From Caulobacter sp. (GTDB lineage Bacteria > Pseudomonadota > Alphaproteobacteria > Caulobacterales > Caulobacteraceae): a DNA stretch of 64,000 nucleotides. The position numbers and the translations under genes were made by a program. The notes under the pieces are model-generated. The model searched no databases, was not told where the DNA came from, and was given only the letters and a program-made list of their open reading frames with translations. Of the stretch, positions 1 to 64,000 are shown piece after piece. The stretch's first letter is position 1. Each line of letters opens with the position of its first letter. The stretch is from positions 1 to 64,000 of the forward strand of contig JAQGIP010000001.1 in assembly GCA_028291055.1 (NCBI GenBank), written 5' to 3'.

Positions 1-715
1 AGACCCCGTCGGCGCATTCGAACACCGAGTTGCGGAAGGTCTTGGGCCAGCCGGCCGCCAGGGATGGGCTGGGGGTCTCGGCCAGCCGCCAATGGGTCAT
101 CACCTGGGCCAGGCCGCCCTGCAGCAGGCTGGTAGCGACAGGCCCCGGATGTCCGCCCCCACCCATGGCGTAGAGACGCGCCGCTATGCCGATAGTCGCC
201 AGCCAGGTGGCGCCGCACGACGCCAGGGGGAAGGCCAGGTAGACGGGGCCGTCCCGGCGGGCCGGCTGCTGCTCGTCGAGGATGCCGGCGCTTGCCAGCA
301 CCAGGAAGTCGTCGTGCGGCATGGCCTCGTCGGCATGGCCCTCGGGATAGCTTCCGATGGTGCAGAGGCTGAGCGCCGGGGCCGTCACCGCCAGGGCCGC
401 CGCGTTGAGCCCATGCCGCAAGGCGTCCGCGGGCGGCAGGTCGTGGATCAACACATCGGCGCCGGCGAGCAGGGCGGCGAGGGCGGGACGGCCTTCACCG
501 CGCCAGTCGATGGCCGCGGCGGCCTTGGATCGGTTCCAAGAGGCGAAGGCCACGGTTCCGCGCGTGGGATCGCCCGCCGCCGGCTCCACACGCACCACCT
601 CCGCACCCGCTTCGGCCAGCAACTGGGCGCAGAGGGCGCCCGCGCGGCCCTGGGCCATGTCGATGACCCGGATCCCGGAGAGCACGCCGGGGAGGAGGTC
701 GGCGCGCGCGCTCAT
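1..715 (-). CDS. CaiB/BaiF-type CoA transferase, partial (C-terminus beyond window)
   Basis: The minus-strand reading frame starts with ATG at 715 and is still open at base 1, giving 238 residues of an N-terminal part. The opening GIRVIDMAQGRAGALCAQLL followed by AEAGAEVVRVEP is the typical start of class III CoA transferases (CaiB/BaiF, formyl-CoA transferase-like), which move CoA between carboxylic acids in the cytosol. Its start codon overlaps the stop codon of the SDR gene by four bases (ATGA), so the two are translationally coupled in one operon. A likely role is CoA activation of a pathway acid by transfer from another thioester. The substrate cannot be read from this fragment. Confidence 0.85.
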   Translation of the reverse strand, partial: MSARADLLPGVLSGIRVIDMAQGRAGALCAQLLAEAGAEVVRVEPAAGDPTRGTVAFASWNRSKAAAAIDWRGEGRPALAALLAGADVLIHDLPPADALRHGLNAAALAVTAPALSLCTIGSYPEGHADEAMPHDDFLVLASAGILDEQQPARRDGPVYLAFPLASCGATWLATIGIAARLYAMGGGGHPGPVATSLLQGGLAQVMTHWRLAETPSPSLAAGWPKTFRNSVFECADGV

Positions 716-1581
716 CCCAGCGCCTGCATGGCCGAGCCCTCGGGCAGGAAGATGCTATCGGCGTGCAGGGCGATGTCGGCGGCCAACACCGTCGCGGGCA
801 ACAGATAGCCGTCGGAGGGCGTCAGCTTCAGTTCCTTGACCATGCCGCCGGAGGCATAGACCAGCCGCCCGGTCATGGGCGCCGAGAGGTCGCTGACCAT
901 ATAGAGCACCACGGGGGACAGGCGCTCGGGCGCCCACAAGGCCTTCTGGTCGTCGCTGAGGAATTCGTTAGTCAGGCGGGTGGCGGCCACGGGCGCCAAG
1001 GTCCAGACTCGAACGTTGAAGCGCCGGCCCTCGGCGGCCAGCACATTGCTGAAGCCCCAGACCCCGGCCTTGGCGGCGGCATAGTTGGACTGGCCCATAT
1101 TGCCGAACAGGGCCGAGGTGGAGGTGGTGTTGACGATGACGCCGCCGCCGTTGTCCTTCATCCAGGCGAAGACCGGCCGCGAGACGCAATAGGCGCCCTT
1201 GAGGTGGACGGCGATGACCGCGTCCCAGTCCGCCTCCTCCAGCTTCAGCAGGCTCTTGTCGCGCAGGATGCCGGCGTTGTTGATCAGGATGTCGGCGCGG
1301 CCGAAAGCGTCGATGGCGCTGGCCAGGATCGCGCGGCCCCCCTCCACGGTGCTGACGTCCGACGCGTTGGCCACCGCCTCCCCGCCGGCCGCGATGATCT
1401 CCGCCGCCACGGCCTCAGCCATGGGCGAGACGCCGGCGCCGGCGCCGGTCCCGTCGGGACGGCCGCCGTAGTCGTTGACGACGACGCGGGCCCCTTCGCC
1501 GGCCAGCAGCAGTGCGTGCGAGCGCCCAACGCCGCCGCCTGCTCCGGTGATGATGGCCACCTTGCCCTCAAGCAGACCCAT
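712..1581 (-). CDS. SDR oxidoreductase, 3-hydroxyacyl-CoA dehydrogenase-like
   Basis: A 289-residue classical short-chain dehydrogenase. The Rossmann motif TGAGGGVGRSHA lies near residue 12, NNAG near 97, and the catalytic S-Y-K set is in TSALFGNMGQSNYAAAKAG. The VVNDYGG after the second beta strand resembles the dehydrogenase half of peroxisomal multifunctional enzyme 2 (HSD17B4), so a (3R)-hydroxyacyl-CoA substrate is a reasonable inference. The frame extends further upstream, but the ATG at 1581 is preceded by GGGGAA and begins just before the family's usual first strand. It is the first gene of a leftward operon with the CoA transferase, and a palindromic operator lies 44 bp upstream. Confidence 0.88.
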   Translation of the reverse strand: MGLLEGKVAIITGAGGGVGRSHALLLAGEGARVVVNDYGGRPDGTGAGAGVSPMAEAVAAEIIAAGGEAVANASDVSTVEGGRAILASAIDAFGRADILINNAGILRDKSLLKLEEADWDAVIAVHLKGAYCVSRPVFAWMKDNGGGVIVNTTSTSALFGNMGQSNYAAAKAGVWGFSNVLAAEGRRFNVRVWTLAPVAATRLTNEFLSDDQKALWAPERLSPVVLYMVSDLSAPMTGRLVYASGGMVKELKLTPSDGYLLPATVLAADIALHADSIFLPEGSAMQALG

Positions 1582-1624
1582 TGGCTTACGCTTCCCCCGG
1601 ACTTTCTGTTTGAGTCTCACTTCA

Positions 1625-1644
1625 CCATAGATATACCTCTTTAG
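1625..1644. promoter_or_regulatory. Regulon palindrome, site 1
   Basis: The left half CCATAGATAT and right half ACCTCTTTAG match the block-1 consensus CAATAGAGRTAYCTCTATTG. It lies in the divergent promoter region between the SDR (minus) and phosphotransferase (plus) genes and could control both. Confidence 0.65.
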
Positions 1645-1710
1645 GACATCAAGGGCGCCGCGCGGCAATCCAGCGACCGGGCCGAATCGCAACGAATGGA
1701 GAGAGCAGGC

Positions 1711-2751
1711 GTGACCGCGAACGATGTCCTTGATCCCGCCCGGCGGGCGCGGATCACCGCCTGGCTGGACATTCAGGCGCCTTTGCTAGGTCACGGCCCC
1801 TTGGAAGCGACCCCCCTGTCAGGAGGCTCCAGCAACGATGTCTTCCGCATCACGCGGGGGGCGCGCGTGGCCGTGCTGCGCGCACCCCGGCTGACCGACG
1901 ACCGCATGATCGACCGCGAGGCGCGCGTCCTGGCGGCGCTGGCCGGGTCAGGCATCGCCCATGCGCGGCTGCTCGGCCATTGCACAGACCCCGCCATCCT
2001 GGGGCGACACTTCATCGTCTCCGACCTGGTTGAAGGCGTGGATGGGCCCCAGGTGATGGAGCAGTGCGAAACCTTCGGCGAGCAGGAGGCGGGCGAACTG
2101 GCCTTTGCCGTGGTGGACGCGGCGGCGGGCCTGTCGAACCTGGACTACCGGGCCGTGGGGCTGGAGGATTTCGGCAAGCCGGAGGGTTTCCTGGCCCGGC
2201 AGGTCGATCGATGGCTGGCCATGCTGGCCTCCTATGCCGAGCGCCGCGGCCATGTGGCGCGCGATATTCCGGAGCTGGCCTTCCTCGGCGGCTGGCTGGG
2301 CGAGAACATGCCGCCGCCGGGCGCGCCGGGCCTGATCCACGGCGACATCGGTTTTTCCAACGCCATCTTCAGTCCGGACCGGCCCCGGCGGGTGTTGGCG
2401 ATGCTGGACTGGGAGACGGCCACCATCGGCGACCCGCTGCTCGACCTGGGCCGTGCGGTGCTGCCCATGCGCGGGGAGGGGCGGGCGCACCAACCGACCC
2501 GGCTGCACGACTACCGCAAATTTCCCACCCGCGAAGCCCTGGGCCGGGCCTATGAGGCGGCCACGGGCCGCTCGGTCGCCCACCTCGACTACTATGTGGT
2601 GCTGGCCCACTTCAAACTGGCCGTCATCCTGGAACGCCACCACACTACGGCGGTGACCCGACCCGACCCCCAAGGCCAGGCCAGGATGTTGGCCGACTAT
2701 GGCCTGGAACTGTTCTCAAGGGCCGCGGCCATCGCCCGCAAACAGGCCTGA
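1711..2751 (+). CDS. APH-family phosphotransferase (ACAD10/11-type kinase)
   Basis: A 346-residue aminoglycoside-phosphotransferase-fold kinase. The substrate-entry motif LSGGSSNDVFRI, the catalytic loop LIHGDIGFSNAIF and the metal-binding LDWETATIGDPLLDLGRA are all present. I prefer the GTG at 1711 because GGAGAG lies about seven bases upstream; an in-frame ATG exists at 1696. Proteins of this subfamily are related to the kinase domain of vertebrate ACAD10/11, where a 4-hydroxyacyl-CoA is phosphorylated so that a partner dehydrogenase-fold domain can remove the phosphate. An ACAD11-like dehydrogenase is indeed encoded at 43841, so the same chemistry may be split over two genes here. Antibiotic resistance is unlikely in this setting. 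Confidence 0.82.
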   Translation: MTANDVLDPARRARITAWLDIQAPLLGHGPLEATPLSGGSSNDVFRITRGARVAVLRAPRLTDDRMIDREARVLAALAGSGIAHARLLGHCTDPAILGRHFIVSDLVEGVDGPQVMEQCETFGEQEAGELAFAVVDAAAGLSNLDYRAVGLEDFGKPEGFLARQVDRWLAMLASYAERRGHVARDIPELAFLGGWLGENMPPPGAPGLIHGDIGFSNAIFSPDRPRRVLAMLDWETATIGDPLLDLGRAVLPMRGEGRAHQPTRLHDYRKFPTREALGRAYEAATGRSVAHLDYYVVLAHFKLAVILERHHTTAVTRPDPQGQARMLADYGLELFSRAAAIARKQA

Positions 2752-2770
2752 GACCACCTGGAGACGATGC

Positions 2771-3520
2771 GTGACCGACAACCTTTTTGATCTCACCGGC
2801 AAGGTGGCCCTGGTCACCGGCGGCAGCCGCGGCCTGGGCCGGGCCATAGCCCTGGGCTTCGCGGCGGCCGGCGCCGACCTGATCATCGCCAGCCGCAAGC
2901 TGGAGGCCTGCGAGGCCGTGGCCGGGGAGATACGCGCCCTGGGCCGCCGCGCCCTGGCCGTCCAGTGCCACGTGGGCCAGTGGGATGATCTGCAGCGCCT
3001 GACCGACCAGGCCTATGAGGCGTTCGGGCGGGTGGACGTCCTGGTCAACAACGCCGGCATGTCGCCCCTGGCCGCCTCGTCCCTGGAAACCACCGAGGCG
3101 CTGTTCGACAAGATCGTCGATGTGAACTTCAAGGGCGTGTTCCGGCTGACCGCCCTGATCGGCTCGCGCATGGCCGAGGACGGCGGCGGCAGCATCATCA
3201 ACGTTTCCAGCATGGGCGCCGCCAAGCCGCGCCCCTTCATCGCTCCCTATGCCGGCGCCAAGGCCGCGCTGAACACCATCTCGGTGGCCTTCGCGGAAGA
3301 GTTCGGCGGCGGCGGGGTGAGGGTCAACGTGATTTCGCCGGGCGGTTTCCTCACCGACGTGTCCGGGGAATGGGCCAACGACGAGAGCCTGAAGGCCACG
3401 GTGGCGCTGGGCCGATTTGGCCGGCCGCAGGAGATCGTCTCCACCGCCCTCTACCTGGCCAGCGACCACAGCAGCTACACCACCGGGGCAAACATCTGGG
3501 TGAACGGGGGAGGGCGCTGA
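2771..3520 (+). CDS. SDR family oxidoreductase
   Basis: A 249-residue classical SDR. TGGSRGLGRAIA (NAD(P)-binding glycines), NNAGMSPL, the catalytic Ser in INVSSMGAA and YAGAKAALN are in the expected order, and the C-terminal TTGANIWVNGGG closes the fold as in glucose/3-oxoacyl reductase-like members. The GTG at 2771 has GGAG ten bases upstream and gives the normal N-terminus (LFDLTGKVALVTGG). It follows the phosphotransferase by 19 bp in the same direction, suggesting one transcript. The likely step is reversible oxidation of a hydroxyl group on a CoA-bound or free intermediate; the substrate is not evident. Confidence 0.87.
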   Translation: MTDNLFDLTGKVALVTGGSRGLGRAIALGFAAAGADLIIASRKLEACEAVAGEIRALGRRALAVQCHVGQWDDLQRLTDQAYEAFGRVDVLVNNAGMSPLAASSLETTEALFDKIVDVNFKGVFRLTALIGSRMAEDGGGSIINVSSMGAAKPRPFIAPYAGAKAALNTISVAFAEEFGGGGVRVNVISPGGFLTDVSGEWANDESLKATVALGRFGRPQEIVSTALYLASDHSSYTTGANIWVNGGGR

Positions 3521-3541
3521 CCCCTTTCCCGGCGTTTCATG

Positions 3542-3561
3542 CAATAGACATACCTCAAGGA
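3542..3561. promoter_or_regulatory. Regulon palindrome, site 2 (in front of the regulator gene)
   Basis: CAATAGACAT is a good left half-site and ACCTCAAGGA a weaker right half-site of the 20-bp consensus. It lies 42 bp before the GntR start, which suggests autoregulation. Confidence 0.6.
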
Positions 3562-3603
3562 TGATTTTATCCACGGTCAGGGCAAAGAGGGATCCGGCGC
3601 GAC

Positions 3604-4476
3604 ATGCAAAAGAACGGCAAGGCCAGCAACGACGGCTCGACGGCGGTCCGCAAGGTGGCCAAGGCGCTTCGTGCGGTCAGCCTGAATTCGGAACCGGGCG
3701 CCTTCCTGGGCTCCGAGGAAGACCTTTTCACCACCCACAAGGTCAGCCGTCCCACCTTCCGCCAGGCCGCCGCGCTGCTGGCCCAGGAGCAGGTGCTGAT
3801 CATCAAGCGCGGGGTGGGCGGAGGCTATTTCAGCAGCCGTCCCAAGGCGGAGGCGGTGACCCACACCGCCGCCATCTTTCTGCAGGGCAAGGGCACGACA
3901 TTGCAGGAGATTATGCGCGCCATCGTGCCGATCTGGATCGAGCTGTCCAAGGCCGCCACCCTGAGCGGCAATGAGGTGGCGCGCGAGCGGCTTCGGCAGT
4001 TCGCCCACGAGGACGCCGGCCGCTCCATGGCCCACCTCGCCGAGGGGACGTTCGACGTCGAGGAATATGTCGCCTACCTGCGCTCGGAGCGGGAGTTCGC
4101 CTCCCTGGTCGAGGAGCTTTCGGAGAATACCGTCCTCGCCCTCTTCCTCGAAATCCTCAACGATTTCTGCGCCAACCTGCCGAGAGCTCAGGATATTTTC
4201 CGCCGCAATCCGGTGCGGGTGTTTGAGTATTCCGAGATGCGGCGCCGGGTGATGGAGGCCATCATCGACCGCGACGAGCAGATCGCCGCGGTGCAGGCCG
4301 AACGGTGCGCCAAGACCCAGATCTCCTGGCTGACGGAGGACTCGCTGGACAATGCCGGGGCCAAGAAGGACTTCGCGACGGCGCTGGATTTCAGCGCCAG
4401 GACCGTGGCATCGGAGGAACATCCCCGGGGCCGGCGGCCCCGCCTCGCGAACCCGCGCGCGGGCGGTGGACATTGA
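3604..4476 (+). CDS. GntR-family transcriptional regulator with FCD-like ligand domain
   Basis: A 290-residue regulator. Residues about 37-85 carry the GntR winged helix-turn-helix: LGSEEDLFTTHKVSRPTFRQ, then LLAQEQVLIIKRGVGGGYF, the wing. The remaining alpha-helical 200 residues fit an FCD (FadR C-terminal) effector domain, which typically binds acyl-CoAs or carboxylic acids. It is the only DNA-binding regulator I see in the first 50 kb. It lies directly behind one copy of the repeated palindrome and directly before another, so I infer that it is the local regulator of the whole catabolic island, probably a repressor relieved by a pathway intermediate. The ATG at 3604 has only a moderate ribosome site (AGGGAT). 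Confidence 0.88.
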   Translation: MQKNGKASNDGSTAVRKVAKALRAVSLNSEPGAFLGSEEDLFTTHKVSRPTFRQAAALLAQEQVLIIKRGVGGGYFSSRPKAEAVTHTAAIFLQGKGTTLQEIMRAIVPIWIELSKAATLSGNEVARERLRQFAHEDAGRSMAHLAEGTFDVEEYVAYLRSEREFASLVEELSENTVLALFLEILNDFCANLPRAQDIFRRNPVRVFEYSEMRRRVMEAIIDRDEQIAAVQAERCAKTQISWLTEDSLDNAGAKKDFATALDFSARTVASEEHPRGRRPRLANPRAGGGH

Positions 4477-4495
4477 TATAGAGGTACCTTAATTG
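4476..4495. promoter_or_regulatory. Regulon palindrome, site 3
   Basis: The left half ATATAGAGGT is near consensus; the right half is ACCTTAATTG. The site begins on the last base of the GntR stop codon and ends about 30 bp before the next gene, so the acyl-CoA ligase appears to have its own controlled promoter rather than only read-through. Confidence 0.65.
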
Positions 4496-4527
4496 CCATC
4501 ATCAGTGCTGGCGATGGGGTTATGAGA

Positions 4528-6030
4528 ATGTCTCGACTGGTGGCCCTTCTCAAGGGCGTGCTCGCGATTGATCCCGCGGCCGACGCCGTGGAATTCCAGG
4601 AACACTGGCTGAGCTGGGGCGCCCTGGCGGCGACCATGGCCGCCATGGACGCCCACCTCACCGCCCACGGCCTTGGCCCCGACGCTCGGGTCGGCGTGGT
4701 GTTGCGCAACCGCCCGGAGATGATCGCGGCGATCGCGGAGATGATGCGCTCCCAACGATGCATGGTGACCCTCAACGCCTCCTATCCCGACGTCCGGTTG
4801 GCCGAGGATGTGGCCGAGACGGCCGTTCCCGCCATCGTCATCCATGCCCTCGACTGGGCCCGCGATGCCGTGCGCCGGGCTGCCGAGCAGGCGGGGGTGC
4901 TGGTGATCGAGGTCGGCGGCGTGGAGGGGGTGAGCGTGCGCCAAGCCCCGGACCGTTCGCGCGGCGAGGGCGCTTGGCGGGTCTCCGCGTCGGCAACCGC
5001 CATGGAGATGCTGACCAGCGGCACCACGGGCAAGCCCAAGCGCATCCCCATCGCACGGCTGGGCTTCGAGACCTCCCTGCTGGAGGCGGTGCAGTACGAA
5101 TCCGGCCGTTCCGGCGACGACAAACCGGCCCTGCGCACCGGGGTCCAGATTCTGGCGGCGCCCTTCGCCCACACCGCCGGCGTGCAGGCGGTGATGAATG
5201 TACTGCTGTCGGGCCGCCGGTCCTGCCTGCTCGAGAAGTTCACGGTCGAGGCCTTCCGTGGCGCCATCGTGCGCCATCGCCCCAAGGTCGTCTCGGCCAC
5301 CCCGGCCGCCGTGCAGATGCTGGTGGACGCGGGCGTTCCGCGCGAGGATCTGTCCAGCTTGGTGGCCTTCCGCACCGGCGCCGCGGCGCTGGATCCCGAC
5401 CTGGCGGACCGCTTCACCGACCTCTACGGCGTGCCCATCCTGCAGAATTACGGCGCGACGGAGTTTGGCGGCGTGGCCGGCTGGACGCCAGGGGACTTCC
5501 GCGCCCTGTTCAAGGAAAAGCGCGGGAGCGTCGGCCGAATCAACCCTGGAATCTATGCTCGCGTGGTGTCGCCTGAGACCGGCGAGGCCCTGGCGGCCGG
5601 AGAGCAGGGGTTGCTGGAGCTGAAGGCCCCGCACGTTAGCGACGGCGTCTCGTGGCTACGCACCTCCGACCTGGCGGTCCTGGACGACGACCGCTTCCTG
5701 TGGATCAAGGGGCGCGCCGACGGGGCCATCGTGCGCGGCGGCTTCAAGATCCAGCCGGAGGATGTGGCCACCGCCCTGCAAGGCCATCCCTCGATCCGCG
5801 AAGCGGTGGTGGTGGGCATCGCTGACGCCCGCCTTGGGGCCGCTCCGGCGGCGGCCTATACACTGGTAGCAGATGCGCCCGAGCTAACTGACGACGCGTT
5901 GAAACAGTACCTGCGCGACCGTCTGGCGCCCTATCAGGTACCGGTGCGCTTCCTGCGGCTGGAGGAGATGCCGCGCACCGAGTCGATGAAGATCAGCCTG
6001 GTGGCGGTAAAGGGCCTTCTTGAGGCCTAG
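4528..6030 (+). CDS. AMP-forming acyl-CoA synthetase
   Basis: A 500-residue ANL-superfamily ligase that converts a carboxylic acid, ATP and CoA to the acyl-CoA. The P-loop MEMLTSGTTGKPK lies near residue 160, NYGATEFGG (A5 motif) near 310, LRTSDLAVLDDDRFLWIKGR (A7/A8 hinge) near 380, and the C-terminal catalytic Lys region is PRTESMKISLV. The ATG at 4528 has GGGG eight bases upstream; an ATG two codons earlier is too close to it. It is one of four AMP-forming ligases in this island and may be one of the activating steps. It converges on the dehydrogenase gene at 6027 with overlapping stop codons. Confidence 0.87.
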   Translation: MSRLVALLKGVLAIDPAADAVEFQEHWLSWGALAATMAAMDAHLTAHGLGPDARVGVVLRNRPEMIAAIAEMMRSQRCMVTLNASYPDVRLAEDVAETAVPAIVIHALDWARDAVRRAAEQAGVLVIEVGGVEGVSVRQAPDRSRGEGAWRVSASATAMEMLTSGTTGKPKRIPIARLGFETSLLEAVQYESGRSGDDKPALRTGVQILAAPFAHTAGVQAVMNVLLSGRRSCLLEKFTVEAFRGAIVRHRPKVVSATPAAVQMLVDAGVPREDLSSLVAFRTGAAALDPDLADRFTDLYGVPILQNYGATEFGGVAGWTPGDFRALFKEKRGSVGRINPGIYARVVSPETGEALAAGEQGLLELKAPHVSDGVSWLRTSDLAVLDDDRFLWIKGRADGAIVRGGFKIQPEDVATALQGHPSIREAVVVGIADARLGAAPAAAYTLVADAPELTDDALKQYLRDRLAPYQVPVRFLRLEEMPRTESMKISLVAVKGLLEA

Positions 6031-7202
6031 CGGCTGCGCGGCAGCTCCAGCACCCGGTCGGCGATGATCTCCTTCTGGATCTCGGAGGTGCCGCCGGCGA
6101 TGGTCAGCACCCAGCCCCAGAGGTATTCGAAGGTCCACTGATTGCCGGCGCGGTTCTCGCCATAGTCCAGGAACCGGGGCCCCAGGATTTTGCCCACCAG
6201 GTCGTTGAGCCTGCGCTCGGCCTGGGTGACCAGCAGTTTGATCATCGAACCCTCGGGCCCGGGCGAGCCCATGCGATCAACCCGCGCCACATTGGACACC
6301 GCCATGGCGCGCAACGCCATCGCATCGGCCTTCAACTCGCCTAAGGCGTGGGCGATCTCCGGGTCGCTGAAGGCGATCGTGCCGTCCACCAGCCGTTCGG
6401 TCCTGGCGAGTGCGATGACCCGCTCGACCTTGTCCGCCAGGGACAGCTGATCGCGCAGGAAGGAGGTGCCGCGTTCGAAGGCCAGGGTCGACATGGCCAC
6501 GGCCCAGCCGCCGCCGACCTCGCCCACCACATTGGTCAGCGGGATGCGCACCTCGTCATAGAAGGTGGCGTTGATCTCCGACTCGCCGAACATGGTGCGG
6601 ATGGGTACGACCTCGATGCCCGGGGTGGTCATGTCGCAGATTACCCAGGTCAGGCCCTTGTGCCGTTCCGAGCCCGGCTCGGTGCGCACCAGCAACTCCT
6701 GATAGCGCGACTGGCGCGCCGCGGAGGTCCAAGTCTTCTGGCCGGTGACCACAAGATGTTCGCCGTCCACCTCGCCGCAGGTGCGCACGGCCGCCAGATC
6801 GGAGCCGGCGTTGGGCTCCGAGAATCCCTGGCACCACACCACCTCGCCCTTGAGAATCTTGGGCAGATGGAAGGCCTTCTGCGCTTCGGTTCCGCCGGCG
6901 ATCAGGGTGGGGCCGGCGTGGGTGAGCGCGATCAGCAGCATGCCGAAAGAGGGCGCCTTGGCGCGCACCGTCTCCTCATACCAGATCAGCTGCTGGACGG
7001 CGGTCAGGCCCAGGCCGCCGTATTCCTTCGGCCAGTTGGGCCCGGCCAGGCCGCCCTCATACTGGCGCTTCTGCCAGGCCAGGTCGAAGGCCGCCGCCGG
7101 ATCTCCCTCGGGCGGGCGTTCTTCTTTGGGTTTGTTGTCGGCCAGCCAGGCGCGCGCCTTGTCGCGATAGGCGCGGTCGGCGTCGCTATAGTCGAGGTTC
7201 AT
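6027..7202 (-). CDS. Acyl-CoA dehydrogenase, alpha-type subunit
   Basis: A 391-residue flavoprotein of the FadE family. FSEPNAGSDLAAVRT and TGQKTWTS (FAD/substrate region), LAFERG with Glu at the helix-G position used as catalytic base in several family members, and a C-terminal IAGGTSEIQKEII flavin-contact motif are all present. It directly follows a shorter homologue (7222) that lacks these C-terminal features, so the pair probably forms an alpha2beta2 enzyme like the steroid-degrading ChsE pairs of actinobacteria. Such enzymes desaturate bulky CoA thioesters. It is the last gene of a leftward operon starting near 10326. Its stop codon shares three of four bases with that of the converging ligase. 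Confidence 0.88.
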   Translation of the reverse strand: MNLDYSDADRAYRDKARAWLADNKPKEERPPEGDPAAAFDLAWQKRQYEGGLAGPNWPKEYGGLGLTAVQQLIWYEETVRAKAPSFGMLLIALTHAGPTLIAGGTEAQKAFHLPKILKGEVVWCQGFSEPNAGSDLAAVRTCGEVDGEHLVVTGQKTWTSAARQSRYQELLVRTEPGSERHKGLTWVICDMTTPGIEVVPIRTMFGESEINATFYDEVRIPLTNVVGEVGGGWAVAMSTLAFERGTSFLRDQLSLADKVERVIALARTERLVDGTIAFSDPEIAHALGELKADAMALRAMAVSNVARVDRMGSPGPEGSMIKLLVTQAERRLNDLVGKILGPRFLDYGENRAGNQWTFEYLWGWVLTIAGGTSEIQKEIIADRVLELPRSR

Positions 7203-7221
7203 GGGGGTTATCCTCGCAGCG

Positions 7222-8226
7222 TCACAGCGGCGCCAGTTCGGCGGCGACGATCAGTTCCAGATGGTCTCGGGTCAGGCCGCACCAGCGGGTCAGCACATTG
7301 GCGCGCTTCAGATAGAGGTGGGCGTCGAAGTCATCGGTGACGCCGATCCCGCCGTGCAGCTGGATGTTGGCGTCGGCGTTCGCCATCGCGGCCCGGCCGG
7401 ACAGGGTGAAGGCAGCCATGGCCTGGGCGGTGGCGTCGCTACGGTCCTCGTCCATGGACAGGGCGGCGAAGAACAGCAGGGCCTTGGTCTGCTCACAGCG
7501 GGCAGCCATTTCCGCGATGGGGTGGCGCACGGCCTGATAGCTGCCGATCTTCTTGCCGAAGGTCTCGCGGATCTTGGCGTAGGCGTTGATCATGTCGCGG
7601 GTAGCCTCCGCGCCGCCCTGCAGCATGGCCGCCACCAGGAGGACGAAGAGGTCGCGCAGGCCAGGCCCGGCCACATGCGCCACCACCGTGAAGTCGCCCA
7701 GGTCGGCTACCGCCATGGTGACCGACTTGTCTAGACAGGGGCGCAGGGGCGGCATGGTTCCCGTCAGCAGCCAGGCGCCGCGCGCGTCCAGGAAAAGCAG
7801 GTGGTCGGCGTCGTGACAGTCGTAGAGCCGCACCGGGCCGGACAGGGCCGCGGCGCCGACGGCGATGCGCCCGTCCGCCACGGCCAGCGCGGCGGCCTTT
7901 CCCCCTTCGGCAAAGGCCTGGGCCAGGTCGCTCAAGCCTGCGCCGGCGCAGAGCTGGGCGGCCAGGGCGTTGTGGATGATGTGAGTGGGCGCCAGGACCC
8001 GGCCCAGTTCGCGGGCGATCAGCATCTGTTCTACCGCGCCCAGCCCCAGGCCGCCGGCCTCCGTGGACAGGCCCACGGCGCACCAACCCTGCGCGGCCGT
8101 CAGCCGGCGCGGCGGCAGACGCGCGGCCTCGTCGCCATGCAGGCGCGAGACCGGCAGGGCGCGCGCCAGAAAGGTGATGACAGCTTCGACGAGCTGCTGC
8201 TGGTCGCTGTCAGGCGTGAGGTCCAC
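7222..8226 (-). CDS. Acyl-CoA dehydrogenase, degenerate beta-type subunit
   Basis: A 334-residue dehydrogenase homologue, shorter than the usual 380-400. It retains KIRETFGKKIGSYQAVRH and NIQLHGGIGVTDDFDAHLY, but it has no Glu at the helix-G position (LVAAMLQGGAEATRD) and ends with RANVLTRWCG in place of GGTxEIQ. I read it as the non-catalytic or flavin-supporting partner of the alpha chain at 6027. The start is GTG with AGGAAA upstream. It lies 19 bp before the alpha gene and 45 bp after the enoyl-CoA hydratase gene, in one leftward operon. Confidence 0.84.
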   Translation of the reverse strand: MDLTPDSDQQQLVEAVITFLARALPVSRLHGDEAARLPPRRLTAAQGWCAVGLSTEAGGLGLGAVEQMLIARELGRVLAPTHIIHNALAAQLCAGAGLSDLAQAFAEGGKAAALAVADGRIAVGAAALSGPVRLYDCHDADHLLFLDARGAWLLTGTMPPLRPCLDKSVTMAVADLGDFTVVAHVAGPGLRDLFVLLVAAMLQGGAEATRDMINAYAKIRETFGKKIGSYQAVRHPIAEMAARCEQTKALLFFAALSMDEDRSDATAQAMAAFTLSGRAAMANADANIQLHGGIGVTDDFDAHLYLKRANVLTRWCGLTRDHLELIVAAELAPL

Positions 8227-8271
8227 GGTGGGCGTTTCCTTGGCGGGGCCATGAGTGAGGGGAAGGGCGGA

Positions 8272-9072
8272 TCAGGCCGTCCAGACCGGATCACGCTTCT
8301 CGATGAAGGCGGTGGTTCCCTCCAGGGCGTCGGGATGATCGCGGTGACGGATCAGGGCTTCGAGCCCCCGGGTGTAGGCCTCCGACAGCGGCAGTTCGAG
8401 GGACTCCCAGATCAGCCGCAGGGATTGGCGCACCGAGGCCGGGGAGACGGCGGCGGCGATCCGAGCGAGAGCCATAGCGCGAGGCATGAGTTCCTCGGCC
8501 GGCAGCACCTCGCTGATCAGTCCGGCAGCCAGCGCCTGCCGCGCCGACAGGCGTTCGGCCTTGCCCAGGATGACCATGCGCAGGACGGTTCCCATGGGGA
8601 CCTTGCGGATCAGGCCGATGGGCTCCAGAGCCGTGACCTGTCCGACATTGACGTGGGTATCGAGAAAGCTGGCGGCCTCGCTGGCGATGACGATGTCGCA
8701 ATCGACCACGAAATGCAGGCCCGCGCCGGCGCACACCCCGTTCACAGCCACGATGGTGGGCTTGTAGACCTTGGCCATCCGGGCGGTCCATTTGGGCTCC
8801 GGAACGGCCAGCTGCTCCTCCACCGATTTCGAGGCCCCGGCGTTGAGCGACCCCATGTCGCCGCCCGAACAGAAGCCCCGGCCCGCGCCGGTGATGACGA
8901 TCACCCGCACCGAGGGGTCGGCATCGGCCTCGAGCAGGGTGCGCTCCAGCGCCTCCTGTAAGGTGCGCGACACCGCGTTGAGCTGCGCCGGGCGGTTCAG
9001 CGTCAGCACCAGGATATGGTCCTCGCGACTGACCAGCAGTTCGGGCCCGGGGGCTTCCACGACGTCGCTCAT
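8272..9072 (-). CDS. Enoyl-CoA hydratase/isomerase family protein
   Basis: A 266-residue crotonase-fold enzyme. The oxyanion-hole segments ITGAGRGFCSGGDMGSL (about residue 60) and AVNGVCAGAGLHFVVDCDI (about 110) are intact, followed by the usual DTHVNVGQVTALEP loop. There is no Glu at the first of the two usual hydratase positions in the form I can recognise (the segment reads NGVCAGAGLHF), so hydratase, isomerase or another crotonase reaction is possible. It sits between a hot-dog hydratase and a heteromeric acyl-CoA dehydrogenase in a leftward operon, which suggests a complete desaturation and hydration cassette. GGGAG precedes the ATG. Confidence 0.85.
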   Translation of the reverse strand: MSDVVEAPGPELLVSREDHILVLTLNRPAQLNAVSRTLQEALERTLLEADADPSVRVIVITGAGRGFCSGGDMGSLNAGASKSVEEQLAVPEPKWTARMAKVYKPTIVAVNGVCAGAGLHFVVDCDIVIASEAASFLDTHVNVGQVTALEPIGLIRKVPMGTVLRMVILGKAERLSARQALAAGLISEVLPAEELMPRAMALARIAAAVSPASVRQSLRLIWESLELPLSEAYTRGLEALIRHRDHPDALEGTTAFIEKRDPVWTA

Positions 9073-9084
9073 CCGGCCAACTCC

Positions 9085-10326
9085 CTATTCGGCGCGATAC
9101 TGAGGGAGGGATGGGGTGTCGGGCAATCGGGCAAGACCGTCCGTCCGGGTGGCCACCAGGATGATGGCCGCGCCGCGCACGTTTTCCTGTCCTCGCTGAT
9201 TGACGCCGCGAATCTCGATTTCGATCAGCGGGCCCAGGGTTTCGTCCACCCGCGCTGCGGTGATCGTCCCTTCGATCCAGGTAGTGTCGCCCATGTAGTT
9301 GAAGCGCCGGAACTCGTAGCGCAGGCGGTATAGCCAGCCGTCGTCGCCGGCGAAGTTGGTGCAATAGTGGGCCAGCATGGCTTTGCGCATGGGCCCGATG
9401 TCGTAGGTGGCCGGCACCCCCACCTCGTGGGCCAGCTTCTCGTCCCAGTGCAGCCGCTGCAGCGTGTCCCAGGCGTTGAATTCGTTGCGGGTATAGAAGC
9501 CAGGCATCTCCTTGCGGTTTTCCCAGGCGATCCGATAGGGCCAGCTGCCGTAGGAAAACCAGCCCGCGCCCATGTAGGCGCCGACCAGGTCGGTGACGGC
9601 CAGGGGCCCCTTGACCATCCTGGGCAGGACCTGGCCGACCTTGACGTCCTCCAGATAGAGGGTGTCGGCGCCGCGCACATATTCCGCCGCATAGGCCGCG
9701 TCGATCTCGGCCAACTGCTCGTCGGTATAGAAGGCCGGCTGGTCCTTCGGAGAGGCCCCCTTGGCCGCGTCGGTGCTGGCCACGTCGCGCCGCTCGGCAT
9801 GCACGAACCAGTCGACGCCGTCGATGACCACCACCTCGTCGTCGCCCCAGAAGCTGAAGCCGTTGGTGACGATGGCCGAGCGGCCGCCGAAGCGGGAGGT
9901 CTTGGCCTCCACATCACGCACCCATTTGGAGGAATAGAGCCGCGCCCCGTCACGGATTGGCTGGTAATAGGTGGCCTCGCCGCCGGAATGGTAAAGGTGG
10001 ACCCCGCGTAAGGCCGGCCGTGTTTCCCGATCGAGCGCCTCCGAAATCACCGGCGACCGGTCGATCCCCATGGACGCCTCGAAGCCCGGCGGCGCCAGCG
10101 GCGCACCCCAGCGCGAGGCATCCGCATACTCCTTGCTGCCGTAGAGGGGGTTCCTGTCGCCGCAGGTCAGCGCATAGCGGCGGAAGGCGTCCTGCGTCGC
10201 ATAGACGTTCCAGGGCTCCTTGACCGTGCCGGTGCGAACCGTCTGGTTGGGGTAGCCGATCCGCCTGCGCATAAGCGCCAGCGCCTCGTCTGTTATGCGG
10301 CCGTACAGCAGCCCGTTGTCAGCCAT
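9085..10326 (-). CDS. MaoC-like/FAS1-type acyl dehydratase, double hot-dog
   Basis: A 413-residue protein with an N-terminal FAS1-type dehydratase region (about 20-190: YALTCGDRNPLYGSKEYADA, then APPGFEAS) and a C-terminal MaoC-like part (about 250-400: DTLQRLHWDEKLAHEVGVP, then YDIGPMRKAMLAHYC). Such double hot-dog proteins hydrate 2-enoyl-CoAs or dehydrate 3-hydroxyacyl-CoAs. The ATG at 10326 has GGGTGGGA upstream; the GTG two codons earlier is less likely. It is the first gene of the leftward operon 10326-6027, and a palindromic operator lies 24 bp upstream. The length is larger than a simple MaoC protein (about 150 residues) and suits a bulky substrate. Confidence 0.82.
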   Translation of the reverse strand: MADNGLLYGRITDEALALMRRRIGYPNQTVRTGTVKEPWNVYATQDAFRRYALTCGDRNPLYGSKEYADASRWGAPLAPPGFEASMGIDRSPVISEALDRETRPALRGVHLYHSGGEATYYQPIRDGARLYSSKWVRDVEAKTSRFGGRSAIVTNGFSFWGDDEVVVIDGVDWFVHAERRDVASTDAAKGASPKDQPAFYTDEQLAEIDAAYAAEYVRGADTLYLEDVKVGQVLPRMVKGPLAVTDLVGAYMGAGWFSYGSWPYRIAWENRKEMPGFYTRNEFNAWDTLQRLHWDEKLAHEVGVPATYDIGPMRKAMLAHYCTNFAGDDGWLYRLRYEFRRFNYMGDTTWIEGTITAARVDETLGPLIEIEIRGVNQRGQENVRGAAIILVATRTDGLARLPDTPSLPQYRAE

Positions 10327-10349
10327 TCCCACCCAGCCATCTTCGCTTC

Positions 10350-10369
10350 TATAAGATATACTTCTATTA
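10350..10369. promoter_or_regulatory. Regulon palindrome, site 4
   Basis: TATAAGATAT and ACTTCTATTA form an AT-rich copy of the block-1 palindrome 24 bp before the leftward dehydratase operon. It is paired with site 5, 95 bp away, in the same divergent region. Confidence 0.6.
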
Positions 10370-10444
10370 TCTGACGAAGTGCCGTTCGCAACGAAATTCT
10401 GCGGTCAGAAGGCCGATATCGGCCGCAGGAGCCGATCGTCAGAT

Positions 10445-10464
10445 CAATTCAGATACCTTATTGT
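10445..10464. promoter_or_regulatory. Regulon palindrome, site 5
   Basis: CAATTCAGAT and ACCTTATTGT match the outer and inner parts of the consensus. It lies on the carboxylase side of the divergent region, about 120 bp before the AtuC-like start. Confidence 0.6.
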
Positions 10465-10586
10465 CAATCCGCTGGGGCCCCAATATATCCGTGGGGAACC
10501 GGCTCGGCGGGATGCGTGCGAGCCATCGAAAAATCACCCCACGGCCATCGGCCGCGGGGAGCCGGGGAAGGGGATGGAGGCGAGGA

Positions 10587-12197
10587 ATGGCGGCGATCGA
10601 ATCCCTCATCGACACTCGCGGCGCCGACTTCCGCGACAACCGCGACGCCATGCTGGACCTGCTCGCCCGGGTCCGGGCCCTGGAAGCCAAGGTGCGCGAC
10701 GCCTCGGACTCCAAGCGCCCCCTGTTCGAAAAGCGCGGCCAGATCACCCCGCGCGAAAGGGTCGCCACCCTGTTCGACAGCGACGCGCCCTTCGTGGAAC
10801 TCAGCACCCTGGCGGGCCTGGGCTTGCATGACGACGACGGCCTCGACAACGTGATGGGCGGCGGGCTCATCGTGGGCATGGGCATGGTGGCCGGAACCCG
10901 GGCCATGGTCGTGGCCTCCGACAGCGGCATCAAGGGCGGCACCATCTCGCCCATGGGCGTGCGCAAGCAGCTGCGCGCCCTGGAGATCGCCGCCGAGAAC
11001 CGGCTGCCGGTGGTCTATCTGACCGAATCCGGCGGCGCGAACCTGAAGTACCAGTCCGAGAGCTTCATCGAAGGCGGACGCATGTTCCGCAACCAGGCCC
11101 GGCTGTCGGCCCAGGGTGTGCCGCAGATCAATGTGGTTCACGGCTCCTCGACGGCCGGCGGCGCCTATCTGCCGGGGCTGTCCGATACGGTGATCATGAT
11201 CAAGGGGCGCGCCAAGGTCTTCTTGGCCGGACCGCCCCTGCTGAAGGCGGCCACCGGCGAGATCGCCGAAGACGAGGCCCTGGGCGGGGCGGAGATGCAC
11301 GCCACCGTCTCGGGCCTTGCCGACTATTTCGCCCAGGATGACCGCGATGGCTTGCGGATCGCCCGCGAGGCCATGGCGGCGCTGAACTGGAAGGCGCCGC
11401 CGGACCCCTGCGGCTACGCCGAACCCCTCTATCCCGCCGAAGAATTGGCCGGGGTCGTGCCCGTCGATTTCCGCCGGCCCTATGACGTGCGCGAGGTGAT
11501 CGCCCGCATCGTGGACGGCTCGGACTTTCTGGACTTCAAGGCGCTCTATGGTCCGCAGACGGTCTGCGGTCAGGCCCGCATCGAGGGCCGGCCCTTGGGC
11601 ATTATCGGCAACAACGGCCCGATCGACGCCGACGGCGCCTGTAAGGCGGCCCAGTTCATCCAACTTATGTGCGAGCAGGGCGCGGCCATCCTCTATCTGC
11701 AGAACACCACGGGCTTCATGGTGGGGGTGGAGAGCGAGCGCGCCGGCATCGTCAAGCATGGGTCGAAGATGATCCAGGCGGTGTCCAACGCCACCGTGCC
11801 TCAACTCACCCTGCAGATCGGCGCCAGCTTCGGGGCCGGCAACTACGGCATGTGTGGCCGCGCCTTCGCGCCCAGATTCCTGTTCGCCTGGCCCAACAAC
11901 CGGGTGGCGGTGATGGGGGGAGAGCAGGCGGCCAAGGTGATGACCATCGTCGCCGAGGGCAAGGCCGCCCGCGAGGGGCGCGAGCCGGACCGCCCCGGGC
12001 TGGAGGCCGCCGAGCGGGCCACCATCGACCAGTTCGAGCGGGAATCGTCGGTGCTCTTCTCCACCGCGCGGCTGTGGGACGACGGCGTCATCGACCCGCG
12101 CGACACCCGGCGCATCCTGGGCTTCTGCCTGGCGGCCTGCCTGGAGGGGGACGCGCGCAAGACGCGGCCTTCGACCTTCGGCATGGCGCGGTTCTGA
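10587..12197 (+). CDS. atuC: Acyl-CoA carboxylase carboxyltransferase subunit, AtuC-like
   Basis: A 536-residue carboxyltransferase (beta) subunit, the usual length for methylcrotonyl-/geranyl-CoA carboxylases. The N-terminal half has SDSGIKGGTISPMGVRK and ESGGANL; STAGGAYLPGLSD follows. The C-terminal half has NTTGFMVGVESERAG and QIGASFGAGNYGMCGRAF, the biotin/CoA oxyanion regions. ATG at 10587 has GGAGG plus GAGGA just upstream; the longer frame has no coding look. It transfers carboxylate from biotin (on the AtuF-like subunit, 13066) to a 3-methyl-2-enoyl-CoA. I favour geranyl-CoA-type over methylcrotonyl-CoA because AtuA, an AtuE-like hydratase and an AtuD-like dehydrogenase follow in the same operon, but the substrate could also be a different methyl-branched enoyl-CoA. 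Confidence 0.85.
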   Translation: MAAIESLIDTRGADFRDNRDAMLDLLARVRALEAKVRDASDSKRPLFEKRGQITPRERVATLFDSDAPFVELSTLAGLGLHDDDGLDNVMGGGLIVGMGMVAGTRAMVVASDSGIKGGTISPMGVRKQLRALEIAAENRLPVVYLTESGGANLKYQSESFIEGGRMFRNQARLSAQGVPQINVVHGSSTAGGAYLPGLSDTVIMIKGRAKVFLAGPPLLKAATGEIAEDEALGGAEMHATVSGLADYFAQDDRDGLRIAREAMAALNWKAPPDPCGYAEPLYPAEELAGVVPVDFRRPYDVREVIARIVDGSDFLDFKALYGPQTVCGQARIEGRPLGIIGNNGPIDADGACKAAQFIQLMCEQGAAILYLQNTTGFMVGVESERAGIVKHGSKMIQAVSNATVPQLTLQIGASFGAGNYGMCGRAFAPRFLFAWPNNRVAVMGGEQAAKVMTIVAEGKAAREGREPDRPGLEAAERATIDQFERESSVLFSTARLWDDGVIDPRDTRRILGFCLAACLEGDARKTRPSTFGMARF

Positions 12198-12199
12198 GC

Positions 12200-13069
12200 A
12201 TGGCCCCCCCTTCCGGCATCCCCGCCTCCGACAATCCCGCCTCCGGAAATCCCACCTCCGGCAATCCCACTGCCTCCCTGCTGCGTATCGAGCGGCGCGG
12301 CGTGGCGCTGTTGGTAACCCTGGACGACGCCGCGACGCGCAATGCCATGTCCCCGGCCATGCTGGGTGAACTGGCCGCCGTTGTGGCGGGTCTGGCCCGC
12401 GACCCGGCCCGCTGCCTGGTGCTGCGCGGCGCCAACGGAGCCTTCTGTTCCGGCGGCGACATCGCCAGCTTCGCCAGCGACGCCGCCACCACCCCGCCCA
12501 TGACGGGGGACGATCCGGTGGTCACCGCCAACCGCGCTTTCGGAACACTGCTGCAGCAGTTGGACGCCGCGCCGCAGCTGGTGGTCAGCCTGGTGGAGGG
12601 GCCGGCGTTCGGCGGCGGCTGCGGCCTTGTCTGCGCCTCCGATGTGGCCATTGCGCTCGCCGATGCGCGCTTTGCTCTGTCCGAGACCACCCTGGGCGTG
12701 GCGCCGGCGCAGATTTCGCCCTTCGTGGTCCGCCGCCTGGGCGTGCCCCGGGCCCGCTGGCTGACCATGACCGGCGCGCGGTTCGACGGTCGGGCGGCTT
12801 TGACTCACGGGCTGGCGGACATCGTTTGCGACACCGCCGGCGAGGCAGAAGCGGCTCTGGCGGACATCCTGGCCGGCGTGGCGCGTTGCGCGCCCCGAGC
12901 CAATGCGGCGACCAAGGCCCTCTACGCCCAGGCCGACAGCCAGCCCATCGGCGTCACCCTGGATGGGGCGGCCCGGACCTTCGCCGATGCGCTCCGCGAC
13001 GAGGGCCGCGAGGGCGCCGCCGCCTTCCTGGCGCGGCGCCGGCCCGCCTGGGCCCAGGACGCGGAATGA
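12200..13069 (+). CDS. Enoyl-CoA hydratase, AtuE-like, with repeat-built N-terminal tail
   Basis: A 289-residue crotonase. GANGAFCSGGDIASFASD (about residue 78) and EGPAFGGGCGLVCASDVAIA (about 133) form the oxyanion hole. In an Atu-type pathway this enzyme hydrates isohexenyl-glutaconyl-CoA after carboxylation, and the gene lies exactly between the two carboxylase subunits, as in acyclic-terpene and leucine clusters. The first 30 residues are odd: three to four imperfect copies of the pentapeptide (P/T)ASGN produced by a 15-bp DNA repeat, ahead of the normal first strand LLRIERRGVALLVTL. The start follows the carboxylase stop by two bases, and its own stop overlaps the next start (ATGA). Confidence 0.84.
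   Translation: MAPPSGIPASDNPASGNPTSGNPTASLLRIERRGVALLVTLDDAATRNAMSPAMLGELAAVVAGLARDPARCLVLRGANGAFCSGGDIASFASDAATTPPMTGDDPVVTANRAFGTLLQQLDAAPQLVVSLVEGPAFGGGCGLVCASDVAIALADARFALSETTLGVAPAQISPFVVRRLGVPRARWLTMTGARFDGRAALTHGLADIVCDTAGEAEAALADILAGVARCAPRANAATKALYAQADSQPIGVTLDGAARTFADALRDEGREGAAAFLARRRPAWAQDAE
12212..12273 (+). repeat. 15-bp in-frame tandem repeat in the hydratase gene
   Basis: About four imperfect copies of a GCCTCCGGCAATCCC-like unit run head to tail and encode a PASGN-type pentapeptide. Copy number could vary by slippage without breaking the frame. Confidence 0.75.
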
Positions 13070-15012
13070 TGGCGCGCGCCTTCTCCAAGATCCTGGTGGC
13101 CAACCGCGGCGAGATCGCGGTGCGGGTCATGCGCACCGCCCGGGCGCTGGGCTATCGCAGCGTGGCCGTCGCGTCCGAGGCCGACCGCGACGCCCTGCAT
13201 GCGCGCTTCGCCGATGAGACGGTGGAGATCGGGCCGCCACCCGCCGCCCAGTCCTATCTGGTCGTTGAGCGTATCCTCGAGGCCGCCAGCCGGACCGGCG
13301 CCGATGCCATCCATCCGGGCTATGGCTTCCTGTCGGAAAACGCGGACTTCGCCGAGGCCGTGATCGCCGCCGGCCTGGTCTGGATCGGACCCACGCCCGC
13401 GTCCATCCGGATGATGGGCGACAAGGCGTCCTCCAAGCGGCTGATGCTGGAGAGGGGCGTGCCCTGTATCCCCGGCTATCAGGGCCACGACCAGGACCAC
13501 GAGACCCTGATGCAGGAAGCCGAGCGCATCGGCCGCCCGCTGATGGTCAAGGCCTCCGCCGGCGGCGGCGGCAAGGGCATGCGGCTGGTGCATGAGGGCG
13601 AGGCCGTGGCTGAAGCCATCGCGGCGGCGCGCTCCGAAGCGCGGTCGTCCTTCGGGTCCGACCACCTGATCTTGGAGCGGGCCGTGGTCAACGCTCGGCA
13701 TGTGGAAATCCAGGTGTTCGGCGACGGGCATGGGAACATCCTCCACCTGGGCGAACGAGACTGCTCGGTGCAGCGCCGGCATCAGAAGGTGATCGAGGAG
13801 GCGCCCTCTCCGGCGGTAGACGCCGCGCTTCGCGAGCGGATGGGCCAGGCCGCCGTCGCCGCCGCCCGCGCGGTGGAATATGTGGGCGCCGGGACCGTGG
13901 AATTCCTGTTGGCCGCCGACGGCGCCTTCTACTTCCTGGAGATGAACACCCGGCTACAGGTGGAGCATCCGGTCACCGAGTCCATTACCGGCCTGGACCT
14001 GGTGGCGTGGCAGCTTCGGGTGGCGGCAGGCGAGCCCTTGCCCATCTCACAAGACGAGGTCCGACTGGCGGGGGCGGCCATTGAGGTGCGGCTCTATGCG
14101 GAGTCTCCGGCGGCGGGATTCCTGCCGCGCACCGGTCGGATCGAACGGCTGCGTTTGCCGCAAGGCGAGGGGATAAGGGTCGATCACGGTCTGCGCGAGG
14201 GCATGGAGATCGGCGCGTCCTACGATCCCATGCTGGCCAAGGTGGTCGCATACGGGGCTACGCGCGACGAAGCCCTGCGCAGGCTGGCGCGCGCCCTGGA
14301 AGATTGTTTCATCGCCGGTTGCGAGACCAACCGCGCCTTCCTGATCACCTGTCTCCAAGACCCGGTCTTCGCCTCCGGCGCCGCCACCACCGCCTTCATC
14401 GGCGAGCGGTTCGGGGACGCGGGAGTGGAGGAGCCGCCGACGCCGCCCGAACTTGTCGCCCTGGCGGCTCTGTTGCTGGGCGGCCAGGGTCGGGGGTGGG
14501 CGAGCACCGGGGCCCGCAAGGCCCAGGTCATCCTGCGGGAGGGCGATACCCGTACCGCCGTCGATGTCCAGTCGTCGGCTGAAGGCAGCACGGTGACGCT
14601 GCCGGGTGGCCAGGCCTTTCGGATCAACATCGTGGCCCGGGACGGCTGCGACCTGCGCTTCCGGTGCGACGGCGTTGAGCGGACCTGCCGCCACGCGATG
14701 GTCGGGCGCGATCTGCATCTGTCGTCGGCGGTGGGTGATCACGTCTTCACCAACGACACCCTGGCCGGCGCGGGAGGGGGCGAGACGGAGCGCAAGTCCA
14801 GTTCGCGCGCGCCGATGTCGGGGGTCGTCCAGGCCGTGCTGGTATCGGAGGGCGATACGGTGAGCCGGGGACAGCCCATGGCGATCCTTGAGGCCATGAA
14901 GATGGAACACCGCATCGCCGCCCCGCGAGACGGCGTGGTCAGCCGCGTGCATGTGACCGCCGGCGATCAGGTGGCGACCCGGGCCCTGCTGGTGGAGCTA
15001 GCCGATGAGTAG
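13066..15012 (+). CDS. atuF: Biotin carboxylase/biotin carrier subunit, AtuF-like
   Basis: A 648-residue alpha subunit of a biotin-dependent acyl-CoA carboxylase. The biotin carboxylase domain covers about residues 4-450 (KILVANRGEIAVRVMRTARA at the start; ATP-grasp loop KASAGGGGKGMR near 165; EMNTRLQVEHPVTE near 290). The carboxyl-terminal carrier domain holds EAMKMEH with the biotinyl Lys at about residue 612. The start overlaps the hydratase stop by four bases; a second ATG follows immediately. With the carboxyltransferase at 10587 it makes the full two-subunit enzyme. Its end overlaps the AtuA start by eight bases, so the module is tightly coupled. Confidence 0.88.
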   Translation: MMARAFSKILVANRGEIAVRVMRTARALGYRSVAVASEADRDALHARFADETVEIGPPPAAQSYLVVERILEAASRTGADAIHPGYGFLSENADFAEAVIAAGLVWIGPTPASIRMMGDKASSKRLMLERGVPCIPGYQGHDQDHETLMQEAERIGRPLMVKASAGGGGKGMRLVHEGEAVAEAIAAARSEARSSFGSDHLILERAVVNARHVEIQVFGDGHGNILHLGERDCSVQRRHQKVIEEAPSPAVDAALRERMGQAAVAAARAVEYVGAGTVEFLLAADGAFYFLEMNTRLQVEHPVTESITGLDLVAWQLRVAAGEPLPISQDEVRLAGAAIEVRLYAESPAAGFLPRTGRIERLRLPQGEGIRVDHGLREGMEIGASYDPMLAKVVAYGATRDEALRRLARALEDCFIAGCETNRAFLITCLQDPVFASGAATTAFIGERFGDAGVEEPPTPPELVALAALLLGGQGRGWASTGARKAQVILREGDTRTAVDVQSSAEGSTVTLPGGQAFRINIVARDGCDLRFRCDGVERTCRHAMVGRDLHLSSAVGDHVFTNDTLAGAGGGETERKSSSRAPMSGVVQAVLVSEGDTVSRGQPMAILEAMKMEHRIAAPRDGVVSRVHVTAGDQVATRALLVELADE

Positions 15013-16777
15013 TGACGCGACGGTGCGGATCGGTGGGGCGTCCGGCTACTGGGGCGACACCGCCAGCGGCCCGCGTCAACTGGCCGAGCGCGGCGGCCTG
15101 GACTTCATGGTCTTCGACTATCTGGCGGAAGCGACCATGGCCGTGCTGGCCAAGGCTCGCGCCCGCGACTCCGAGAAGGGCTACGCCACCGACTTCATCG
15201 ACCTTGCCATGCGCCCGCTGCTGGCGCGGCTGATGACGGACGGCGTGCGGGTGGTGGCCAACGCCGGCGGCGTCAATCTTGAGGCCGCGCGCAAGGCCCT
15301 GGAGGCAGTGGCCCGGGACCTGGGCGTCGCGGTGAAGATCGCCACCGTAGAGGGGGACGACCTGCTGGGCCGGGCCGAGGCCTTTCGTGGCCTGCTGCGC
15401 CCCATCGACCCGGCCGCGCCGCTGCCTGAGCGGCTGGCCAGCCTGAACGCCTATCTCGGCGCCTTTCCCATCGCCCGCGCGCTGGATGCCGGCGCCCAGA
15501 TCGTGCTCACCGGCCGCTGCGTGGATTCCGCCCTGATCTTGGGCCCGCTGATCCATGCTTTTGGATGGGGCGAGCGGGACTACGACCTGCTGGCCCAGGG
15601 CAGCCTCTGCGGTCACCTGCTGGAGTGCGGCGCCCAGGCCACCGGCGGCAACTTCACCGACTGGCGCGACACCGAGGCCGGCTGGGCTGACATGGGCTTT
15701 CCCATCGCCGAGGTGTCGGCCGACGGCGGCTTCGTGATGACCAAGCCGGAGGGCACGGGGGGCGCGGTCACCCGGCTGACCGTGGCCGAGCAGCTGGTCT
15801 ATGAGATCGGCGACCCGGCGGCCTATCTACTGCCCGACGTCATCTGTGACTTCCGCGCTGTGACCCTGACGCAGGCCGGCCCTGACCGTGTGTTGGTCGA
15901 AGGCGCCAAGGGGTTGGCCCCACCGCCAACCGTGAAGGTCACGGCCACCTATTTCGACGGCTTCGCCAGCCGTGGGGCCAGCGCCATCGTCGGCGTCGAG
16001 AGCCACGCCAAGGCCGGCCACATGGCCCGCGCCATCCTGGCCAAGGCCGAGGCTTCCGTGGCCGCCACCGGCCTGGCGCCCTTTTCCGACACCCGGCTCG
16101 ATGTGCTTTCGGGCGCCGATGAAGACCCGTCGGACAACCGACCGCGCTGGGGCAGTTCGGTCTTTCGGCTGGCCGTCACCCATGAGAGCGCCCGGGGCGC
16201 GGAACTGTTCGCGCGGGAGTTCACCGGCGCGGGCCTGTCCATGAGCCCCGGCATCACGCCGCTGCAGCAAGGCCGGCCGTCGGTGTCGCCGCTGATCCGG
16301 GTGGCCTCCTTCCTGCTGGACAAGGCCGAGGTCAGCGCGGACGTCCGCTGTGGGGGTGAAGCGGTGGCGACGATGGTCTTCGAAGGCCCCTATGGTGGGG
16401 CCCGCGCGGACGCCGCGCCGCAAGACGACCCAGCCGGCGCCGCCTGGGACGGGGAGGAGACGAGCCTCTTGACGCTGGCCGTGGCCCGCAGCGGCGACAA
16501 GGGCAACGACGCCAACATCGGGGTGATCGCCCGTGACCCCGCCCTGCTACCCGCGATCCGCGCCCAACTGACGCCGCAGCGCGTGGGCGCCCTGTTCGGG
16601 GCCGAACGGGTGGAGCGCTATGACCTGCCGGGCATCGCGGGGTTGAACTTCGTGCTGAGGGACGTCCTGGGCGGTGGCGGGCCGGGATCGCTGCACCTCG
16701 ACCCCCTGGCCAAGACCTTCGCCCAGCGGCTGCTGGCCCTGACCCTTCGAGCGCCCTCGGGCGCAGCCAAGGCCTGA
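15005..16777 (+). CDS. atuA: Acyclic terpene utilisation protein AtuA-like (DUF1446)
   Basis: A 590-residue protein of the AtuA family. The N-terminal DUF1446 region (about 4-450) starts RIGGASGYWGDTASGP and includes IVLTGRCVDSALILGPLIHA and HLLECGAQATGGNFTDW. A second ferredoxin-like AtuA domain occupies about 485-590, starting LLTLAVARSGDKGNDANIGV. AtuA is required for citronellol/geraniol catabolism in Pseudomonas, but its reaction is unknown to me. Here both halves are in one chain. The gene overlaps the AtuF-like gene and is followed two bases later by an acyl-CoA dehydrogenase. The family is also found in uncharacterised clusters, so its presence supports, but does not prove, an isoprenoid substrate. 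Confidence 0.87.
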   Translation: MSSDATVRIGGASGYWGDTASGPRQLAERGGLDFMVFDYLAEATMAVLAKARARDSEKGYATDFIDLAMRPLLARLMTDGVRVVANAGGVNLEAARKALEAVARDLGVAVKIATVEGDDLLGRAEAFRGLLRPIDPAAPLPERLASLNAYLGAFPIARALDAGAQIVLTGRCVDSALILGPLIHAFGWGERDYDLLAQGSLCGHLLECGAQATGGNFTDWRDTEAGWADMGFPIAEVSADGGFVMTKPEGTGGAVTRLTVAEQLVYEIGDPAAYLLPDVICDFRAVTLTQAGPDRVLVEGAKGLAPPPTVKVTATYFDGFASRGASAIVGVESHAKAGHMARAILAKAEASVAATGLAPFSDTRLDVLSGADEDPSDNRPRWGSSVFRLAVTHESARGAELFAREFTGAGLSMSPGITPLQQGRPSVSPLIRVASFLLDKAEVSADVRCGGEAVATMVFEGPYGGARADAAPQDDPAGAAWDGEETSLLTLAVARSGDKGNDANIGVIARDPALLPAIRAQLTPQRVGALFGAERVERYDLPGIAGLNFVLRDVLGGGGPGSLHLDPLAKTFAQRLLALTLRAPSGAAKA

Positions 16778-16779
16778 CC

Positions 16780-17958
16780 ATGGATCTCACCTACACCCCG
16801 GCCTATGAGGCCTACCGGGCCGAGCTGCGCGCCTTCCTGGCCGCCAGTTGGCAGCGCGACTGGCGCCGCGCCCCGGATGCGGCGGCGCGGATCGCCGGCT
16901 TCCGGGCGGCGGCGGTGGAGCAGGGCTACCTCTACCGCAGCACGCCGCGCGCCTACGGTGGTTCCGGCCAGGCGCCGGATGTGCTGAAGGCGCAGATCAT
17001 TCGCGAAGAGTTCGGGCTGGCGCGCGCGCCCACTGAGGTTCCCGGCAACGGGGTGACCATGCTCGTTCCCACCCTGCTGGAGTGGGGCAGCGACGAGCAG
17101 AAGGATCGCTTTATCGCGCCCACCCTGCGCGGCGACTACATCTGGGCCCAGGGCTATTCCGAGCCGGGCGCCGGCAGCGACCTGGCGTCGCTGCGGGCCC
17201 GCGCCGTGCTCGAGGGCGACGAATGGGTGGTCACTGGCCAGAAGATCTGGACCACCCTGGCGCACAAGGCTCAGTACATGTTCGCCCTGGTGCGGACCGA
17301 GCCGGATGAGCCTCGTCACAAGGGCATCTCCTACCTGCTGCTCGACATGGCCCAGCCGGGCATCACCGTGCGGCCCCTGAAGCAGATCAATGGTGACCGG
17401 GAATTCTGCGAAGTCTTCCTGGACGGCGCGCGAGCGCCCGCCTCCTGGCTGGTGGGCGAGGCCGGCAACGGCTGGGCGGTATCGCGCAGCACGCTGAAGC
17501 ATGAGCGCAATCTGGTGGGCGGCGCCTCCACCCTGGACGAGATGTTCGACAAGCTGGTGGAGCTGGCCAGGACCACGGTCCGTGACGGCCGTCCGGCCCT
17601 GGCCGACCCGGTGATCCGCGACCGGCTGGCGGCCATCGAGGGCTATGTGAAGGCCCACCTCTATTCCTCCTACTTCCAGCTGACCAAGGAGGCGCAGGGC
17701 GAACCGCCCGGGCCGATTGGTCTGATGAACAAGCTCAACGCCACCAACATCGGCCAGGACATCGCCCGGCTGGTGACCGAGATTCTGGGCCCGTCGGCCA
17801 TGGCCTTTCCGGACCGTGACGCCCGTGGCCCCGAGCGTTGGCTCAACCAGGTGCTGGGCTCGCTGGGCCTGGCCATCGCCGGTGGCGCCTCGAACATCCA
17901 GCGCAACATCATCGCCGAACGGGGCCTGGGCCTGCCGCGCGACAGCGGCGTGAGCTGA
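16780..17958 (+). CDS. Acyl-CoA dehydrogenase, alpha-type subunit
   Basis: A 392-residue FadE-family flavoprotein. YSEPGAGSDLASLRA and TGQKIWTT lie near residues 125-160, STLKHERNL gives the helix-G Glu, and the C-terminal IAGGASNIQRNIIAERGLGL is the flavin-contact end. The usual GGTxEIQ reads GGASNIQ here, a small but real change. The next gene (17969) is a degenerate homologue without these features, so the two probably form one heteromeric enzyme. It starts two bases after AtuA in the long rightward operon 10587-24043. Confidence 0.86.
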   Translation: MDLTYTPAYEAYRAELRAFLAASWQRDWRRAPDAAARIAGFRAAAVEQGYLYRSTPRAYGGSGQAPDVLKAQIIREEFGLARAPTEVPGNGVTMLVPTLLEWGSDEQKDRFIAPTLRGDYIWAQGYSEPGAGSDLASLRARAVLEGDEWVVTGQKIWTTLAHKAQYMFALVRTEPDEPRHKGISYLLLDMAQPGITVRPLKQINGDREFCEVFLDGARAPASWLVGEAGNGWAVSRSTLKHERNLVGGASTLDEMFDKLVELARTTVRDGRPALADPVIRDRLAAIEGYVKAHLYSSYFQLTKEAQGEPPGPIGLMNKLNATNIGQDIARLVTEILGPSAMAFPDRDARGPERWLNQVLGSLGLAIAGGASNIQRNIIAERGLGLPRDSGVS

Positions 17959-17968
17959 GGGAGCCGGC

Positions 17969-19015
17969 ATGCAGTTCGATCTGAACGACGAGCAGAAGCA
18001 GCTCTTCAACACCGTCCAGGCCCTGCTGGCCGACGCCGAAGCGGGGCAGGGGATGGTCGCGGCCTTTGACGATGGCGGCTACGGCGCCTCGCCCCTGTGG
18101 CCACGTCTGCGGGACCTGGGGCTGGTGGGCCTGTTGGCCCCGGGCGACCGGGGCGGGCTGGACGACGAGTTGCTGACCCTGGCCGTGGTGGCCGAGGCGT
18201 TGGGCTTCGCCGGCGCCGGGACACCCTTGATCCATCAGGCCCTGGCGGCCTGGGTGCTCGCCTCCAGCGACGCCGACCAGCCGCTGGTGGACGCGGTGAT
18301 CGCGGGGGAACGGGCCGTCGCCCTGGCGCTGGGAGAGGCGCCGGACCGCTGGCGGCCGGAGCAGTGGGCGGGCGGCGACAAGATCAATGTGATCGGAGCC
18401 GCCGACGCGGACCTCTTCCTCGTGGGTTTGGCCGGGGGCGACCTGGGGCTGGTCGAGGCGGGAGCGGATGGCGTCAGCGTCGCCGCCGTTTCCAGCCTGG
18501 ACCGCTTGCGCCCCATGGGGACGCTCAGCCTCGCGGACGGCGGCGTGAAGCGTCTGAACCTAGGGGAGGGCATGGCCGATCGCCTGGTCGACGCCCTGTT
18601 GATCCTCGACGCCGCCGATGCTTTCGGCGCGGCCCGGCGCGCCGTGGACGCCGCCGTCGAATACGCCAAGACCCGTGAGCAGTTCGGCCGGCCGATCGGC
18701 GCCTTCCAGGGCCTGAAGCACCAGCTGGCCAACATGGCGCTGGATGTGGAGCCCTGCCGGGCCATGGTCTGGCACGCGGCCCACGCCTGGGACCGGCGGA
18801 TGGCGGACGCGCCGCGCACCGCCGCTCTGACCAACGCCCATGTGACCGAAGTCGCCGTCAAATCCATCCGGGCCGCCATCGAGGCCCATGGCGGCATGGG
18901 CTTCACCTGGGAGCATCCGCTGCATGTGTGGCTCAAGCGCGTCATGGCGGACCTCGCCCACCTGGGCGGCCCGATTGTTCAACGATCTCGCGTGGGAGCG
19001 CTCTCGGCATGGTGA
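17969..19015 (+). CDS. Acyl-CoA dehydrogenase, degenerate beta-type subunit
   Basis: A 348-residue homologue of the chain encoded just upstream. EYAKTREQFGRPIGAFQGLK and EAHGGMGFTWEHPLHVWLKR are kept, but the helix-G Glu is absent (LLILDAADAFGAARRA) and the protein ends without GGTxEIQ. It is read as the partner subunit of 16780. GGGAG precedes the ATG. Its last seven bases overlap the start of the GST gene. Confidence 0.84.
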   Translation: MQFDLNDEQKQLFNTVQALLADAEAGQGMVAAFDDGGYGASPLWPRLRDLGLVGLLAPGDRGGLDDELLTLAVVAEALGFAGAGTPLIHQALAAWVLASSDADQPLVDAVIAGERAVALALGEAPDRWRPEQWAGGDKINVIGAADADLFLVGLAGGDLGLVEAGADGVSVAAVSSLDRLRPMGTLSLADGGVKRLNLGEGMADRLVDALLILDAADAFGAARRAVDAAVEYAKTREQFGRPIGAFQGLKHQLANMALDVEPCRAMVWHAAHAWDRRMADAPRTAALTNAHVTEVAVKSIRAAIEAHGGMGFTWEHPLHVWLKRVMADLAHLGGPIVQRSRVGALSAW

Positions 19016-19644
19016 AGCTGCGCCATTTTCATGTGGCCGAGTCCCGCTCCATGCGGACGCTGTGGCTGCTCAACGAGCTGGGCATCCCCTTCGAGGGGGT
19101 GGAGATGCCCTGGGACCTGAAGCACCTGCGCTCGCCCGACTATCTGGCGGTCAACCCGCTGGGCCGGGTGCCGGCCATCATCGACGAGGATGCCCGGCCG
19201 CTGTTTGAGTCCCTGGCCATCACCCAGGTGCTGTGCTGGAAGCACAGCCCCGACGGCCTGGGCCGGCGGCCGGGCCACGCGGAATGGCCCGAATGGCTGC
19301 AGTGGCTGCAGTTCTCCGAGACCATGGCGGTGCATGCCGCCTGTCTGGTGCAGCAGAAGTTCTTCATCGCCCCGGAGAGCCAGTCGTCCGCCGTGGCGAA
19401 TCTGGAAAGCCGGCGCTTGGTCAAGGCGCTGGAGGTCATCGATCGCAGGCTGGCTGACCGCGAGTATCTGCTGGAGGGGGGCTTTTCCGCCGCCGACGTG
19501 GCGGTCGGCTACAGCATCCACATGGGCAAGCTGTTCTTCGAGCCCAAGGGGCTGGTCAACGTCCTGGACTACTACGAGCGCCTGTCAGCCCGCCCCGCCT
19601 TCCAGGCGTCGTTGCCCGCCCCCTCCGCCGCAGCGGAGGGCTAG
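19009..19644 (+). CDS. Glutathione S-transferase family protein
   Basis: A 211-residue protein with an N-terminal thioredoxin-like GST domain (about 3-80: FHVAESRSMRTLWLLNELG, then NPLGRVPAIID and ESLAITQVL) and an all-helical C-terminal domain (LLEGGFSAADVAVGYS). The Ser after AE sits where many GSTs activate the glutathione thiol. It is embedded between two acyl-CoA dehydrogenase genes and overlaps the upstream one by seven bases. A role in the pathway itself is therefore likely, for example isomerisation, thioether cleavage or detoxification of a reactive enone. The exact reaction is not visible. Confidence 0.85.
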   Translation: MVKLRHFHVAESRSMRTLWLLNELGIPFEGVEMPWDLKHLRSPDYLAVNPLGRVPAIIDEDARPLFESLAITQVLCWKHSPDGLGRRPGHAEWPEWLQWLQFSETMAVHAACLVQQKFFIAPESQSSAVANLESRRLVKALEVIDRRLADREYLLEGGFSAADVAVGYSIHMGKLFFEPKGLVNVLDYYERLSARPAFQASLPAPSAAAEG

Positions 19645-19648
19645 AGCC

Positions 19649-20809
19649 ATGCAGATCACGCCTGATCACATCGCCATCCGCGACACGATGGAGAAGTTCA
19701 TCGCCCGTGAGGTCACCCCGTTCGTCGACGACTGGGAAGCTGCCGAAATCTTCCCGGCGCACGAGCTGTTCCGCAAGATGGGCGACCTGGGCCTGTTGGG
19801 CCTGACCAAGCCGGTCGAGTACGGCGGCATGGGCCTCGACTACAGCTACGGCGTGGTGATGACTGAGGCGCTGGGGCGCATTCCCTGTGGCGGCGTACCG
19901 ATGGCCGTGGGCGTGCAGACCGACATGGCCACCCCGGCGCTCGCCCGGTTCGGCTCCGACGCCCTGCGGCGCGAATTCCTGGCGCCCGCCATCGCCGGCG
20001 AAATGGTGGCCTGTATCGGGGTCTCGGAACCCGGCGCCGGGTCGGACGTGGCGGCCATTAAGACCCACGCCCGCATCGACGGCGACGACCTGGTGATCAA
20101 TGGCGCTAAGCTCTGGATCACCAACAGCCTGCAGGCCGACTGGATGTGCTGCTTGGTCAACATCGGCGACGGGCCGGCGCACCGCAACAAGTCGCTGGTC
20201 ATCGTGCCCATGAAGTCCAAGGGCGTCGAGGTGGCCCGCAAGGTGCGCAAGATCGGCATGAATTCCTCCGACACCGGCCAGATCCACTTCGACGATGTGC
20301 GGGTCCCGCGTCGCCATGTGATCGGCGAGGAGGGGCAGGGCTTCACTTACCAGATGATCCAGTTCCAGGAGGAACGGTTGTGGGCGGCGGCCAGCGCGCT
20401 GGGGCCCATGGAGGCGGCCATCGAGCAGACCGCGGACTATGCCCGCCAGCGCCAGATCTTCGGCAAGCCGCTGCTGGACAACCAGGTGGTCCATTTCACC
20501 CTGGCCGAGCTGCAGGCCGAGGTAGAGGCCGTGCGGGCCCTGCTCTACCGCGCCACCCAGCTCTACATCGACGGCGAGGAAGTCACGCTGCTGGCCTCCA
20601 TGGTCAAGCTGAAGGCCGGACGGCTGCAGCGAGTGGTGGCCGACAAATGCCTGCAGTTCTGGGGCGGCATGGGGTTTGCCTGGGAGTCCCCCATCTCGCG
20701 CTTCTTCCGCGACGGGCGGCTGATGTCGATCGGCGGGGGCGCCGACGAGGTGATGCTGTCGATCATCTCCAAGAAGATGGGCATCCTTCCCCGGCCGGCG
20801 GCGAACTGA
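19649..20809 (+). CDS. Acyl-CoA dehydrogenase, AtuD-like (homomeric type)
   Basis: A 386-residue dehydrogenase with all standard features: VSEPGAGSDVAAIKTHA, NGAKLWITN, and helix-G sequence QFQEERLWAA with the Glu expected of isovaleryl-/citronellyl-type enzymes. YARQRQIFGKPLLDNQ and CLQFWGGMGFAWESP are also present, with SIGGGADEVMLSII at the C-terminus. It does not need a partner subunit by sequence, unlike the neighbouring pairs. Its place beside the carboxylase and AtuA suggests the citronellyl-CoA dehydrogenase (AtuD) role; similarity to other methyl-branched acyl-CoA dehydrogenases would give the same picture. Confidence 0.85.
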   Translation: MQITPDHIAIRDTMEKFIAREVTPFVDDWEAAEIFPAHELFRKMGDLGLLGLTKPVEYGGMGLDYSYGVVMTEALGRIPCGGVPMAVGVQTDMATPALARFGSDALRREFLAPAIAGEMVACIGVSEPGAGSDVAAIKTHARIDGDDLVINGAKLWITNSLQADWMCCLVNIGDGPAHRNKSLVIVPMKSKGVEVARKVRKIGMNSSDTGQIHFDDVRVPRRHVIGEEGQGFTYQMIQFQEERLWAAASALGPMEAAIEQTADYARQRQIFGKPLLDNQVVHFTLAELQAEVEAVRALLYRATQLYIDGEEVTLLASMVKLKAGRLQRVVADKCLQFWGGMGFAWESPISRFFRDGRLMSIGGGADEVMLSIISKKMGILPRPAAN

Positions 20810-20817
20810 GGCCGGCG

Positions 20818-21945
20818 ATGGATTTCGGCTTCTCCGACGAGCAGATCGCGCTGCGCGACCAGGCCCGGCGAGTGCTCACGGCGCGCGACGCCCTGGGCGC
20901 CGCCCGGCGGGTCACGGAGGCGGGCCTCGATCACGACGCGGCGCTATGGGGCGAGATTCGCGCCCTGGGCTGGCCGGCGATCACCATTCCGGAGCGGCAT
21001 GGGGGACTGGGGCTTGGGCCCGTGGACCTGTGCGTCGTGGCCGAGGAGCTGGGCCGATCGCTGGCGCCGACGCCCTTTGCCACCAACCTATACTTGGCGG
21101 CCGAAGCCCTGATGCTGGACGGCGCCAGCGAGGCGGCCGCCCGCTGGCTGCCGCTACTGGCGGCGGGGGAGGCGAGCGGTACGGTCGCCATCGCCGAGGG
21201 GCGGGGCGAGTTGACACCCGAGGCCCTCGCCACGCGGATCGACGGGACCCGGATCGACGGCGTGAAGGTTGCCGCGCCGGACGGTCTGGCCGCGGACTTC
21301 GCCTTGGTGCTGGCCCGTGACGCCGCCGCCGGCGGGGCGTCGCTGGCGCTCGTGGAGCTTGGCGGCAAGGGCGTTTGCCGCCAACCGGAGGCGACCATCG
21401 ATCCCAGCCGGGGCCATGCCGAGCTTCGGTTCGCGGGTGCGCCTTGCACGGTCCTGGGCAGGGCCGGCGACGGCTGGGGATTGTGGAACCGGTTGCGCGA
21501 TCGCGCCGCCGTCCCCTTCGCCTTCGAAGCCATTGGCGGGGCCCAGGCCTGCCTGGAGGCGGCCATCGGCTGGGCCAGGGAACGCCATACCTTCGGGCGC
21601 CCCATAGGCTCCTACCAGGCGATCAAGCACACGCTCGCCGACATGTTCGTGGCCATCGAACTGGCCCGGTCCAACGCCTACTACGCCGCCTGGGCTCTTT
21701 CGGTGGATGCGCCACAACTGACGGGGGCGGCCGCTTCGGCGCGGATCGCCGCCACCGACGCATTCTGGCTGGCGGCGCGGGAGAACCTCCAGATCCATGG
21801 CGGACTGGGCTTCACTCACGAGAGCGACTGCCACCTCTTCTACCGCCGCGCCAAGCTGCTGGCCGTCAATCTGGGAGGCCCGCGCTTCTGGCGGGCCCGG
21901 CTGGCGGGAGAGATCATGGCCGGTCGCGCCGAGCTGGAGCGCTGA
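20818..21945 (+). CDS. Acyl-CoA dehydrogenase, degenerate beta-type subunit
   Basis: A 375-residue homologue with ERHTFGRPIGSYQAIKH and ENLQIHGGLGFTHESDCHLF, but without a helix-G Glu (the equivalent helix reads RDRAAVPFAFEAIGGAQA) and without GGTxEIQ at the end (RRAKLLAVNLGGPRFW). It lies eight bases behind the AtuD-like gene and two bases before a full alpha-type gene, and most likely pairs with the latter (21948). The gene order here is beta then alpha, the reverse of the 16780/17969 pair. Confidence 0.84.
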   Translation: MDFGFSDEQIALRDQARRVLTARDALGAARRVTEAGLDHDAALWGEIRALGWPAITIPERHGGLGLGPVDLCVVAEELGRSLAPTPFATNLYLAAEALMLDGASEAAARWLPLLAAGEASGTVAIAEGRGELTPEALATRIDGTRIDGVKVAAPDGLAADFALVLARDAAAGGASLALVELGGKGVCRQPEATIDPSRGHAELRFAGAPCTVLGRAGDGWGLWNRLRDRAAVPFAFEAIGGAQACLEAAIGWARERHTFGRPIGSYQAIKHTLADMFVAIELARSNAYYAAWALSVDAPQLTGAAASARIAATDAFWLAARENLQIHGGLGFTHESDCHLFYRRAKLLAVNLGGPRFWRARLAGEIMAGRAELER

Positions 21946-21947
21946 GC

Positions 21948-23162
21948 ATGGATTTCCAGGATTCCGCCTCCGAGGCCGAGGTCCGGGCCGACGCCCGCGC
22001 CTGGCTGGCCGCCAACCTGCCGGACGCCGAGGCGCGCCGGTCCATGGGCTACGGCGTCGCCGACGAGGCGGCCGCGCTGGCCCTGGCCAAGACCTGGCAG
22101 GCGCGCAAGGCCGATGCCGGCTGGGCCTGCATGCACTGGCCGGCCCAGTATGGCGGCCGGGGCGCCTCGCCCATCGAACGGCTGATCTTCGAGGAGGAGG
22201 AGCGTCGCGCCGGCGCACCCACCGGCTTCTTCGAGATCGGCCTGGGCATGGCCGGCCCCACCCTCCAGGCCTACGCCAGCGAGGAACAGAAGGCCTCGCT
22301 GCTGCCTCGGATGCTGCGCGGCCAGGACGTCTGGTGTCAGCTGTTCTCCGAGCCCGCCGCCGGCTCAGACCTGGCGGCGTTGAGGATGCGCGCGGTGCGC
22401 GACGGCGACGACTGGGTGCTTACGGGCCAGAAGACCTGGACGTCCGGCGCCCACTACGCCGACTACGGAATCATCGTCGCCCGCTCCGATCCGTCCCTGC
22501 CGAAACACAGGGGCCTGACCTTCTTCTTCGTGGATATGCGCTCGCCGGGGATCACCACGCGCCAGATCCGCCAAATCACCGGCCCGGCCGATTTCGACGA
22601 CGTCTTCTTCGACGAGGTGCGCGTTGCCGACAGCCAGCGGCTAGGGGCGGTGGGGGCCGGCTGGCAGGTGGCGCTGACCACCTTGATGAACGAACGGCTG
22701 TCCCTCGGCGACGTGGCGCGGCCCGGCTATGAGGAGCTGGTCGCCCGCCTGCGAATGAGCGAAATCGGCGGCCGCCCGGCCCTGGAACAGGCCGATATCG
22801 CCGCCCGGGTCACTGACTGGCATGTGCGCTCTCGAGGCGTCGCCTTCACCCGCGCGCGGATCATCACCGCCCTATCGCGGGGCCAGGAGCCGGGGCCCGA
22901 GGCGTCGATCCTCAAGCTGGCCTCCACAGCCATGTTCCAGGAGATCGCCGATTTCGCCACCGGGCTGGAGGACCAGGGCGGGGTGCTGCTCGCCGAAGAC
23001 CGCCAGGCCGGGGTGGCCGACTTCCAATTCGCCTACCTGTTTTCGCCGTCCTTCCGCGTCGCCGGGGGGACCGACCAGATCCTGCGCAACATCATCGCCG
23101 AACGCGTGCTGGGCCTGCCGCCCGAACCGCGCGTGGACAAGGACGTCCCCTTCAACAGCTGA
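21948..23162 (+). CDS. Acyl-CoA dehydrogenase, alpha-type subunit
   Basis: A 404-residue chain with FSEPAAGSDLAALRMRA, TGQKTWTSGAHYADY, the helix-G segment LTTLMNERLSLG and a C-terminal VAGGTDQILRNIIAERVLGL. The motif PEYGG usually seen near residue 65 reads PAQYGGRGAS here, still family-like. It is the presumed catalytic partner of 20818. It belongs to the same operon as the Atu-like module and ends 20 bp before the hot-dog hydratase gene, so desaturation and hydration would follow each other. Confidence 0.86.
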   Translation: MDFQDSASEAEVRADARAWLAANLPDAEARRSMGYGVADEAAALALAKTWQARKADAGWACMHWPAQYGGRGASPIERLIFEEEERRAGAPTGFFEIGLGMAGPTLQAYASEEQKASLLPRMLRGQDVWCQLFSEPAAGSDLAALRMRAVRDGDDWVLTGQKTWTSGAHYADYGIIVARSDPSLPKHRGLTFFFVDMRSPGITTRQIRQITGPADFDDVFFDEVRVADSQRLGAVGAGWQVALTTLMNERLSLGDVARPGYEELVARLRMSEIGGRPALEQADIAARVTDWHVRSRGVAFTRARIITALSRGQEPGPEASILKLASTAMFQEIADFATGLEDQGGVLLAEDRQAGVADFQFAYLFSPSFRVAGGTDQILRNIIAERVLGLPPEPRVDKDVPFNS

Positions 23163-23182
23163 CCGATCGCCAGGAGCCTTCG

Positions 23183-24043
23183 ATGCCGCTCAACTACGAT
23201 GTGATGATGAACTGGCCGCATGAAGAGCAGCGCCAGCGGTATTCGAAGAACCAGACCATCCTCTATGCCCTGGGCGTCGGGGCCAACCTGATCGACGACG
23301 CCGCCGACGCCAACCTGCCTTACGTGTGGGAGGAGCAGCTGGTGGCCGTGCCGACCATGGCGGCCGTCCTCGCCCTGGAGCCCTTCTGGATCAGCGATCC
23401 GCGCACCGGGGTCACCTGGAGCCAGATGCTGCACGGCGAGCAGAGCATGGTGTGGCATTCGCCGTTGCCGGCCTCGGGGGAGGTGATCGGGCTGACGGTG
23501 GTCGAGGAGATTTTCGACAAGGGTGAGGGGCGCGGCGCGATCATGGTTCTGCGCCAGGAACTGCGCAGTGCCGCAGACGACACGCCTATCGTCACCAACC
23601 GCGCCCGGGTCTTCCTCCGCGCCGACGGGGGCTTTGGCGGCCGAAGCGACGCGCCGGCGCCTCACGTCCTGCCGGACCGGGCGCCCGACTTTGTCGATGA
23701 GCAGACCACGCGGCCCGAACAGGCGCTGATCTACCGGCTCAGTGGTGACTGGATCCCGCTGCATGTGGACCCGGCCTTCGCCCGCAACGCCGGCTTCAAA
23801 GGGCCGATCCTGCACGGCATGGCCACCTTCGGCTTTGCCTGCCTGGGGGTGCTGCGCCACGTGTGCGGCGATGAGCCCGCGCGGCTGAAGCAGCTGGACG
23901 CCCGCTTTTCCTCCCCCGTCTATCCGGGCGAGCGTATCCGCACGGAAATCTGGCGCGAGGGGCCCGGGGAAGCGGGCTTCCGCTGCCTGGTGGAGGGCAG
24001 GGTGGTGTTGAACAACGGCTACGCCCGGTACGACCCGGGCTGA
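23183..24043 (+). CDS. Double hot-dog enoyl-CoA hydratase 2 (MaoC/HSD17B4-like)
   Basis: A 286-residue protein of the (R)-specific hydratase 2 type. The C-terminal half carries LSGDWIPLHVDPAFARNAGF with the D-x4-H pair of hydratase 2, then GPILHGMATFGFA. The N-terminal half (starting YSKNQTILYALGVGAN) is the degenerate hot-dog repeat that shapes the acyl pocket. It hydrates 2-enoyl-CoA to (3R)-hydroxyacyl-CoA, a fit for the MFE-2-like SDR at 712. AGGAG precedes the ATG. It is the last gene of the rightward operon and meets the oppositely oriented GMC gene after three bases. Confidence 0.87.
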   Translation: MPLNYDVMMNWPHEEQRQRYSKNQTILYALGVGANLIDDAADANLPYVWEEQLVAVPTMAAVLALEPFWISDPRTGVTWSQMLHGEQSMVWHSPLPASGEVIGLTVVEEIFDKGEGRGAIMVLRQELRSAADDTPIVTNRARVFLRADGGFGGRSDAPAPHVLPDRAPDFVDEQTTRPEQALIYRLSGDWIPLHVDPAFARNAGFKGPILHGMATFGFACLGVLRHVCGDEPARLKQLDARFSSPVYPGERIRTEIWREGPGEAGFRCLVEGRVVLNNGYARYDPG

Positions 24044-24046
24044 ATG

Positions 24047-25651
24047 TCAGGCGGCGGCCGCCAGCCGCGCCGCCCGGATCATGCCGGCCGCCTTCATCCC
24101 CGCAGCCATGGCCGGTGCGTTGGTGTTGCCCGAAGGCAGGTCGGGGAAGATGGAGGTGTCGACCACCCGCAGGCCCCGGACGCCGCGCACCCGCAGCTCA
24201 GGGTCGACCACCGAGGCCTTGTCGGCGCCCATGCGGCAGGTGCCGGATACATGGTAGGCCGTGCCCCCGGTGTCGCGGGCATACTGCAGCAGGTCCTCGT
24301 CGCTGACCACATCGACGCCCGGCGCCATCTCGCGCACGATGAAGGGGGCGAGAGCCGGCTGGATGGACACCTTGCGGAAGAAGCGCAGCATGGCCACGAT
24401 CGCGATCCGATCCTCCTCGGCGTCGAAATAGTTGGCGTTGACGTAGGGGGCCACGTCCGGATCGGCCGAGCGGATGGCCGTTTCGCCCAGGCTCTCGGGG
24501 TGCATGAAATAGCCTGAGATGGTCATGCCGGGCTCGCTGTCGATGCCCAGGCCTTGGGGCGTGCGGGCCATGGAGTAGAGGCCGCCCATGATCTGGCAGT
24601 CGGGGCGCGACAGCCCCGGACGCGAGCGGATGAAGCCGTTGAATTCCGAGGCGGCGTGGGTCATCGGCCCGGCCTTCATCGCCAGGTAGCGCAAGACGTT
24701 GGCCCAGAGTCGCCAGCCTGCGAACTGTTCGTTGAGGCTGCCGCGGGTGACCCGATACTTGGTTTCCGAGCCACGGTGTTCGCGCAGGTTTTGGCCCACG
24801 TTCGGCGCATCGGCGACCACGTCAATCCCGAGAGACTTCAACAGCTTGGACGGACCAATTCCCGACAGTTGGAGGATTTTGGGCGACTGAAGCGCGCCGG
24901 CGGATAGGATCACCTCGAGCCGGGCGGTCACGGCGCGGACGCCTGCCTTGTCACGGATTTCCACGCCGGTGGCGCGGGCGCCGTCGAAGGTCACGCGCAG
25001 CACGTCGGTCTCGATCATGACGGTCAGGTTGGGCCGTGACATGACGGGGACGAGGAAGGCCTTGGCGGCGCTCTGACGCTCGCCGCGATAGATGGTGCGG
25101 GGCGGATAACCCATGCAGACGTCGCGGGCGGAGTTGATGTCGTCCACGCGGGGAAGCCCAGCCTCGCCCGCTGCCGCGATCACGGCCTCCGTCAGCTCAG
25201 AGCCGGGCTGCATGGTGATCTTCAACGGGCCGCCAACGCCGCGCTGGTCGCTGGCGCCGAGCTCGTGATCTTCCAGGGCCATGAAGTTGGGCAGCATGTC
25301 GCGCCAGCCCCAGCCGGTGCAGCCCATGGCCTCCCAGCGGTCGTAGTCGGTGGGGTGGCCGCGGACATAGACCATGCCGTTGATGGAGCTGGACCCGCCC
25401 AGGGTCTTGCCCTTCAGCCAGGTCTCCTCGCCGCGATTGCCGCCCCGGGAGACCTGATACTGCCAGCTGTGCGGGTCTCCGGGCGCCAGCAGCTTGGCGA
25501 TGCCGCGCGGCATATGGATCAGGAAGTTCTTGTCGGGCGGACCGCTCTCCACCAGCAACACGCTGACGGCGGCATCCTTGGAAAGCTCTGACGCCAGGAC
25601 GCAGCCCGAGGAGCCGGCGCCCACGATGATGTAGTCAAACTCGGTAGGCAT
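24047..25651 (-). CDS. GMC-family FAD-dependent alcohol oxidoreductase
   Basis: A 534-residue glucose-methanol-choline oxidoreductase. The FAD-binding YIIVGAGSSGCVLASELS is at the N-terminus, GKTLGGSSSINGMVYVRG near 80 and SAGALQSPKILQLSGIGP near 250. The C-terminal catalytic region has TAYHVSGTCRMG and PSGNTNAPAMAAGMKA. The enzyme oxidises a primary or secondary alcohol, probably passing electrons to the respiratory chain since no oxygen-specific motif is known to me. In this cluster it could oxidise a terpenol- or sterol-like alcohol ahead of the aldehyde dehydrogenase at 27630. It is the last gene of the leftward operon 27333-24047. Confidence 0.87.
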   Translation of the reverse strand: MPTEFDYIIVGAGSSGCVLASELSKDAAVSVLLVESGPPDKNFLIHMPRGIAKLLAPGDPHSWQYQVSRGGNRGEETWLKGKTLGGSSSINGMVYVRGHPTDYDRWEAMGCTGWGWRDMLPNFMALEDHELGASDQRGVGGPLKITMQPGSELTEAVIAAAGEAGLPRVDDINSARDVCMGYPPRTIYRGERQSAAKAFLVPVMSRPNLTVMIETDVLRVTFDGARATGVEIRDKAGVRAVTARLEVILSAGALQSPKILQLSGIGPSKLLKSLGIDVVADAPNVGQNLREHRGSETKYRVTRGSLNEQFAGWRLWANVLRYLAMKAGPMTHAASEFNGFIRSRPGLSRPDCQIMGGLYSMARTPQGLGIDSEPGMTISGYFMHPESLGETAIRSADPDVAPYVNANYFDAEEDRIAIVAMLRFFRKVSIQPALAPFIVREMAPGVDVVSDEDLLQYARDTGGTAYHVSGTCRMGADKASVVDPELRVRGVRGLRVVDTSIFPDLPSGNTNAPAMAAGMKAAGMIRAARLAAAA

Positions 25652-25687
25652 GGCTCGTCCCCGTCGTTTCCGGTCGTCTACTGTTGG

Positions 25688-26872
25688 CTAGCGGTGCAGC
25701 AGGATGCCGCCCAGAGGTGGATAGCCGACCCCTGAGCTGTAGAGCGCCACCTCGGCGTCCTTGACCTGGTTATGCGAGGTTCCGCGCAGCTGGCGCACCG
25801 CCTCGACCAGGTGGTTGGCGCCCTGCAGATAGACCTCCGCCAGGTTGCCGCCGTGGGTGTTCACCGGAATATGTCCGCCCAGGCCGATGCCCCCGGAAGC
25901 GACCATGGGCCCGGCCTCGCCGCGTCCGCAGAAGCCCCAGTCCTCAAGCACCAGCAGCAGCCCCGCCGTGGTGCCGTCGTAGAGCAGGGCCACGTCGATA
26001 TCTCCGGGGCCGATGCCGGTCTTGCCGTAGAGTTCCGCGGCCGCCGCGGCGTGTCCGCAGGTTCCCAGCATGTCGGTGTCTTCGGCATAGGTGATGGGGG
26101 TCGACCAGCGCGGGATGGAGGCCGTCGACGTGCCGGTGATGAAGGCCGGCTTCTGCTTGAGGTCCCTGGCCCGCTCGGGGGTGGTGATGATCAGGGCCGC
26201 GGCTCCATCCGTCTCCACGCAGCAGTCGAACATCCGCAGGGGGTCGGCGATGATACGCGAGGCTTGGTGGGTCTCCACGGTCAGGGGCTCGCGGAACAGG
26301 GCTTCCGGATTGTTGGCCGCCATGGCGCGGGCGTGCATGGCCACGGCGGCCAGGTGCTCCGAGGTGGTGCCGTGGATGGCCATGTGGCGTCGCGCGCGCA
26401 TGGCGTAGATGGCCGGCGCGACCACGAAGCCCATGGGGATGGCGTGAGCGTTGTGCTGCGGGAGGCCGTCCGGGTACCAGTCGGCCCAGGAGCCACCCAT
26501 GCGCACCTTGCCCTGGGTGATCGAGCGGACCACCGCCACATAGTCGGCCTGGCCCGTGGCCACCGCCAAGGCGGCCTCAGTGACCGCTGTCGGCAGGCCC
26601 GAGCCGCCGCCGCCCCAGACGATGGTCGACCAGCGCAGCTTTTTGGTGGGCAGCGCCATGGTCAGTTCGAAGGGCGGGTGGGTGCTGCCGTCCTCGCAGA
26701 AGGAGGTGAAGCCGTCGATGTCGGCCACGTCCAGCCCCGCATCGGCGGCGGCGGCATGGATCGCATCCAGCGCCAGGCGCAGGGCGCCGATGTCGGCCAG
26801 CGTCCCGCGCTTGCCATAGGGGGTGGTGCCGATGCCGACGATGCAGGCCTTGTCGCGGAGCCAGTTGGTCAT
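25688..26872 (-). CDS. Thiolase-fold protein lacking the nucleophilic Cys, Ltp2-type aldolase candidate
   Basis: A 394-residue thiolase-superfamily protein. Where thiolases have the acyl-accepting Cys (C-A-S/T-G) this one reads VWGGGGSGLPTAV, and the usual GHP His motif near the end is replaced by NTHGGNLAEVYLQGANH. Loss of both, together with a following Tyr and a partner DUF35 gene, is the pattern of the steroid side-chain aldolase Ltp2 with its DUF35 partner, which splits a 3-hydroxyacyl-CoA by retro-aldol cleavage. I infer aldolase activity, not thiolysis. Start and upstream DUF35 stop overlap by four bases. A binding or SCP-x-like role remains possible. Confidence 0.82.
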   Translation of the reverse strand: MTNWLRDKACIVGIGTTPYGKRGTLADIGALRLALDAIHAAAADAGLDVADIDGFTSFCEDGSTHPPFELTMALPTKKLRWSTIVWGGGGSGLPTAVTEAALAVATGQADYVAVVRSITQGKVRMGGSWADWYPDGLPQHNAHAIPMGFVVAPAIYAMRARRHMAIHGTTSEHLAAVAMHARAMAANNPEALFREPLTVETHQASRIIADPLRMFDCCVETDGAAALIITTPERARDLKQKPAFITGTSTASIPRWSTPITYAEDTDMLGTCGHAAAAAELYGKTGIGPGDIDVALLYDGTTAGLLLVLEDWGFCGRGEAGPMVASGGIGLGGHIPVNTHGGNLAEVYLQGANHLVEAVRQLRGTSHNQVKDAEVALYSSGVGYPPLGGILLHR

Positions 26873-27333
26873 TGTCCGGCGCTCCCGGCGACGCGGGTGA
26901 AGCAGGGCAGGCCCACCTCCTCCGACAGCTTGATGCAGGCCAGTTCCACCCGCTGGCCCACCTGCAGGTCGTCGAGCTGCCAGGCGTCGATGATGTTGGT
27001 GACGATCCGGGCCGGCGGCCCGCGCACCCCGTCCAGCTCCACGACCGCGACATTGTAGTAGGGGGAGGGGAGGTCCTGGCCCTTGCGGGCGGGGTCGGGG
27101 ATCCAGACGTAGGTCATGACCACGCCGGTTCCGGGCATGGTGTCCCAGCGCCAGTCAAAGGAGCCGCAATGGATGCAGGCCGCGCTGGGCGGGTTGCGGT
27201 GCTTGTCGCAGGCCTCGCAGCACTGGATGTCGAGCCGGCCCTGGGCCGCGGCCCGCCAGAGGCCCCCCTCCACCGGATTGTCATTGGGCGCGGGCATGCC
27301 GGCCGGGCGGTTGGGCAGGGCGGCGGCGGTCAT
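26869..27333 (-). CDS. DUF35 zinc-ribbon/OB-fold partner protein
   Basis: A 154-residue protein with an N-terminal rubredoxin-like zinc ribbon (CCEACDKHRNPPSAACIHCG, two C-x2-C knuckles) and a C-terminal OB-fold (GVVMTYVWIPDPARKGQ, then NVAVVELDGVRGPPARIV). DUF35 proteins bind thiolase-fold enzymes or aldolases and are usually encoded beside them, as here, where it overlaps the thiolase-like gene by four bases. It is the promoter-proximal gene of the leftward operon; an operator lies about 85 bp upstream. Confidence 0.86.
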   Translation of the reverse strand: MTAAALPNRPAGMPAPNDNPVEGGLWRAAAQGRLDIQCCEACDKHRNPPSAACIHCGSFDWRWDTMPGTGVVMTYVWIPDPARKGQDLPSPYYNVAVVELDGVRGPPARIVTNIIDAWQLDDLQVGQRVELACIKLSEEVGLPCFTRVAGSAGQ

Positions 27334-27415
27334 ACCGGGAAGGTTCCGGCCAGGGGATCCGCCTCACAGAATCGATACACCGCGCCCGCTCCCCTTCACT
27401 CGTGGCGTTCGTGCG

Positions 27416-27435
27416 CCATTGAGATTACTCTATAC
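27416..27435. promoter_or_regulatory. Regulon palindrome, site 6
   Basis: CCATTGAGAT and TACTCTATAC match the consensus. The site faces the leftward DUF35/thiolase/GMC operon and is paired with site 7 about 108 bp away. Confidence 0.62.
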
Positions 27436-27523
27436 GACAAGGCTCGGGCTTTGCAATTCGTCATTCCCCACTCGGAGCGGCGAATTTTGCGCGCACGCCA
27501 TAGTCTCTGCTCGCGCTTGACCC

Positions 27524-27543
27524 CAATAGAGATAGCTTTATTG
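27524..27543. promoter_or_regulatory. Regulon palindrome, site 7
   Basis: CAATAGAGAT and AGCTTTATTG form one of the best copies. A TTGACC -35-like box at 27517-27522 touches its left side, so bound regulator would occupy the -35 to -10 spacer of the aldehyde dehydrogenase promoter. Confidence 0.7.
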
Positions 27544-27629
27544 TGGAGGTGTCGCCCCGATTCATGAGGGCGCTTGTAACGAGGATGGGGAAGCTGGGTG
27601 CCTACGTCGAGCGACAGGGTTCGAGGCTG

Positions 27630-29108
27630 ATGTTGGCCGCCCCCCTCATGGACCGCTTCTATATCGGCGGCGAGTTTGTCCGCCCCGCGGCGGGGGCCAC
27701 CGACGCGGTGGTCAATCCGGCCACGGAAGCGGTGATCGGCGATGCCCCGGTGGGCGGCCTGGCGGAGATCGAGCAGGCCATCGCGGCGGCGCGGGAAGCC
27801 TTCGACCGCGGCCCCTGGCCCCGCATGGCGCCGGCCGAGCGGGCGGCAGCGCTGGAACGTTTCCATGCCGAGTTGATCGCGCGGCGGGCGGTGTTCGAGC
27901 AACTTCTGGTCATCGAGGCAGGGTGCACGACCCAGCTGTCGAGCTTCATGTTCGACTACCCCATGAAGCATCTGCGGTTCGCCATCCAGATGCTGGGCCG
28001 CGAGCATGTGCAGATCTTCCCGCCGGTGATCGCCCCCAACATGGGCGGCGGCCTGTCGGTGCTGACCACGGTGGTGGAGCGCGAGCCGATCGGCGTGGTG
28101 GCCGCGATCACGGCCTATAATTTCCCCTTCTCCATCGCGATTTTCAAGATCGCGGCGGCGCTGGCCATGGGCAACACCATGGTGTTGAAACCCTCGCCCT
28201 TCACGCCGTTCGTCACCCTGGCCATCGCCCAGGCGGCCCACGCGGCGGGGTTTCCGCCGGGCGTGCTCAACATCATCACCGGCGGCGCCGCGGAGGGCGC
28301 GGTCCTGACCAGTGATCCCCGCGTGGACATGGTCAGCTTCACGGGGTCCGACGGGGTAGGCTCGGCGATCATGGCGCAGGCGGCGCCGACCCTGAAACGC
28401 ACCCTGCTGGAGCTGGGCGGCAAGTCGGCGATGATCGTCCGGGCCGACGCCGACATGGCCAAGGCCGTGCCGGCAGGGGTGATGAGCTTCACCATGCACT
28501 GCGGCCAGGGATGCGCGCTGAACACCCGCCACATCGTCCACAACTCCATCCGCAAGGCCTATGTGGCCGCCCTGAAGGCGGCGGTCGGGGTCATGTCGGT
28601 GGGCGACCCGGCGGACCCGGCCACGGCGGTCGGCCCGCTGATCCGCGCCTCGGCCCGCGACCGGGTGGAGCGCTACGTGGAAGAGGCCAAGGCGAGCGGC
28701 GCGACCCTGGCCTTCGGGGGCAGGCGGCCCCCCGGCCTGGACGTGGGCTACTATTTCGAACCCACCGTCTTTGACGACGTGGCCAACACCTCGGCCCTGT
28801 CGCAGGATGAGATTTTCGGGCCGGTGGCGGCGGTAATCGGCTTCGACACCGATGAGGAGGCTGTCGCCCTGGCCAACGCCTCGCCGTTCGGGTTGTCGGG
28901 CGCGGTCTTCTCGCGTGACGTGGGCCGGGCCTATGAGATGGCGCGCCAGGTGCGCACCGGCGGCATCCAGGTCAACTGCGTGCCCCTGGACATGAGCGCC
29001 TTTTCCTCCATGGGCGGGGTCAAGCGTTCGGGGATCGGCCGGGAACTGGGGCTGGACGGGCTCTATGCCTACACCAGCCAAAAGAGCATCACGATGGAGG
29101 CGGGCTGA
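27630..29108 (+). CDS. Aldehyde dehydrogenase family protein
   Basis: A 492-residue (from 27630) NAD(P)-dependent aldehyde dehydrogenase. AYNFPFSIAIFKIAAALAMG and LKPSPFTPF form the cofactor site, FTGSDGVGS and LELGGKSAMIV (general-base Glu) follow, and HCGQGCALNTR holds the catalytic Cys near residue 295. The start is uncertain: the frame is open from 27543, and ATGs at 27564, 27585, 27630 and 27648 are possible. The family's normal N-terminus (MDRFYIGGEFVRPA) begins at 27648, while a GGAGG lies 14 bases before 27564. It opens a rightward operon with P450 and ferredoxin and probably oxidises the aldehyde made by the GMC enzyme or the P450. Confidence 0.86.
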   Translation: MLAAPLMDRFYIGGEFVRPAAGATDAVVNPATEAVIGDAPVGGLAEIEQAIAAAREAFDRGPWPRMAPAERAAALERFHAELIARRAVFEQLLVIEAGCTTQLSSFMFDYPMKHLRFAIQMLGREHVQIFPPVIAPNMGGGLSVLTTVVEREPIGVVAAITAYNFPFSIAIFKIAAALAMGNTMVLKPSPFTPFVTLAIAQAAHAAGFPPGVLNIITGGAAEGAVLTSDPRVDMVSFTGSDGVGSAIMAQAAPTLKRTLLELGGKSAMIVRADADMAKAVPAGVMSFTMHCGQGCALNTRHIVHNSIRKAYVAALKAAVGVMSVGDPADPATAVGPLIRASARDRVERYVEEAKASGATLAFGGRRPPGLDVGYYFEPTVFDDVANTSALSQDEIFGPVAAVIGFDTDEEAVALANASPFGLSGAVFSRDVGRAYEMARQVRTGGIQVNCVPLDMSAFSSMGGVKRSGIGRELGLDGLYAYTSQKSITMEAG

Positions 29109-29123
29109 GCCCGAGTTGAACCG

Positions 29124-30350
29124 ATGACCGAAGCCCAGGCCGGGCCAAGCCCGCCCACCACGCCCGATCACGTCCCGGCCTCGCTGGTGTTTTCCTATGA
29201 TTTTTCGGGCGATCCGATGTTCGCCACCGCGCCCGTCGATGCGCCGGAGCATCTGACCCGGGGCGCGCCGGATATCTTCTATTCGCCCCTGAACGGCGGC
29301 TTCTGGGTGCTGAAGCGGTTTGACGACATGCGCGAGGTCTCGCGCCGACCCGACGTCTTCTCCAACTATCCGGCGGGCATTCCCGCCACGGTGGGGCGTT
29401 CACGCAAGATGGCGCCCATCGAGATCGATCCGCCCGAGCTTGACCGCTACCGCTACACCCTGGGCCCGGCGCTGGCGCCGCCCAAGGTCAAGGCCATGGA
29501 AGACCAGGTGCGCTCCATCGCCGGCCCCCTGATCGCGGCCTGCGCGCCGGACGGGCGGGCGGATTTTGTGGAGGCGGTCTCTTCCAAGCTCCCGGTGCGG
29601 ATGTTCCTGCGCCTGGTGAATGTGGACGATTCAGAGTCCGAGCCCCTGCGCATCCTGCATCGTCAGCTGTTCTCGGGCGCGACGGTCGAGGCGCGCATCC
29701 ACGCCGGGGTGACGCTGGAAAAATACTACACCGACCTGGTGCGCCAACGGCAGGATAACCTGGGCGACGACCTGATCAGCCGCTACATCACCGCCACGCC
29801 GGAGGGGGGGGCGTTCAGCTTCGAAGATGTGGTCGACGCCACCATGCAGCTGTTCGTGGCAGGGCTGGACACGGTCACCAATGTGCTCAGCCTGACCTGG
29901 GACTATCTGGCCCGCCATCCCGAGATGCAGCAGCTGATCCGAGATGATCCCTCCATCATCCCGAGCGCCGCCGACGAGATGTTGCGCTACACCGGCATCA
30001 TCAGTTCCACCCGGACGCTGACGCAAGATTTCGAATTCAACGGCGTGCGGATGAAGACCGGCGACCGGGTGCTTATGCCGCTCAACTTGGCCAACCGCGA
30101 CCCGGAGGTGTTTCCGGACGGGGGCGAGGTGCATTTCGGGCGCAAGATCAACAACCACCTGGCCTTCGGATCCGGCCCGCATCGCTGCCTGGGTTCGCAC
30201 CTGGCCAAGCTGGAGATGGTGGTGACGCTGGAGGAATGGTTCCGGCGGGTTCCGGCCTTCTCCCTCGATCCCCATGATCCCGCCTTGAGCCACGGTGGGC
30301 ATGCCTTCGGCATGGACCGGCTGCCGCTGATCTGGGAGGCCGCCCGATGA
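29124..30350 (+). CDS. Cytochrome P450 (bacterial class I type)
   Basis: A 408-residue soluble P450. The I-helix oxygen site LFVAGLDTVTNVL is near residue 245, ADEMLRY carries the E-x-x-R pair, and the heme loop FGSGPHRCLGSHLAKLEM places the Cys ligand at about residue 355. It hydroxylates a hydrophobic substrate using electrons from a ferredoxin; the following gene overlaps its stop by four bases and encodes one. No ferredoxin reductase gene lies in this window. With the aldehyde dehydrogenase upstream, a terminal methyl oxidation leading to a carboxylic acid for CoA ligation is plausible. Confidence 0.88.
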   Translation: MTEAQAGPSPPTTPDHVPASLVFSYDFSGDPMFATAPVDAPEHLTRGAPDIFYSPLNGGFWVLKRFDDMREVSRRPDVFSNYPAGIPATVGRSRKMAPIEIDPPELDRYRYTLGPALAPPKVKAMEDQVRSIAGPLIAACAPDGRADFVEAVSSKLPVRMFLRLVNVDDSESEPLRILHRQLFSGATVEARIHAGVTLEKYYTDLVRQRQDNLGDDLISRYITATPEGGAFSFEDVVDATMQLFVAGLDTVTNVLSLTWDYLARHPEMQQLIRDDPSIIPSAADEMLRYTGIISSTRTLTQDFEFNGVRMKTGDRVLMPLNLANRDPEVFPDGGEVHFGRKINNHLAFGSGPHRCLGSHLAKLEMVVTLEEWFRRVPAFSLDPHDPALSHGGHAFGMDRLPLIWEAAR

Positions 30351-30541
30351 GAATCCTCTTCAACCGCCGCATCTGCAGCGGCCACGCCCGCTGCAACGAG
30401 AAGGGGCCCGACGTCTATGGGTTGGACGAGATGGGCTATTGCCTGCCGCGCAGTCCCATCGTACCGCCGGAGCTGGAGGAGCAGGCCCGCGACGGGGCCC
30501 GCAACTGCCCCGAGGGCGCTTTGACCATCGTCGAGGACTGA
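30347..30541 (+). CDS. Small [3Fe-4S]/[4Fe-4S]-type ferredoxin, P450 partner
   Basis: A 64-residue ferredoxin. The cluster ligands are read from ICSGHARCNE, a C-x2-H-x2-C arrangement in which His replaces the central Cys, plus NCPEGAL near the C-terminus. This three-Cys-plus-variable-residue type is known from P450-coupled ferredoxins of actinobacteria and sphingomonads. The ATG overlaps the P450 stop (ATGA), so the pair is translationally coupled and the ferredoxin is very likely the redox partner of the P450 at 29124. Confidence 0.87.
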   Translation: MRILFNRRICSGHARCNEKGPDVYGLDEMGYCLPRSPIVPPELEEQARDGARNCPEGALTIVED

Positions 30542-30565
30542 GGAACGGGGCGATCCGCCGGCCTA

Positions 30566-30583
30566 TCCGCCCTCTCGGGCGGA
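30566..30583 (+). terminator. Hairpin behind ferredoxin, possible weak terminator
   Basis: TCCGCCC and GGGCGGA form a perfect 7-bp stem around a TCTC loop 25 bp after the ferredoxin stop, followed only by a short CTTTC. It may attenuate rather than end transcription. The rest of the 209-bp gap before the next gene shows no gene and no copy of the 20-bp palindrome. Confidence 0.4.
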
Positions 30584-30750
30584 CGCTTTCGCACGCCCCG
30601 TGGAGGCGGGGGCGCCGCGCCCAACAAACACCTCCCCCACGCAACTGAGTGATTGACGGACCCTCCAATCCCGCCTCACATACTAAAAACAGAAGAAGCT
30701 TCCGCTTTGAGATCGGACGCTGAAAACTCGGACGGCCAGGGAGACAGCCC

Positions 30751-32055
30751 GTGAAGCTCGAAGACATGATCATGATCAGCGTGGACGACCATCTGGTCGA
30801 GCCGCCGGACCTGTTCACCCGCCATATGCCCGCCAAGTTCCGCGACCGGGCGCCTAGGGTCATCGACCACAAGGGCAAGGACGTGTGGTTCTTCGAGGAC
30901 CGCATCATTCCCTTCCCGGGCCTGGGCTCGGTGGCTGGCCGCCCGCCGGAGGAATATGGCATGGAGCCGGTGCGCTTCGCCCAGATGCGCGACGGCTGCT
31001 ACCTGCGCGACGCCCGGGTGGGCGACATGGACGCCAATGGCGTGCTGGGGGCTCTCTGCTTCCCGACCTGGACCGACTTCGCGGGTACCAACTATTGCGC
31101 GGCCAAGGACAAGGACCTCGCCCTGGCCACCATCCAGACCTACAACGACTGGCATGTGGACGAGTGGGCCGGCGGGGCCCCCGGCCGTTTCATTCCGCTG
31201 GCGGTGGTGCCCCTGTGGGACGTGGGGCTGGCGGTAGCGGAGGCCAAGCGTCTGGCCGCCAAGAACGTCCACGCCATCACCTTCCCCGACAATCCCGCGG
31301 CGCGGGGGTTGCCCAGCATCCACTCCGGCTACTGGGACCCCTTCTTCAAGGTCTGCAGCGACCACAAGATCGTGCTCTGCGCCCACATCGGCACCGGCCT
31401 GCCGGTGCCGATCCCCTCGGACGACGCGCCCCAGAGCAGCTGGATTGTCAACCTGCCGCTGTCCATCGCGTTTGCCGCCTCGGACTGGGTCTTCTCTCAG
31501 GTTTTCATCAAGTTCCCCGAGCTGAAGTTCGCTCTGTCTGAGGGGGGCATCGGGTGGATCCCCTATTTCCTCGAACGGGCGGATTTCACCTATCACCACC
31601 ACAAGGCGTGGACCCGCCAGAACACGGGCGGCAAGCTGCCCAGCAAGATCTTCCGCCGCAACATCATCACCTGTTTCATCGACGACGCCTTCGGGGTGGA
31701 GAGCCGTCACAAGGTGGGCGTCGAGACCATCTGCTGGGAGTGTGACTACCCCCATTCCGACTCCACCTGGCCCCGGTCGCCGGAGGTGCTGTGGGAGTCG
31801 ATGAAGGGCGTGCCTAAGGCGGAGGTCGATCTGATGACCCACTTGAACGCCATGCGCGACTTCTCCTTCGATCCCTTCACGGTCCTGGGCCGGGAGAATT
31901 GCACGGTGGGCGCCCTGCGGGCCCAGGCCAAGGCTAAGGGAGTGGACACCACGCCCATCTCCGGGCGCGGCGGCATCAAGCCGTCATTCGACGATGAAAA
32001 GGTGGTGACCTGCGGGGACGTGCTGCGCCAATTCGCGGACGCGGCGGCGGCCTGA
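30751..32055 (+). CDS. Amidohydrolase-family (TIM-barrel) metal-dependent hydrolase
   Basis: A 434-residue member of the amidohydrolase-2 (PF04909-like) group. ISVDDHLVEPPDLFTRHMP near residue 9 is the group's usual N-terminal strand, CAHIGTG near 210 supplies a metal-site His, and ECDYPHSDSTWP near 330 supplies the Asp/His end of the barrel. Members hydrolyse C-C, C-N or decarboxylate; in polycyclic catabolism they often act on ring-opened intermediates. The start is GTG with GGGAG upstream. It is two bases from a DUF35 gene and begins the run amidohydrolase, DUF35, thiolase, ligase, aldo/keto reductase. The exact substrate is unknown. Confidence 0.83.
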   Translation: MKLEDMIMISVDDHLVEPPDLFTRHMPAKFRDRAPRVIDHKGKDVWFFEDRIIPFPGLGSVAGRPPEEYGMEPVRFAQMRDGCYLRDARVGDMDANGVLGALCFPTWTDFAGTNYCAAKDKDLALATIQTYNDWHVDEWAGGAPGRFIPLAVVPLWDVGLAVAEAKRLAAKNVHAITFPDNPAARGLPSIHSGYWDPFFKVCSDHKIVLCAHIGTGLPVPIPSDDAPQSSWIVNLPLSIAFAASDWVFSQVFIKFPELKFALSEGGIGWIPYFLERADFTYHHHKAWTRQNTGGKLPSKIFRRNIITCFIDDAFGVESRHKVGVETICWECDYPHSDSTWPRSPEVLWESMKGVPKAEVDLMTHLNAMRDFSFDPFTVLGRENCTVGALRAQAKAKGVDTTPISGRGGIKPSFDDEKVVTCGDVLRQFADAAAA

Positions 32056-32056
32056 C

Positions 32057-32494
32057 ATGACGGCTGTCCAAGACCCACGGACGCCGAAGGCGGCGGTTTC
32101 CCACATCTGCCTTTCACGGCTGGACGACCCCTATATCGAGGGCCACCGGTGCGGAGGATGCGGGGAGGTCTTCCTCGAAGTTCACGCCCGTTGCGCCCGC
32201 TGCTTCGGCGATGATTTGACGCCGGCGCGGCTGGGCGACACCGGCCGGCTCTACAACTTCACCATCGTCCACCGGAGCTTTCCGGGGGTGGTCACGCCCT
32301 TCGTCTCGGCCATCGTCGATATGGACGGGGGCGGGGTGGTGCGGGGCACGCTGAAGGGTGCGGGCGTCGATCCGGCGGCCCTAGCCTTCGACATGCCGGT
32401 GCGCCTCGTGTTCGGGGACTCCGGCCAGAAGGACGAGCAGGGCGCGCCCTACATCGCCTACCACTTCGTCCCCTCCCAAGGCCCGACATCATGA
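32057..32494 (+). CDS. DUF35 zinc-ribbon/OB-fold protein
   Basis: A 145-residue protein with the zinc ribbon HRCGGCGEVFLEVHARCARC (two C-x2-C pairs) and an OB-fold (GRLYNFTIVHRSFPGVVTPF, then VVRGTLKGAG). It is the dedicated partner of the thiolase whose start overlaps its stop by four bases. It is the second DUF35/thiolase pair of the island. Confidence 0.86.
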   Translation: MTAVQDPRTPKAAVSHICLSRLDDPYIEGHRCGGCGEVFLEVHARCARCFGDDLTPARLGDTGRLYNFTIVHRSFPGVVTPFVSAIVDMDGGGVVRGTLKGAGVDPAALAFDMPVRLVFGDSGQKDEQGAPYIAYHFVPSQGPTS

Positions 32495-33642
32495 GCCAAG
32501 ACGTCTTCATCATCGGCGCGGACATGCTGAAGTTCGGCCGTTTCCCGGACCGGACCGTGCCGGACCTGGGGGCGGAGGCGGCGCTGCTGGCCCTGCGGGA
32601 CGCGGGCCTCGGCATCGGCGACATCGACGCCTTCTATTGCGGCAACCTGGTCGAGGCCATGGAGATGGTGGGCCAGCGCATCCTGCACCACATCGGCCAG
32701 ACCGGCATTCCGGTGGTCAATGTAGCCAACGCCTGCGCGACCGGGGCCACGGCCCTGCGCGAAGGGCTGATGGCGATCAAGTCGGGCATGCACGACGTGG
32801 TTCTGTGCGTGGGCGTGGAGAAGTTACCCCGCGGCCTGATGGGCGGGGGCGCTCAGCCCAGCCCGCAGCTGGAGGGTCTGTTCGGATCGACCTCCATGCC
32901 GTCGGTCTTCGCCCAGGTGGGCCAGGAATATGCCCGCAACCACGGGGCCACCTTCGAGCAGTTCGCCAAGGTGTCGGTGAAGAACCACCACCATTCGACC
33001 ATGAACCCCAAGGCCATGTACCGCATCGAAACGCCGCTGGAGATGGTCATGCAGGCGGAGATGATCTCCTGGCCCAACACCAAGCTGATGTGTTCGGTGA
33101 ATGTGGATGGCGCGGCGGCGGCGGTGCTGGCGTCGGAAAAGACCACCCGCCGGCTGGGGTTGATGGGGCAGGCGGTGCGTATCCGTGGCTCGGCGCTGGC
33201 CAGCGATCCCTGGTCGCCGCGCAATCAGACCATGCCCGACTTCAACACCGTCACCCGCCTGGCCGCCGCCCGCGCCTACGAGATGGCCGGCCTGGGGCCC
33301 GACGATATCGACCTCGTGGAGCTCCACGACTGCTTCGCCACCGCCGAACTGGTCCACTACGAGAACCTGTCCCTCTGCGGCGAGGGGGAGGCGGGCCGGA
33401 TGATCGACGAGGGCGAGGCGGCCCTGGGCGGGCGTATTCCCGTCAACGTCTCCGGCGGCCTGCTCTCCAAGGGCCACCCCTTGAGCGCCACCGGCATCGC
33501 CAATGTCTATGAGGTGGTCACCCACCTGCGCGGCCAGGCAGGCGCGCGCCAGGTCGAGGGCGCACGGATCGGCCTTACCCACGTGGTTGGCGCCGGTCAT
33601 GCGGGAGCGGCCGCGGGCGTCCACATTCTTGAGAAGGCCTGA
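32491..33642 (+). CDS. Thiolase (SCP-x type) with intact nucleophile
   Basis: A 383-residue thiolase. VANACATGATALREGL places the acyl-accepting Cys near residue 80, VELHDCFATAELV lies near 270, and VNVSGGLLSKGHPLSATG gives the GHP His near 330. Unlike the thiolase-fold protein at 25688, this one keeps the full catalytic set and should cleave a 3-oxoacyl-CoA with free CoA. SCP-x-type thiolases prefer branched or bulky acyl chains. It is followed four bases later by an acyl-CoA ligase. Confidence 0.87.
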   Translation: MSQDVFIIGADMLKFGRFPDRTVPDLGAEAALLALRDAGLGIGDIDAFYCGNLVEAMEMVGQRILHHIGQTGIPVVNVANACATGATALREGLMAIKSGMHDVVLCVGVEKLPRGLMGGGAQPSPQLEGLFGSTSMPSVFAQVGQEYARNHGATFEQFAKVSVKNHHHSTMNPKAMYRIETPLEMVMQAEMISWPNTKLMCSVNVDGAAAAVLASEKTTRRLGLMGQAVRIRGSALASDPWSPRNQTMPDFNTVTRLAAARAYEMAGLGPDDIDLVELHDCFATAELVHYENLSLCGEGEAGRMIDEGEAALGGRIPVNVSGGLLSKGHPLSATGIANVYEVVTHLRGQAGARQVEGARIGLTHVVGAGHAGAAAGVHILEKA

Positions 33643-33646
33643 AGCG

Positions 33647-35269
33647 ATGTCTCCCCAAGCGATGAACCTCTATGACGTGTCCGACCACGCCAGCCGCAAC
33701 ATCGGCAAGGTGCTGGAATTCCAGGCCCGGACCAACGGCGACGCCATCTGGCTGTGGGCCGGCGAGCGCAGGCTGAGCTTCGGCGACGCGGAGCGGGCGG
33801 TAAACCGCCTGGCGCATGGCCTCCAGGCCCTGGGGGTGCGCAAGGGCGACATGGTCACCATGCTCATGGAGCCCTCCATCGAGGCGGTGCTGGTGGCCTT
33901 CGCGGCCTCCAAGCTGGGCGGGGTCTTCACCCTGATCAACACCGACTACCGGGGCGACTTCCTGGAGCAGGCGATCGCCGACGCCGGCGCGCGGGTGCTG
34001 GTGGTGGACGACAGCCTGGCCGAACGACTGGCGGCGCTGGCGTCGATGGGCGCCACTCAGCATGTCTTCGTGCATGGAGACGCCGCGGCTCCATCCGGCG
34101 CGGCGCGTCCCTTGGCCAGCCTCTATACCGACAACGAAGACCCGCCCGTGGCCGACGGACCGGCCCATTGGCGCGACACGGCCCAGATCTGGTGGTCGTC
34201 GGGCACGACGGGCAAGTCCAAGGGCGTCATGTTCTGCCACAGCCACCTGCTGTTCCTGGCCGACATGTATGTGCGCAAGCGGTGCAGGCCGGGGGCCGTA
34301 CTCTATTCCTGTACGCCCATGTACCTGGGGGTGCCTTGGGTCAGCATCATCTACCCGGCCCTGGTGGCCGGGCTGGTGGCGGCCATCGATCCACGCTTCT
34401 CGGTGAGCAACTTCTGGAGCCGGGTGCGCCATTACGGGGCCACCAACATCCACACCTTGGGCGCCATGCACATGATGCTGTGGAAGCAGCCCGAGCGGCC
34501 GGACGACGCCGACAACAATGTCCGCTTCGCCTTCATGATCCCCACGCCCCACGAGCTGGTGGGTAGGTTCAAGGCTCGTTGGGGGATCGAGGACATGCCC
34601 CAGTCCTACGGCACCAGCGAGACCTACATCCTGCTGGAGGCCGCTGACAACGGCACGCCCTGGGAAGGCAGCGCCATCGGCGTGCCCCTGCCGCATGTGG
34701 AGGTGAAGCTGATCGATGATGACGAGCGTGAAGTGGGACCCGGCGAGGTGGGGGAAATCTGCGCCCGGCCGCGCCTGCCGGGGATCATGTTCTCGGGCTA
34801 TTACAACGAGCCCCAGCGCACGCTCGAGACCTTCAATGACCTCTGGTACCACACCGGCGACCTGGCCATCCGGGACGAGGACGGCGTGTTCCACTTCGCC
34901 GACCGCAAGAAGGACTACGTCCGCTACAAGGGCCGCAGCATCTCCAACTTCGAGGTCGAGGCGGTCATCTACCAGCACGAAGGGGTGGCCGATGTGGCGG
35001 CCTATGGCGTGCAATCCGAGGAGCTGGCCTCGGAGCAGGAGCTGGCCATCTGCGTGATCCCCAAGCCGGGGGTGGAGATCGACCCGGCCGAGCTGGCGGC
35101 CTTCATCAACGACCGGGCGCCCTACTATTTCGTGCCGCGCTTCATCGAGTTCGTGGCCGACCTGCCACGCAACGCCCATGGGCGTACGATCAAGAACGAG
35201 CTGCGCGACCGCGGCGCCTCCGCCGGCGCCTGGGATCGTGACCAGAGCGGCTTCCGGGCCAGGCGCTAG
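33647..35269 (+). CDS. AMP-forming acyl-CoA synthetase (CaiC-like)
   Basis: A 540-residue ANL ligase: WWSSGTTGKSKGVMFCHSH (P-loop) near residue 180, SYGTSETYILLEAADNG near 320 and HTGDLAIRDEDGVFHFADRK near 400. PRNAHGRTIKNELRDRG supplies the C-terminal catalytic Lys. The ATG at 33647 follows the thiolase stop by four bases. The overall look is closest to crotonobetaine/carnitine-CoA ligase-type enzymes. It activates a carboxylic acid of the pathway; four other CoA synthetases in the island imply several free-acid intermediates or several related substrates. Confidence 0.85.
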   Translation: MSPQAMNLYDVSDHASRNIGKVLEFQARTNGDAIWLWAGERRLSFGDAERAVNRLAHGLQALGVRKGDMVTMLMEPSIEAVLVAFAASKLGGVFTLINTDYRGDFLEQAIADAGARVLVVDDSLAERLAALASMGATQHVFVHGDAAAPSGAARPLASLYTDNEDPPVADGPAHWRDTAQIWWSSGTTGKSKGVMFCHSHLLFLADMYVRKRCRPGAVLYSCTPMYLGVPWVSIIYPALVAGLVAAIDPRFSVSNFWSRVRHYGATNIHTLGAMHMMLWKQPERPDDADNNVRFAFMIPTPHELVGRFKARWGIEDMPQSYGTSETYILLEAADNGTPWEGSAIGVPLPHVEVKLIDDDEREVGPGEVGEICARPRLPGIMFSGYYNEPQRTLETFNDLWYHTGDLAIRDEDGVFHFADRKKDYVRYKGRSISNFEVEAVIYQHEGVADVAAYGVQSEELASEQELAICVIPKPGVEIDPAELAAFINDRAPYYFVPRFIEFVADLPRNAHGRTIKNELRDRGASAGAWDRDQSGFRARR

Positions 35270-35271
35270 CC

Positions 35272-36267
35272 ATGGACCATGTCAACCTGGGCTGGAGCGG
35301 ATTGAAGGTCTCGCGCCTGTGCCTGGGCTGCATGAGCTATGGGGCAGGGCCCAACCCCGCCTATTCCCACGCGGGCTGGGTGCTGGATGAGACGGCGAGC
35401 CGGCCGTTCTACCGGGCGGCCATAGAGGCTGAGATCACCTTCTTCGACACGGCGGACGTCTATGGCGACGGGGCCAGCGAGGAGATTCTGGGCCGCGCCA
35501 TCCGCGAGTTCACCCACCGCGACGAGGCGGTGATCGCCACCAAGGTGCGCGGTGTCATGGGGCCTTCGCCCAATGACTCGGGCCTGTCGCGCAAGCACAT
35601 CATGGCTTCCATCGACGCCAGCCTGAGGCGGCTGGGGACCGACTATGTGGACCTCTACCAGATTCATCGCTGGGACTATGCGACCCCGATCGAGGAGACC
35701 ATGGCGGCGCTGCACGACGTGGTGAAGGCGGGCAAGGCCCGCTATATCGGCGCCTCCTCAATGTTCGCCTGGCAGTTCGCCAAGGCCCAGCATGTGGCGG
35801 AGCGCCATGGCTGGACGCGGTTCATCTCCATGCAGCCGCAATATAACCTCATCTACCGGGAGGAAGAGCGCGAGATGCTCCCTCTGTGCCGGGACCAGGG
35901 CGTCGGGGTGATCCCCTGGTCGCCCATGGCGCGGGGTTTCCTGGCCGGCAACCGCGCGCGGACCGGCGGGGGCGATACGGAGCGGGCGCGCACCGATCCG
36001 CTGGCCGCCAGGATCTACTACACTCCGGAGGATTTTGCGGTGGCCGACCGGGTGGCGGAGGTGGCGGCGGAACTGGGTGTCGCGTCCATGCAGGTGGCGC
36101 TGGCCTGGGTGCTGGCCAGGCCCGGCGTGGCGGCCCCCATCATAGGAGCCACCCGGATGGACCATCTCCAGGCGGCGATCGGCGCGCTGAAGGTTCGGCT
36201 GTCGGACGATCAGACCGCGCGGCTGGAAGCGCCGTACCGGCCGCACGCGGTTCTGGACAAGGAGTGA
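35272..36267 (+). CDS. Aldo/keto reductase
   Basis: A 331-residue (alpha/beta)8 oxidoreductase of the AKR superfamily. The catalytic tetrad is visible as FFDTADVYG (Asp, Tyr), VIATKV (Lys) and YQIHRWD (His). The NADPH-binding end has GVIPWSPMARGFLAGN and IIGATRMDHLQAAIG. It reduces an aldehyde or ketone with NADPH or runs in reverse. It starts two bases after the ligase stop and is the last gene of this rightward unit. The substrate is not evident; a ketone formed during side-chain removal is one option. Confidence 0.87.
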   Translation: MDHVNLGWSGLKVSRLCLGCMSYGAGPNPAYSHAGWVLDETASRPFYRAAIEAEITFFDTADVYGDGASEEILGRAIREFTHRDEAVIATKVRGVMGPSPNDSGLSRKHIMASIDASLRRLGTDYVDLYQIHRWDYATPIEETMAALHDVVKAGKARYIGASSMFAWQFAKAQHVAERHGWTRFISMQPQYNLIYREEEREMLPLCRDQGVGVIPWSPMARGFLAGNRARTGGGDTERARTDPLAARIYYTPEDFAVADRVAEVAAELGVASMQVALAWVLARPGVAAPIIGATRMDHLQAAIGALKVRLSDDQTARLEAPYRPHAVLDKE

Positions 36268-36286
36268 GGTTGACCCAGCGGCAACG

Positions 36287-36306
36287 TTATTGAGATAAAT
36301 CTATAA
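36287..36306. promoter_or_regulatory. Regulon palindrome, site 8
   Basis: TTATTGAGAT and AAATCTATAA match the consensus. It lies only 20 bp behind the aldo/keto reductase and 255 bp before site 9, with no gene between. The two copies could act together on the receptor gene by looping. Confidence 0.6.
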
Positions 36307-36519
36307 GGGTTTGGCGGGGCGATAGGTGCCTGTTGGGCCTTCGATAAGGCCAAGCTTCGATTCGAGCCGAAGCGTACGCCATAGCCGCCGGCCGCGACGC
36401 GGCCCACGGGGCTTCCACCCAGGCGATAGCGCCAAATCCAGCGCCTTTCGCCCCGGTAGAAGATTTGGCGGACGAGGGGCGAAAAGGGGGCCTACGCCGT
36501 GGGCGGCGGGAAATAGCGT

Positions 36520-36561
36520 TTGACTAAAGAGGCGCCGCTTATTAAACATGTACCTCTATTG
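36520..36561 (+). promoter_or_regulatory. Receptor promoter with overlapping palindrome, site 9
   Basis: A -35-like TTGACT (36520-36525), a 17-bp spacer and a -10-like TAAACA (36543-36548) precede the TonB receptor. The palindrome TTAAACATGT/ACCTCTATTG (36542-36561) covers the -10, which suits repression. Confidence 0.65.
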
Positions 36562-36646
36562 GCGAGGTCGCGCCAATGGAACAATCGCCGACGATCTAAA
36601 GGTTCGGCAAGGACAGCTCGGTCGAGCAATAGGGGAGGGCGTGCCT

Positions 36647-38998
36647 GTGAAGATCATTGGTTTATCCGTGGAATCGAAGAGCGTCTCGCTGAGTGCTCTC
36701 GCGCTGGCGGCCTTCACCTTCGCGCCTCAGGCGGCGAGGGCCGACGAGGCGCCCGCCGCCGGGCCGGCCCAGGTTGAGGAGGTCGTCGTCCAGGCCCGTC
36801 GCACCAGCGAAAAGCTGCAAGACATTCCAATCGCGGTGACGGCGATCACTCAGCAGCAGCTGACCCGGTCCGGCATCCTGACCAGCCAGGATCTGCCCCT
36901 GCTGACGCCAGGCCTGCAGACCGCGGCGTCGCCGTTCGATTCCACCAACATCCAGTTCAAGATCCGTGGACAATCCACGGCCAGCGGCGCGCTGGAGTCG
37001 TCGGTCGGCGTCTATGTGGACGGCGTCTATCGCCAGCGGACCTTCGGCCTGGGCGGCGCCTTGTTCGACCTGGACCATGTGGAGGTTCTCAAGGGTCCGC
37101 AGGGCACCCTCTACGGCAAGAATACCTCGGGCGGCGCGGTCAGCATCTATACGAAGAAGCCGGTGCTGGACGAGACCAGCGGCTATTTCGACATCCTGGC
37201 GGGCGCCTATTCGCCCCATAACGCCACGGCGGCGCGGGTCAGTGGCGCGGTCAATGTTCCCCTGGTCGACGGCAAGCTGGCGGCGCGCCTGTCCGCTGCC
37301 TACGACTATAGCGCCGGCTACGGACGCGACGCCCTCGGCCGCACGCTGATGGACAAGCACAACCCCTTCGTCCGGGGCCAGCTGCTGTATCAACCCTCAT
37401 CGGACCTCAGCGTCCTGCTGGCCGGCGACTATGGCCAGTTCAAGAGCAACGGCCTGATCAACAAGATTGTGGAAGCCACGCCCGGTCTGGCGTCCACGGC
37501 GGCCAACCTGGAGCTCGGCAACGGGCCCGTGCCCGGCGGCGCGGGCCTGGCGCTACTGCAGCGCGATCTGGGGATTTCCGACTACTATACGGACTCGGCC
37601 TATCGGCCGTCCTATGACGAGCTGACCACCGGTGGGGTCAGCCTCACCCTCAACAAGGACTTGGGAGCCAGCTACCTGCGTTCCATAACCGCCTACCGCT
37701 ATCTGAAGCGCAAGGCCGGTAACGACCTGGACGGCACGCCCTTCCCCCTGCTGGAGACTTCCACGGCCGAGAAGGACAGTTTCTTCAGCCAGGAACTGAA
37801 CTTCGGCGGCAAGGCCTTTGACGACAAGCTGGATTACCTCGTGGGCGGCTTCTACAGCTGGTTCCAAGATGACGGTGGGGCGCCTCCGGGCAACGCCATC
37901 CTGCAGATTTTTGGCTTTAGCCCGGTCCACGGACGTCCGCGGACCGTCTACCGCCACCTAGCCACGACCGATAGCTACGGCGTCTTCGCCCACGCGGTCT
38001 ACAATTTCACCGATCAGTTCAACATCACGGCCGGGCTTCGCTATTCCCAGGATAAGCGCGAGTATATCAACCGCGACTACACCCTGTTCACGGACGGCTT
38101 CAAGACCTGCAACTTCGCCGCTTTCGGCGCAGTGCTGGCCAATGATTGCGCCATCGATTTCGCCACCGCCACCAAGCCCGGCTTCACCGCCCAGGGCCCG
38201 GTCAATGACGATGCGGTGTCGTATGAGTTCGCGCTGACCTATCTGCCGACCCCGGACCTGACCCTCTATGCGACCACCCGGCGCGGCTTCCGCAGCGGCG
38301 ACTGGAATCCGTCCGGCACCACGCCGAACCGGTTCGCGCCGGAGAGCGCCACCGACTACGAACTGGGCGTCAAATGGCGTCTGTTCGAGCGGAAGCTGAT
38401 GGTCAACGTCGCGGCCTACTACACCGACTACAAGGACATCCAGAAGACCCAGGTGACGGGCCCCGGGGTGACCGAAATCAAGAACGCGGCGGGGGCGAAG
38501 GTGAAGGGCGCGGAGTTCGAAATCCGCTACCAGCCCGACCGGAATGTCTCATTGGGCCTGAACTACACCTACACAGACGCGGCCTACAAGAAGTTCGAGG
38601 ACACCTTCCCGGTGGTCACCGACTATTCGGCGGAACCGTTCGACCTTTCAAAGGACGTCGTCACCCTCGACGGGTCCTGGACGATTCCGCTGGCCTCGGG
38701 CGACGCAATCCATCTCAACGCCAACTACGCCTGGTACAGCCGCCGCTACTTCACCTCGGTGTCGCACCTGAAGACCATCACCAGCGATCCGTCCCTGGTG
38801 CAGCCGGCCTACGGCACCCTGAACCTGCGGTTCAGCTACGACATCCATGCCTGGGACGCCGAGGTGGCCTTCGTGGGCCGCAACGTCACCGACGAGGCCT
38901 ATTGGGTGAGTGGTACGCAGCTGCGCTCGGTGGGACTGGTCTTCCTGACACCCGGCGAGCCCCGCTTCCTGGGCGTGCAGTTCGTCAAACACTTCTGA
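36647..38998 (+). CDS. TonB-dependent outer-membrane receptor
   Basis: A 783-residue receptor. Residues 1-33 form a signal peptide ending ...AARADEA. A TonB-box-like EEVVVQARR follows, then the plug domain (about 45-160: IPIAVTAITQQQL, VEVLKGPQGTLYGKNTSGGA) and a 22-strand barrel ending in the aromatic terminus QFVKHF. The GTG at 36647 has AGGGGAGG eight bases upstream; the frame is open further upstream but without signal-peptide features. It imports a substrate through the outer membrane using TonB energy. With an operator on its promoter it is the uptake component of the island. The barrel is close to the FyuA/Fiu-like receptors that in sphingomonads import organic nutrients rather than iron. 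Confidence 0.88.
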   Translation: MKIIGLSVESKSVSLSALALAAFTFAPQAARADEAPAAGPAQVEEVVVQARRTSEKLQDIPIAVTAITQQQLTRSGILTSQDLPLLTPGLQTAASPFDSTNIQFKIRGQSTASGALESSVGVYVDGVYRQRTFGLGGALFDLDHVEVLKGPQGTLYGKNTSGGAVSIYTKKPVLDETSGYFDILAGAYSPHNATAARVSGAVNVPLVDGKLAARLSAAYDYSAGYGRDALGRTLMDKHNPFVRGQLLYQPSSDLSVLLAGDYGQFKSNGLINKIVEATPGLASTAANLELGNGPVPGGAGLALLQRDLGISDYYTDSAYRPSYDELTTGGVSLTLNKDLGASYLRSITAYRYLKRKAGNDLDGTPFPLLETSTAEKDSFFSQELNFGGKAFDDKLDYLVGGFYSWFQDDGGAPPGNAILQIFGFSPVHGRPRTVYRHLATTDSYGVFAHAVYNFTDQFNITAGLRYSQDKREYINRDYTLFTDGFKTCNFAAFGAVLANDCAIDFATATKPGFTAQGPVNDDAVSYEFALTYLPTPDLTLYATTRRGFRSGDWNPSGTTPNRFAPESATDYELGVKWRLFERKLMVNVAAYYTDYKDIQKTQVTGPGVTEIKNAAGAKVKGAEFEIRYQPDRNVSLGLNYTYTDAAYKKFEDTFPVVTDYSAEPFDLSKDVVTLDGSWTIPLASGDAIHLNANYAWYSRRYFTSVSHLKTITSDPSLVQPAYGTLNLRFSYDIHAWDAEVAFVGRNVTDEAYWVSGTQLRSVGLVFLTPGEPRFLGVQFVKHF

Positions 38999-39044
38999 TC
39001 ACCGGTCTGGCCGGGGTCCTCTCGGTCGGGCGGGTAACGATCAG

Positions 39045-39085
39045 CCGGCCCGGAATGCGCAAGCATCCGGGCCGGTTTCCGTTTT
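39045..39085. terminator. Bidirectional rho-independent terminator with GCAA tetraloop
   Basis: CCGGCCCGGAATGC and GCATCCGGGCCGG pair in 13 bp with one bulged A around a GCAA loop, followed by TTTCCGTTTT. It lies between the receptor and the converging fused dehydrogenase and can serve both. Confidence 0.8.
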
Positions 39086-39094
39086 GGAGGCCGT

Positions 39095-41224
39095 CTAGCG
39101 CGGCAGGCCCAGGCCCTTCTGGGCGATGATGGTGCGTTGGATTTCGTTGGTTCCGCCGCCGATCACATACATCAGTGACTTGCGCAGCATCTGTTCCAAC
39201 TGACCGCTCAGGGCCGCGCCGGGGCTGCCGGCCGAGAGCAGGGCCTCGCCGCCGATAATGTCGAGGGCGCTCTCACAGAGGCGCTCCATCAGCTCGCCGG
39301 TGAAGACCTTGGTGACCGCGCCCTCGATGACCGGGGAGCGGCCCGCCTCAAGCACCCTGACGGCCTCCAAGGCCAGCATCCGCGAGGCCTCGATGTCGGC
39401 GGCGAGTTGGCCCAGCTTCTCACGGGCCGCGGGGTCTCCAGGCGCATCCGACGTCTTCATCCAATCGATCACCCGCTCAAGGACCAGCTGGAGGCGGGCC
39501 ACCACAGCGCCGAGCTGGACGCGTTCGGTGGCGAGCGCCGCTCCCAGCAAGGGCCAGCCCCGGTTCTCCTCGCCGATCAGCAGATCCGCGGGTACGCGCA
39601 CGTCGTCATAGAAGACCGAGCAGAAGGTCCCGCCGTGCAGGGCGCGGCTGGGGCGGATGGTAATGCCCGGCGAGGTGAGGGGGACCATCAGCAGGCTGAT
39701 CCCCTCATTGCCCCGGGCCGCCAATGGATCGGTGCGGGCGGCCAGCAGCACATAGTCGGCAAGCTCGCCGCCCGACGTCCAGACCTTCTGGCCATTGACC
39801 ACATAGTCGTCGCCGTCGCGCACGGCGCGGGTGCGCAGCGCGCCCAGGTCGGAGCCGGCCTCCGGCTCGCTGTAGCCCAGGCAGAAGCTCAACTCGCCCC
39901 GGGCGATCGGCGGCAGGAACCGTGCCTTCTGGGCTTCGGTTCCGTGGGCGATCAAGGTAGGCGCGACGATCCAGCCACTGGTGATATGGGCGCTGACCGG
40001 CGCCTCGGCGGCCTCCAGGGCGCCGATCATGGCGAACTGCTCTATTGGCGCGCGGGCCTGGCCCCCCAGGGCCTCGGGCCAGGCCGCCGCCACCCAGCCC
40101 TGGCGGCCCAGGGCTTGTGAGAAGGCAGCGTTCCAGTCCAGTTCAGCGCGCTGCTGGCCGGCGCTCGGCGCCGGCGGCCGGTTGTCGACCATCCACGCGC
40201 CGACCTCGGCGGCGAAGGTGTCGGCGGCGTCGCCAAGGCTCTGCTGCGGGAAGCCGTGCTCGAACAGGCGGTCGGCGACCTCGCGGTGGGCGCGGCGGGT
40301 CCCGCCCAGGCGGATCAGGTCCACATGGATGCGGCGGAAGTGGCGGGGCGCCTCATGTTCCTCGGCGTAGCCGATCGCGCCGAGGACATGCTGGGCCTCC
40401 AGAGCCACCGGCCGCAGGCGCGCACCGGCGAAGGCGATGGCGGCGTTGGCGGCGAAGCGCCAGGGACGGCCCTGGTCGAACTTGGCTGCGGCGTTCTCGA
40501 TACCTAGTCGGGTGGCCTCCAGCATGATGCGGCAGTCGGCCAGCTTGTGCTGAACCGCCTGGAAGGCGCCGATGGGCTTGCCGAACTGGATGCGGATCTT
40601 GGCGTGGTCGATGGCCAGCTGAGCCACCCGCTCGGCCGAGCCCCAGGCCCGGGCGGCCAGGCCCAGGCGATAGATCATCTCCAGATCCTCCGCTCCGTGG
40701 GCGCCCCCGGTCAGCCAGTTGATGGGGACCGTGTCGAAGACGGCGGTCGCCAGGGCAGGCTCGGCCATCCCAGGCGTCGGAATGAGGCGGATGCCGGGTG
40801 CGTTTGCGGTCACAAGCCCCAGACAGCCGGTGGCCGGCGAGAGGATCAGCAGCCGCGTGGCGCCGGCGGTGTCCTCGATGAGAGGGATGCTTCCCGATAG
40901 GCCGACGCCGTCGAAGGCCCCCACGACCAGGGCCGTTACCGCCCCGTCTTCATGTGTCCCGACGACGGCGTTGGCGAGGATGGCCGGCAGCAGAGGGGCT
41001 GGGCAGGCGGCGCGGCCCATCTCGGCCATGGCGTCCACCACAAGCCGCAGGCCCCCGGCGTCGGGATCGAGGCCCAGGCCATGCCAGCCCGCGTCGGTGA
41101 TCAACCGCCAGACAGCCGCCACGGCCTCGAGGTCGCCGGCGCTGGAGGCCGACCAATGCCGCTCCAGCAGCCGCCGCAGACTGGCGGTGGACGCGGCGTC
41201 GTCATACTGCGGTGTTGCGGCCAT
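39095..41224 (-). CDS. Fused beta-alpha acyl-CoA dehydrogenase (FadE34/ChsE3-like)
   Basis: A 709-residue natural fusion of two acyl-CoA dehydrogenase chains. The first half (about 1-345) is beta-like: IRIQFGKPIGAFQAVQHKL and AIGYAEEHEAPRHFRR are present, and the Glu base is missing. The second half (about 355-709) is alpha-like: YSEPEAGSDLGALRTRA, NGQKVWTSGG, the helix-G Glu in LATERVQLGAV, and VIGGGTNEIQRTIIAQKGLG at the end. The size and order recall mycobacterial FadE34 (ChsE3), which desaturates a steroid side-chain CoA. ATG at 41224 has AGGAGAT upstream. Divergent from the hot-dog genes at 41361, with an operator between. Confidence 0.88.
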   Translation of the reverse strand: MAATPQYDDAASTASLRRLLERHWSASSAGDLEAVAAVWRLITDAGWHGLGLDPDAGGLRLVVDAMAEMGRAACPAPLLPAILANAVVGTHEDGAVTALVVGAFDGVGLSGSIPLIEDTAGATRLLILSPATGCLGLVTANAPGIRLIPTPGMAEPALATAVFDTVPINWLTGGAHGAEDLEMIYRLGLAARAWGSAERVAQLAIDHAKIRIQFGKPIGAFQAVQHKLADCRIMLEATRLGIENAAAKFDQGRPWRFAANAAIAFAGARLRPVALEAQHVLGAIGYAEEHEAPRHFRRIHVDLIRLGGTRRAHREVADRLFEHGFPQQSLGDAADTFAAEVGAWMVDNRPPAPSAGQQRAELDWNAAFSQALGRQGWVAAAWPEALGGQARAPIEQFAMIGALEAAEAPVSAHITSGWIVAPTLIAHGTEAQKARFLPPIARGELSFCLGYSEPEAGSDLGALRTRAVRDGDDYVVNGQKVWTSGGELADYVLLAARTDPLAARGNEGISLLMVPLTSPGITIRPSRALHGGTFCSVFYDDVRVPADLLIGEENRGWPLLGAALATERVQLGAVVARLQLVLERVIDWMKTSDAPGDPAAREKLGQLAADIEASRMLALEAVRVLEAGRSPVIEGAVTKVFTGELMERLCESALDIIGGEALLSAGSPGAALSGQLEQMLRKSLMYVIGGGTNEIQRTIIAQKGLGLPR

Positions 41225-41273
41225 GAGTTCACATCTCCTGTAGAGGAATGGCCGCCATGGCCCGTCCGCAGCG

Positions 41274-41315
41274 TTGACAGTCATCGATAATCCGCAAATA
41301 GAGTAATCTCAATAG
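41274..41315 (+). promoter_or_regulatory. Promoter with overlapping palindrome, site 10
   Basis: A perfect -35 TTGACA (41274-41279) and a -10-like AATAGA 17 bp later point to the rightward hot-dog operon. The palindrome AAATAGAGTA/ATCTCAATAG (41296-41315) covers the -10. It lies 72 bp before the divergent fused dehydrogenase and could control both. Confidence 0.68.
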
Positions 41316-41360
41316 GTGATACAGGCGACCGGCAAAGGGCGCCGGCGAAGACGAGGTGAC

Positions 41361-41891
41361 ATGGAGTCTGACAGCAGCTCAGGCCTGAGCCTGCGCCTCG
41401 GAACCCTGGAGGAGGGGCGGGCGCTGATCGGCGTCGTGGGGCCCACGCGGCCGGCCGCCATGGCCGTCAACGCGCCCTTCATCCGCTACTTTTGCGGTGT
41501 CGTTGAGGACGCCAACCCGGGTTACTGGTCAGATGATTTCGCGAACGCCCAATGGGGCGGGGTGATCTCGCCGCCCGCCATGCTGCACAGCTGGGCCATC
41601 CCGCTACCGTGGGAGCCCGCCGGCGGCCAGCCGGTGACGTCGATCTCGATGCAGGCCCCCCTGCCCGGAGACAAGCCGATCAATGTGTCGTCGGACGCGG
41701 AATTCTTCGAGCCGATCCGGGTGGGGGATCTGCTGAACTACACCGAGACCCTGCTGTCGATTTCCGAGGAAAAGGTCACCCGGATCGGGGCCGGGCATTT
41801 CGTGGAGACGGCCCTGGAGGTTCGCCGCCAGGACGGTGCGCTGGTGGCGCGGGTGACCAACGTCCTCTTCCGCTACCGGAGCCCGGCATGA
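41361..41891 (+). CDS. MaoC-like hot-dog protein, large partner
   Basis: A 176-residue hot-dog-fold protein. FIRYFCGVVEDANPGYWSDD near residue 45 and FEPIRVGDLLNYTETLLSI near 120 are typical MaoC-like elements; GAGHFVETALEVRRQDG follows. The D-x4-H pair of hydratase 2 is not clear here, so it may need the second small hot-dog protein whose start overlaps its stop by four bases. GAGGTGAC precedes the ATG. A heterodimeric hydratase of the ChsH1/ChsH2 kind is the closest known arrangement, and it would hydrate the product of the divergent fused dehydrogenase. Confidence 0.8.
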   Translation: MESDSSSGLSLRLGTLEEGRALIGVVGPTRPAAMAVNAPFIRYFCGVVEDANPGYWSDDFANAQWGGVISPPAMLHSWAIPLPWEPAGGQPVTSISMQAPLPGDKPINVSSDAEFFEPIRVGDLLNYTETLLSISEEKVTRIGAGHFVETALEVRRQDGALVARVTNVLFRYRSPA

Positions 41892-42307
41892 CGGGGGAGG
41901 GGATCAGCCTCGGCGATTCGCTGGGCGAGATCGTCATTGCGGTGACCTATGCGCGGGTGATCCGCAACGTGGCCGCCGGACGCGACTTCATGCGCGGCCA
42001 CCATGAGCCCGCTTTCGCGCGGGAGCAGGGGATTGCCACCATCTATGTGAATACCTTTTTCCATCAGGCCCTGATCGACAGGCTGATGACCGACTGGGGC
42101 GGGCGCCGGGCCTTCATCGCGCGGCGCAAGATCATGATGCGGCTGCCGATCTGCGCGGGAGACACCGCCACCGCGAGCGGCCGGGTGGTGGGACTGCGCA
42201 CCCATGCCGATGGCCACCGGCTCGTCGATCTGGAGATGGCGATCCGCAATGCGGCGGGCGTCTGCTGCGAGGCGTTGGGCACGCTGGCGATGCCGGGGGA
42301 GCCGTGA
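41888..42307 (+). CDS. MaoC-like hot-dog protein, small partner
   Basis: A 139-residue hot-dog-fold protein. AAGRDFMRGHHEPAFAREQG near residue 30 corresponds to the hydratase segment with D and H, followed by IYVNTFFHQALIDRLMTDWG and ending with LEMAIRNAAGVCCEALGTLA. Coupled by ATGA to the larger hot-dog gene and by GTGA to the acyl-CoA ligase, it is most likely one half of a two-subunit enoyl-CoA hydratase. Confidence 0.78.
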   Translation: MTGEGISLGDSLGEIVIAVTYARVIRNVAAGRDFMRGHHEPAFAREQGIATIYVNTFFHQALIDRLMTDWGGRRAFIARRKIMMRLPICAGDTATASGRVVGLRTHADGHRLVDLEMAIRNAAGVCCEALGTLAMPGEP

Positions 42308-43836
42308 GCGGTCTTGCCCCAGGGCGCCGTTTGAGGCTGACGGCCCTGCGGCGCACCCTGGCGCTGAGCCATGGCGCGCGGATGGCGCTGACCGAGGGCG
42401 CAACCACGCTCAGCTTCGCGGAAATCGACGCCCGGGCCGAGCAGGCCGCCGCGATTCTGCGGGCGCGGGGCGTGGCGCCGGGCGACCGGGTCGCCATTCT
42501 GCTGCCCGATGGCTTGGCGGTGGTGGTGCTCTACCTGGCCTGCGCGCAACTGGGCGCCATCGCCACCCCCCTGAACTGGCGCCTTGCCGCCGGCGAGATC
42601 GCCCACATCCTGCAACGGGCCGCGCCCCGGCTGCTGGTCACCGCGCCCCGGTTCGCTGGATTGGCGCCGGTCGGGGCAGGGCCGGAAACGCTGATGCTGG
42701 CGGACGGCGAGGGCGCGCTGCACTCGCTTTGCGCGCTCGCGGGCGATACGGGTCCGGCGGAGGACGACAGCGGCGTGGACCCCTTCCTGATGCTGTTCAC
42801 CAGCGGCACCACGGGCCTGCCCAAGGGTTGCGTCCTGGGCCAGGAGGGGCAGGCGGCGGCCGCGCTCGCTATCGCCCTGGTCCAACGCCTGGCCCCATCC
42901 GACCGGCTGCTGTCCGTGCCGCCCCTGTTTCATGTGGGCGGCTGGAGCATGCTACTAGCCCATTGGGCGGCGGGCGCGAGCTGCGTGTTCGCGCCACAGC
43001 CCCTCTCCGCCGACGCCTGGTGCGACCTGATCGAGCGGCATGGCTGCACCTCCGCCAGCCTGCCGCCCACGCTGCGCGACGACGTCCTCGCCCGCGCTGA
43101 TCTGCATGAGCGGACGGCGTCCCTGCGCCGCCTTTCCAACGCGGGCACGACGATGATCGACCGCGACCGGTTCGCCGATCTGCACCAGACTTTCGGCGAT
43201 CGGATTTCGGTGGGCTATGGCCTGACCGAGGCGGGGGCCTTCGTGGCCCAGATGAACGGGGGCGAACAGCTGGACCGCCTGGACGGCTGCGGCAGGCTGA
43301 TGCCGCATCTGGAAGCCCGTATCCTGTCGCAGGCCGGAGAAGTGTTGGCGACCGGATCCGTGGGCGAGCTGGCCCTGCGCGGGCCCAGTGTGACCCTGGG
43401 CTACTGGGACGATGCAGCCGCCACCGCGGCCGCCTTGACCGGCGGCTGGATGAAGACCGGGGACCTCGCCTCCTTCGACGCCCACGGCTACCTGCGCTTC
43501 GCCGGGCGGGTGAAGGAACTGATCAAAACCGGCGGCGAGAATGTCTATCCGCTGGAGGTGGAGCGGGTGCTGATGCGTCACCCGGGCGTAGGCGACTGCG
43601 CAGTCGCGGGCGTGCCGGACGGGCGTTGGGGCGAGGCGGTCAAGGCCTTCATCGTACCCGCGCCCGGGGCCTGGGTGGACCCGGCCGCGATCCGCCAATG
43701 GCTGAGCCACGACCTGGCCGGCTACAAGCACCCCCGCTACCTGGAGTTCCTCGACGCCATTCCGCGCACGGCCCTGGGCAAGGTAGAGCGCCTGGCCCTA
43801 TCCCAGCGTCCCGTCACGCCGGAGCAGGCGATCTAG
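42304..43836 (+). CDS. AMP-forming acyl-CoA synthetase
   Basis: A 510-residue ANL ligase: LMLFTSGTTGLPKGCVLGQE (P-loop) near residue 165, GYGLTEAGAFVAQMNGG near 300 and KTGDLASFDAHGYLRFAGR near 380. LIKTGGENVYPLEVE follows, and PRTALGKVERL provides the catalytic Lys. The GTG start overlaps the hot-dog gene stop (GTGA). It resembles FadD-type long or cyclic acid ligases. It is the last gene of a three-gene rightward operon and ends four bases before a converging dehydrogenase gene. Confidence 0.86.
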   Translation: MSGLAPGRRLRLTALRRTLALSHGARMALTEGATTLSFAEIDARAEQAAAILRARGVAPGDRVAILLPDGLAVVVLYLACAQLGAIATPLNWRLAAGEIAHILQRAAPRLLVTAPRFAGLAPVGAGPETLMLADGEGALHSLCALAGDTGPAEDDSGVDPFLMLFTSGTTGLPKGCVLGQEGQAAAALAIALVQRLAPSDRLLSVPPLFHVGGWSMLLAHWAAGASCVFAPQPLSADAWCDLIERHGCTSASLPPTLRDDVLARADLHERTASLRRLSNAGTTMIDRDRFADLHQTFGDRISVGYGLTEAGAFVAQMNGGEQLDRLDGCGRLMPHLEARILSQAGEVLATGSVGELALRGPSVTLGYWDDAAATAAALTGGWMKTGDLASFDAHGYLRFAGRVKELIKTGGENVYPLEVERVLMRHPGVGDCAVAGVPDGRWGEAVKAFIVPAPGAWVDPAAIRQWLSHDLAGYKHPRYLEFLDAIPRTALGKVERLALSQRPVTPEQAI

Positions 43837-43840
43837 AGTC

Positions 43841-45040
43841 TCAGCGCTGGCCGAAGTCCCAGCCGTTTCCGGCGGCGAATTCCTTCAGAATGGTCTTGCC
43901 GACCCGCTCCACATGCACCTCGTCGGGCCCGTCGACGATGCGCATCACCCGCGCCATCCGGTACATGGTCTCCAGCGGCAGGTCGTCGCTGAGGCCCAGG
44001 GCCCCGTGGACCTGGATCGCCCGGTCGATGACGTTGTGCAGGGTCCGCGACACCGCCACCTTGATGGCGCTGACCTCGACGCGGGCCTGCTCGCCCTTGC
44101 CCAGCTTCTCCGCCGCGTCGATCACCTGGGCGCGGGCCGACTGGATCTCCACATAGCTGTCGTAGACGTGCTGTTGCATGAGTTGCTTGGTCGATAGCAG
44201 CGCCCCCTTGGAGACCTTGCGGCTGTTGATGCGGTCGCACATCAGGTCGAAGGCGCGCTGGCACTGGCCCAGCCAGCGCATGGTGTTGGTGATGCGGGCC
44301 GGGCCCAGGCGCACCTGGAAGAGCTTGAAGCCCTCGCCCCGTTTGCCCAGCAGGTTGGCCGCCGGCACGCGGACCTCTTCGTAGAGATACTCGGGGTGGT
44401 TCATGTGGGTCAGCCCCAGCACATGCATGTCGCGCACGCGCGTCAGGCCCGGCGTCCCGGCGGGGACTAGGATCATGCTGAAGGCCCCATGCACCGGTGC
44501 GTCCTGGGGCTCCGTGCGGGCCATCACGCAAATCCAGTCGGCGTGGTCGCCGCCGCTGACGTACCATTTGCGCCCGTTGATCACCCACTCGTCGCCCTCC
44601 AGCCGCGCCGTGGTCTGGATGTTGGTGGGGTCGGAACTGCCGGCGCCCGGCTCGGTGACCGAGAAGGCCATGTAGGTGTCGCCGCGCACCTTGGGATAGA
44701 GGATGGTCTGCTTCTGCGCCTCGGTGCCCGCCGCATCGAGCATCAGGCAGGACTGCAGGGAATAGGTCCCGAACACGTCCATGGCCGCATCGCAGCGGCC
44801 GATCACCTCATTGGCATAGGCATAGTCCAGCCAGGGCATGCCGCCGCCGCCCATGGAGGCAGGGTGGCCCAGCGCCCACAGACCCTCGGCCTTGGCGCGG
44901 TCGCGGAGTTTGGCCTGGATCGCCTCGGCCTCGGGGCCGCCGCGCTGGTAGATGGGCTCGGCGTCGTAGACGTGATCCTCGATGAAGCGCAGCAGCTTCT
45001 CGCGGATCGGGCGCACGTGGTCGGGAACGCCGAAGCTCAT
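43841..45040 (-). CDS. Acyl-CoA dehydrogenase, ACAD10/11-like
   Basis: A 399-residue dehydrogenase. VTEPGAGSSDPTNIQTTARL and INGRKWYVSGGDHADW lie near residues 130-170, and the helix-G region reads FQVRLGPARITNTMRWLG, with Pro-Ala-Arg where most members have Glu-Arg. That change, and the phrase KWYVSGGDHAD, are features of the ACAD10/11 group, whose vertebrate members carry a fused kinase domain and act on 4-phosphorylated acyl-CoAs. The matching kinase may be the APH-family protein at 1711. AGGAGAG precedes the ATG at 45040; a palindromic operator lies 30 bp upstream. It is transcribed alone, toward the ligase. Confidence 0.84.
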   Translation of the reverse strand: MSFGVPDHVRPIREKLLRFIEDHVYDAEPIYQRGGPEAEAIQAKLRDRAKAEGLWALGHPASMGGGGMPWLDYAYANEVIGRCDAAMDVFGTYSLQSCLMLDAAGTEAQKQTILYPKVRGDTYMAFSVTEPGAGSSDPTNIQTTARLEGDEWVINGRKWYVSGGDHADWICVMARTEPQDAPVHGAFSMILVPAGTPGLTRVRDMHVLGLTHMNHPEYLYEEVRVPAANLLGKRGEGFKLFQVRLGPARITNTMRWLGQCQRAFDLMCDRINSRKVSKGALLSTKQLMQQHVYDSYVEIQSARAQVIDAAEKLGKGEQARVEVSAIKVAVSRTLHNVIDRAIQVHGALGLSDDLPLETMYRMARVMRIVDGPDEVHVERVGKTILKEFAAGNGWDFGQR

Positions 45041-45069
45041 GGGGTCTCTCCTGGCAGGCATCGATATGG

Positions 45070-45089
45070 CTAAAGAGATACCTCTTTAG
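45070..45089. promoter_or_regulatory. Regulon palindrome, site 11 (best copy)
   Basis: CTAAAGAGAT and ACCTCTTTAG are reverse complements at nine of ten positions. It lies 30 bp before the ACAD11-like gene and is the most symmetrical copy in the window. Confidence 0.72.
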
Positions 45090-45108
45090 CGTTGACCGTG
45101 GGCGGGCG

Positions 45109-46620
45109 CTAGCCGCGAAGCATCCGCTTCAACAGCTTGCCGGTGGGCAGGCGGGGCAGGGCGTCCACGAACTCCAGGGTGCGCGGGCATTTGTAGGCCG
45201 CCAGCTTGGCGCGGCAGTGAGCCAGCAGTTCGGCCGCCAGGTCCGTATCGCCCCGGGCGGAGGGGTCGGCCACCACCAGCGCCTTCACCTGCTCGCCCAT
45301 CTCCTCATCGGGAACGCCGATGACGGCGGCGTCCAGCACCTTGGGGTGGCTGATCAGCAGGTCCTCGGTCTCCTGGGGGTAGATGTTGACGCCGCCAGAA
45401 ATGATCATGTTGCTGCGCCGGTCGGACAGATAGAGGTAGCCGTCCTCGTCCAGCCGGCCGATGTCGCCCAGGGTGCCCCAGCCGTGGGCGTTGAAGAACT
45501 GGGCGGTCTTGGCGTCGTCCTTATGGTAGGCGAAGGCCTCGGCGTCCTCGAAGTAGATGGTACCGGTCTCTCCCGCCGCCAGTACGGTTCCGTCGTCGCC
45601 GACGATGCGGATCGGCCCGCCGATCGAGCGTCCGACACTGCCCTCGTGGGCCAGCCATTCCTCCGACCCCAGGGTGGTGAAGCCGCCGCCCTCGCTGCCC
45701 GAATAGAACTCGTGGATGACCGGTCCCCACCAGTCGATCATCGCCCGCTTTACGGGAATGGCGCAGGGCGCGGCGGCGTGTAGGACCACTTCCAGGCTGC
45801 TGAGGTCGTAGCGACGGCGCGCGCCGTCCGGCAATTTGAGCATCCTGACGAAGTGGGTCGGCACGAAATGCGGGTGTGTCACGTGGTGGCGCTCGATGGC
45901 GGCGAGGGTGGCTTCCGCGTCAAACCGTTCAGCTATGACGACCGTGCCGCCGTGCATCTGGGCCGACATGGACCAGCCCAGCGGCGCGGCATGGTAGAGG
46001 GGCGCGGGATTGAAATAGACCATCCGCTCGCGGAACCCGAACAGCGACTGGACCATCCCCTCAAGCGCCCGCATCTCGCCGAACGGCGCGTTGGGCAGGG
46101 GGCGCAGGATGCCCTTCGGGTGACCCGTGGTGCCGGAGGAATAGAACATATAGACGCCGTCGCGCTCATTGGGCGGGGCCGTGGCGGGCTGGTCGGCGAT
46201 GGCCTCGTCCAGCAGCTGGAAGCCCTCGATGGGCCGGCGGATCACCAAGCGCAGCATGTCGGCGGGCATGGCCGCCGCCACCGACTGGGCCAGCGTCGCC
46301 AGGGCGGGCGAGGCGATCAGGGCGCGGGCGTCGCAGTCGCGAACCAGGTAGGCGGCCTCCTCGGAGCCCAGGTGCCAGTTGATCGGCACATAGCGCAGCT
46401 CGGCCCGGCGGATCGCCCAGGCGATCGCGAAATACTCCACCACATTGTCCAGCAGGATGGCGACGCGGTCGCCGGCGGCCAGCCCCTCGTCGCGCAGCAT
46501 GCGCGCGATCCGGATCGACAGCTCGTTCATTTCGCGGAACGAGAGACGGTCTCCGCTGCTGGCGCAGATCACCGCCGGGCGGTCCGGCGCGGCGGCGGCG
46601 ATGCTGTCGATCGATGGCAT
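45109..46620 (-). CDS. AMP-forming acyl-CoA synthetase
   Basis: A 503-residue ANL ligase with MFYSSGTTGHPKGILRPL near residue 160, EFYSGSEGGGFTTLGSEEW near 300 and TLGDIGRLDEDGYLYLSDR near 385. MIISGGVNIYPQE follows, and PRLPTGKLLKRMLRG ends the protein with the catalytic Lys. GGAGGAGG precedes the ATG at 46620. It is divergent from the NDP-forming synthetase, with an operator between. It resembles FadD-type ligases of steroid and aromatic clusters; the acid is not identified. Confidence 0.86.
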   Translation of the reverse strand: MPSIDSIAAAAPDRPAVICASSGDRLSFREMNELSIRIARMLRDEGLAAGDRVAILLDNVVEYFAIAWAIRRAELRYVPINWHLGSEEAAYLVRDCDARALIASPALATLAQSVAAAMPADMLRLVIRRPIEGFQLLDEAIADQPATAPPNERDGVYMFYSSGTTGHPKGILRPLPNAPFGEMRALEGMVQSLFGFRERMVYFNPAPLYHAAPLGWSMSAQMHGGTVVIAERFDAEATLAAIERHHVTHPHFVPTHFVRMLKLPDGARRRYDLSSLEVVLHAAAPCAIPVKRAMIDWWGPVIHEFYSGSEGGGFTTLGSEEWLAHEGSVGRSIGGPIRIVGDDGTVLAAGETGTIYFEDAEAFAYHKDDAKTAQFFNAHGWGTLGDIGRLDEDGYLYLSDRRSNMIISGGVNIYPQETEDLLISHPKVLDAAVIGVPDEEMGEQVKALVVADPSARGDTDLAAELLAHCRAKLAAYKCPRTLEFVDALPRLPTGKLLKRMLRG

Positions 46621-46675
46621 GGGGTCCTCCTCCGGAAGCTCGGTGCGGGGGCGTTCAGCGTTGGTTCGGCCCGCG

Positions 46676-46717
46676 TTGACAGCCTTTCACAACCTGCTAA
46701 TTGAGTAACCTCAATAT
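46676..46717 (+). promoter_or_regulatory. Promoter with overlapping palindrome, site 12
   Basis: A perfect -35 TTGACA (46676-46681), a 17-bp spacer and a -10-like AATTGA precede the synthetase at 46754. The palindrome TAATTGAGTA/ACCTCAATAT (46698-46717) covers the -10, the same layout as site 10. Confidence 0.68.
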
Positions 46718-46753
46718 GACAAGCCGTGTCGCGGCGGGTAGGGAGCGCAAAGC

Positions 46754-48886
46754 GTGCCGACGAGTTCGAACGGGGTGGCGGCGACGCTGGAGCGCGGGTC
46801 CCTGGCGCGGCTGATGCGGGCGCGCTCGGTGGCCATCGTCGGTGCGTCAAACTCCAATCCCTGGTCGATGCTGGTGGCCTCGACGCTCAAAGCCCTGGCC
46901 TTTCCCGGTCCCGTCCACCTGATCAACAAGCGCGGCTCGCCGGCCCTGGGGCGCGAAACAATGGCGAGCTGCACAGCCATCGGCGAGCCGGTGGACGCGG
47001 CCTTCATCGTGGTGCCGGCCGAAGGCGTCGGTGATGCGCTCCGGGACATGGCCGAGGCGGGCATCCGCCAGGGGGTGCTGGTCACCTCCGGCTTCGCGGA
47101 AACCGGCGCCGAGGGGGCGGCGGAGCAGGCGCGGGTGTTCGCCCTGGCCCGTGAACTGGGCCTTACCCTGCTGGGCCCCAACAGCGTGGGTTTCGCGAAC
47201 TTCGTGGACCGGGTGGGCCTGGGCGCCCTGCCGTTGCGCCTGCCGGTGACGGTCGGCGGCGTGGGCGTGGTCAGTCAGAGCGGGGCCACCTGTGGCCAGA
47301 TGGTGCGCTTCGCCCAGCAGCAGGACATCGGCCTGAGCTATGCCATCGCCACCGGCAACGAGGCCATGGTCGACCTGGCCGATCTTGTCGACTTCCTGGC
47401 CGGCGACGAAGCCACCCGCGCCATCGCCGTCTTCGCCGAGACCATCCGCTCGCCGGAACGATTCGCGGAGGGCGCGCTGCGGGCGCTGGTGGCGGGCAAG
47501 CCCCTGGCCGTGCTGAAGGTGGGGCGCGGCGCGTTGTCGGCCGAGGTCGCCAAGGCCCACACCGGCGCCCTGGTCGGCGACGACCGGGTGTTCGACGCCG
47601 TCTGTCGCGAACTGGGGGTGATCCGGGTCGATAGCCTGGAGCTGCTTCTTCAGACCAGCCAGCTTCTGGCCTCCACCGGGCGGCTGAACGGCAAGGGCTT
47701 CGCGGTGGCGTCGATCTCAGGCGGCGCCTGCGAGATGACGGCCGATCTGGGCGAGGCCGCGGGGGTGCGCTTCACGCGCCTGGCCGCGCCGACCCTGGAG
47801 CGCCTGGGCGCCGCCCTGCCGGCCTTCGGCCACGCCAACAACCCCCTGGACGTCACCGGCGACGCCATGCGCGATCCGACCCTGTTCGAGCGGTCGCTTC
47901 AGACCATGGGCGAAGATCCGGACGTAGGGCTGCTGGGCTGCATCTTCGACCTGCCCATCGGCGACAGCGACGTCTCGCCGGTAACCAAGGTGATGCTCGA
48001 GAACATCGCCCGGGGGCTTGCCGCCGCCCCGTGCCCTACCGTTCTGATCGAACAGACGCTCGGCAACCGCGGCGTCGCCGGGGCCGCGGTGATCAAGGAC
48101 CTGGGCCTGCCGGTGGTGATCGGCGGCATCGACTACGCCATGCGCGCGGTGGGACACGCGATGCAGTGGTCGCGGAACGCGGTGCGCCCCGTGGTCCCGC
48201 CCGCCCCGCCGCCGGCGCCCCATGTCGGAGGCAGGCCGGTGTCGGAGCGCCAGGTGCTGGATTATCTGGGATCGCGGGGCGTTCCCGTGATCTCCGCCAC
48301 CGTGGCCGCGACCCGCGACCAGGCGGTGGCCGCCGCCCGCGCGGTGGACGGGCCGGTGGTGCTGAAAATCCTGTCGCCCGACATCCAGCACAAGACCGAG
48401 GCCGGCGGCCTGGCGCTCGACCTGGCGGACGATGCGGCGGTGGCCGCGGCCTTCGACGCCATCATGGCCAGCGTGGCGCTCAAGGTGCCGGGCGCGCGCA
48501 TCGAGGGCGTGGTGGTGTCGCCCATGCGGCGCGGCGGCGTGGAGTTGCTGGTCGGCGTGGCGCGCGACCCCAGCTGGGGGCTGGTCATGGCCCTGGGCCT
48601 GGGCGGCGTGTGGGTCGAGCTATTGAACGAGGCCGCGCTGGGCCGGTTGCCCGTCACCCCCGACCAGGCCGGCGAGCTGATCGGCCAGACGCGGGCGGGC
48701 ATCCTGCTGGCCGGCTATCGCGGTGCGCAGGCTGCCGATCTCGACGCCGTCCGCAAGGCCATAGCAGCCATCGGCGACGCGGCCCTGGCGCTCGGACCCG
48801 ACCTCATGTCGCTGGAGGTCAATCCGCTGTGGGTGTCCGGCGGCGCGGTCGAATGCCTGGACGCCCTGGCCATCTGGAAGGATTGA
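46754..48886 (+). CDS. NDP-forming acyl-CoA synthetase (ACD/acetate-CoA ligase type)
   Basis: A 710-residue fused alpha-beta NDP-forming acyl-CoA synthetase. The CoA-binding domain (about 15-140) starts RSVAIVGASNSNPWSMLVAS. The ligase-CoA domain has VVSQSGATCGQMVRF and the phospho-His region VAKAHTGALVGDDRVFDAV. The C-terminal ATP-grasp part (from about 490) has GPVVLKILSPDIQHKTEAGG. It makes acyl-CoA from acid, CoA and ATP, releasing ADP and phosphate, or works in reverse to save ATP. The start is GTG with GGGAG eight bases upstream. It is followed after three bases by a nitronate-monooxygenase-like gene. Confidence 0.86.
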   Translation: MPTSSNGVAATLERGSLARLMRARSVAIVGASNSNPWSMLVASTLKALAFPGPVHLINKRGSPALGRETMASCTAIGEPVDAAFIVVPAEGVGDALRDMAEAGIRQGVLVTSGFAETGAEGAAEQARVFALARELGLTLLGPNSVGFANFVDRVGLGALPLRLPVTVGGVGVVSQSGATCGQMVRFAQQQDIGLSYAIATGNEAMVDLADLVDFLAGDEATRAIAVFAETIRSPERFAEGALRALVAGKPLAVLKVGRGALSAEVAKAHTGALVGDDRVFDAVCRELGVIRVDSLELLLQTSQLLASTGRLNGKGFAVASISGGACEMTADLGEAAGVRFTRLAAPTLERLGAALPAFGHANNPLDVTGDAMRDPTLFERSLQTMGEDPDVGLLGCIFDLPIGDSDVSPVTKVMLENIARGLAAAPCPTVLIEQTLGNRGVAGAAVIKDLGLPVVIGGIDYAMRAVGHAMQWSRNAVRPVVPPAPPPAPHVGGRPVSERQVLDYLGSRGVPVISATVAATRDQAVAAARAVDGPVVLKILSPDIQHKTEAGGLALDLADDAAVAAAFDAIMASVALKVPGARIEGVVVSPMRRGGVELLVGVARDPSWGLVMALGLGGVWVELLNEAALGRLPVTPDQAGELIGQTRAGILLAGYRGAQAADLDAVRKAIAAIGDAALALGPDLMSLEVNPLWVSGGAVECLDALAIWKD

Positions 48887-48889
48887 GCG

Positions 48890-50005
48890 ATGAAGACCGA
48901 CCTTTGCCGCCGGCTGGGTATCGACCTGCCGATTTTCGCCTTCTCTCACTGCCGCGACGTGGTGGCCGAGGTGTCCAAGGCCGGAGGGCTGGGGGTTCTG
49001 GGCGCCTCCGGCTTCACCGCCGACCAACTGAAGATCGAGCTGGACTGGCTGGACGCCCATACCGGCGGGCGGCCCTACGGGGTCGATGTGCTGATCCCCA
49101 ACAAGTTCGAGAAGGTCTCCGCGCCTGACCCGGAGACCCTGGAGAAGCAGATTCCGCCGGCCACCCGCGCTTGGTTCGAGGCGACGTTGACCGAGCTCGG
49201 CGCCCCGCCCGATCCGCAGGCCGAGGCCACCGCGCGCCGGATTCTGATGGAGCGCATGTCGCTTTCGCCGGAACAGGGCGAGCTGCTGTTGGCCCAGGCC
49301 CTTGAGCGGCCGAATGTCTGTCTGATCGTCAGCGCGCTGGGCATCACCCCGCCCCACATCATCGCCGCCGCCCATGCCAGAGGAAAACTGATGGGGGCTC
49401 TGGTGGGCGCTGTCGATCACGCCCTGAAGCAGAAGGCCGCTGGCATCGACGTGATCATCGCCCAGGGGACGGAAGCCGGCGGCCACACCGGCGAGATCGC
49501 CACCATGGTGCTGACGCCGGCGGTGGTGGACGCCGTGGCCCCGTTGCCGGTGCTGGCGGCGGGAGGCATCGCGCGCGGCCGCCAGGTGGCCGCCGCCCTG
49601 GCGCTCGGCGCCCAGGGGGTCTGGTGCGGCTCCCTGTGGCTGACCACCCGGCAGAGCGAGATTTCGCCGCTGGAGCGGGAAAAGCTGCTGAAGTCCAGCT
49701 TCTCCGACACCGTCCGCACCCGCGCCTACAGCGGCAAGCCCATGCGTGGGGTGAAGAGCCTGTTGCAGGCGGCCTGGGAGCGCGAGGGGGCGCCCAAGAC
49801 CCTGCCCATGCCGTTGCAGGCCATGCTGACCGGGCCGGCCCGAGTGAGGATCGAGCTCAGCGGCAACGCCGACCTGGTGACCACGCCGGTGGGCCAGGTG
49901 GTGGGCTTCCTCAACGACGAACCCGACGTGCGCCAGGTAATCAACGGCCTGCTCAGTGAATTCGCCGACACGGTTGAGCGGCTGCAGACCCTGGCGGAAG
50001 GCTGA
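48890..50005 (+). CDS. Nitronate monooxygenase-like FMN protein (IpdC-like candidate)
   Basis: A 371-residue TIM-barrel flavoprotein of the 2-nitropropane dioxygenase family. LGIDLPIFAFSHCRDVVAEV, GVDVLIPNKFEK, IIAQGTEAGGHTGEIATMVL (family His in GGHTG) and PVLAAGGIARGRQVAAALALG (FMN phosphate loop) appear in order. In steroid-degrading actinobacteria a homologue, IpdC, acts on a ring-derived CoA ester rather than on nitroalkanes; given the neighbours that kind of role is more likely here. It is last in a two-gene rightward operon and is followed by a strong terminator. Confidence 0.83.
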   Translation: MKTDLCRRLGIDLPIFAFSHCRDVVAEVSKAGGLGVLGASGFTADQLKIELDWLDAHTGGRPYGVDVLIPNKFEKVSAPDPETLEKQIPPATRAWFEATLTELGAPPDPQAEATARRILMERMSLSPEQGELLLAQALERPNVCLIVSALGITPPHIIAAAHARGKLMGALVGAVDHALKQKAAGIDVIIAQGTEAGGHTGEIATMVLTPAVVDAVAPLPVLAAGGIARGRQVAAALALGAQGVWCGSLWLTTRQSEISPLEREKLLKSSFSDTVRTRAYSGKPMRGVKSLLQAAWEREGAPKTLPMPLQAMLTGPARVRIELSGNADLVTTPVGQVVGFLNDEPDVRQVINGLLSEFADTVERLQTLAEG

Positions 50006-50070
50006 CCTACATGCGCCGCCCTTCACGACACGGCGGAAACAAACCCTAGGCGCTCCTCCCGCGCCGACCT

Positions 50071-50107
50071 CGCCCTGGCCCCCGACGCGGGGGCCGGGGC
50101 GGTCTTT
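50071..50107 (+). terminator. Rho-independent terminator
   Basis: CGCCCTGGCCCCCG and CGGGGGCCGGGGCG form a 13-14-bp stem with a tiny loop, followed by GTCTTTT. It ends the 46754-50005 operon and with it block 1. Confidence 0.75.
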
Positions 50108-50656
50108 TCAAGGTGACCTGCGCCTGCGCCATCGCGGCCTATGTGCGTGGGGTGCTGAGCGGGTGATCCGGGGGAGTTCAATGCGGCCATGGCGGAGACT
50201 CTGGGCCTCTGACTTGGCCGACGTTCATCGAATGCTTCCAACCCGGCATCAGCGACCGCCGATAGCCTTGCTGAATCCAAAATAATCCATGCGAGATTGA
50301 TGCAGCGGCGATCCTGACGGCCTGATGGCTTTACCGACGGCGCCCGACACGTCCTTCGGGCCCCAACCCGAATCCAAACCGCGAGTCGTGGCGGCGGCCC
50401 CGGAGGGGAAGTCTCTATTTTTTAAAGGCCGGGAATGGTGGGTGGACGCAGTCACTCAGCAAATTGTCTCCACTGTGAGGCTATAAGTCATTGTTTCCAC
50501 ATATAATTGTTTGCGGCCAAGTTAGCTCGTCGCGCCCATTTGTGCATTGATCCAGACGGTCTGCCCTCGCTTCCTCAAGGAGTCTGGCATGCCCGACGGC
50601 GCCGGCCTGGTGACCCCCTGCTTCCAACCTCGAGACCCGTGTCCGCGCGCTCGTCC
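50108..50656. other. Gene-poor junction between block 1 and block 2
   Basis: About 550 bp in which I see no convincing gene, RNA or operator copy. Short open frames here are GC-noise with no recognisable motif. The AT-rich stretch around 50,400-50,530 is unlike the flanks. Confidence 0.5.
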
Positions 50657-50788
50657 TCATCGTCGGAGGAGCAGGTGTGAGTTTTCGGCGCGATTGTCTG
50701 GCCCGCGTCCCGTTTCCTGAGGATCGGTGGCGCCGATTTCCTTCAGTGCTGCGACGTAAGATCGAAGGTTGTCCGAGAAGATCGCTTT
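50657..50788 (-). mobile_element. Remnant of an IS6-family transposase
   Basis: The minus strand encodes about 43 residues. They read KAIFSDNLRSYVAALKEIG and, nine residues later, PDNRAENSHLLLRR. This matches the DDE-domain end of IS6-family transposases (typically TDKLRSY.AA ... NRAENSHQ..RR), with the last catalytic Glu in RAENSH. The upstream part of the transposase is missing: the frame joins directly to sequence ending seven bases away from the stop codon of the amidohydrolase gene. A stop follows LLLRR, and no terminal inverted repeats were recognised. It marks an old insertion or deletion event at the junction of the two blocks. Confidence 0.7.
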
Positions 50789-50795
50789 TGGCCGC

Positions 50796-52559
50796 CTATT
50801 CGGCAGCGAGCGGGTAGGCCGTTTGCAGCTTCCGATCGACCTCCGCGCCGCTTCCTCCCACCAGCCGGCCGGGGAGGGCGCCTGTGCACTCGGCGCCATT
50901 GATGAAGGTGGTCTGGCCGTTGACCATCACGCGCTCGATGCCCTGTGGTTTGCAGACCCGCCGCCAATCGCCGTCGGGCAGATCGTTGACGATGTCGTAG
51001 CGGCCGTGGACGTAGCCTAGTTTGTCGTAGTCGTAGATGTAGAGGTCCGCCGCATGGCCCTCCACCAACGCGCCACGCTTATGAAGTCCAAGCACCCGCG
51101 CCGGCAGGTAGCTCAGTTTATGATGCAGTTCCTCGAGCGTCATCAGACCATTCTCGCGCACCATCCACATGATCAGATCGGTGGAGTACTGGCCCCCCGA
51201 CCAGAACTTCACGTGGGCGCCGCCATCCGACGTCCCTGGGATCGTCCGCCGGTGCCGCAGAACCTCGGCCACCTTTCCGGTGTCGCTACTCATCGCTTCG
51301 GGCAGAACGAAGTCGGCGTCCATGGCCGTGCCGACCAGAATGTCCATGAACACGTCCGTCGCGAATTCCCGACCGAGCGCCGTGGTGATCTCGCCGACCG
51401 ACTTGCCGACATACTGGTCCCAGGGCGCGCATCCGTGCGCTTGGTTCAGGACGTAGGTCTCGAGCGGGCCGCCGACCGGGGCCAAGTCTTCGGGCCTGTA
51501 GGTTTCGCGCAGGCGACGACGGAAGTCCTCATCCTGCGCTTTGGCCAGTTTGGCGGCCTTGTCGCCGGCAAAAGTGAATTCGCGCCAGATCGGACTGATG
51601 TTCCAAATATCCCAGTCCGAGGCCTTGAATTCGTTCCAGCCTCGCATCGTCAGTGTCTGGGTGAACACTGACAGGCCCTCGTCTTCCGCCCTATCCAGCA
51701 TGTCGAGGATTTCCTCGTGGTACGTCGGCAGGTACTCGTTGACCAAGGTGACGTTGTGCACCACAGGCCGGCCGCTGATCCGGGCGACTTCGAGCGCCAC
51801 CTCGCCGAATCGGGCCCCGGGAGTATCGACGAGCGCCTGTATCGCGCCCTCGCCGCGCTCACGGAGGACCTCGGCGAGGGCGAAAATATCCTCGCGCGCC
51901 ATCACATCGGTCGGCATGGGCGTGCCGTCGCAATCGATATGGGTGTTGTGGTTGCCCTGGTAGGAGAACCCGAAGCCGATAGCCCCCGCGTCCATTGCCC
52001 GGTGAAGTTCGTCCTTCATCCGCTGGCGTTCCGCCGGCGTCGCAGGCCGAGACTTCGCCGCCTCCAGACCCATGACATAGATGAGCAGTGGGTTGAGCGG
52101 CACATAGCTCGCAACGTTCACACCCTTAGGCACGCGCTTCAGGTGCTCGATCCACTCGGGGAAGGTTTCCCAGTCCCAGCCTAACGCGACCCGCATGGCG
52201 CCGACGGGGACCTGCTCGGTGGTCTCCATCATCTGCATGTAGCGATCGCGCAACTCCGGCCGGCAGGGTGCGAAGCCGAAGCCGCAATTGCCCACGCCAA
52301 TCGTCGTCGTCCCATGCCAGCCCGAATTGGTGGCGTAGGGGTCCCAGTGGAGTTGGGCGTCGTAGTGGGTGTGTATGTCGATGACGCCGGGGGCCACGAT
52401 CTTGCCCGTCGCGTCGATCACTTCCGTTGCGTCCGCCGAGAGATTTCCACCGATCTGGACGATCACCCCGTCTTTGATGCCGATGTCGGCAACGAACCGG
52501 GGCACCTGGGTGCCATCGACGATCGTGCCGCCGGCCACCACAACGTCGAATTTCGTCAT
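50796..52559 (-). CDS. N-acyl-D-amino-acid deacylase-type amidohydrolase, paralogue 1
   Basis: A 587-residue amidohydrolase of the D-aminoacylase group. An N-terminal beta domain (FDVVVAGGTIVDGTQVPRFV) leads into the metal-binding DIHTHYDAQLHWDP near residue 68. PGTSDGGAHVKFWSGGQYST near 455 supplies the catalytic Asp, and LPARVLGLHKRGALVEGHAA near 510 closes the barrel. The gene at 59726 encodes a homologue of identical length. Members remove acyl groups from D-amino acids or hydrolyse related amides and cyclic ureas; the true substrate here is unknown. ATG at 52559 fits the family N-terminus; the upstream ATG is less likely. Its stop lies beside the IS remnant. Confidence 0.84.
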   Translation of the reverse strand: MTKFDVVVAGGTIVDGTQVPRFVADIGIKDGVIVQIGGNLSADATEVIDATGKIVAPGVIDIHTHYDAQLHWDPYATNSGWHGTTTIGVGNCGFGFAPCRPELRDRYMQMMETTEQVPVGAMRVALGWDWETFPEWIEHLKRVPKGVNVASYVPLNPLLIYVMGLEAAKSRPATPAERQRMKDELHRAMDAGAIGFGFSYQGNHNTHIDCDGTPMPTDVMAREDIFALAEVLRERGEGAIQALVDTPGARFGEVALEVARISGRPVVHNVTLVNEYLPTYHEEILDMLDRAEDEGLSVFTQTLTMRGWNEFKASDWDIWNISPIWREFTFAGDKAAKLAKAQDEDFRRRLRETYRPEDLAPVGGPLETYVLNQAHGCAPWDQYVGKSVGEITTALGREFATDVFMDILVGTAMDADFVLPEAMSSDTGKVAEVLRHRRTIPGTSDGGAHVKFWSGGQYSTDLIMWMVRENGLMTLEELHHKLSYLPARVLGLHKRGALVEGHAADLYIYDYDKLGYVHGRYDIVNDLPDGDWRRVCKPQGIERVMVNGQTTFINGAECTGALPGRLVGGSGAEVDRKLQTAYPLAAE

Positions 52560-52599
52560 TTCCGTCATCCTGACAGTCGCGCCAACTCCTGTGACGCAG

Positions 52600-52647
52600 A
52601 TGCGCATAATCCGCTGAATATGCTCCACAGTCAATTATTATGCGGAC
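52600..52647 (-). promoter_or_regulatory. Block-2 promoter of amidohydrolase 1 with GCAT boxes
   Basis: On the minus strand TTGACT (52634-52629), a 17-bp spacer and GATTAT (52611-52606) form a promoter-like pair. TATGCGCAT overlaps the -10, a GCATATT lies in the spacer, and a GTCCGCATAAT box lies just upstream. The promoter at 62955-63001 has the same elements at the same distances. Confidence 0.6.
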
Positions 52648-52786
52648 CAAAACATCATATATTGTGCGCAAAAATATGTGGCGCTTTGGATGATGGAACT
52701 CAATCGCAGAGTATCGCGGCACAGCCGCCCTCGGCGCATCAACGTCCCGCAGCCCATGCGACCGCCGTGATTTCAGACGCCGGCGA

Positions 52787-53395
52787 CTAGGCGATCAGCC
52801 CCTCGGCGAGGCGCGCAGCGTTGACGGCCGGGCGCTCGGCGATCCGGGCGCGGAACGCGGCGAGGTTGGGCCGGGTGTGGAGGTCGAACTGCAGGAAGCT
52901 CGCCCAGCCCAGCAGGGTGAACAGGTACGGGTCGGCAATCGAGTAGCGCTCACCCGCCAGGTACGGACGGCCCCGGATCGACGCTTCGAGAAAGTCGAGC
53001 TTGCGCTCGAGCGCAGCCCGGGCGACGGGCTTGTAACTGTCCGGCGTGTCAGCGGCGAAGAGCGGGCTGAAACCCTTGTGGATTTCCGCCGTCAGGTAGT
53101 TGACCCATTCCAGCACCCGGTAGCGCGACAGGTCGCCCACTGGCGGGAGCAAGCCGAGTTCTGGGGCGCTGTCCGCCAGGAACTGGGCGATGGCGGGCCC
53201 CTCCGTGAGGCGCGCGCTTTCGTCTAGTTCCAGGACCGGGACCATGGCCTTGCTGGAGACCTCGGCAAGCGCCTCGCCCGTTTCGGCGCGCTTGGTCGCC
53301 AGATCGACGCGAACCAAAGTGAACGGTCGTGCGATCTCGCGAAGGAGGATGTGCGGGGCGAGCGAGCAGGCGCCGGGGGCATAGTAGAGTTTCAT
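52787..53395 (-). CDS. Glutathione S-transferase, beta-class-like
   Basis: A 202-residue GST. The N-terminal MKLYYAPGACSLAPHILLRE with Cys near residue 10 is the beta-class hallmark; SSKAMVPVLELDE and LTEGPAIAQFLAD complete the glutathione site, and YLAGERYSIADPYLFTLLGW begins the helical domain. ATG at 53395 is preferred over one four codons earlier. It is the last gene of the leftward operon 56409-52787. Conjugation or detoxification of an oxidised product is the likely role. Confidence 0.87.
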   Translation of the reverse strand: MKLYYAPGACSLAPHILLREIARPFTLVRVDLATKRAETGEALAEVSSKAMVPVLELDESARLTEGPAIAQFLADSAPELGLLPPVGDLSRYRVLEWVNYLTAEIHKGFSPLFAADTPDSYKPVARAALERKLDFLEASIRGRPYLAGERYSIADPYLFTLLGWASFLQFDLHTRPNLAAFRARIAERPAVNAARLAEGLIA

Positions 53396-53403
53396 GGTCG
53401 TCT

Positions 53404-54189
53404 TCACCGCGCGATATAGCCGCCGTCGATCACCACCTCGGTCCCGGTCATGAACCGCGAGCGGTCCGAGGCCAGGAACAGGATGCCGCCGACAATGTCC
53501 TCAACCTCGGCCATGCGCCCGAGGGGGTGCATGGCGTCGGTCATGGCGCGGGCGTCTTCGACAGTTTTCGCCGCCCCTAGATTTACCGCGTCTTGAAAGC
53601 CGCTGCGGCCGAGGTCGGTGTTGACCGGGCCCGGGTGCAAGGAGTTCACCCGCACTTTCGAGCCCATGCGCCCGAACTCCACCGCCACGGCCTTGGTCAG
53701 CAGATGAACCGCCCCCTTGCTCGCGCAATAGGCAGCATGGATGGGACCGGCCACGAGTCCGTAGATCGAAGAGACGTTGATGATCGCCGCGCCGTTCGTC
53801 GTCTTGGCTGTCTCCGCCAGGAGCGGGAAGAAGGTCTGCATCCCAATCCAGACGCTCTCGACGTTGATGCTGTTGACCCGGCGCAGGTCCTCAAGCGTCG
53901 TCATGAGGAATGGACGGTTGAGGATCACCCCGGCGTTGTTGACCAGAGCGTCCAGTTTGCCGTGACGCGCGCGGACGTGGTCCTGCGCTTTGGCCCAGAG
54001 CTCCGGGGAGGTGACATCCAGGACCAAGGGATCGACGCCGACCTCACGCGCTGTTTCCGCAAGCGCGGACTCGTCGATGTCGGCGGCGATGACCGTCGCC
54101 CCCGCCAGGGCGAACTCCCGGGCGGCCTCCTTGCCGATCCCTCGCGCGGCTCCTGTGATCAGGATGGTCTTGCCTTGAAATTCGCTCAC
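53404..54189 (-). CDS. SDR family oxidoreductase
   Basis: A 261-residue classical SDR: LITGAARGIGKEAAREFALA, NNAGVILNRPF, catalytic Ser and Tyr-Lys in NVSSIYGLVAGPIHAAYCAS followed by KGAVH, and a C-terminal TGTEVVIDGGYIAR. The GTG at 54189 has CGGAGAC seven bases upstream and gives the standard N-terminus. It lies between the GST and quinone-oxidoreductase genes in the same leftward operon. It probably oxidises an alcohol introduced by one of the P450s. Confidence 0.87.
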   Translation of the reverse strand: MSEFQGKTILITGAARGIGKEAAREFALAGATVIAADIDESALAETAREVGVDPLVLDVTSPELWAKAQDHVRARHGKLDALVNNAGVILNRPFLMTTLEDLRRVNSINVESVWIGMQTFFPLLAETAKTTNGAAIINVSSIYGLVAGPIHAAYCASKGAVHLLTKAVAVEFGRMGSKVRVNSLHPGPVNTDLGRSGFQDAVNLGAAKTVEDARAMTDAMHPLGRMAEVEDIVGGILFLASDRSRFMTGTEVVIDGGYIAR

Positions 54190-54226
54190 GTCAGGGTCTC
54201 CGTCATGGCGATCGAACCGGTCGCCT

Positions 54227-55210
54227 TCATGTTGCTGGGCCGCCCAGGGAGACGACCACTTTTCCCGTCGTCGCTCTCCGGAGCATCCGCGCCAGCGCCG
54301 ACGGGGCCTGTTCAAGGCCCACCTCCTCGCCATTGCGCGGGTGGATCATGTTGTCCTGAAGGAGTTCGATCAGGCGTCGCGTAGTGGGGGCGAAGGCGTC
54401 GCCGCCCGCGCGCATATGGCCGCCCCAGTCGACTCCGATGATCGAGGCGCGCTTGAGCAGGGGGAGATTCAACGCCAGTTCGGGAATCCGCCCCGACGCG
54501 AACCCGACGACGAGGTGGCGGCCGCCCGGCGCGAGGATGCGGAAGGCGGCGCCCGACCACGCTCCGCCGACGAGGTCGAAGACCACATCAACAGCGCCGA
54601 CTTGCTCACGCAACCGTTCCCGCCAGTCGGCCTGCTCATAGTCAATGGTGACGTCGGCGAAGCCCTCGCAGGCGGCGCGCTTGCCGGCCGAGGCGGCGGC
54701 GACGGTCCTGGCGCCCAGGCCTCTCGCGAGGTCAAGGGCCGCGGCGCCCACGCCTCCCGACGCGCCGAGGACCAGTGCGGTCTCGCCGGCCTGGAGATTG
54801 GCGCGGTCCACAAGGCCGTAGAGCGCGGTGCAGTATGAGGTGAGCAAACCCGCCGCCGTGATTGGCGCAATGTCCTTGGGTAGCGGCGCACAGAAGGCAG
54901 GCTTTAGGAGGGCCAGTTCAGCCAGGGCGCCTTGAAAGGCGTAACCGACCACCCGCCGCCCGAGCCAGTCCGCCAGGCTCGGATCGCCAATCTCCACGAC
55001 GCGGCCCGCGACCTCCGAGCCCGGCACGAACGGAAGCGGGGGTTTGATCTGATAGCTACCGGAAACAATCAGCGCGTCCACAAAACCGAGGCCCGCGGCC
55101 TCAACGGCCACCAGCAGTTCGCCTGCGGCCGGAACAGGGTCCGGGACCTCGCGCACCACGAGGGCGCCAAGTCCGTCGTAGGCTTCGCAGGTCACCGCCC
55201 GCATGGTCAT
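54227..55210 (-). CDS. NADPH:quinone oxidoreductase-type MDR protein
   Basis: A 327-residue medium-chain dehydrogenase/reductase of the zinc-free quinone oxidoreductase type. PFVPGSEVAGRVVEIGD near residue 62 and the Rossmann ALVLGASGGVGAAALDLARG near 145 are clear; LVGGAWSGAAFRILAPGGR follows. No zinc-binding Cys cluster is seen. It reduces quinones or enoyl ketones/thioesters with NADPH. The ATG at 55210 overlaps the phosphotransferase stop by four bases, so the two genes are coupled. Confidence 0.87.
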   Translation of the reverse strand: MTMRAVTCEAYDGLGALVVREVPDPVPAAGELLVAVEAAGLGFVDALIVSGSYQIKPPLPFVPGSEVAGRVVEIGDPSLADWLGRRVVGYAFQGALAELALLKPAFCAPLPKDIAPITAAGLLTSYCTALYGLVDRANLQAGETALVLGASGGVGAAALDLARGLGARTVAAASAGKRAACEGFADVTIDYEQADWRERLREQVGAVDVVFDLVGGAWSGAAFRILAPGGRHLVVGFASGRIPELALNLPLLKRASIIGVDWGGHMRAGGDAFAPTTRRLIELLQDNMIHPRNGEEVGLEQAPSALARMLRRATTGKVVVSLGGPAT

Positions 55211-56409
55211 GGATGCTCGAAGGCGTCTAGGGCGTCGAGGTCCGAGATCGCCGTGGTCATGCGCTTGATCATCTCGAAGCAGATCTCCTTGGGCTGCATG
55301 TCCGGGAAGAGCGCGGAATGGCACAGGGTCGGCGTCCACATCAGGAGCGCGGCGAACAGTTGCTGGCGATAGAGAGTCCACGCCTGGTCAGTGTCGAACG
55401 TCCGGCCCGTGATCCGCCGCATGGCGGCCAGGTAGCGCTCCAGCAGTTCGCGATCCCACGCCCGGCGGTTTTCGACCGAAAGGGTGGCGCTCACCGCGTA
55501 GGCGAAGTCGCGCGCCCAGAGGCCCGTGTTGACGCACTGCCAGTCGCAGAGGCCCATCCGGCCGGCTCCGGTGATGTACCAGTTGCCGAGGTGGACATCG
55601 GAATGCAGCACCGTGGCCGGCTCCGTCGCGTGAGTGTCCATGGAGCGGATGAGGGCGGGCCAGATTTCAGCACGCCGCGCCAGCACGTCGGGCGGGATCA
55701 CCTCCGCCGCCTCCGTCATGGCCTTCTCGTGATAGGTCCGCAGATCGGCCCACTTATTCGCGTCGAGGAACCATTGGGGATAGGTCCTCAGTGCGGTGAA
55801 CTCCGTTCCGATGCGGGGATCATCGTAGAAGTGGGCATGCAGCGCCGCGAGGATGTCGATGACGTCGTTCGCCTGATCGCGATTGATCTCGCTGCGCGGC
55901 GTGCAGAAGCTCGCCTGCTTGGTGGCCACGAGATCCTCGAGCAGATGGATCGAGCGATAGGAGTCGAGGCTGTAGGCCGAATGATAGCCGACTGGGGCCT
56001 CGAGGGTGAGCTCCGGGCGCAGGCGGCTGTAGAAGTTGGCCTCCGTGGCCGTGGTGCCGCTGAACCCGTTGACGAGCCGCGTCAGTGCGGTGGGGGTCGA
56101 TTTCGCGAACAGCGTGGAGGGCAGGCCGGCAGCCGTGCCCGCAGAATTGTATTTGACGCGGATCTGTCGTCGGACCGATGTTCCCGAAGATCCAGGCCCG
56201 AACGCGCATTCGGTGACGCGCGCCCCATCCGTGTCGCCGCAGAGCACCGCCGTCAGCCATTCGGGCGTGATCGCCTCGATGCGCCGGGGAACATCGTCGC
56301 GGAAGCGCGCGATTGGCCGGGTCGCGGTTTCCCAGGCCAGGTGGATGCCGATCCTGGCCAGCGCGCCAAACACGCTTGAGCTACCGCCAACGGTCGTTTC
56401 GCGAGCCAC
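55207..56409 (-). CDS. APH-family phosphotransferase
   Basis: A 400-residue kinase-fold protein. The catalytic loop ATVLHSDVHLGNWYITG is near residue 260 and the metal-binding LCDWQCVNTGLWARDFAYAV near 280; the N-terminal lobe has GPGSSGTSVRRQIRVKYNS. It is longer than and distinct from the phosphotransferase at 1711. The GTG at 56409 has GGGGAG five bases upstream. It is the first gene of the leftward operon phosphotransferase, quinone oxidoreductase, SDR, GST. Such proteins in catabolic clusters may phosphorylate a hydroxylated intermediate; antibiotic phosphorylation cannot be excluded from sequence alone. Confidence 0.82.
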   Translation of the reverse strand: MARETTVGGSSSVFGALARIGIHLAWETATRPIARFRDDVPRRIEAITPEWLTAVLCGDTDGARVTECAFGPGSSGTSVRRQIRVKYNSAGTAAGLPSTLFAKSTPTALTRLVNGFSGTTATEANFYSRLRPELTLEAPVGYHSAYSLDSYRSIHLLEDLVATKQASFCTPRSEINRDQANDVIDILAALHAHFYDDPRIGTEFTALRTYPQWFLDANKWADLRTYHEKAMTEAAEVIPPDVLARRAEIWPALIRSMDTHATEPATVLHSDVHLGNWYITGAGRMGLCDWQCVNTGLWARDFAYAVSATLSVENRRAWDRELLERYLAAMRRITGRTFDTDQAWTLYRQQLFAALLMWTPTLCHSALFPDMQPKEICFEMIKRMTTAISDLDALDAFEHP

Positions 56410-56520
56410 ATCATCTCCCCACACACCGGATCTGTGCCCGGACGTCGAGCCGCCGAGTGTGGCGGGCTCGCGCCAACAGTCTCACGCGAAGTGTAGAGAG
56501 TGCAAGCCAGATGACGAAAA

Positions 56521-56559
56521 TTGCGCATGATATTGGCGTCTTCGAGACGCATTCTTATA
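56521..56559. promoter_or_regulatory. Two GCAT boxes between phosphotransferase and Lrp genes
   Basis: TTGCGCATGATATT (56521-56534) and AGACGCATTCTTATA (56545-56559) lie within a 155-bp intergenic region and resemble the boxes at 52600, 59672, 62927 and 62955. Confidence 0.5.
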
Positions 56560-56564
56560 GTTGG

Positions 56565-57020
56565 CTAGGTGATGCTGACCAGATCGAAGCGATGCTTGAT
56601 CGTCGAAACGACCTCGCAAACGTTGACGTCGTGCACGCCGCCCAGTGTGGCGATGTCCTCGTCAACGATCTTGGCCAGCGCCATGCGATCGCCGGCAATC
56701 AGGAAGCAGAGAACATTGAAACGGCCGGCGGCAAAGGCGGCATAGCCGCACTCTTCCAGGCCGGCCACATAGCTCGCCACCGACCTGGCGTTGGCCGGCG
56801 CCACGGCGAGCCGAACATAGGCGGCGACCATCAGATCGATGGCCCGCAGATCGGTCACGACGGTGAGCCGCAGGGCGCGCAGGTCGTGCAACCGTTTGAG
56901 GCGCTTGCGGACCGTGCCCTCCGATACGTTCAACTCGCGGCCGATCTGGCGATTGCTGCTGCGGCCGTCGGCTTGGAGCTTCCGGATGATCGCCTCATCG
57001 AGGTCGTCGGTCTCGATCAT
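56565..57020 (-). CDS. Lrp/AsnC-family regulator, second of a pair
   Basis: A 151-residue regulator. The N-terminal helix-turn-helix is DLDEAIIRKLQADGRSSNRQ and then IGRELNVSEGTVRKRLKRL. The C-terminal RAM effector domain covers about 65-150 (VAAYVRLAVAPANARSV, then GVHDVNVCEVVSTIKHRF). The gene overlaps the stop of the neighbouring Lrp gene by four bases. Lrp/AsnC proteins bind amino acids or related small molecules and form dimers and octamers; two different chains from one operon could form mixed oligomers. It lies beside the GCAT-box region. Confidence 0.88.
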   Translation of the reverse strand: MIETDDLDEAIIRKLQADGRSSNRQIGRELNVSEGTVRKRLKRLHDLRALRLTVVTDLRAIDLMVAAYVRLAVAPANARSVASYVAGLEECGYAAFAAGRFNVLCFLIAGDRMALAKIVDEDIATLGGVHDVNVCEVVSTIKHRFDLVSIT

Positions 57021-57478
57021 TCCGGCTCCGTCAGGTTGGCTACGTCCAGGCGATACTTGAGCACCATGAGCGATATCGTCGATTCCATCCGTGCGATGCC
57101 GTCCACCTTCGATATCCGCTGATCCATTGTCTCCAGAAGGCCAGCGCCGTCGCGCGCATGCACCTGGGCGATGAGCTGGGGAGACCCCATCAGCACTACG
57201 ATGCTTGATATTTCTGGGATTTTCGCGAGATCCCGACCGACATCGGCAACGGACCGGCCCTCGACGAAGATATCGAGGTGCGCGATGAGATTGTCGCCAA
57301 GAGCGCGGATGTCGCGTTGCACCATGATCCGGATGAGCCGGCGATCCGTGAGGGAACGTATCCTGGAGGCAACCGTCGTCTCGGTAACGCCCGCCTGAAC
57401 AGCGATCATCTTATTCGAGGTCTGCGGGTCTCGGCGCAGCAGATCGACAATCTTAGTATCCAACTCATCCAGCGGCAT
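57017..57478 (-). CDS. Lrp/AsnC-family regulator, first of a pair
   Basis: A 153-residue regulator with helix-turn-helix LDELDTKIVDLLRRDPQTSN and then KMIAVQAGVTETTVASRIRS, and RAM domain from about residue 65 (LIAHLDIFVEGRSVADVGRD, then GIARMESTISLMVLKYRLDV). ATG at 57478 has GGGAAGG seven bases upstream; a GTG immediately before it is also possible. Divergent from the first P450, with a 343-bp region between that includes a CACGCATTCT box. It is a candidate for recognising the block-2 motif. Confidence 0.88.
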   Translation of the reverse strand: MPLDELDTKIVDLLRRDPQTSNKMIAVQAGVTETTVASRIRSLTDRRLIRIMVQRDIRALGDNLIAHLDIFVEGRSVADVGRDLAKIPEISSIVVLMGSPQLIAQVHARDGAGLLETMDQRISKVDGIARMESTISLMVLKYRLDVANLTEPE

Positions 57479-57821
57479 CACGGACCTTCCCTAGAACTCC
57501 TGCCGACTCTCGTACCGGCAGCGGCGTTTGATCCTGTGCGCAGGACTCCCAGTCAACCATGCGAAGTCCCGATCCGGGCGGCGCGAGGCAAGGGCTGCGC
57601 CTAACTCTTGCGTGCCGATTCGCCCCATAAGAGACGTAAAGATCGTTCTTCTTGCGAGTGTAGCAAAAATTCGCGTACCATTGGGCGCTAACATAACACG
57701 CATTCTGGTTGTGGCATCCGTGCGGGTTCGTAGTTTGGCGCACCGTCTCTCCGAGGTGTGCCTCCCGAAGCCGCTTCCGGCTTGAGGACCGCTGGTCAGA
57801 TCGCTGAATGAGGACATCTCC
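57479..57821. promoter_or_regulatory. Divergent control region, Lrp pair and P450
   Basis: 343 bp without a convincing gene. It is more AT-rich around 57,640-57,720 and contains a CACGCATTCT box at 57697-57706. It should hold promoters in both directions. Confidence 0.5.
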
Positions 57822-59249
57822 GTGGCATTGGATACGTTGACGACCCCGGCCAAAGCTGTTCCCGGACCGAGGGGGTTGCCCTTTGTCGGCGTGGGGCTGG
57901 ACTTTCTCAAGGACCCCCTCGGCTACTTCGACACAATGGTGACCCGGTATGGTCGGGTCTTCCGGTTGCCGCTCGGGAAGAACAGCTTTGTCTTCCTCAA
58001 CGACGCGGAGCATGTCGAACAGGTCCTTCGGCGCGACTTCGAAAACTTCGGCATGTCGGAACAGTCGGAGGAACTCCTCAGGCCGCTCCTCGGGCGCAGC
58101 ATGCCCGTTGTGGCCGATCACCTCTATTGGGAGCAGTTGCACGCAATGATGCTCCCAATGTTCACGCCCAGAATGCTCCAGCAGTATTTCGGCCATACAC
58201 TGTGCGCGACCCAGGAGGAGGTCGAGCACCTCGCCAAGCACATGGCGGGCGGCGAGACCATCAGTATGTACGAATTCGCCCGCGAAGGCGTCTTCGCATC
58301 CTTAATCCGAACCCTCTTCGTAAGAGGAATCGATCCCTCCGAGGTCACCACGCTGCTCGAATGGTTCGGCAAGGCCGACGAGTACGTCAATGCACGGAAC
58401 CTTTCTGGCGCGTCGCCGCTGATCATGGCGATCCCCGCGGTACGCGAAGGCAAGCGTTGTTTGGATCGGATCGACCGCCGAGTTTACGAGTTGTTGGCCT
58501 TTCGGAAGGCCAACCCTGCGGAAACGCCGGAAGATATGCTCGACATTTTGCTGTCCGCCCGGAAGGCTGACGGCGCCGCGCTCACCGACGTGGAGTTGCG
58601 CGACAACGTAGTCGCCCTTCTGTTTGGCGGCCAGGAGACCACGCCAGGCGCGATCACCTGGGCTTTTGGACTGCTCGCGGCGCATCCTGAGAAGCGCGCT
58701 CGTATGTTGGAGGAGATTGATCGGGTGCTTGAGGGGCGGGAGCCCAGCTTCCAGGATCTTGCGAAGCTCGAGTACACCGAAATGGTGCTCGATGAAGCGA
58801 TGCGTCTCTACCCGGCGTTCCCCTTCATTGGCCGCGACAGTCTGGTGGACACCGAAATCGGCGGCTATCCGATCGCCCGCGGGACGTCGCTCGGCTTCGT
58901 GGCGTGGACGGTGCATCGTGATCCGCGGCATTGGCCAGAACCGGACCGCTTCATCCCCGAGCGTCATACACGCGAGGAGAAGAAGACGCGCGCGAAGTGC
59001 GCTTATCTTTCTTTCGGGTATGGCCAGCGGCGCTGCATTGGAGAGCGCGTGGGGCGCATGGAAGCCCTGCTGATGCTGACGATGATCTCGCAACGCTTCC
59101 TGCTGGATCACGCTGGCGGGCGGCTGCCCGATCACAAGGTGCAGATGTCGATCAAGCCAGTGGACGGGATGCCCATGCGGGTTCGCGCTCGTAATCAAGC
59201 GCCGGATGTCGCCCCGGTCGCGCGCCCGGAGGTCGTCGGAGTTCCCTGA
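57822..59249 (+). CDS. Cytochrome P450, paralogue 1
   Basis: A 475-residue P450. PGPRGLPFVGVGLDFLKDPL is the proline-rich start, LLFGGQETTPGAITWAFGLL the I helix near residue 270 and VLDEAMRLYP the E-x-x-R region. FGYGQRRCIGERVGRME is the heme loop with Cys near residue 405. The protein is longer than the usual 400-residue bacterial type and of the class-E look, but has no membrane anchor. The start is GTG with GAGGA eight bases upstream. The [2Fe-2S] ferredoxin gene lies next to it on the opposite strand and is a likely electron donor. Its paralogue is at 61535. Confidence 0.88.
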   Translation: MALDTLTTPAKAVPGPRGLPFVGVGLDFLKDPLGYFDTMVTRYGRVFRLPLGKNSFVFLNDAEHVEQVLRRDFENFGMSEQSEELLRPLLGRSMPVVADHLYWEQLHAMMLPMFTPRMLQQYFGHTLCATQEEVEHLAKHMAGGETISMYEFAREGVFASLIRTLFVRGIDPSEVTTLLEWFGKADEYVNARNLSGASPLIMAIPAVREGKRCLDRIDRRVYELLAFRKANPAETPEDMLDILLSARKADGAALTDVELRDNVVALLFGGQETTPGAITWAFGLLAAHPEKRARMLEEIDRVLEGREPSFQDLAKLEYTEMVLDEAMRLYPAFPFIGRDSLVDTEIGGYPIARGTSLGFVAWTVHRDPRHWPEPDRFIPERHTREEKKTRAKCAYLSFGYGQRRCIGERVGRMEALLMLTMISQRFLLDHAGGRLPDHKVQMSIKPVDGMPMRVRARNQAPDVAPVARPEVVGVP

Positions 59250-59270
59250 CGACGGGAGGCCGCGGGCCGA

Positions 59271-59594
59271 TCAGTCCGCCGCGACCGCCAGCTTCAGTCC
59301 ATCGAGCTCGGACGTGATCCGAATCTGGCAGGAGAGGCGGCTCGTTGGCCGGCGCTCCGCGCGCGCGAAGTCCAACATCTCCGCCTCGAGCGCGTTGGGT
59401 TCGCCGACGGCGTCAGCCCAGTGCTCCGCAACATAGACGTGGCAAGTGGCGCACGAGCATGCGCCACCGCATTCCGCGTCGATGCCGTCCACCCGGTTGG
59501 CTACGGCGACTTCCATGATGTTTTGGCCCACCGCCGCCTTGATCTCGTGTTCGGTTCCGCTGGCGTCGGTGATGTGGAGGAGCACGTCGGTCAC
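59271..59594 (-). CDS. [2Fe-2S] ferredoxin, putidaredoxin/adrenodoxin type
   Basis: A 107-residue ferredoxin. Ligands are seen in DAECGGACSCATCHVYVAEH (C-x5-C-x2-C) with the fourth Cys in RLSCQIRIT. The length and motif are those of P450 donors. The start is GTG with AGGA seven bases upstream. It lies between the two P450 genes but on the other strand, and may serve both. No reductase gene lies in the window. Confidence 0.88.
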   Translation of the reverse strand: MTDVLLHITDASGTEHEIKAAVGQNIMEVAVANRVDGIDAECGGACSCATCHVYVAEHWADAVGEPNALEAEMLDFARAERRPTSRLSCQIRITSELDGLKLAVAAD

Positions 59595-59671
59595 AATAGA
59601 ATCCTAAGCTGGCAGAAGCGCATTGGTGGATTACATCATTTACATTTTGCGGATCAATAGGCTATGTTTCC

Positions 59672-59685
59672 AGACGCATTATAAG
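59672..59685. promoter_or_regulatory. GCAT box before amidohydrolase 2
   Basis: AGACGCATTATAAG is a copy of the block-2 motif in the 131-bp divergent region between ferredoxin and amidohydrolase 2; a TTTACA-17-CTATGT promoter-like pair precedes it on the plus strand. Confidence 0.5.
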
Positions 59686-59725
59686 ACGATCGTCGCCGCG
59701 AAGCGATGACGCTGGAGGATTTGCC

Positions 59726-61489
59726 ATGGCGACTTATGACGTCATCATCAAAGGTGGTCGGATTGTCGATGGGACGGGCATGCCCCGCTACGTCGGAGAC
59801 ATCGGGGTACGCGAAGGCGTCATCGCCAAAATCGGTCCCGACCTGCCGCCGCAAAACGCTCTCGAGGTCTTCGACGCGTCCGGTCTCATCGTGGCGCCTG
59901 GCAACATAGATCCTCACACCCACTACGACGCACAGATCCACTGGGATCCTTACTGCACGAACACCGGCTGGCATGGCGGGTCCACGGTCGTGGTGGGGAA
60001 CTGCGGGTTCGGCTTCATGCCCTGCCGCGCCGCCGATCGCGAACGGTACATGTTGATGATGGCGAACACGGAGCAGGTGCCCCTCGGCGCCATGCGGACC
60101 GCGCTCAGTTGGGACTGGGAGTCCTATCCCGAGTGGGTGGCGCGGATGCGCCAGCTCCCCAAGGGCATCAACCTGGCCAGCTATCTGCCGCTCAACTCCC
60201 TGATGATCTACGTCATGGGGTACGAGGGGGCGAAGACGCGGGGCGCCACGGCCACCGAGCGGGCCACCATGCGCACCCTGCTCAACGAGGCGATGGATCA
60301 TGGCGCGTTGGGATTCGCCCTTTCCCACCTCAACGAGTTCAACAGCCACAAGGACATCGACGGCTCGCCGATGCCCACGGACTTGATGGAGATCGAAGAC
60401 GCCTATTTCCTGGCCGACGTCCTGCGCGAGCGAGGACAAGGCGTCATCCAGGCGCTGGTTCAGCTGCCGACCATCAACAATTCACATGTCGCCGAAGAAC
60501 TGGCGCGGCGGTCCGGGAGGCCCGTGATCCACAACGTGATTGTCGCCTTCGAAAGCCTGCCTGGTTACCACGAGGGGATACTACGCTGGCTGGATGAGAT
60601 GGAGGCCAAGGGCCTGAACATCTATACCCAAGCCCTGGCGTTCCGGACTTGGAATGAGTTCGACGCGGACAACTTCACGGCGTGGGCCCATATCGAGCCC
60701 TTCCACGAGTTCACCCACGTTGGCGGCGCGGCCGACAAGGCCCGGCTGGCGGCGGATCCCGACTTCCGGGCGCGCGCCCTGAAGACCTACGATCCCGCGG
60801 AGATGGTCAGCGGGGGTGGCGCGGTCGAGACCTTTATCCTGCATCGGGCGAACGGCGCGCTCGACTGGACGGCGCACGAGGGCGAGACGTTCGGCGAGAT
60901 CGCCAAGGCCCGGGGCCGGCCAGCCATCGATTGCTTCTTCGACGTGGTGGCCCAGTCCGAGTGCCGCGCCGATTTCCGCACCACCGACGCCCTGTCGTGG
61001 GACCTCGGCAAGGTCGGTCCGATGATGCGCCACAAGCGCGTGCTTCCCGGGACTTCCGACGGCGGCGCCCACATCAAGTTCTACAGTGGCGGCCACTTCC
61101 CGACTGACCTGATCACCTGGCTGGTGCGGGAAGAGGGCATCATGTCGCTCGAGGCCCTGCACCATAAGCTCAGCTACCTTCCGGCCCGCGTCCTTCAGCT
61201 CAACCAGCGCGGGGCCCTGTTGGAAGGCCACGCGGCCGACCTTTACATCTATGACTACGACAAGCTGGGCTACGATTCCTCTGCCTATGAAGTGGTCCAT
61301 GACCTACCGGGCGGCGACTGGCGTCGTACGGTCCGTGCCCAGGGCATCGCACTGGCCATGGTGAACGGCGAGATCATCTCCCGGGACGGCGTCTTCACGG
61401 GAGCAACCCCGGGACGGCTGCTGGGCAACGCCGGCGAGGAATTGGACCTGCGCCTCCACTCGGAATTGGTCGCCCTCGCGGCCGAGTAG
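59726..61489 (+). CDS. N-acyl-D-amino-acid deacylase-type amidohydrolase, paralogue 2
   Basis: A 587-residue protein of exactly the length of the one at 50796, with the same landmarks: DVIIKGGRIVDGTGMPRYVG, DPHTHYDAQIHWDP metal site near residue 70, PGTSDGGAHIKFYSGGHFPT near 455 and LPARVLQLNQRGALLEGHAA near 510. The two are clear paralogues with many changes. GGAGG lies seven bases before the ATG. It is followed 45 bp later by the second P450, so each amidohydrolase and P450 belong to the same locus. Substrate unknown; an amide, carbamate or other hydrolysable group released after hydroxylation is possible. Confidence 0.85.
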   Translation: MATYDVIIKGGRIVDGTGMPRYVGDIGVREGVIAKIGPDLPPQNALEVFDASGLIVAPGNIDPHTHYDAQIHWDPYCTNTGWHGGSTVVVGNCGFGFMPCRAADRERYMLMMANTEQVPLGAMRTALSWDWESYPEWVARMRQLPKGINLASYLPLNSLMIYVMGYEGAKTRGATATERATMRTLLNEAMDHGALGFALSHLNEFNSHKDIDGSPMPTDLMEIEDAYFLADVLRERGQGVIQALVQLPTINNSHVAEELARRSGRPVIHNVIVAFESLPGYHEGILRWLDEMEAKGLNIYTQALAFRTWNEFDADNFTAWAHIEPFHEFTHVGGAADKARLAADPDFRARALKTYDPAEMVSGGGAVETFILHRANGALDWTAHEGETFGEIAKARGRPAIDCFFDVVAQSECRADFRTTDALSWDLGKVGPMMRHKRVLPGTSDGGAHIKFYSGGHFPTDLITWLVREEGIMSLEALHHKLSYLPARVLQLNQRGALLEGHAADLYIYDYDKLGYDSSAYEVVHDLPGGDWRRTVRAQGIALAMVNGEIISRDGVFTGATPGRLLGNAGEELDLRLHSELVALAAE

Positions 61490-61534
61490 TCTCGCCAACC
61501 GCCCCCCTTACATTGCATTCCGGAGGACGATCCT

Positions 61535-62902
61535 GTGGATCAACTTAGCCAATTGCGCGAACCCCCCGGCCCTGGTCCTGAGGAAGCGCTCGCCGTCGCC
61601 CAGGAGTTCATGGCTGACCCCGTCAGCTATTTCGCCAAGATGGTGGCGACCCACGGCAGCGTCTTCAAGATGCCGCTCGGACCGGTCGAGACAGTCTTCC
61701 TGAATGACGCTGAGACAGCCGAGAAGGTGCTTCGGCTCGACTTCGCCGCCTTCGGGATGTCTCAGCAATCGGAAGGCGCCATGCGACCGCTCCTGGGGCG
61801 GTCTATGCCTGTGGTAGCCGACCATCGCTACTGGGAAGAGCTTCACGCGATTATCATGCCCATGTTCACGCCGGCGATGCTGCGCCGGTATTTCGAACAG
61901 ACGGTGAAGACGGTGGCCGAGGAGGTTGAACACCTCGGCCATTTCGCCGAGTCCGGCGCTACGGTGCCGCTGCTCAACTTCGTCCGACAGGGCATCTTCA
62001 CCGCCCTGGCGCGGACGTTGTTCGTCCGTGGGGTGGAGACGGACGACGTGCCGACACTGCTGGGATGGTTCGAGAAGTCGAACGACTACATGAGCGCGCG
62101 TTATCTACAGGGGGAGGCGGCCGACACCGATCCGTCGCCCCAGATCGTGGCTGGGCGGGAGGCCCTTGGCGAGATTAACGCCTACGTCTACCGCCTCATC
62201 GCGTATCGCCGCGCGAACCTTGTCGACGAGCCGGAAGACATGCTCGATGTCCTGCTGGCGGCGCGGAAGTCAGACGCGAGCCCGCTCGACGACGAGGAAA
62301 TCCGCGACAACGTCGTAGCGCTATTCTTCGGCGGCCAGGAGACCACGCCATCAGTGATCACCTGGGCGTTCGGACTTCTCTCGGCGAATTCCGAGAAGCG
62401 CGAACGGGTCCTTGAGGAAGTTGACCGGGTTCTCGAAGGGCGCGCCCCCACGTTCCAGGACTTGGCCAAGCTCGAATATACGGAGATGGTTCTCGACGAG
62501 GCCCTGCGCCTCTATCCACCCTTCTCCTTCGTTGGGCGCGAGGCGCTGGAGGATGTCGAACTCGGCGGCTACCTCGTCCGGAAGGGAACGCCCATCGGGT
62601 TCGTCGGCTGGACGATCCATCGCGACCCGCGCCAATGGCCCGACCCCGAGTCATTCGAACCCGAACGCCACGTCCGCGCCTTGAAAGCCACGCGTGGAAA
62701 GTGCGCGTTCGTGGCGTTTGGTTACGGGCAGCGCAAGTGCACGGGCGAGCGGGTGGGCCGGATGGAAGGGCTCCTCATGCTCGCCATGATCTCGCAGCGC
62801 TATCTGCTGGATCGCAAGGGCGGCGGCCTGTCAGGCCACCAGGTAATCAATTCAATCAAGCCCTCAGACGGCCTCCCGGTCCATGTTCGTGCGCGCACGT
62901 AG
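61535..62902 (+). CDS. Cytochrome P450, paralogue 2
   Basis: A 455-residue P450 closely similar in layout to the one at 57822: FGMSQQSEGAMRPLLGRSMP, ALFFGGQETTPSVITWAFGL (I helix), YTEMVLDEALRLYPPF (E-x-x-R) and FGYGQRKCTGERVGRMEGLL with the heme Cys near residue 402. The proline-rich N-terminus is shorter (EPPGPGPEEAL). The start is GTG with GGAGG eight bases upstream. Differences around residues 190-210 could alter substrate choice. It is the last gene before the second TonB receptor. Confidence 0.88.
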   Translation: MDQLSQLREPPGPGPEEALAVAQEFMADPVSYFAKMVATHGSVFKMPLGPVETVFLNDAETAEKVLRLDFAAFGMSQQSEGAMRPLLGRSMPVVADHRYWEELHAIIMPMFTPAMLRRYFEQTVKTVAEEVEHLGHFAESGATVPLLNFVRQGIFTALARTLFVRGVETDDVPTLLGWFEKSNDYMSARYLQGEAADTDPSPQIVAGREALGEINAYVYRLIAYRRANLVDEPEDMLDVLLAARKSDASPLDDEEIRDNVVALFFGGQETTPSVITWAFGLLSANSEKRERVLEEVDRVLEGRAPTFQDLAKLEYTEMVLDEALRLYPPFSFVGREALEDVELGGYLVRKGTPIGFVGWTIHRDPRQWPDPESFEPERHVRALKATRGKCAFVAFGYGQRKCTGERVGRMEGLLMLAMISQRYLLDRKGGGLSGHQVINSIKPSDGLPVHVRART

Positions 62903-62926
62903 CCGCCTAAACATGCATAGTGCGCT

Positions 62927-63001
62927 CATTATGCGTCCTAACTGAGAGATAAGGGTACGCATTGTATTGACAAAGCTGGCATATTACACAAGTATGCGCA
63001 T
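62927..63001 (+). promoter_or_regulatory. Promoter of second receptor with GCAT boxes
   Basis: CATTATGCGTCC (62927-62938) and GTACGCATTGTA (62955-62966) are followed by TTGACA (62967-62972), a 17-bp spacer containing GCATATT, and AAGTAT. TATGCGCAT (62993-63001) overlaps the -10. The distances TTGAC to GCATATT to TATGCGCAT equal those at 52600-52634 to within one base. Confidence 0.65.
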
Positions 63002-63063
63002 GCGCGGCTAGGCCGCCCGAAGAACATAATTCGCGCAATTGCGAAAATGAGGGGGAGGAATAA

Positions 63064-64000
63064 ATGCGACGCCTTTCAGCGCTTCTATGTGGCTCGACCG
63101 CCGTCATGCTTTCCGCGGCGGTGCAACCGGCGTGGGCGCAGAGCGCGCAGAGCACGACGCTCGAAGAAATCGTAGTCACAGCCCAGAAGAAGGAAGCTTC
63201 ACTTCAGAATGTGCCGGCGGCTGTGAGCGCCTTGGGCGCCGACGCGCTGCAGATGCGGGGTGTTGACAGCGTGGAAAGCCTGACCACCCAGATTCCAAAC
63301 GTGGTCTGGGGGGAGCAGACCTCCGCGTCGCTGATCACAATCCGAGGTGTAGGGACAAGTGTCGACACAGGGATCGCCGAGCCGAATGTCGGAATCCATA
63401 TCGACGGCGTCTATCAATCTCGTGCCACGATGGCCACGCTTGACCTTCAGGATATGGCGCGAATCGAGGTGCTGCGCGGACCACAGGGCACTCTGTACGG
63501 GCGAAATTCCACCGGAGGCGCCATCAACATCATCTCGGCTTCGCCCACAAACGAGTTCAAGGCGGAAGTCGCCGCCAGCGCGGGGAATTTCGGACAGTAT
63601 GGCGTGCGGGGCTATGTGAGCGGCCCGGTCTCTGCGATCGCTGGCGCGCGCGTCAGCGCCTATTTCAAGCATAGCAACGGCTATTACACGAACATCCTGA
63701 CCGGCGATGACAAAGCCGACGAGAGTAAGGCCTACGGTGTTCGGGTCGTTCTGGACGTCAAGCCGACCGAGACGTTCGACGCCAACCTGTCAGCCTACTA
63801 TCAAGTCCTCGATCAGGACAAATACGTCGGCCAGCAATTGCTAACCCCGATCCCCGGCTTCTTCGTCGGCTTGGGTGGTTCGGCGGCAGGCGTCGCGACA
63901 TCGACAAATGCGATCCAGGCGCACAGGATCGCCGCCGACTATCCGGGTTCCAACAAGATCACGACGCTCGGCCTTACAGCGAACCTGTCTTGGCAAATCA
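63064..64000 (+). CDS. TonB-dependent receptor, partial (C-terminus beyond window)
   Basis: The first 312 residues of a receptor, still open at the window end. The signal peptide is residues 1-25 (MRRLSALLCGSTAVMLSAAV... ending PAWAQ). EEIVVTAQKKEASLQNVPAA is the usual start of the plug, followed by RIEVLRGPQGTLYGRNSTGG. ATG at 63064 has GGGGGAGG seven bases upstream. It is not closely alike to the receptor at 36647 outside the plug motifs. As the uptake component of block 2 it may import the substrate oxidised by the two P450s. Confidence 0.87.
   Translation, partial: MRRLSALLCGSTAVMLSAAVQPAWAQSAQSTTLEEIVVTAQKKEASLQNVPAAVSALGADALQMRGVDSVESLTTQIPNVVWGEQTSASLITIRGVGTSVDTGIAEPNVGIHIDGVYQSRATMATLDLQDMARIEVLRGPQGTLYGRNSTGGAINIISASPTNEFKAEVAASAGNFGQYGVRGYVSGPVSAIAGARVSAYFKHSNGYYTNILTGDDKADESKAYGVRVVLDVKPTETFDANLSAYYQVLDQDKYVGQQLLTPIPGFFVGLGGSAAGVATSTNAIQAHRIAADYPGSNKITTLGLTANLSWQI

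Follow-up and report, generated by a model that had tools for sequence, protein, structure and literature searches.

According to PMC4494728, regulators of the FadR/FCD family bind AT-rich palindromes in which TKGT and ACMA boxes lie 2 or 3 nt apart, regulate their own genes and use paired sites in divergons. The boxes are not strictly defining for the FadR subfamily because published exceptions exist, and the same source names NanR and BioR as FCD regulators with operators outside the family consensus, their sites being the direct repeats TGGTATAW and TTATMKATAA (PMC4494728). The Caulobacter sites described here are likewise AT-rich palindromes, partly paired in divergons, with proposed autoregulation; they differ from those of NanR and BioR in that they are 20-bp palindromes.

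In Pseudomonas, the atu and liu clusters for acyclic terpenes and leucine are run by a TetR regulator (AtuR) and a MerR regulator (LiuR), respectively. The Caulobacter block resembles these clusters in bringing together AtuA, acyl-CoA carboxylase subunits, enoyl-CoA hydratase and acyl-CoA dehydrogenases, but unlike them it contains a GntR regulator, ChsH2-like/thiolase pairs, paired dehydrogenases and a TonB receptor. With regard to AtuR-type control, no TetR gene was found among the 37 open reading frames (ORFs) of the block that were scanned; one TetR protein is encoded on contig C114. The KstR and KstR2 regulons of actinobacterial steroid breakdown are similar in that many units of a large acyl-CoA/thiolase/ChsH2-type cluster are preceded by a local palindrome; KstR and KstR2 are TetR proteins with other palindromes. 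Among the open-licence papers surveyed, none was recognised as describing the Caulobacter operator, which does not prove that none exists.

Twelve palindromic sites in a catabolic gene block

The window, i.e. the whole 64,000-nucleotide stretch of Caulobacter sp. DNA that was analysed, contains 12 candidate operators within a large catabolic block (Table 1). The block encodes many acyl-CoA dehydrogenases, ChsH2-like/thiolase pairs, CoA ligases and a TonB receptor, together with AtuA and a biotin-dependent acyl-CoA carboxylase, and from this gene content its substrate looks like a methyl-branched or isoprenoid acid.

Table 1. Candidate operators, proposed regulator and putative target operon in the window
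Feature	Position	Strand	Context and score
Candidate operator CCATAGATATACCTCTTTAG	1625..1644	.	SDR (-) / phosphotransferase-family gene (+) divergon; 27.3 bits
Candidate operator CAATAGACATACCTCAAGGA	3542..3561	.	42 bp 5' of GntR ATG; 21.1 bits, lowest of 12
GntR/FCD regulator P0001, 290 aa	3604..4476	+	Proposed binder; profile, fold and homologue evidence
Candidate operator ATATAGAGGTACCTTAATTG	4476..4495	.	Precedes CoA ligase 4522-6030; 28.5 bits
Candidate operator TATAAGATATACTTCTATTA	10350..10369	.	Precedes (-) operon 10332-6027; 23.1 bits
Candidate operator CAATTCAGATACCTTATTGT	10445..10464	.	Precedes carboxylase/AtuA operon; 22.0 bits
Carboxyltransferase, enoyl-CoA hydratase, biotin carboxylase and AtuA genes (putative targets)	10461..16777	+	Pfam
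Candidate operator CCATTGAGATTACTCTATAC	27416..27435	.	Precedes (-) ChsH2-like/thiolase/GMC unit; 23.3 bits
Candidate operator CAATAGAGATAGCTTTATTG	27524..27543	.	Precedes aldehyde dehydrogenase/P450 operon; 27.9 bits
Candidate operator TTATTGAGATAAATCTATAA	36287..36306	.	TonB receptor upstream region, 255 bp to 36542 site; 30.6 bits
Candidate operator TTAAACATGTACCTCTATTG	36542..36561	.	5' end of TonB receptor ORF 36548-38998; 26.0 bits
Candidate operator AAATAGAGTAATCTCAATAG	41296..41315	.	Double acyl-CoA dehydrogenase (-) / (+) unit with CoA ligase 42304-43836; 27.9 bits
Candidate operator CTAAAGAGATACCTCTTTAG	45070..45089	.	Precedes acyl-CoA dehydrogenase 45061-43841 (-); most symmetric (9/10); 29.0 bits
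Candidate operator TAATTGAGTAACCTCAATAT	46698..46717	.	CoA ligase (-) / ATP-grasp acyl-CoA synthetase (+) divergon; 26.6 bits

All 12 sites listed in a preliminary description of this DNA were present as 20-mers at their exact positions. The consensus given there, CAATAGAGRTAYCTCTATTG, was too strict, as each site has 2 to 7 mismatches to it and one of the 12 (27524) falls within three, while the looser pattern HHAWWGAKDTAHMTCWWTDD covers all 12 within two mismatches. Self-complementarity ranged from 4 to 9 of 10 base pairs per site. Compared to FadR-type sites as given in PMC4494728, the TKGT/ACMA boxes are absent and GAG-N4-CTC is found instead.

When each site was left out in turn and scored with a symmetric matrix, none of the 12 fell below 12th place in the window, with scores of 17.5 to 28.6 bits, and they are therefore outranked by no other window position. 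With the full matrix, the top non-site position of the window reached 14.1 bits (33656) and the next 8.8 bits; Markov-1 simulation of the window in 100 copies (6.4 Mb) gave a maximum of 19.0 bits, with 2 positions at 17 bits or higher. Beyond 46,717, where no site had been seen, the maximum was 6.5 bits in the window and 7.6 bits across the contig's final 3.7 kb. These findings show that the 12 sites are real and well separated from all other positions of the window. A covariance model built from the site sequences alone recovered 3 of the 12 at E <=10 and was rejected as too weak for genome scans.

Placement of the sites and promoter overlap

The sites had been placed between divergent genes or in front of single operons. 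Eight of the 12 do not overlap the longest ORFs of the main genes, apart from the 4476 site, which shares one base, the final one, with the GntR stop codon. The other four, at 1625, 10445, 27524 and 36542, each run into the 5' end of a longest ORF, and a later start codon would have to be used for them to be intergenic. The GntR gene has a site 42 bp before its ATG, the one assigned to its own promoter in the preliminary description, and a second one at its end. Paired sites are spaced 95, 96, 107, 107 and 108 bp apart, approximately 9 or 10 helical turns, and the pair 36287/36542 is separated by 24.3 turns. Looping between paired sites was considered and set aside: the spacings are too few for such a claim, and the 255-bp pair departs from the others.

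Overlap with a -10 element had been proposed for three sites. It stands for the 41296 site, which contains the -10 AATAGA 17 bp behind TTGACA; at 36542 and 46698, TTGACT/TTGACA occurs at the claimed distance, yet the -10 matches are poor and the overall match is 8 of 12 letters (counted by eye; cut 9/12). A GntR protein that binds the sites but activates its targets, or both activates and represses them, would fit the finding that a promoter-like match of at least 9 of 12 letters overlaps or adjoins just six of the 12 sites, in a scan without chance control. This is nevertheless unlikely, given the site between the GntR gene start and its upstream neighbour and the covered -10 at 41296. FadR-type GntR proteins are mostly repressors, which also counts against activation.

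The regulator P0001

P0001 matched the GntR winged-helix family PF00392 at E 1.9e-5 with 24.7 bits, below the cut-off of 27, and Pfam FCD with 15.6 bits, below the cut-off of 24.3. In the homologue alignment, eight of eight members matched the winged helix and seven of eight homologues the FCD domain at E <=1; the Azospirillum homologue passed for the winged helix with 29.5 bits and scored 51.6 bits for FCD. The structure model of P0001 (pLDDT 78) has a winged helix and six or more C-terminal helices, an arrangement of winged helix and all-helical C-terminal domain like that of NanR, FadR, VanR, PdhR and LldR. The best Foldseek matches of the model were GntR-type, albeit with TM-scores on the query of only 0.26 to 0.41; NanR, McbR and VanR were the top structures, and FadR and LldR-type entries came lower. 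On profile and model evidence, P0001 thus has both the GntR winged helix and the all-helical FCD domain that place a protein in the FadR subfamily. Unlike NanR, it has E (E39) where NanR has the R of SEREL.

A Pfam scan of 37 block ORFs (two of them without a family) detected no other regulator; the GntR/FCD protein had been called the only one in this half of the window. A search of a collection of genome contigs with the P0001 sequence returned no relative. When the GntR alignment was searched across the class at E <=1e-30, 1 of 385 genomes matched, the one that encodes P0001.

Sites beside homologous regulators

A matrix trained on the window alone was used to scan 18 homologue loci, comprising the 12 best of 63 search places minus exclusions, plus nine from plasmid records. 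The exclusions were the regulator's own gene and G025, a near-copy of G027, and the two halves of one G374 ORF were counted once; the weaker of the 63 places, Streptomyces NBC_00080 and Paracoccus were left out. Controls were 27 of 31 loci from an AtuA search, at least 8 kb long, of which the first 16.7 kb was used. Markov p-values for the homologue loci were replaced by permuted matrices because AT-rich gaps inflate the Markov values.

The 18 homologue loci come from 14 genomes or records and are not independent. P <=0.05 was reached by 5 of the 18, compared to 1 of the 27 controls (Mann-Whitney P 8e-4). A significant site lay within 450 bp upstream of the regulator in three homologue loci, those of Azospirillum, Rhodococcus and Novosphingobium A (0/300, 1/300 and 3/300 permuted matrices, respectively), and just upstream of the regulator no significant site was found in the other 15 of 18. 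In 8 of 18 loci P exceeded 0.2 (counts out of 300: C59 77, G374a 85, G374b 237, G375 155, G377 195, S. paeninsulae 66, Novosphingobium B 109, M. branderi B 67). The C59 locus, home of a paralogue from the Caulobacter genome itself, is null by this test, though variant sites of its own lie close to that paralogue.

In Azospirillum plasmid pAB510a, sites of 21.2, 23.6 and 31.0 bits were found 1.9 to 5.8 kb from a 36%-identical homologue, while none of 400 simulated loci had a site of at least 21 bits. Over the whole plasmid (1.46 Mb) there were six matches compared to two for the control, and three of the six were at the homologue locus. Similar sites therefore recur beside some homologous regulators, most clearly in Azospirillum, and the higher frequency of sites at homologue loci than at controls supports, at the level of sequence comparison, the proposal that the GntR protein is the binder.

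A different regulator such as the TetR protein of C114 might instead bind the sites, the GntR gene being merely one target. TetR proteins usually use short palindromes. The C114 TetR gene lies approximately 3 kb from two sites on that contig, and at the control locus L124 of Hoeflea a TetR gene and AtuA flank a 25.2-bit site, while the 18 kb examined there contain no GntR homologue. However, the C114 TetR gene has no site of its own, the two sites 3 kb away being the only ones on the contig; the Hoeflea genome has no motif excess (21 matches and 21 controls); and the Azospirillum locus combines the motif and a GntR homologue with no TetR among the 18 ORFs scanned, its LysR gene lying approximately 12 kb from the nearest site. 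Binding by a regulator other than P0001 is accordingly quite improbable.

Distribution of the motif in the genome

The whole-genome scan that the preliminary description had set as a test of its own reading did not refute it. In 4.99 Mb, HHAWWGAKDTAHMTCWWTDD, chosen with the 12 sites and the two C114 sites already known, gave 21 matches within two mismatches compared to three for a reversed control pattern of equal composition; these were the 12 window sites, two on C114 and seven scattered ones, so that 14 of 21 lay in the block or C114. Within one mismatch there were eight matches compared to none for the control, all eight on the contig of the block or on C114. The regulon is thus not confined to what could be seen in the window but extends to C114. 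Among the contigs with scattered matches, C52, C12 and C6 have theirs within longest ORFs, C10 and C62 outside ORFs, and C130 has 29% GC.

The sites are AT-rich and lie mostly in gaps, which are the AT-rich places of this GC-rich genome, but it is scarcely credible that they are terminators, copies of a dispersed repeat or a by-product of such gaps rather than operators, given the few matches of the reversed pattern, the Markov copies of the window all staying below 19.1 bits, and copies that are too divergent for a mobile repeat and confined to one functional block and C114.

Discussion

The local regulon is real, and it is probably under GntR control. We consider it likely that the 12 sites and the two on C114 are operators of one local regulon, bound by P0001 as a repressor that a ligand releases. 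Points against this reading are the eight homologue loci with P above 0.2, the lowest score of all 12 at the site before the GntR gene, the sub-cut-off Pfam scores of P0001, and the TetR genes on C114 and beside the Hoeflea site. P0001, presumably as a dimer, would bind the sites and repress the surrounding catabolic block as well as its own gene; an intermediate of the pathway, with a CoA thioester or the free acid as the most likely candidates, would then bind the FCD domain and cause release of the DNA.

For a large catabolic block that was otherwise unassigned, there is now a proposed regulator with its operator and a list of targets, and through the motif more candidate genes came to light on a second contig. 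The system is a defined case of FCD-GntR proteins departing from the usual operator of their family, and the paralogue pair in the same genome suits tests of how recognition shifts. More tentatively, P0001 may belong to an unrecognised FCD-GntR clade of Alphaproteobacteria and Actinobacteria in which the operator-reading arginine is lost, the code has become ATW-GAG-RTAY-CTC-WAT and variants, and the regulator accompanies catabolic islands, with two diverged members and diverged operators in one genome. If this is true, the islands would be those with acyl-CoA dehydrogenases, ChsH2-like/thiolase pairs and TonB receptors, and the pair in one genome would be a natural case of joint change of regulator and operator.

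Proposed operator sites in block 1

AT-rich 20-mers were present in the window, which is 67% GC, at all twelve coordinates of the preliminary description, and the consensus offered with them failed, fitting only one of the twelve within 3 mismatches. With a symmetric matrix and each site left out in turn, the sites scored 17.5 to 28.6 bits, and each ranked 12th or better in the window. With the full symmetric matrix, the lowest of the twelve was the site at 3542, ahead of the GntR gene (21.1 bits), and the best non-site positions reached 14.1 and then 8.8 bits. The earlier statement that none lies beyond 46,717 was upheld by the matrix scan, where top scores past that point were 6.5 bits in the remainder of the window and 7.6 bits over the final 3.7 kb of the contig.

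Sites and neighbouring features of the window (block-1 gene names from Pfam)
Feature	Position (strand)	Placement or content
Site	1625	SDR/phosphotransferase-family divergon
Site	3542	before GntR gene
P0001	3604-4476 (+)	GntR/FCD protein
Site	4476	before CoA ligase
Sites	10350, 10445	before (-) dehydrogenase operon and carboxylase/AtuA operon
Sites	27416, 27524	before ChsH2-like/thiolase/GMC unit and aldehyde dehydrogenase/P450 operon
Sites	36287, 36542	before TonB receptor
Protein, 729 aa	39095-41284 (-)	two acyl-CoA dehydrogenase parts in a single chain; adjoins separate dehydrogenase genes
Site	41296	double acyl-CoA dehydrogenase divergon
Site	45070	before acyl-CoA dehydrogenase
Site	46698	CoA ligase/acyl-CoA synthetase divergon
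Second block	50796-62902	no motif; amidohydrolases, GST, two P450 genes
AsnC/Lrp-type regulator	57017-57481	within second block

Every transcription unit that could be drawn in block 1 has a site ahead of it. A site had been claimed before nearly every unit; this held for each drawable unit, with the qualification that 8 of the 12 sites lie outside the longest ORFs and the remaining four need later start codons. Once later starts are assumed, the gaps make up 5% of the block and contain 12/12 sites, a figure that is not independent because we moved the starts. The internal 400-bp gap of the P450 operon (30351-30750) has no site, the best score nearby being 8.8 bits at 30344. Six of the twelve sites touched a promoter-like match in a scan that had no chance control.

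The motif across the genome and family

The pattern HHAWWGAKDTAHMTCWWTDD, chosen on the twelve sites with two sites on contig C114 already in view, covers all twelve with ≤2 mismatches. The genome-wide scan proposed earlier did not refute the regulon: at ≤2 mismatches the 4.99-Mb genome gave 21 matches compared to 3 for the reversed control, with 12 in the window, 2 on C114 and 7 scattered (two overlapping on C52 and one each on C6, C10, C12, C62 and C130). At ≤1 mismatch there were 8 matches, every one on the contig of the window (C28) or on C114, compared to 0 for the control. In this same search, 102 of 390 genomes of the family had a match; since none elsewhere exceeded 5 (G115), the dense site set is particular to the genome of the window. 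The C114 sites lie between SDR and MFS genes (names read from translations), and the one at 5981 is within the longest SDR ORF, yet ahead of the likely SDR start.

Contig C130 (L101, 5195 bases) is 29% GC in a 67% GC genome, and neither of the two positions inspected on it has a 120-aa ORF within 1.5 kb; it is likely to be contaminating, mobile or organellar DNA. On contig C31, a near-perfect palindrome, ATATAAGGATATCTTTATAT (L013:5569-5588), overlaps the start of an ArsR-type gene (named by eye) and is probably that gene's own operator.

P0001 and its relatives

P0001 is a divergent GntR/FCD protein. By itself it falls below both Pfam cut-offs (GntR, FCD), and its homologues pass or come near them. 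With its predicted model (pLDDT 78, pTM 0.60), the top Foldseek matches were GntR-type, although their query TM-scores were low (0.26 to 0.41). No close ortholog was found, the nearest relatives being 33-37% identical: a paralogue on contig C59 of its own genome (33%), two from Caulobacter (37%), and relatives on Azospirillum and Sphingobium plasmids (36%). G027, of the same genus, carries a GntR homologue at 98684-99376.

In G374 (contig C21, L094:8526-10100), two tandem GntR/FCD modules are fused in a single 525-aa reading frame, and similar ORFs of ~457-525 aa occur in G050 C412, G022 C90, G073 C9, G192 C242 and G278 C159; such built-in duplication of a regulator would be unusual. On Mycobacterium branderi pJCM12687 (L196), four genes annotated as GntR/FCD lie within 25 kb of a cluster with a P450, an acyl-CoA dehydrogenase pair and lipid-transfer/OB-fold genes.

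Sites at homologue loci

Loci with P0001 homologues were scanned with a matrix trained on the window alone. Three sites, scoring 31.0, 23.6 and 21.2 bits, lie 1.9 to 5.8 kb away from the GntR gene of Azospirillum sp. B510, and the strongest outscores every window site; 0/400 simulated loci had a site at 21 bits. The whole plasmid gave 6 matches compared to 2 for the control, and three of the six are these sites. Two precede (-) ETF-family and Usp-family genes, and the third overlaps the 5' end of a longest ORF in which the flavin-reductase domain starts at residue 52. Among the 18 ORFs scanned, the sole other regulator was a LysR gene, with ~12 kb between it and the nearest site.

Simulations are generous in the presence of AT-rich gaps, so significance was judged against 300 symmetric permutations of the matrix columns, with 27 AtuA loci, which lacked a GntR homologue at E ≤ 1e-4, as controls. 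P ≤ 0.05 was reached at 5/18 homologue loci (Azospirillum 0/300, Rhodococcus 1/300, M. branderi A 2/300, Streptomyces 5/300, Novosphingobium A 7/300) compared to 1/27 controls (Hoeflea, 0/300; Mann-Whitney P 8e-4); the 18 loci, drawn from 14 genomes or records, are not independent. Five loci fell between 0.05 and 0.2 (S. baderi 22/300, G027 27/300, G378 33/300, G374c 35/300, G015 59/300), and eight exceeded 0.2 (C59, G374a, G374b, G375, G377, S. paeninsulae, Novosphingobium B, M. branderi B). A significant site was directly upstream of the regulator in 3/18 (Azospirillum 0/300, Rhodococcus 1/300, Novosphingobium A 3/300).

Whole-record scans gave no excess over the control in the plasmids of Rhodococcus (2 v 2), Streptomyces (0 v 1), Novosphingobium (4 v 4) or S. 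paeninsulae (6 v 5), and gave 5 v 1 in M. branderi, where matches fall away from the tested GntR loci, and 1 v 0 in S. baderi. Of the two Rhodococcus matches, one corresponds to the site that precedes the FCD gene. Beyond Azospirillum and the genome of the window, the argument therefore depends on single sites. In Hoeflea poritis, a 25.2-bit match, TAATAGAGATCCATCTATTG (L124:6207-6226), stands directly before the AtuA gene, beside a divergent TetR gene; no GntR homologue was present within the 18 kb examined, and the genome had no motif excess.

Contig C59 has two copies of the 15-mer CAATAGTGATATTAG, in opposite orientations and ~5 kb from the paralogue, between TonB receptor and amidohydrolase genes (identities as read), with a third relative 6.8 kb further along. 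The window matrix did not pick out these sites (77/300 with permuted matrices). A hybrid pattern of C59 and window sites matched at 12 distinct positions genome-wide (C59 3, C28 5, C114 1, C24 1, C130 2) and 0 for the control, which indicates likeness and not independent proof, because it was built from sites that it finds. G374 carries CAAAAGGGATACCTTCTCAG and CAATATGGATACCTTTTATTG in the gap that separates a homologue from a divergent amidohydrolase-like gene (gap, 24/300), and in S. baderi CAATAGAGGTA occurs twice in tandem in the gap ahead of the regulator (29/300).

Proposed regulon and operator type

We infer that the sites likely form one regulon with P0001 as the binder. P0001 would repress the block-1 genes through the sites, and a ligand would release repression; we are less sure of this sign and of a ligand than of the regulon and its binder. 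The AtuA and carboxylase genes point to an isoprenoid or methyl-branched acid as a possible substrate, and the ChsH2-like/thiolase pairs point to steroid-like side chains.

In PMC4494728, FadR-type proteins are assigned TKGT/ACMA boxes separated by 2 or 3 nt, NanR and BioR being exceptions, and arginine at position 28 is tied to the G of the box. In contrast, the conserved letters of the window sites are GAG-N4-CTC. The R of NanR SEREL, which by our own mapping is that position 28, aligns with E in the profile of the P0001 group; the stretch was readable in 17 of 22 proteins, of which 1 had R (Streptomyces), 8 had E or D and 8 had T, P, A or Q. On this reading, the block would be controlled by an FCD-GntR protein, a known kind of regulator, through a new variant operator that departs from the family rule.
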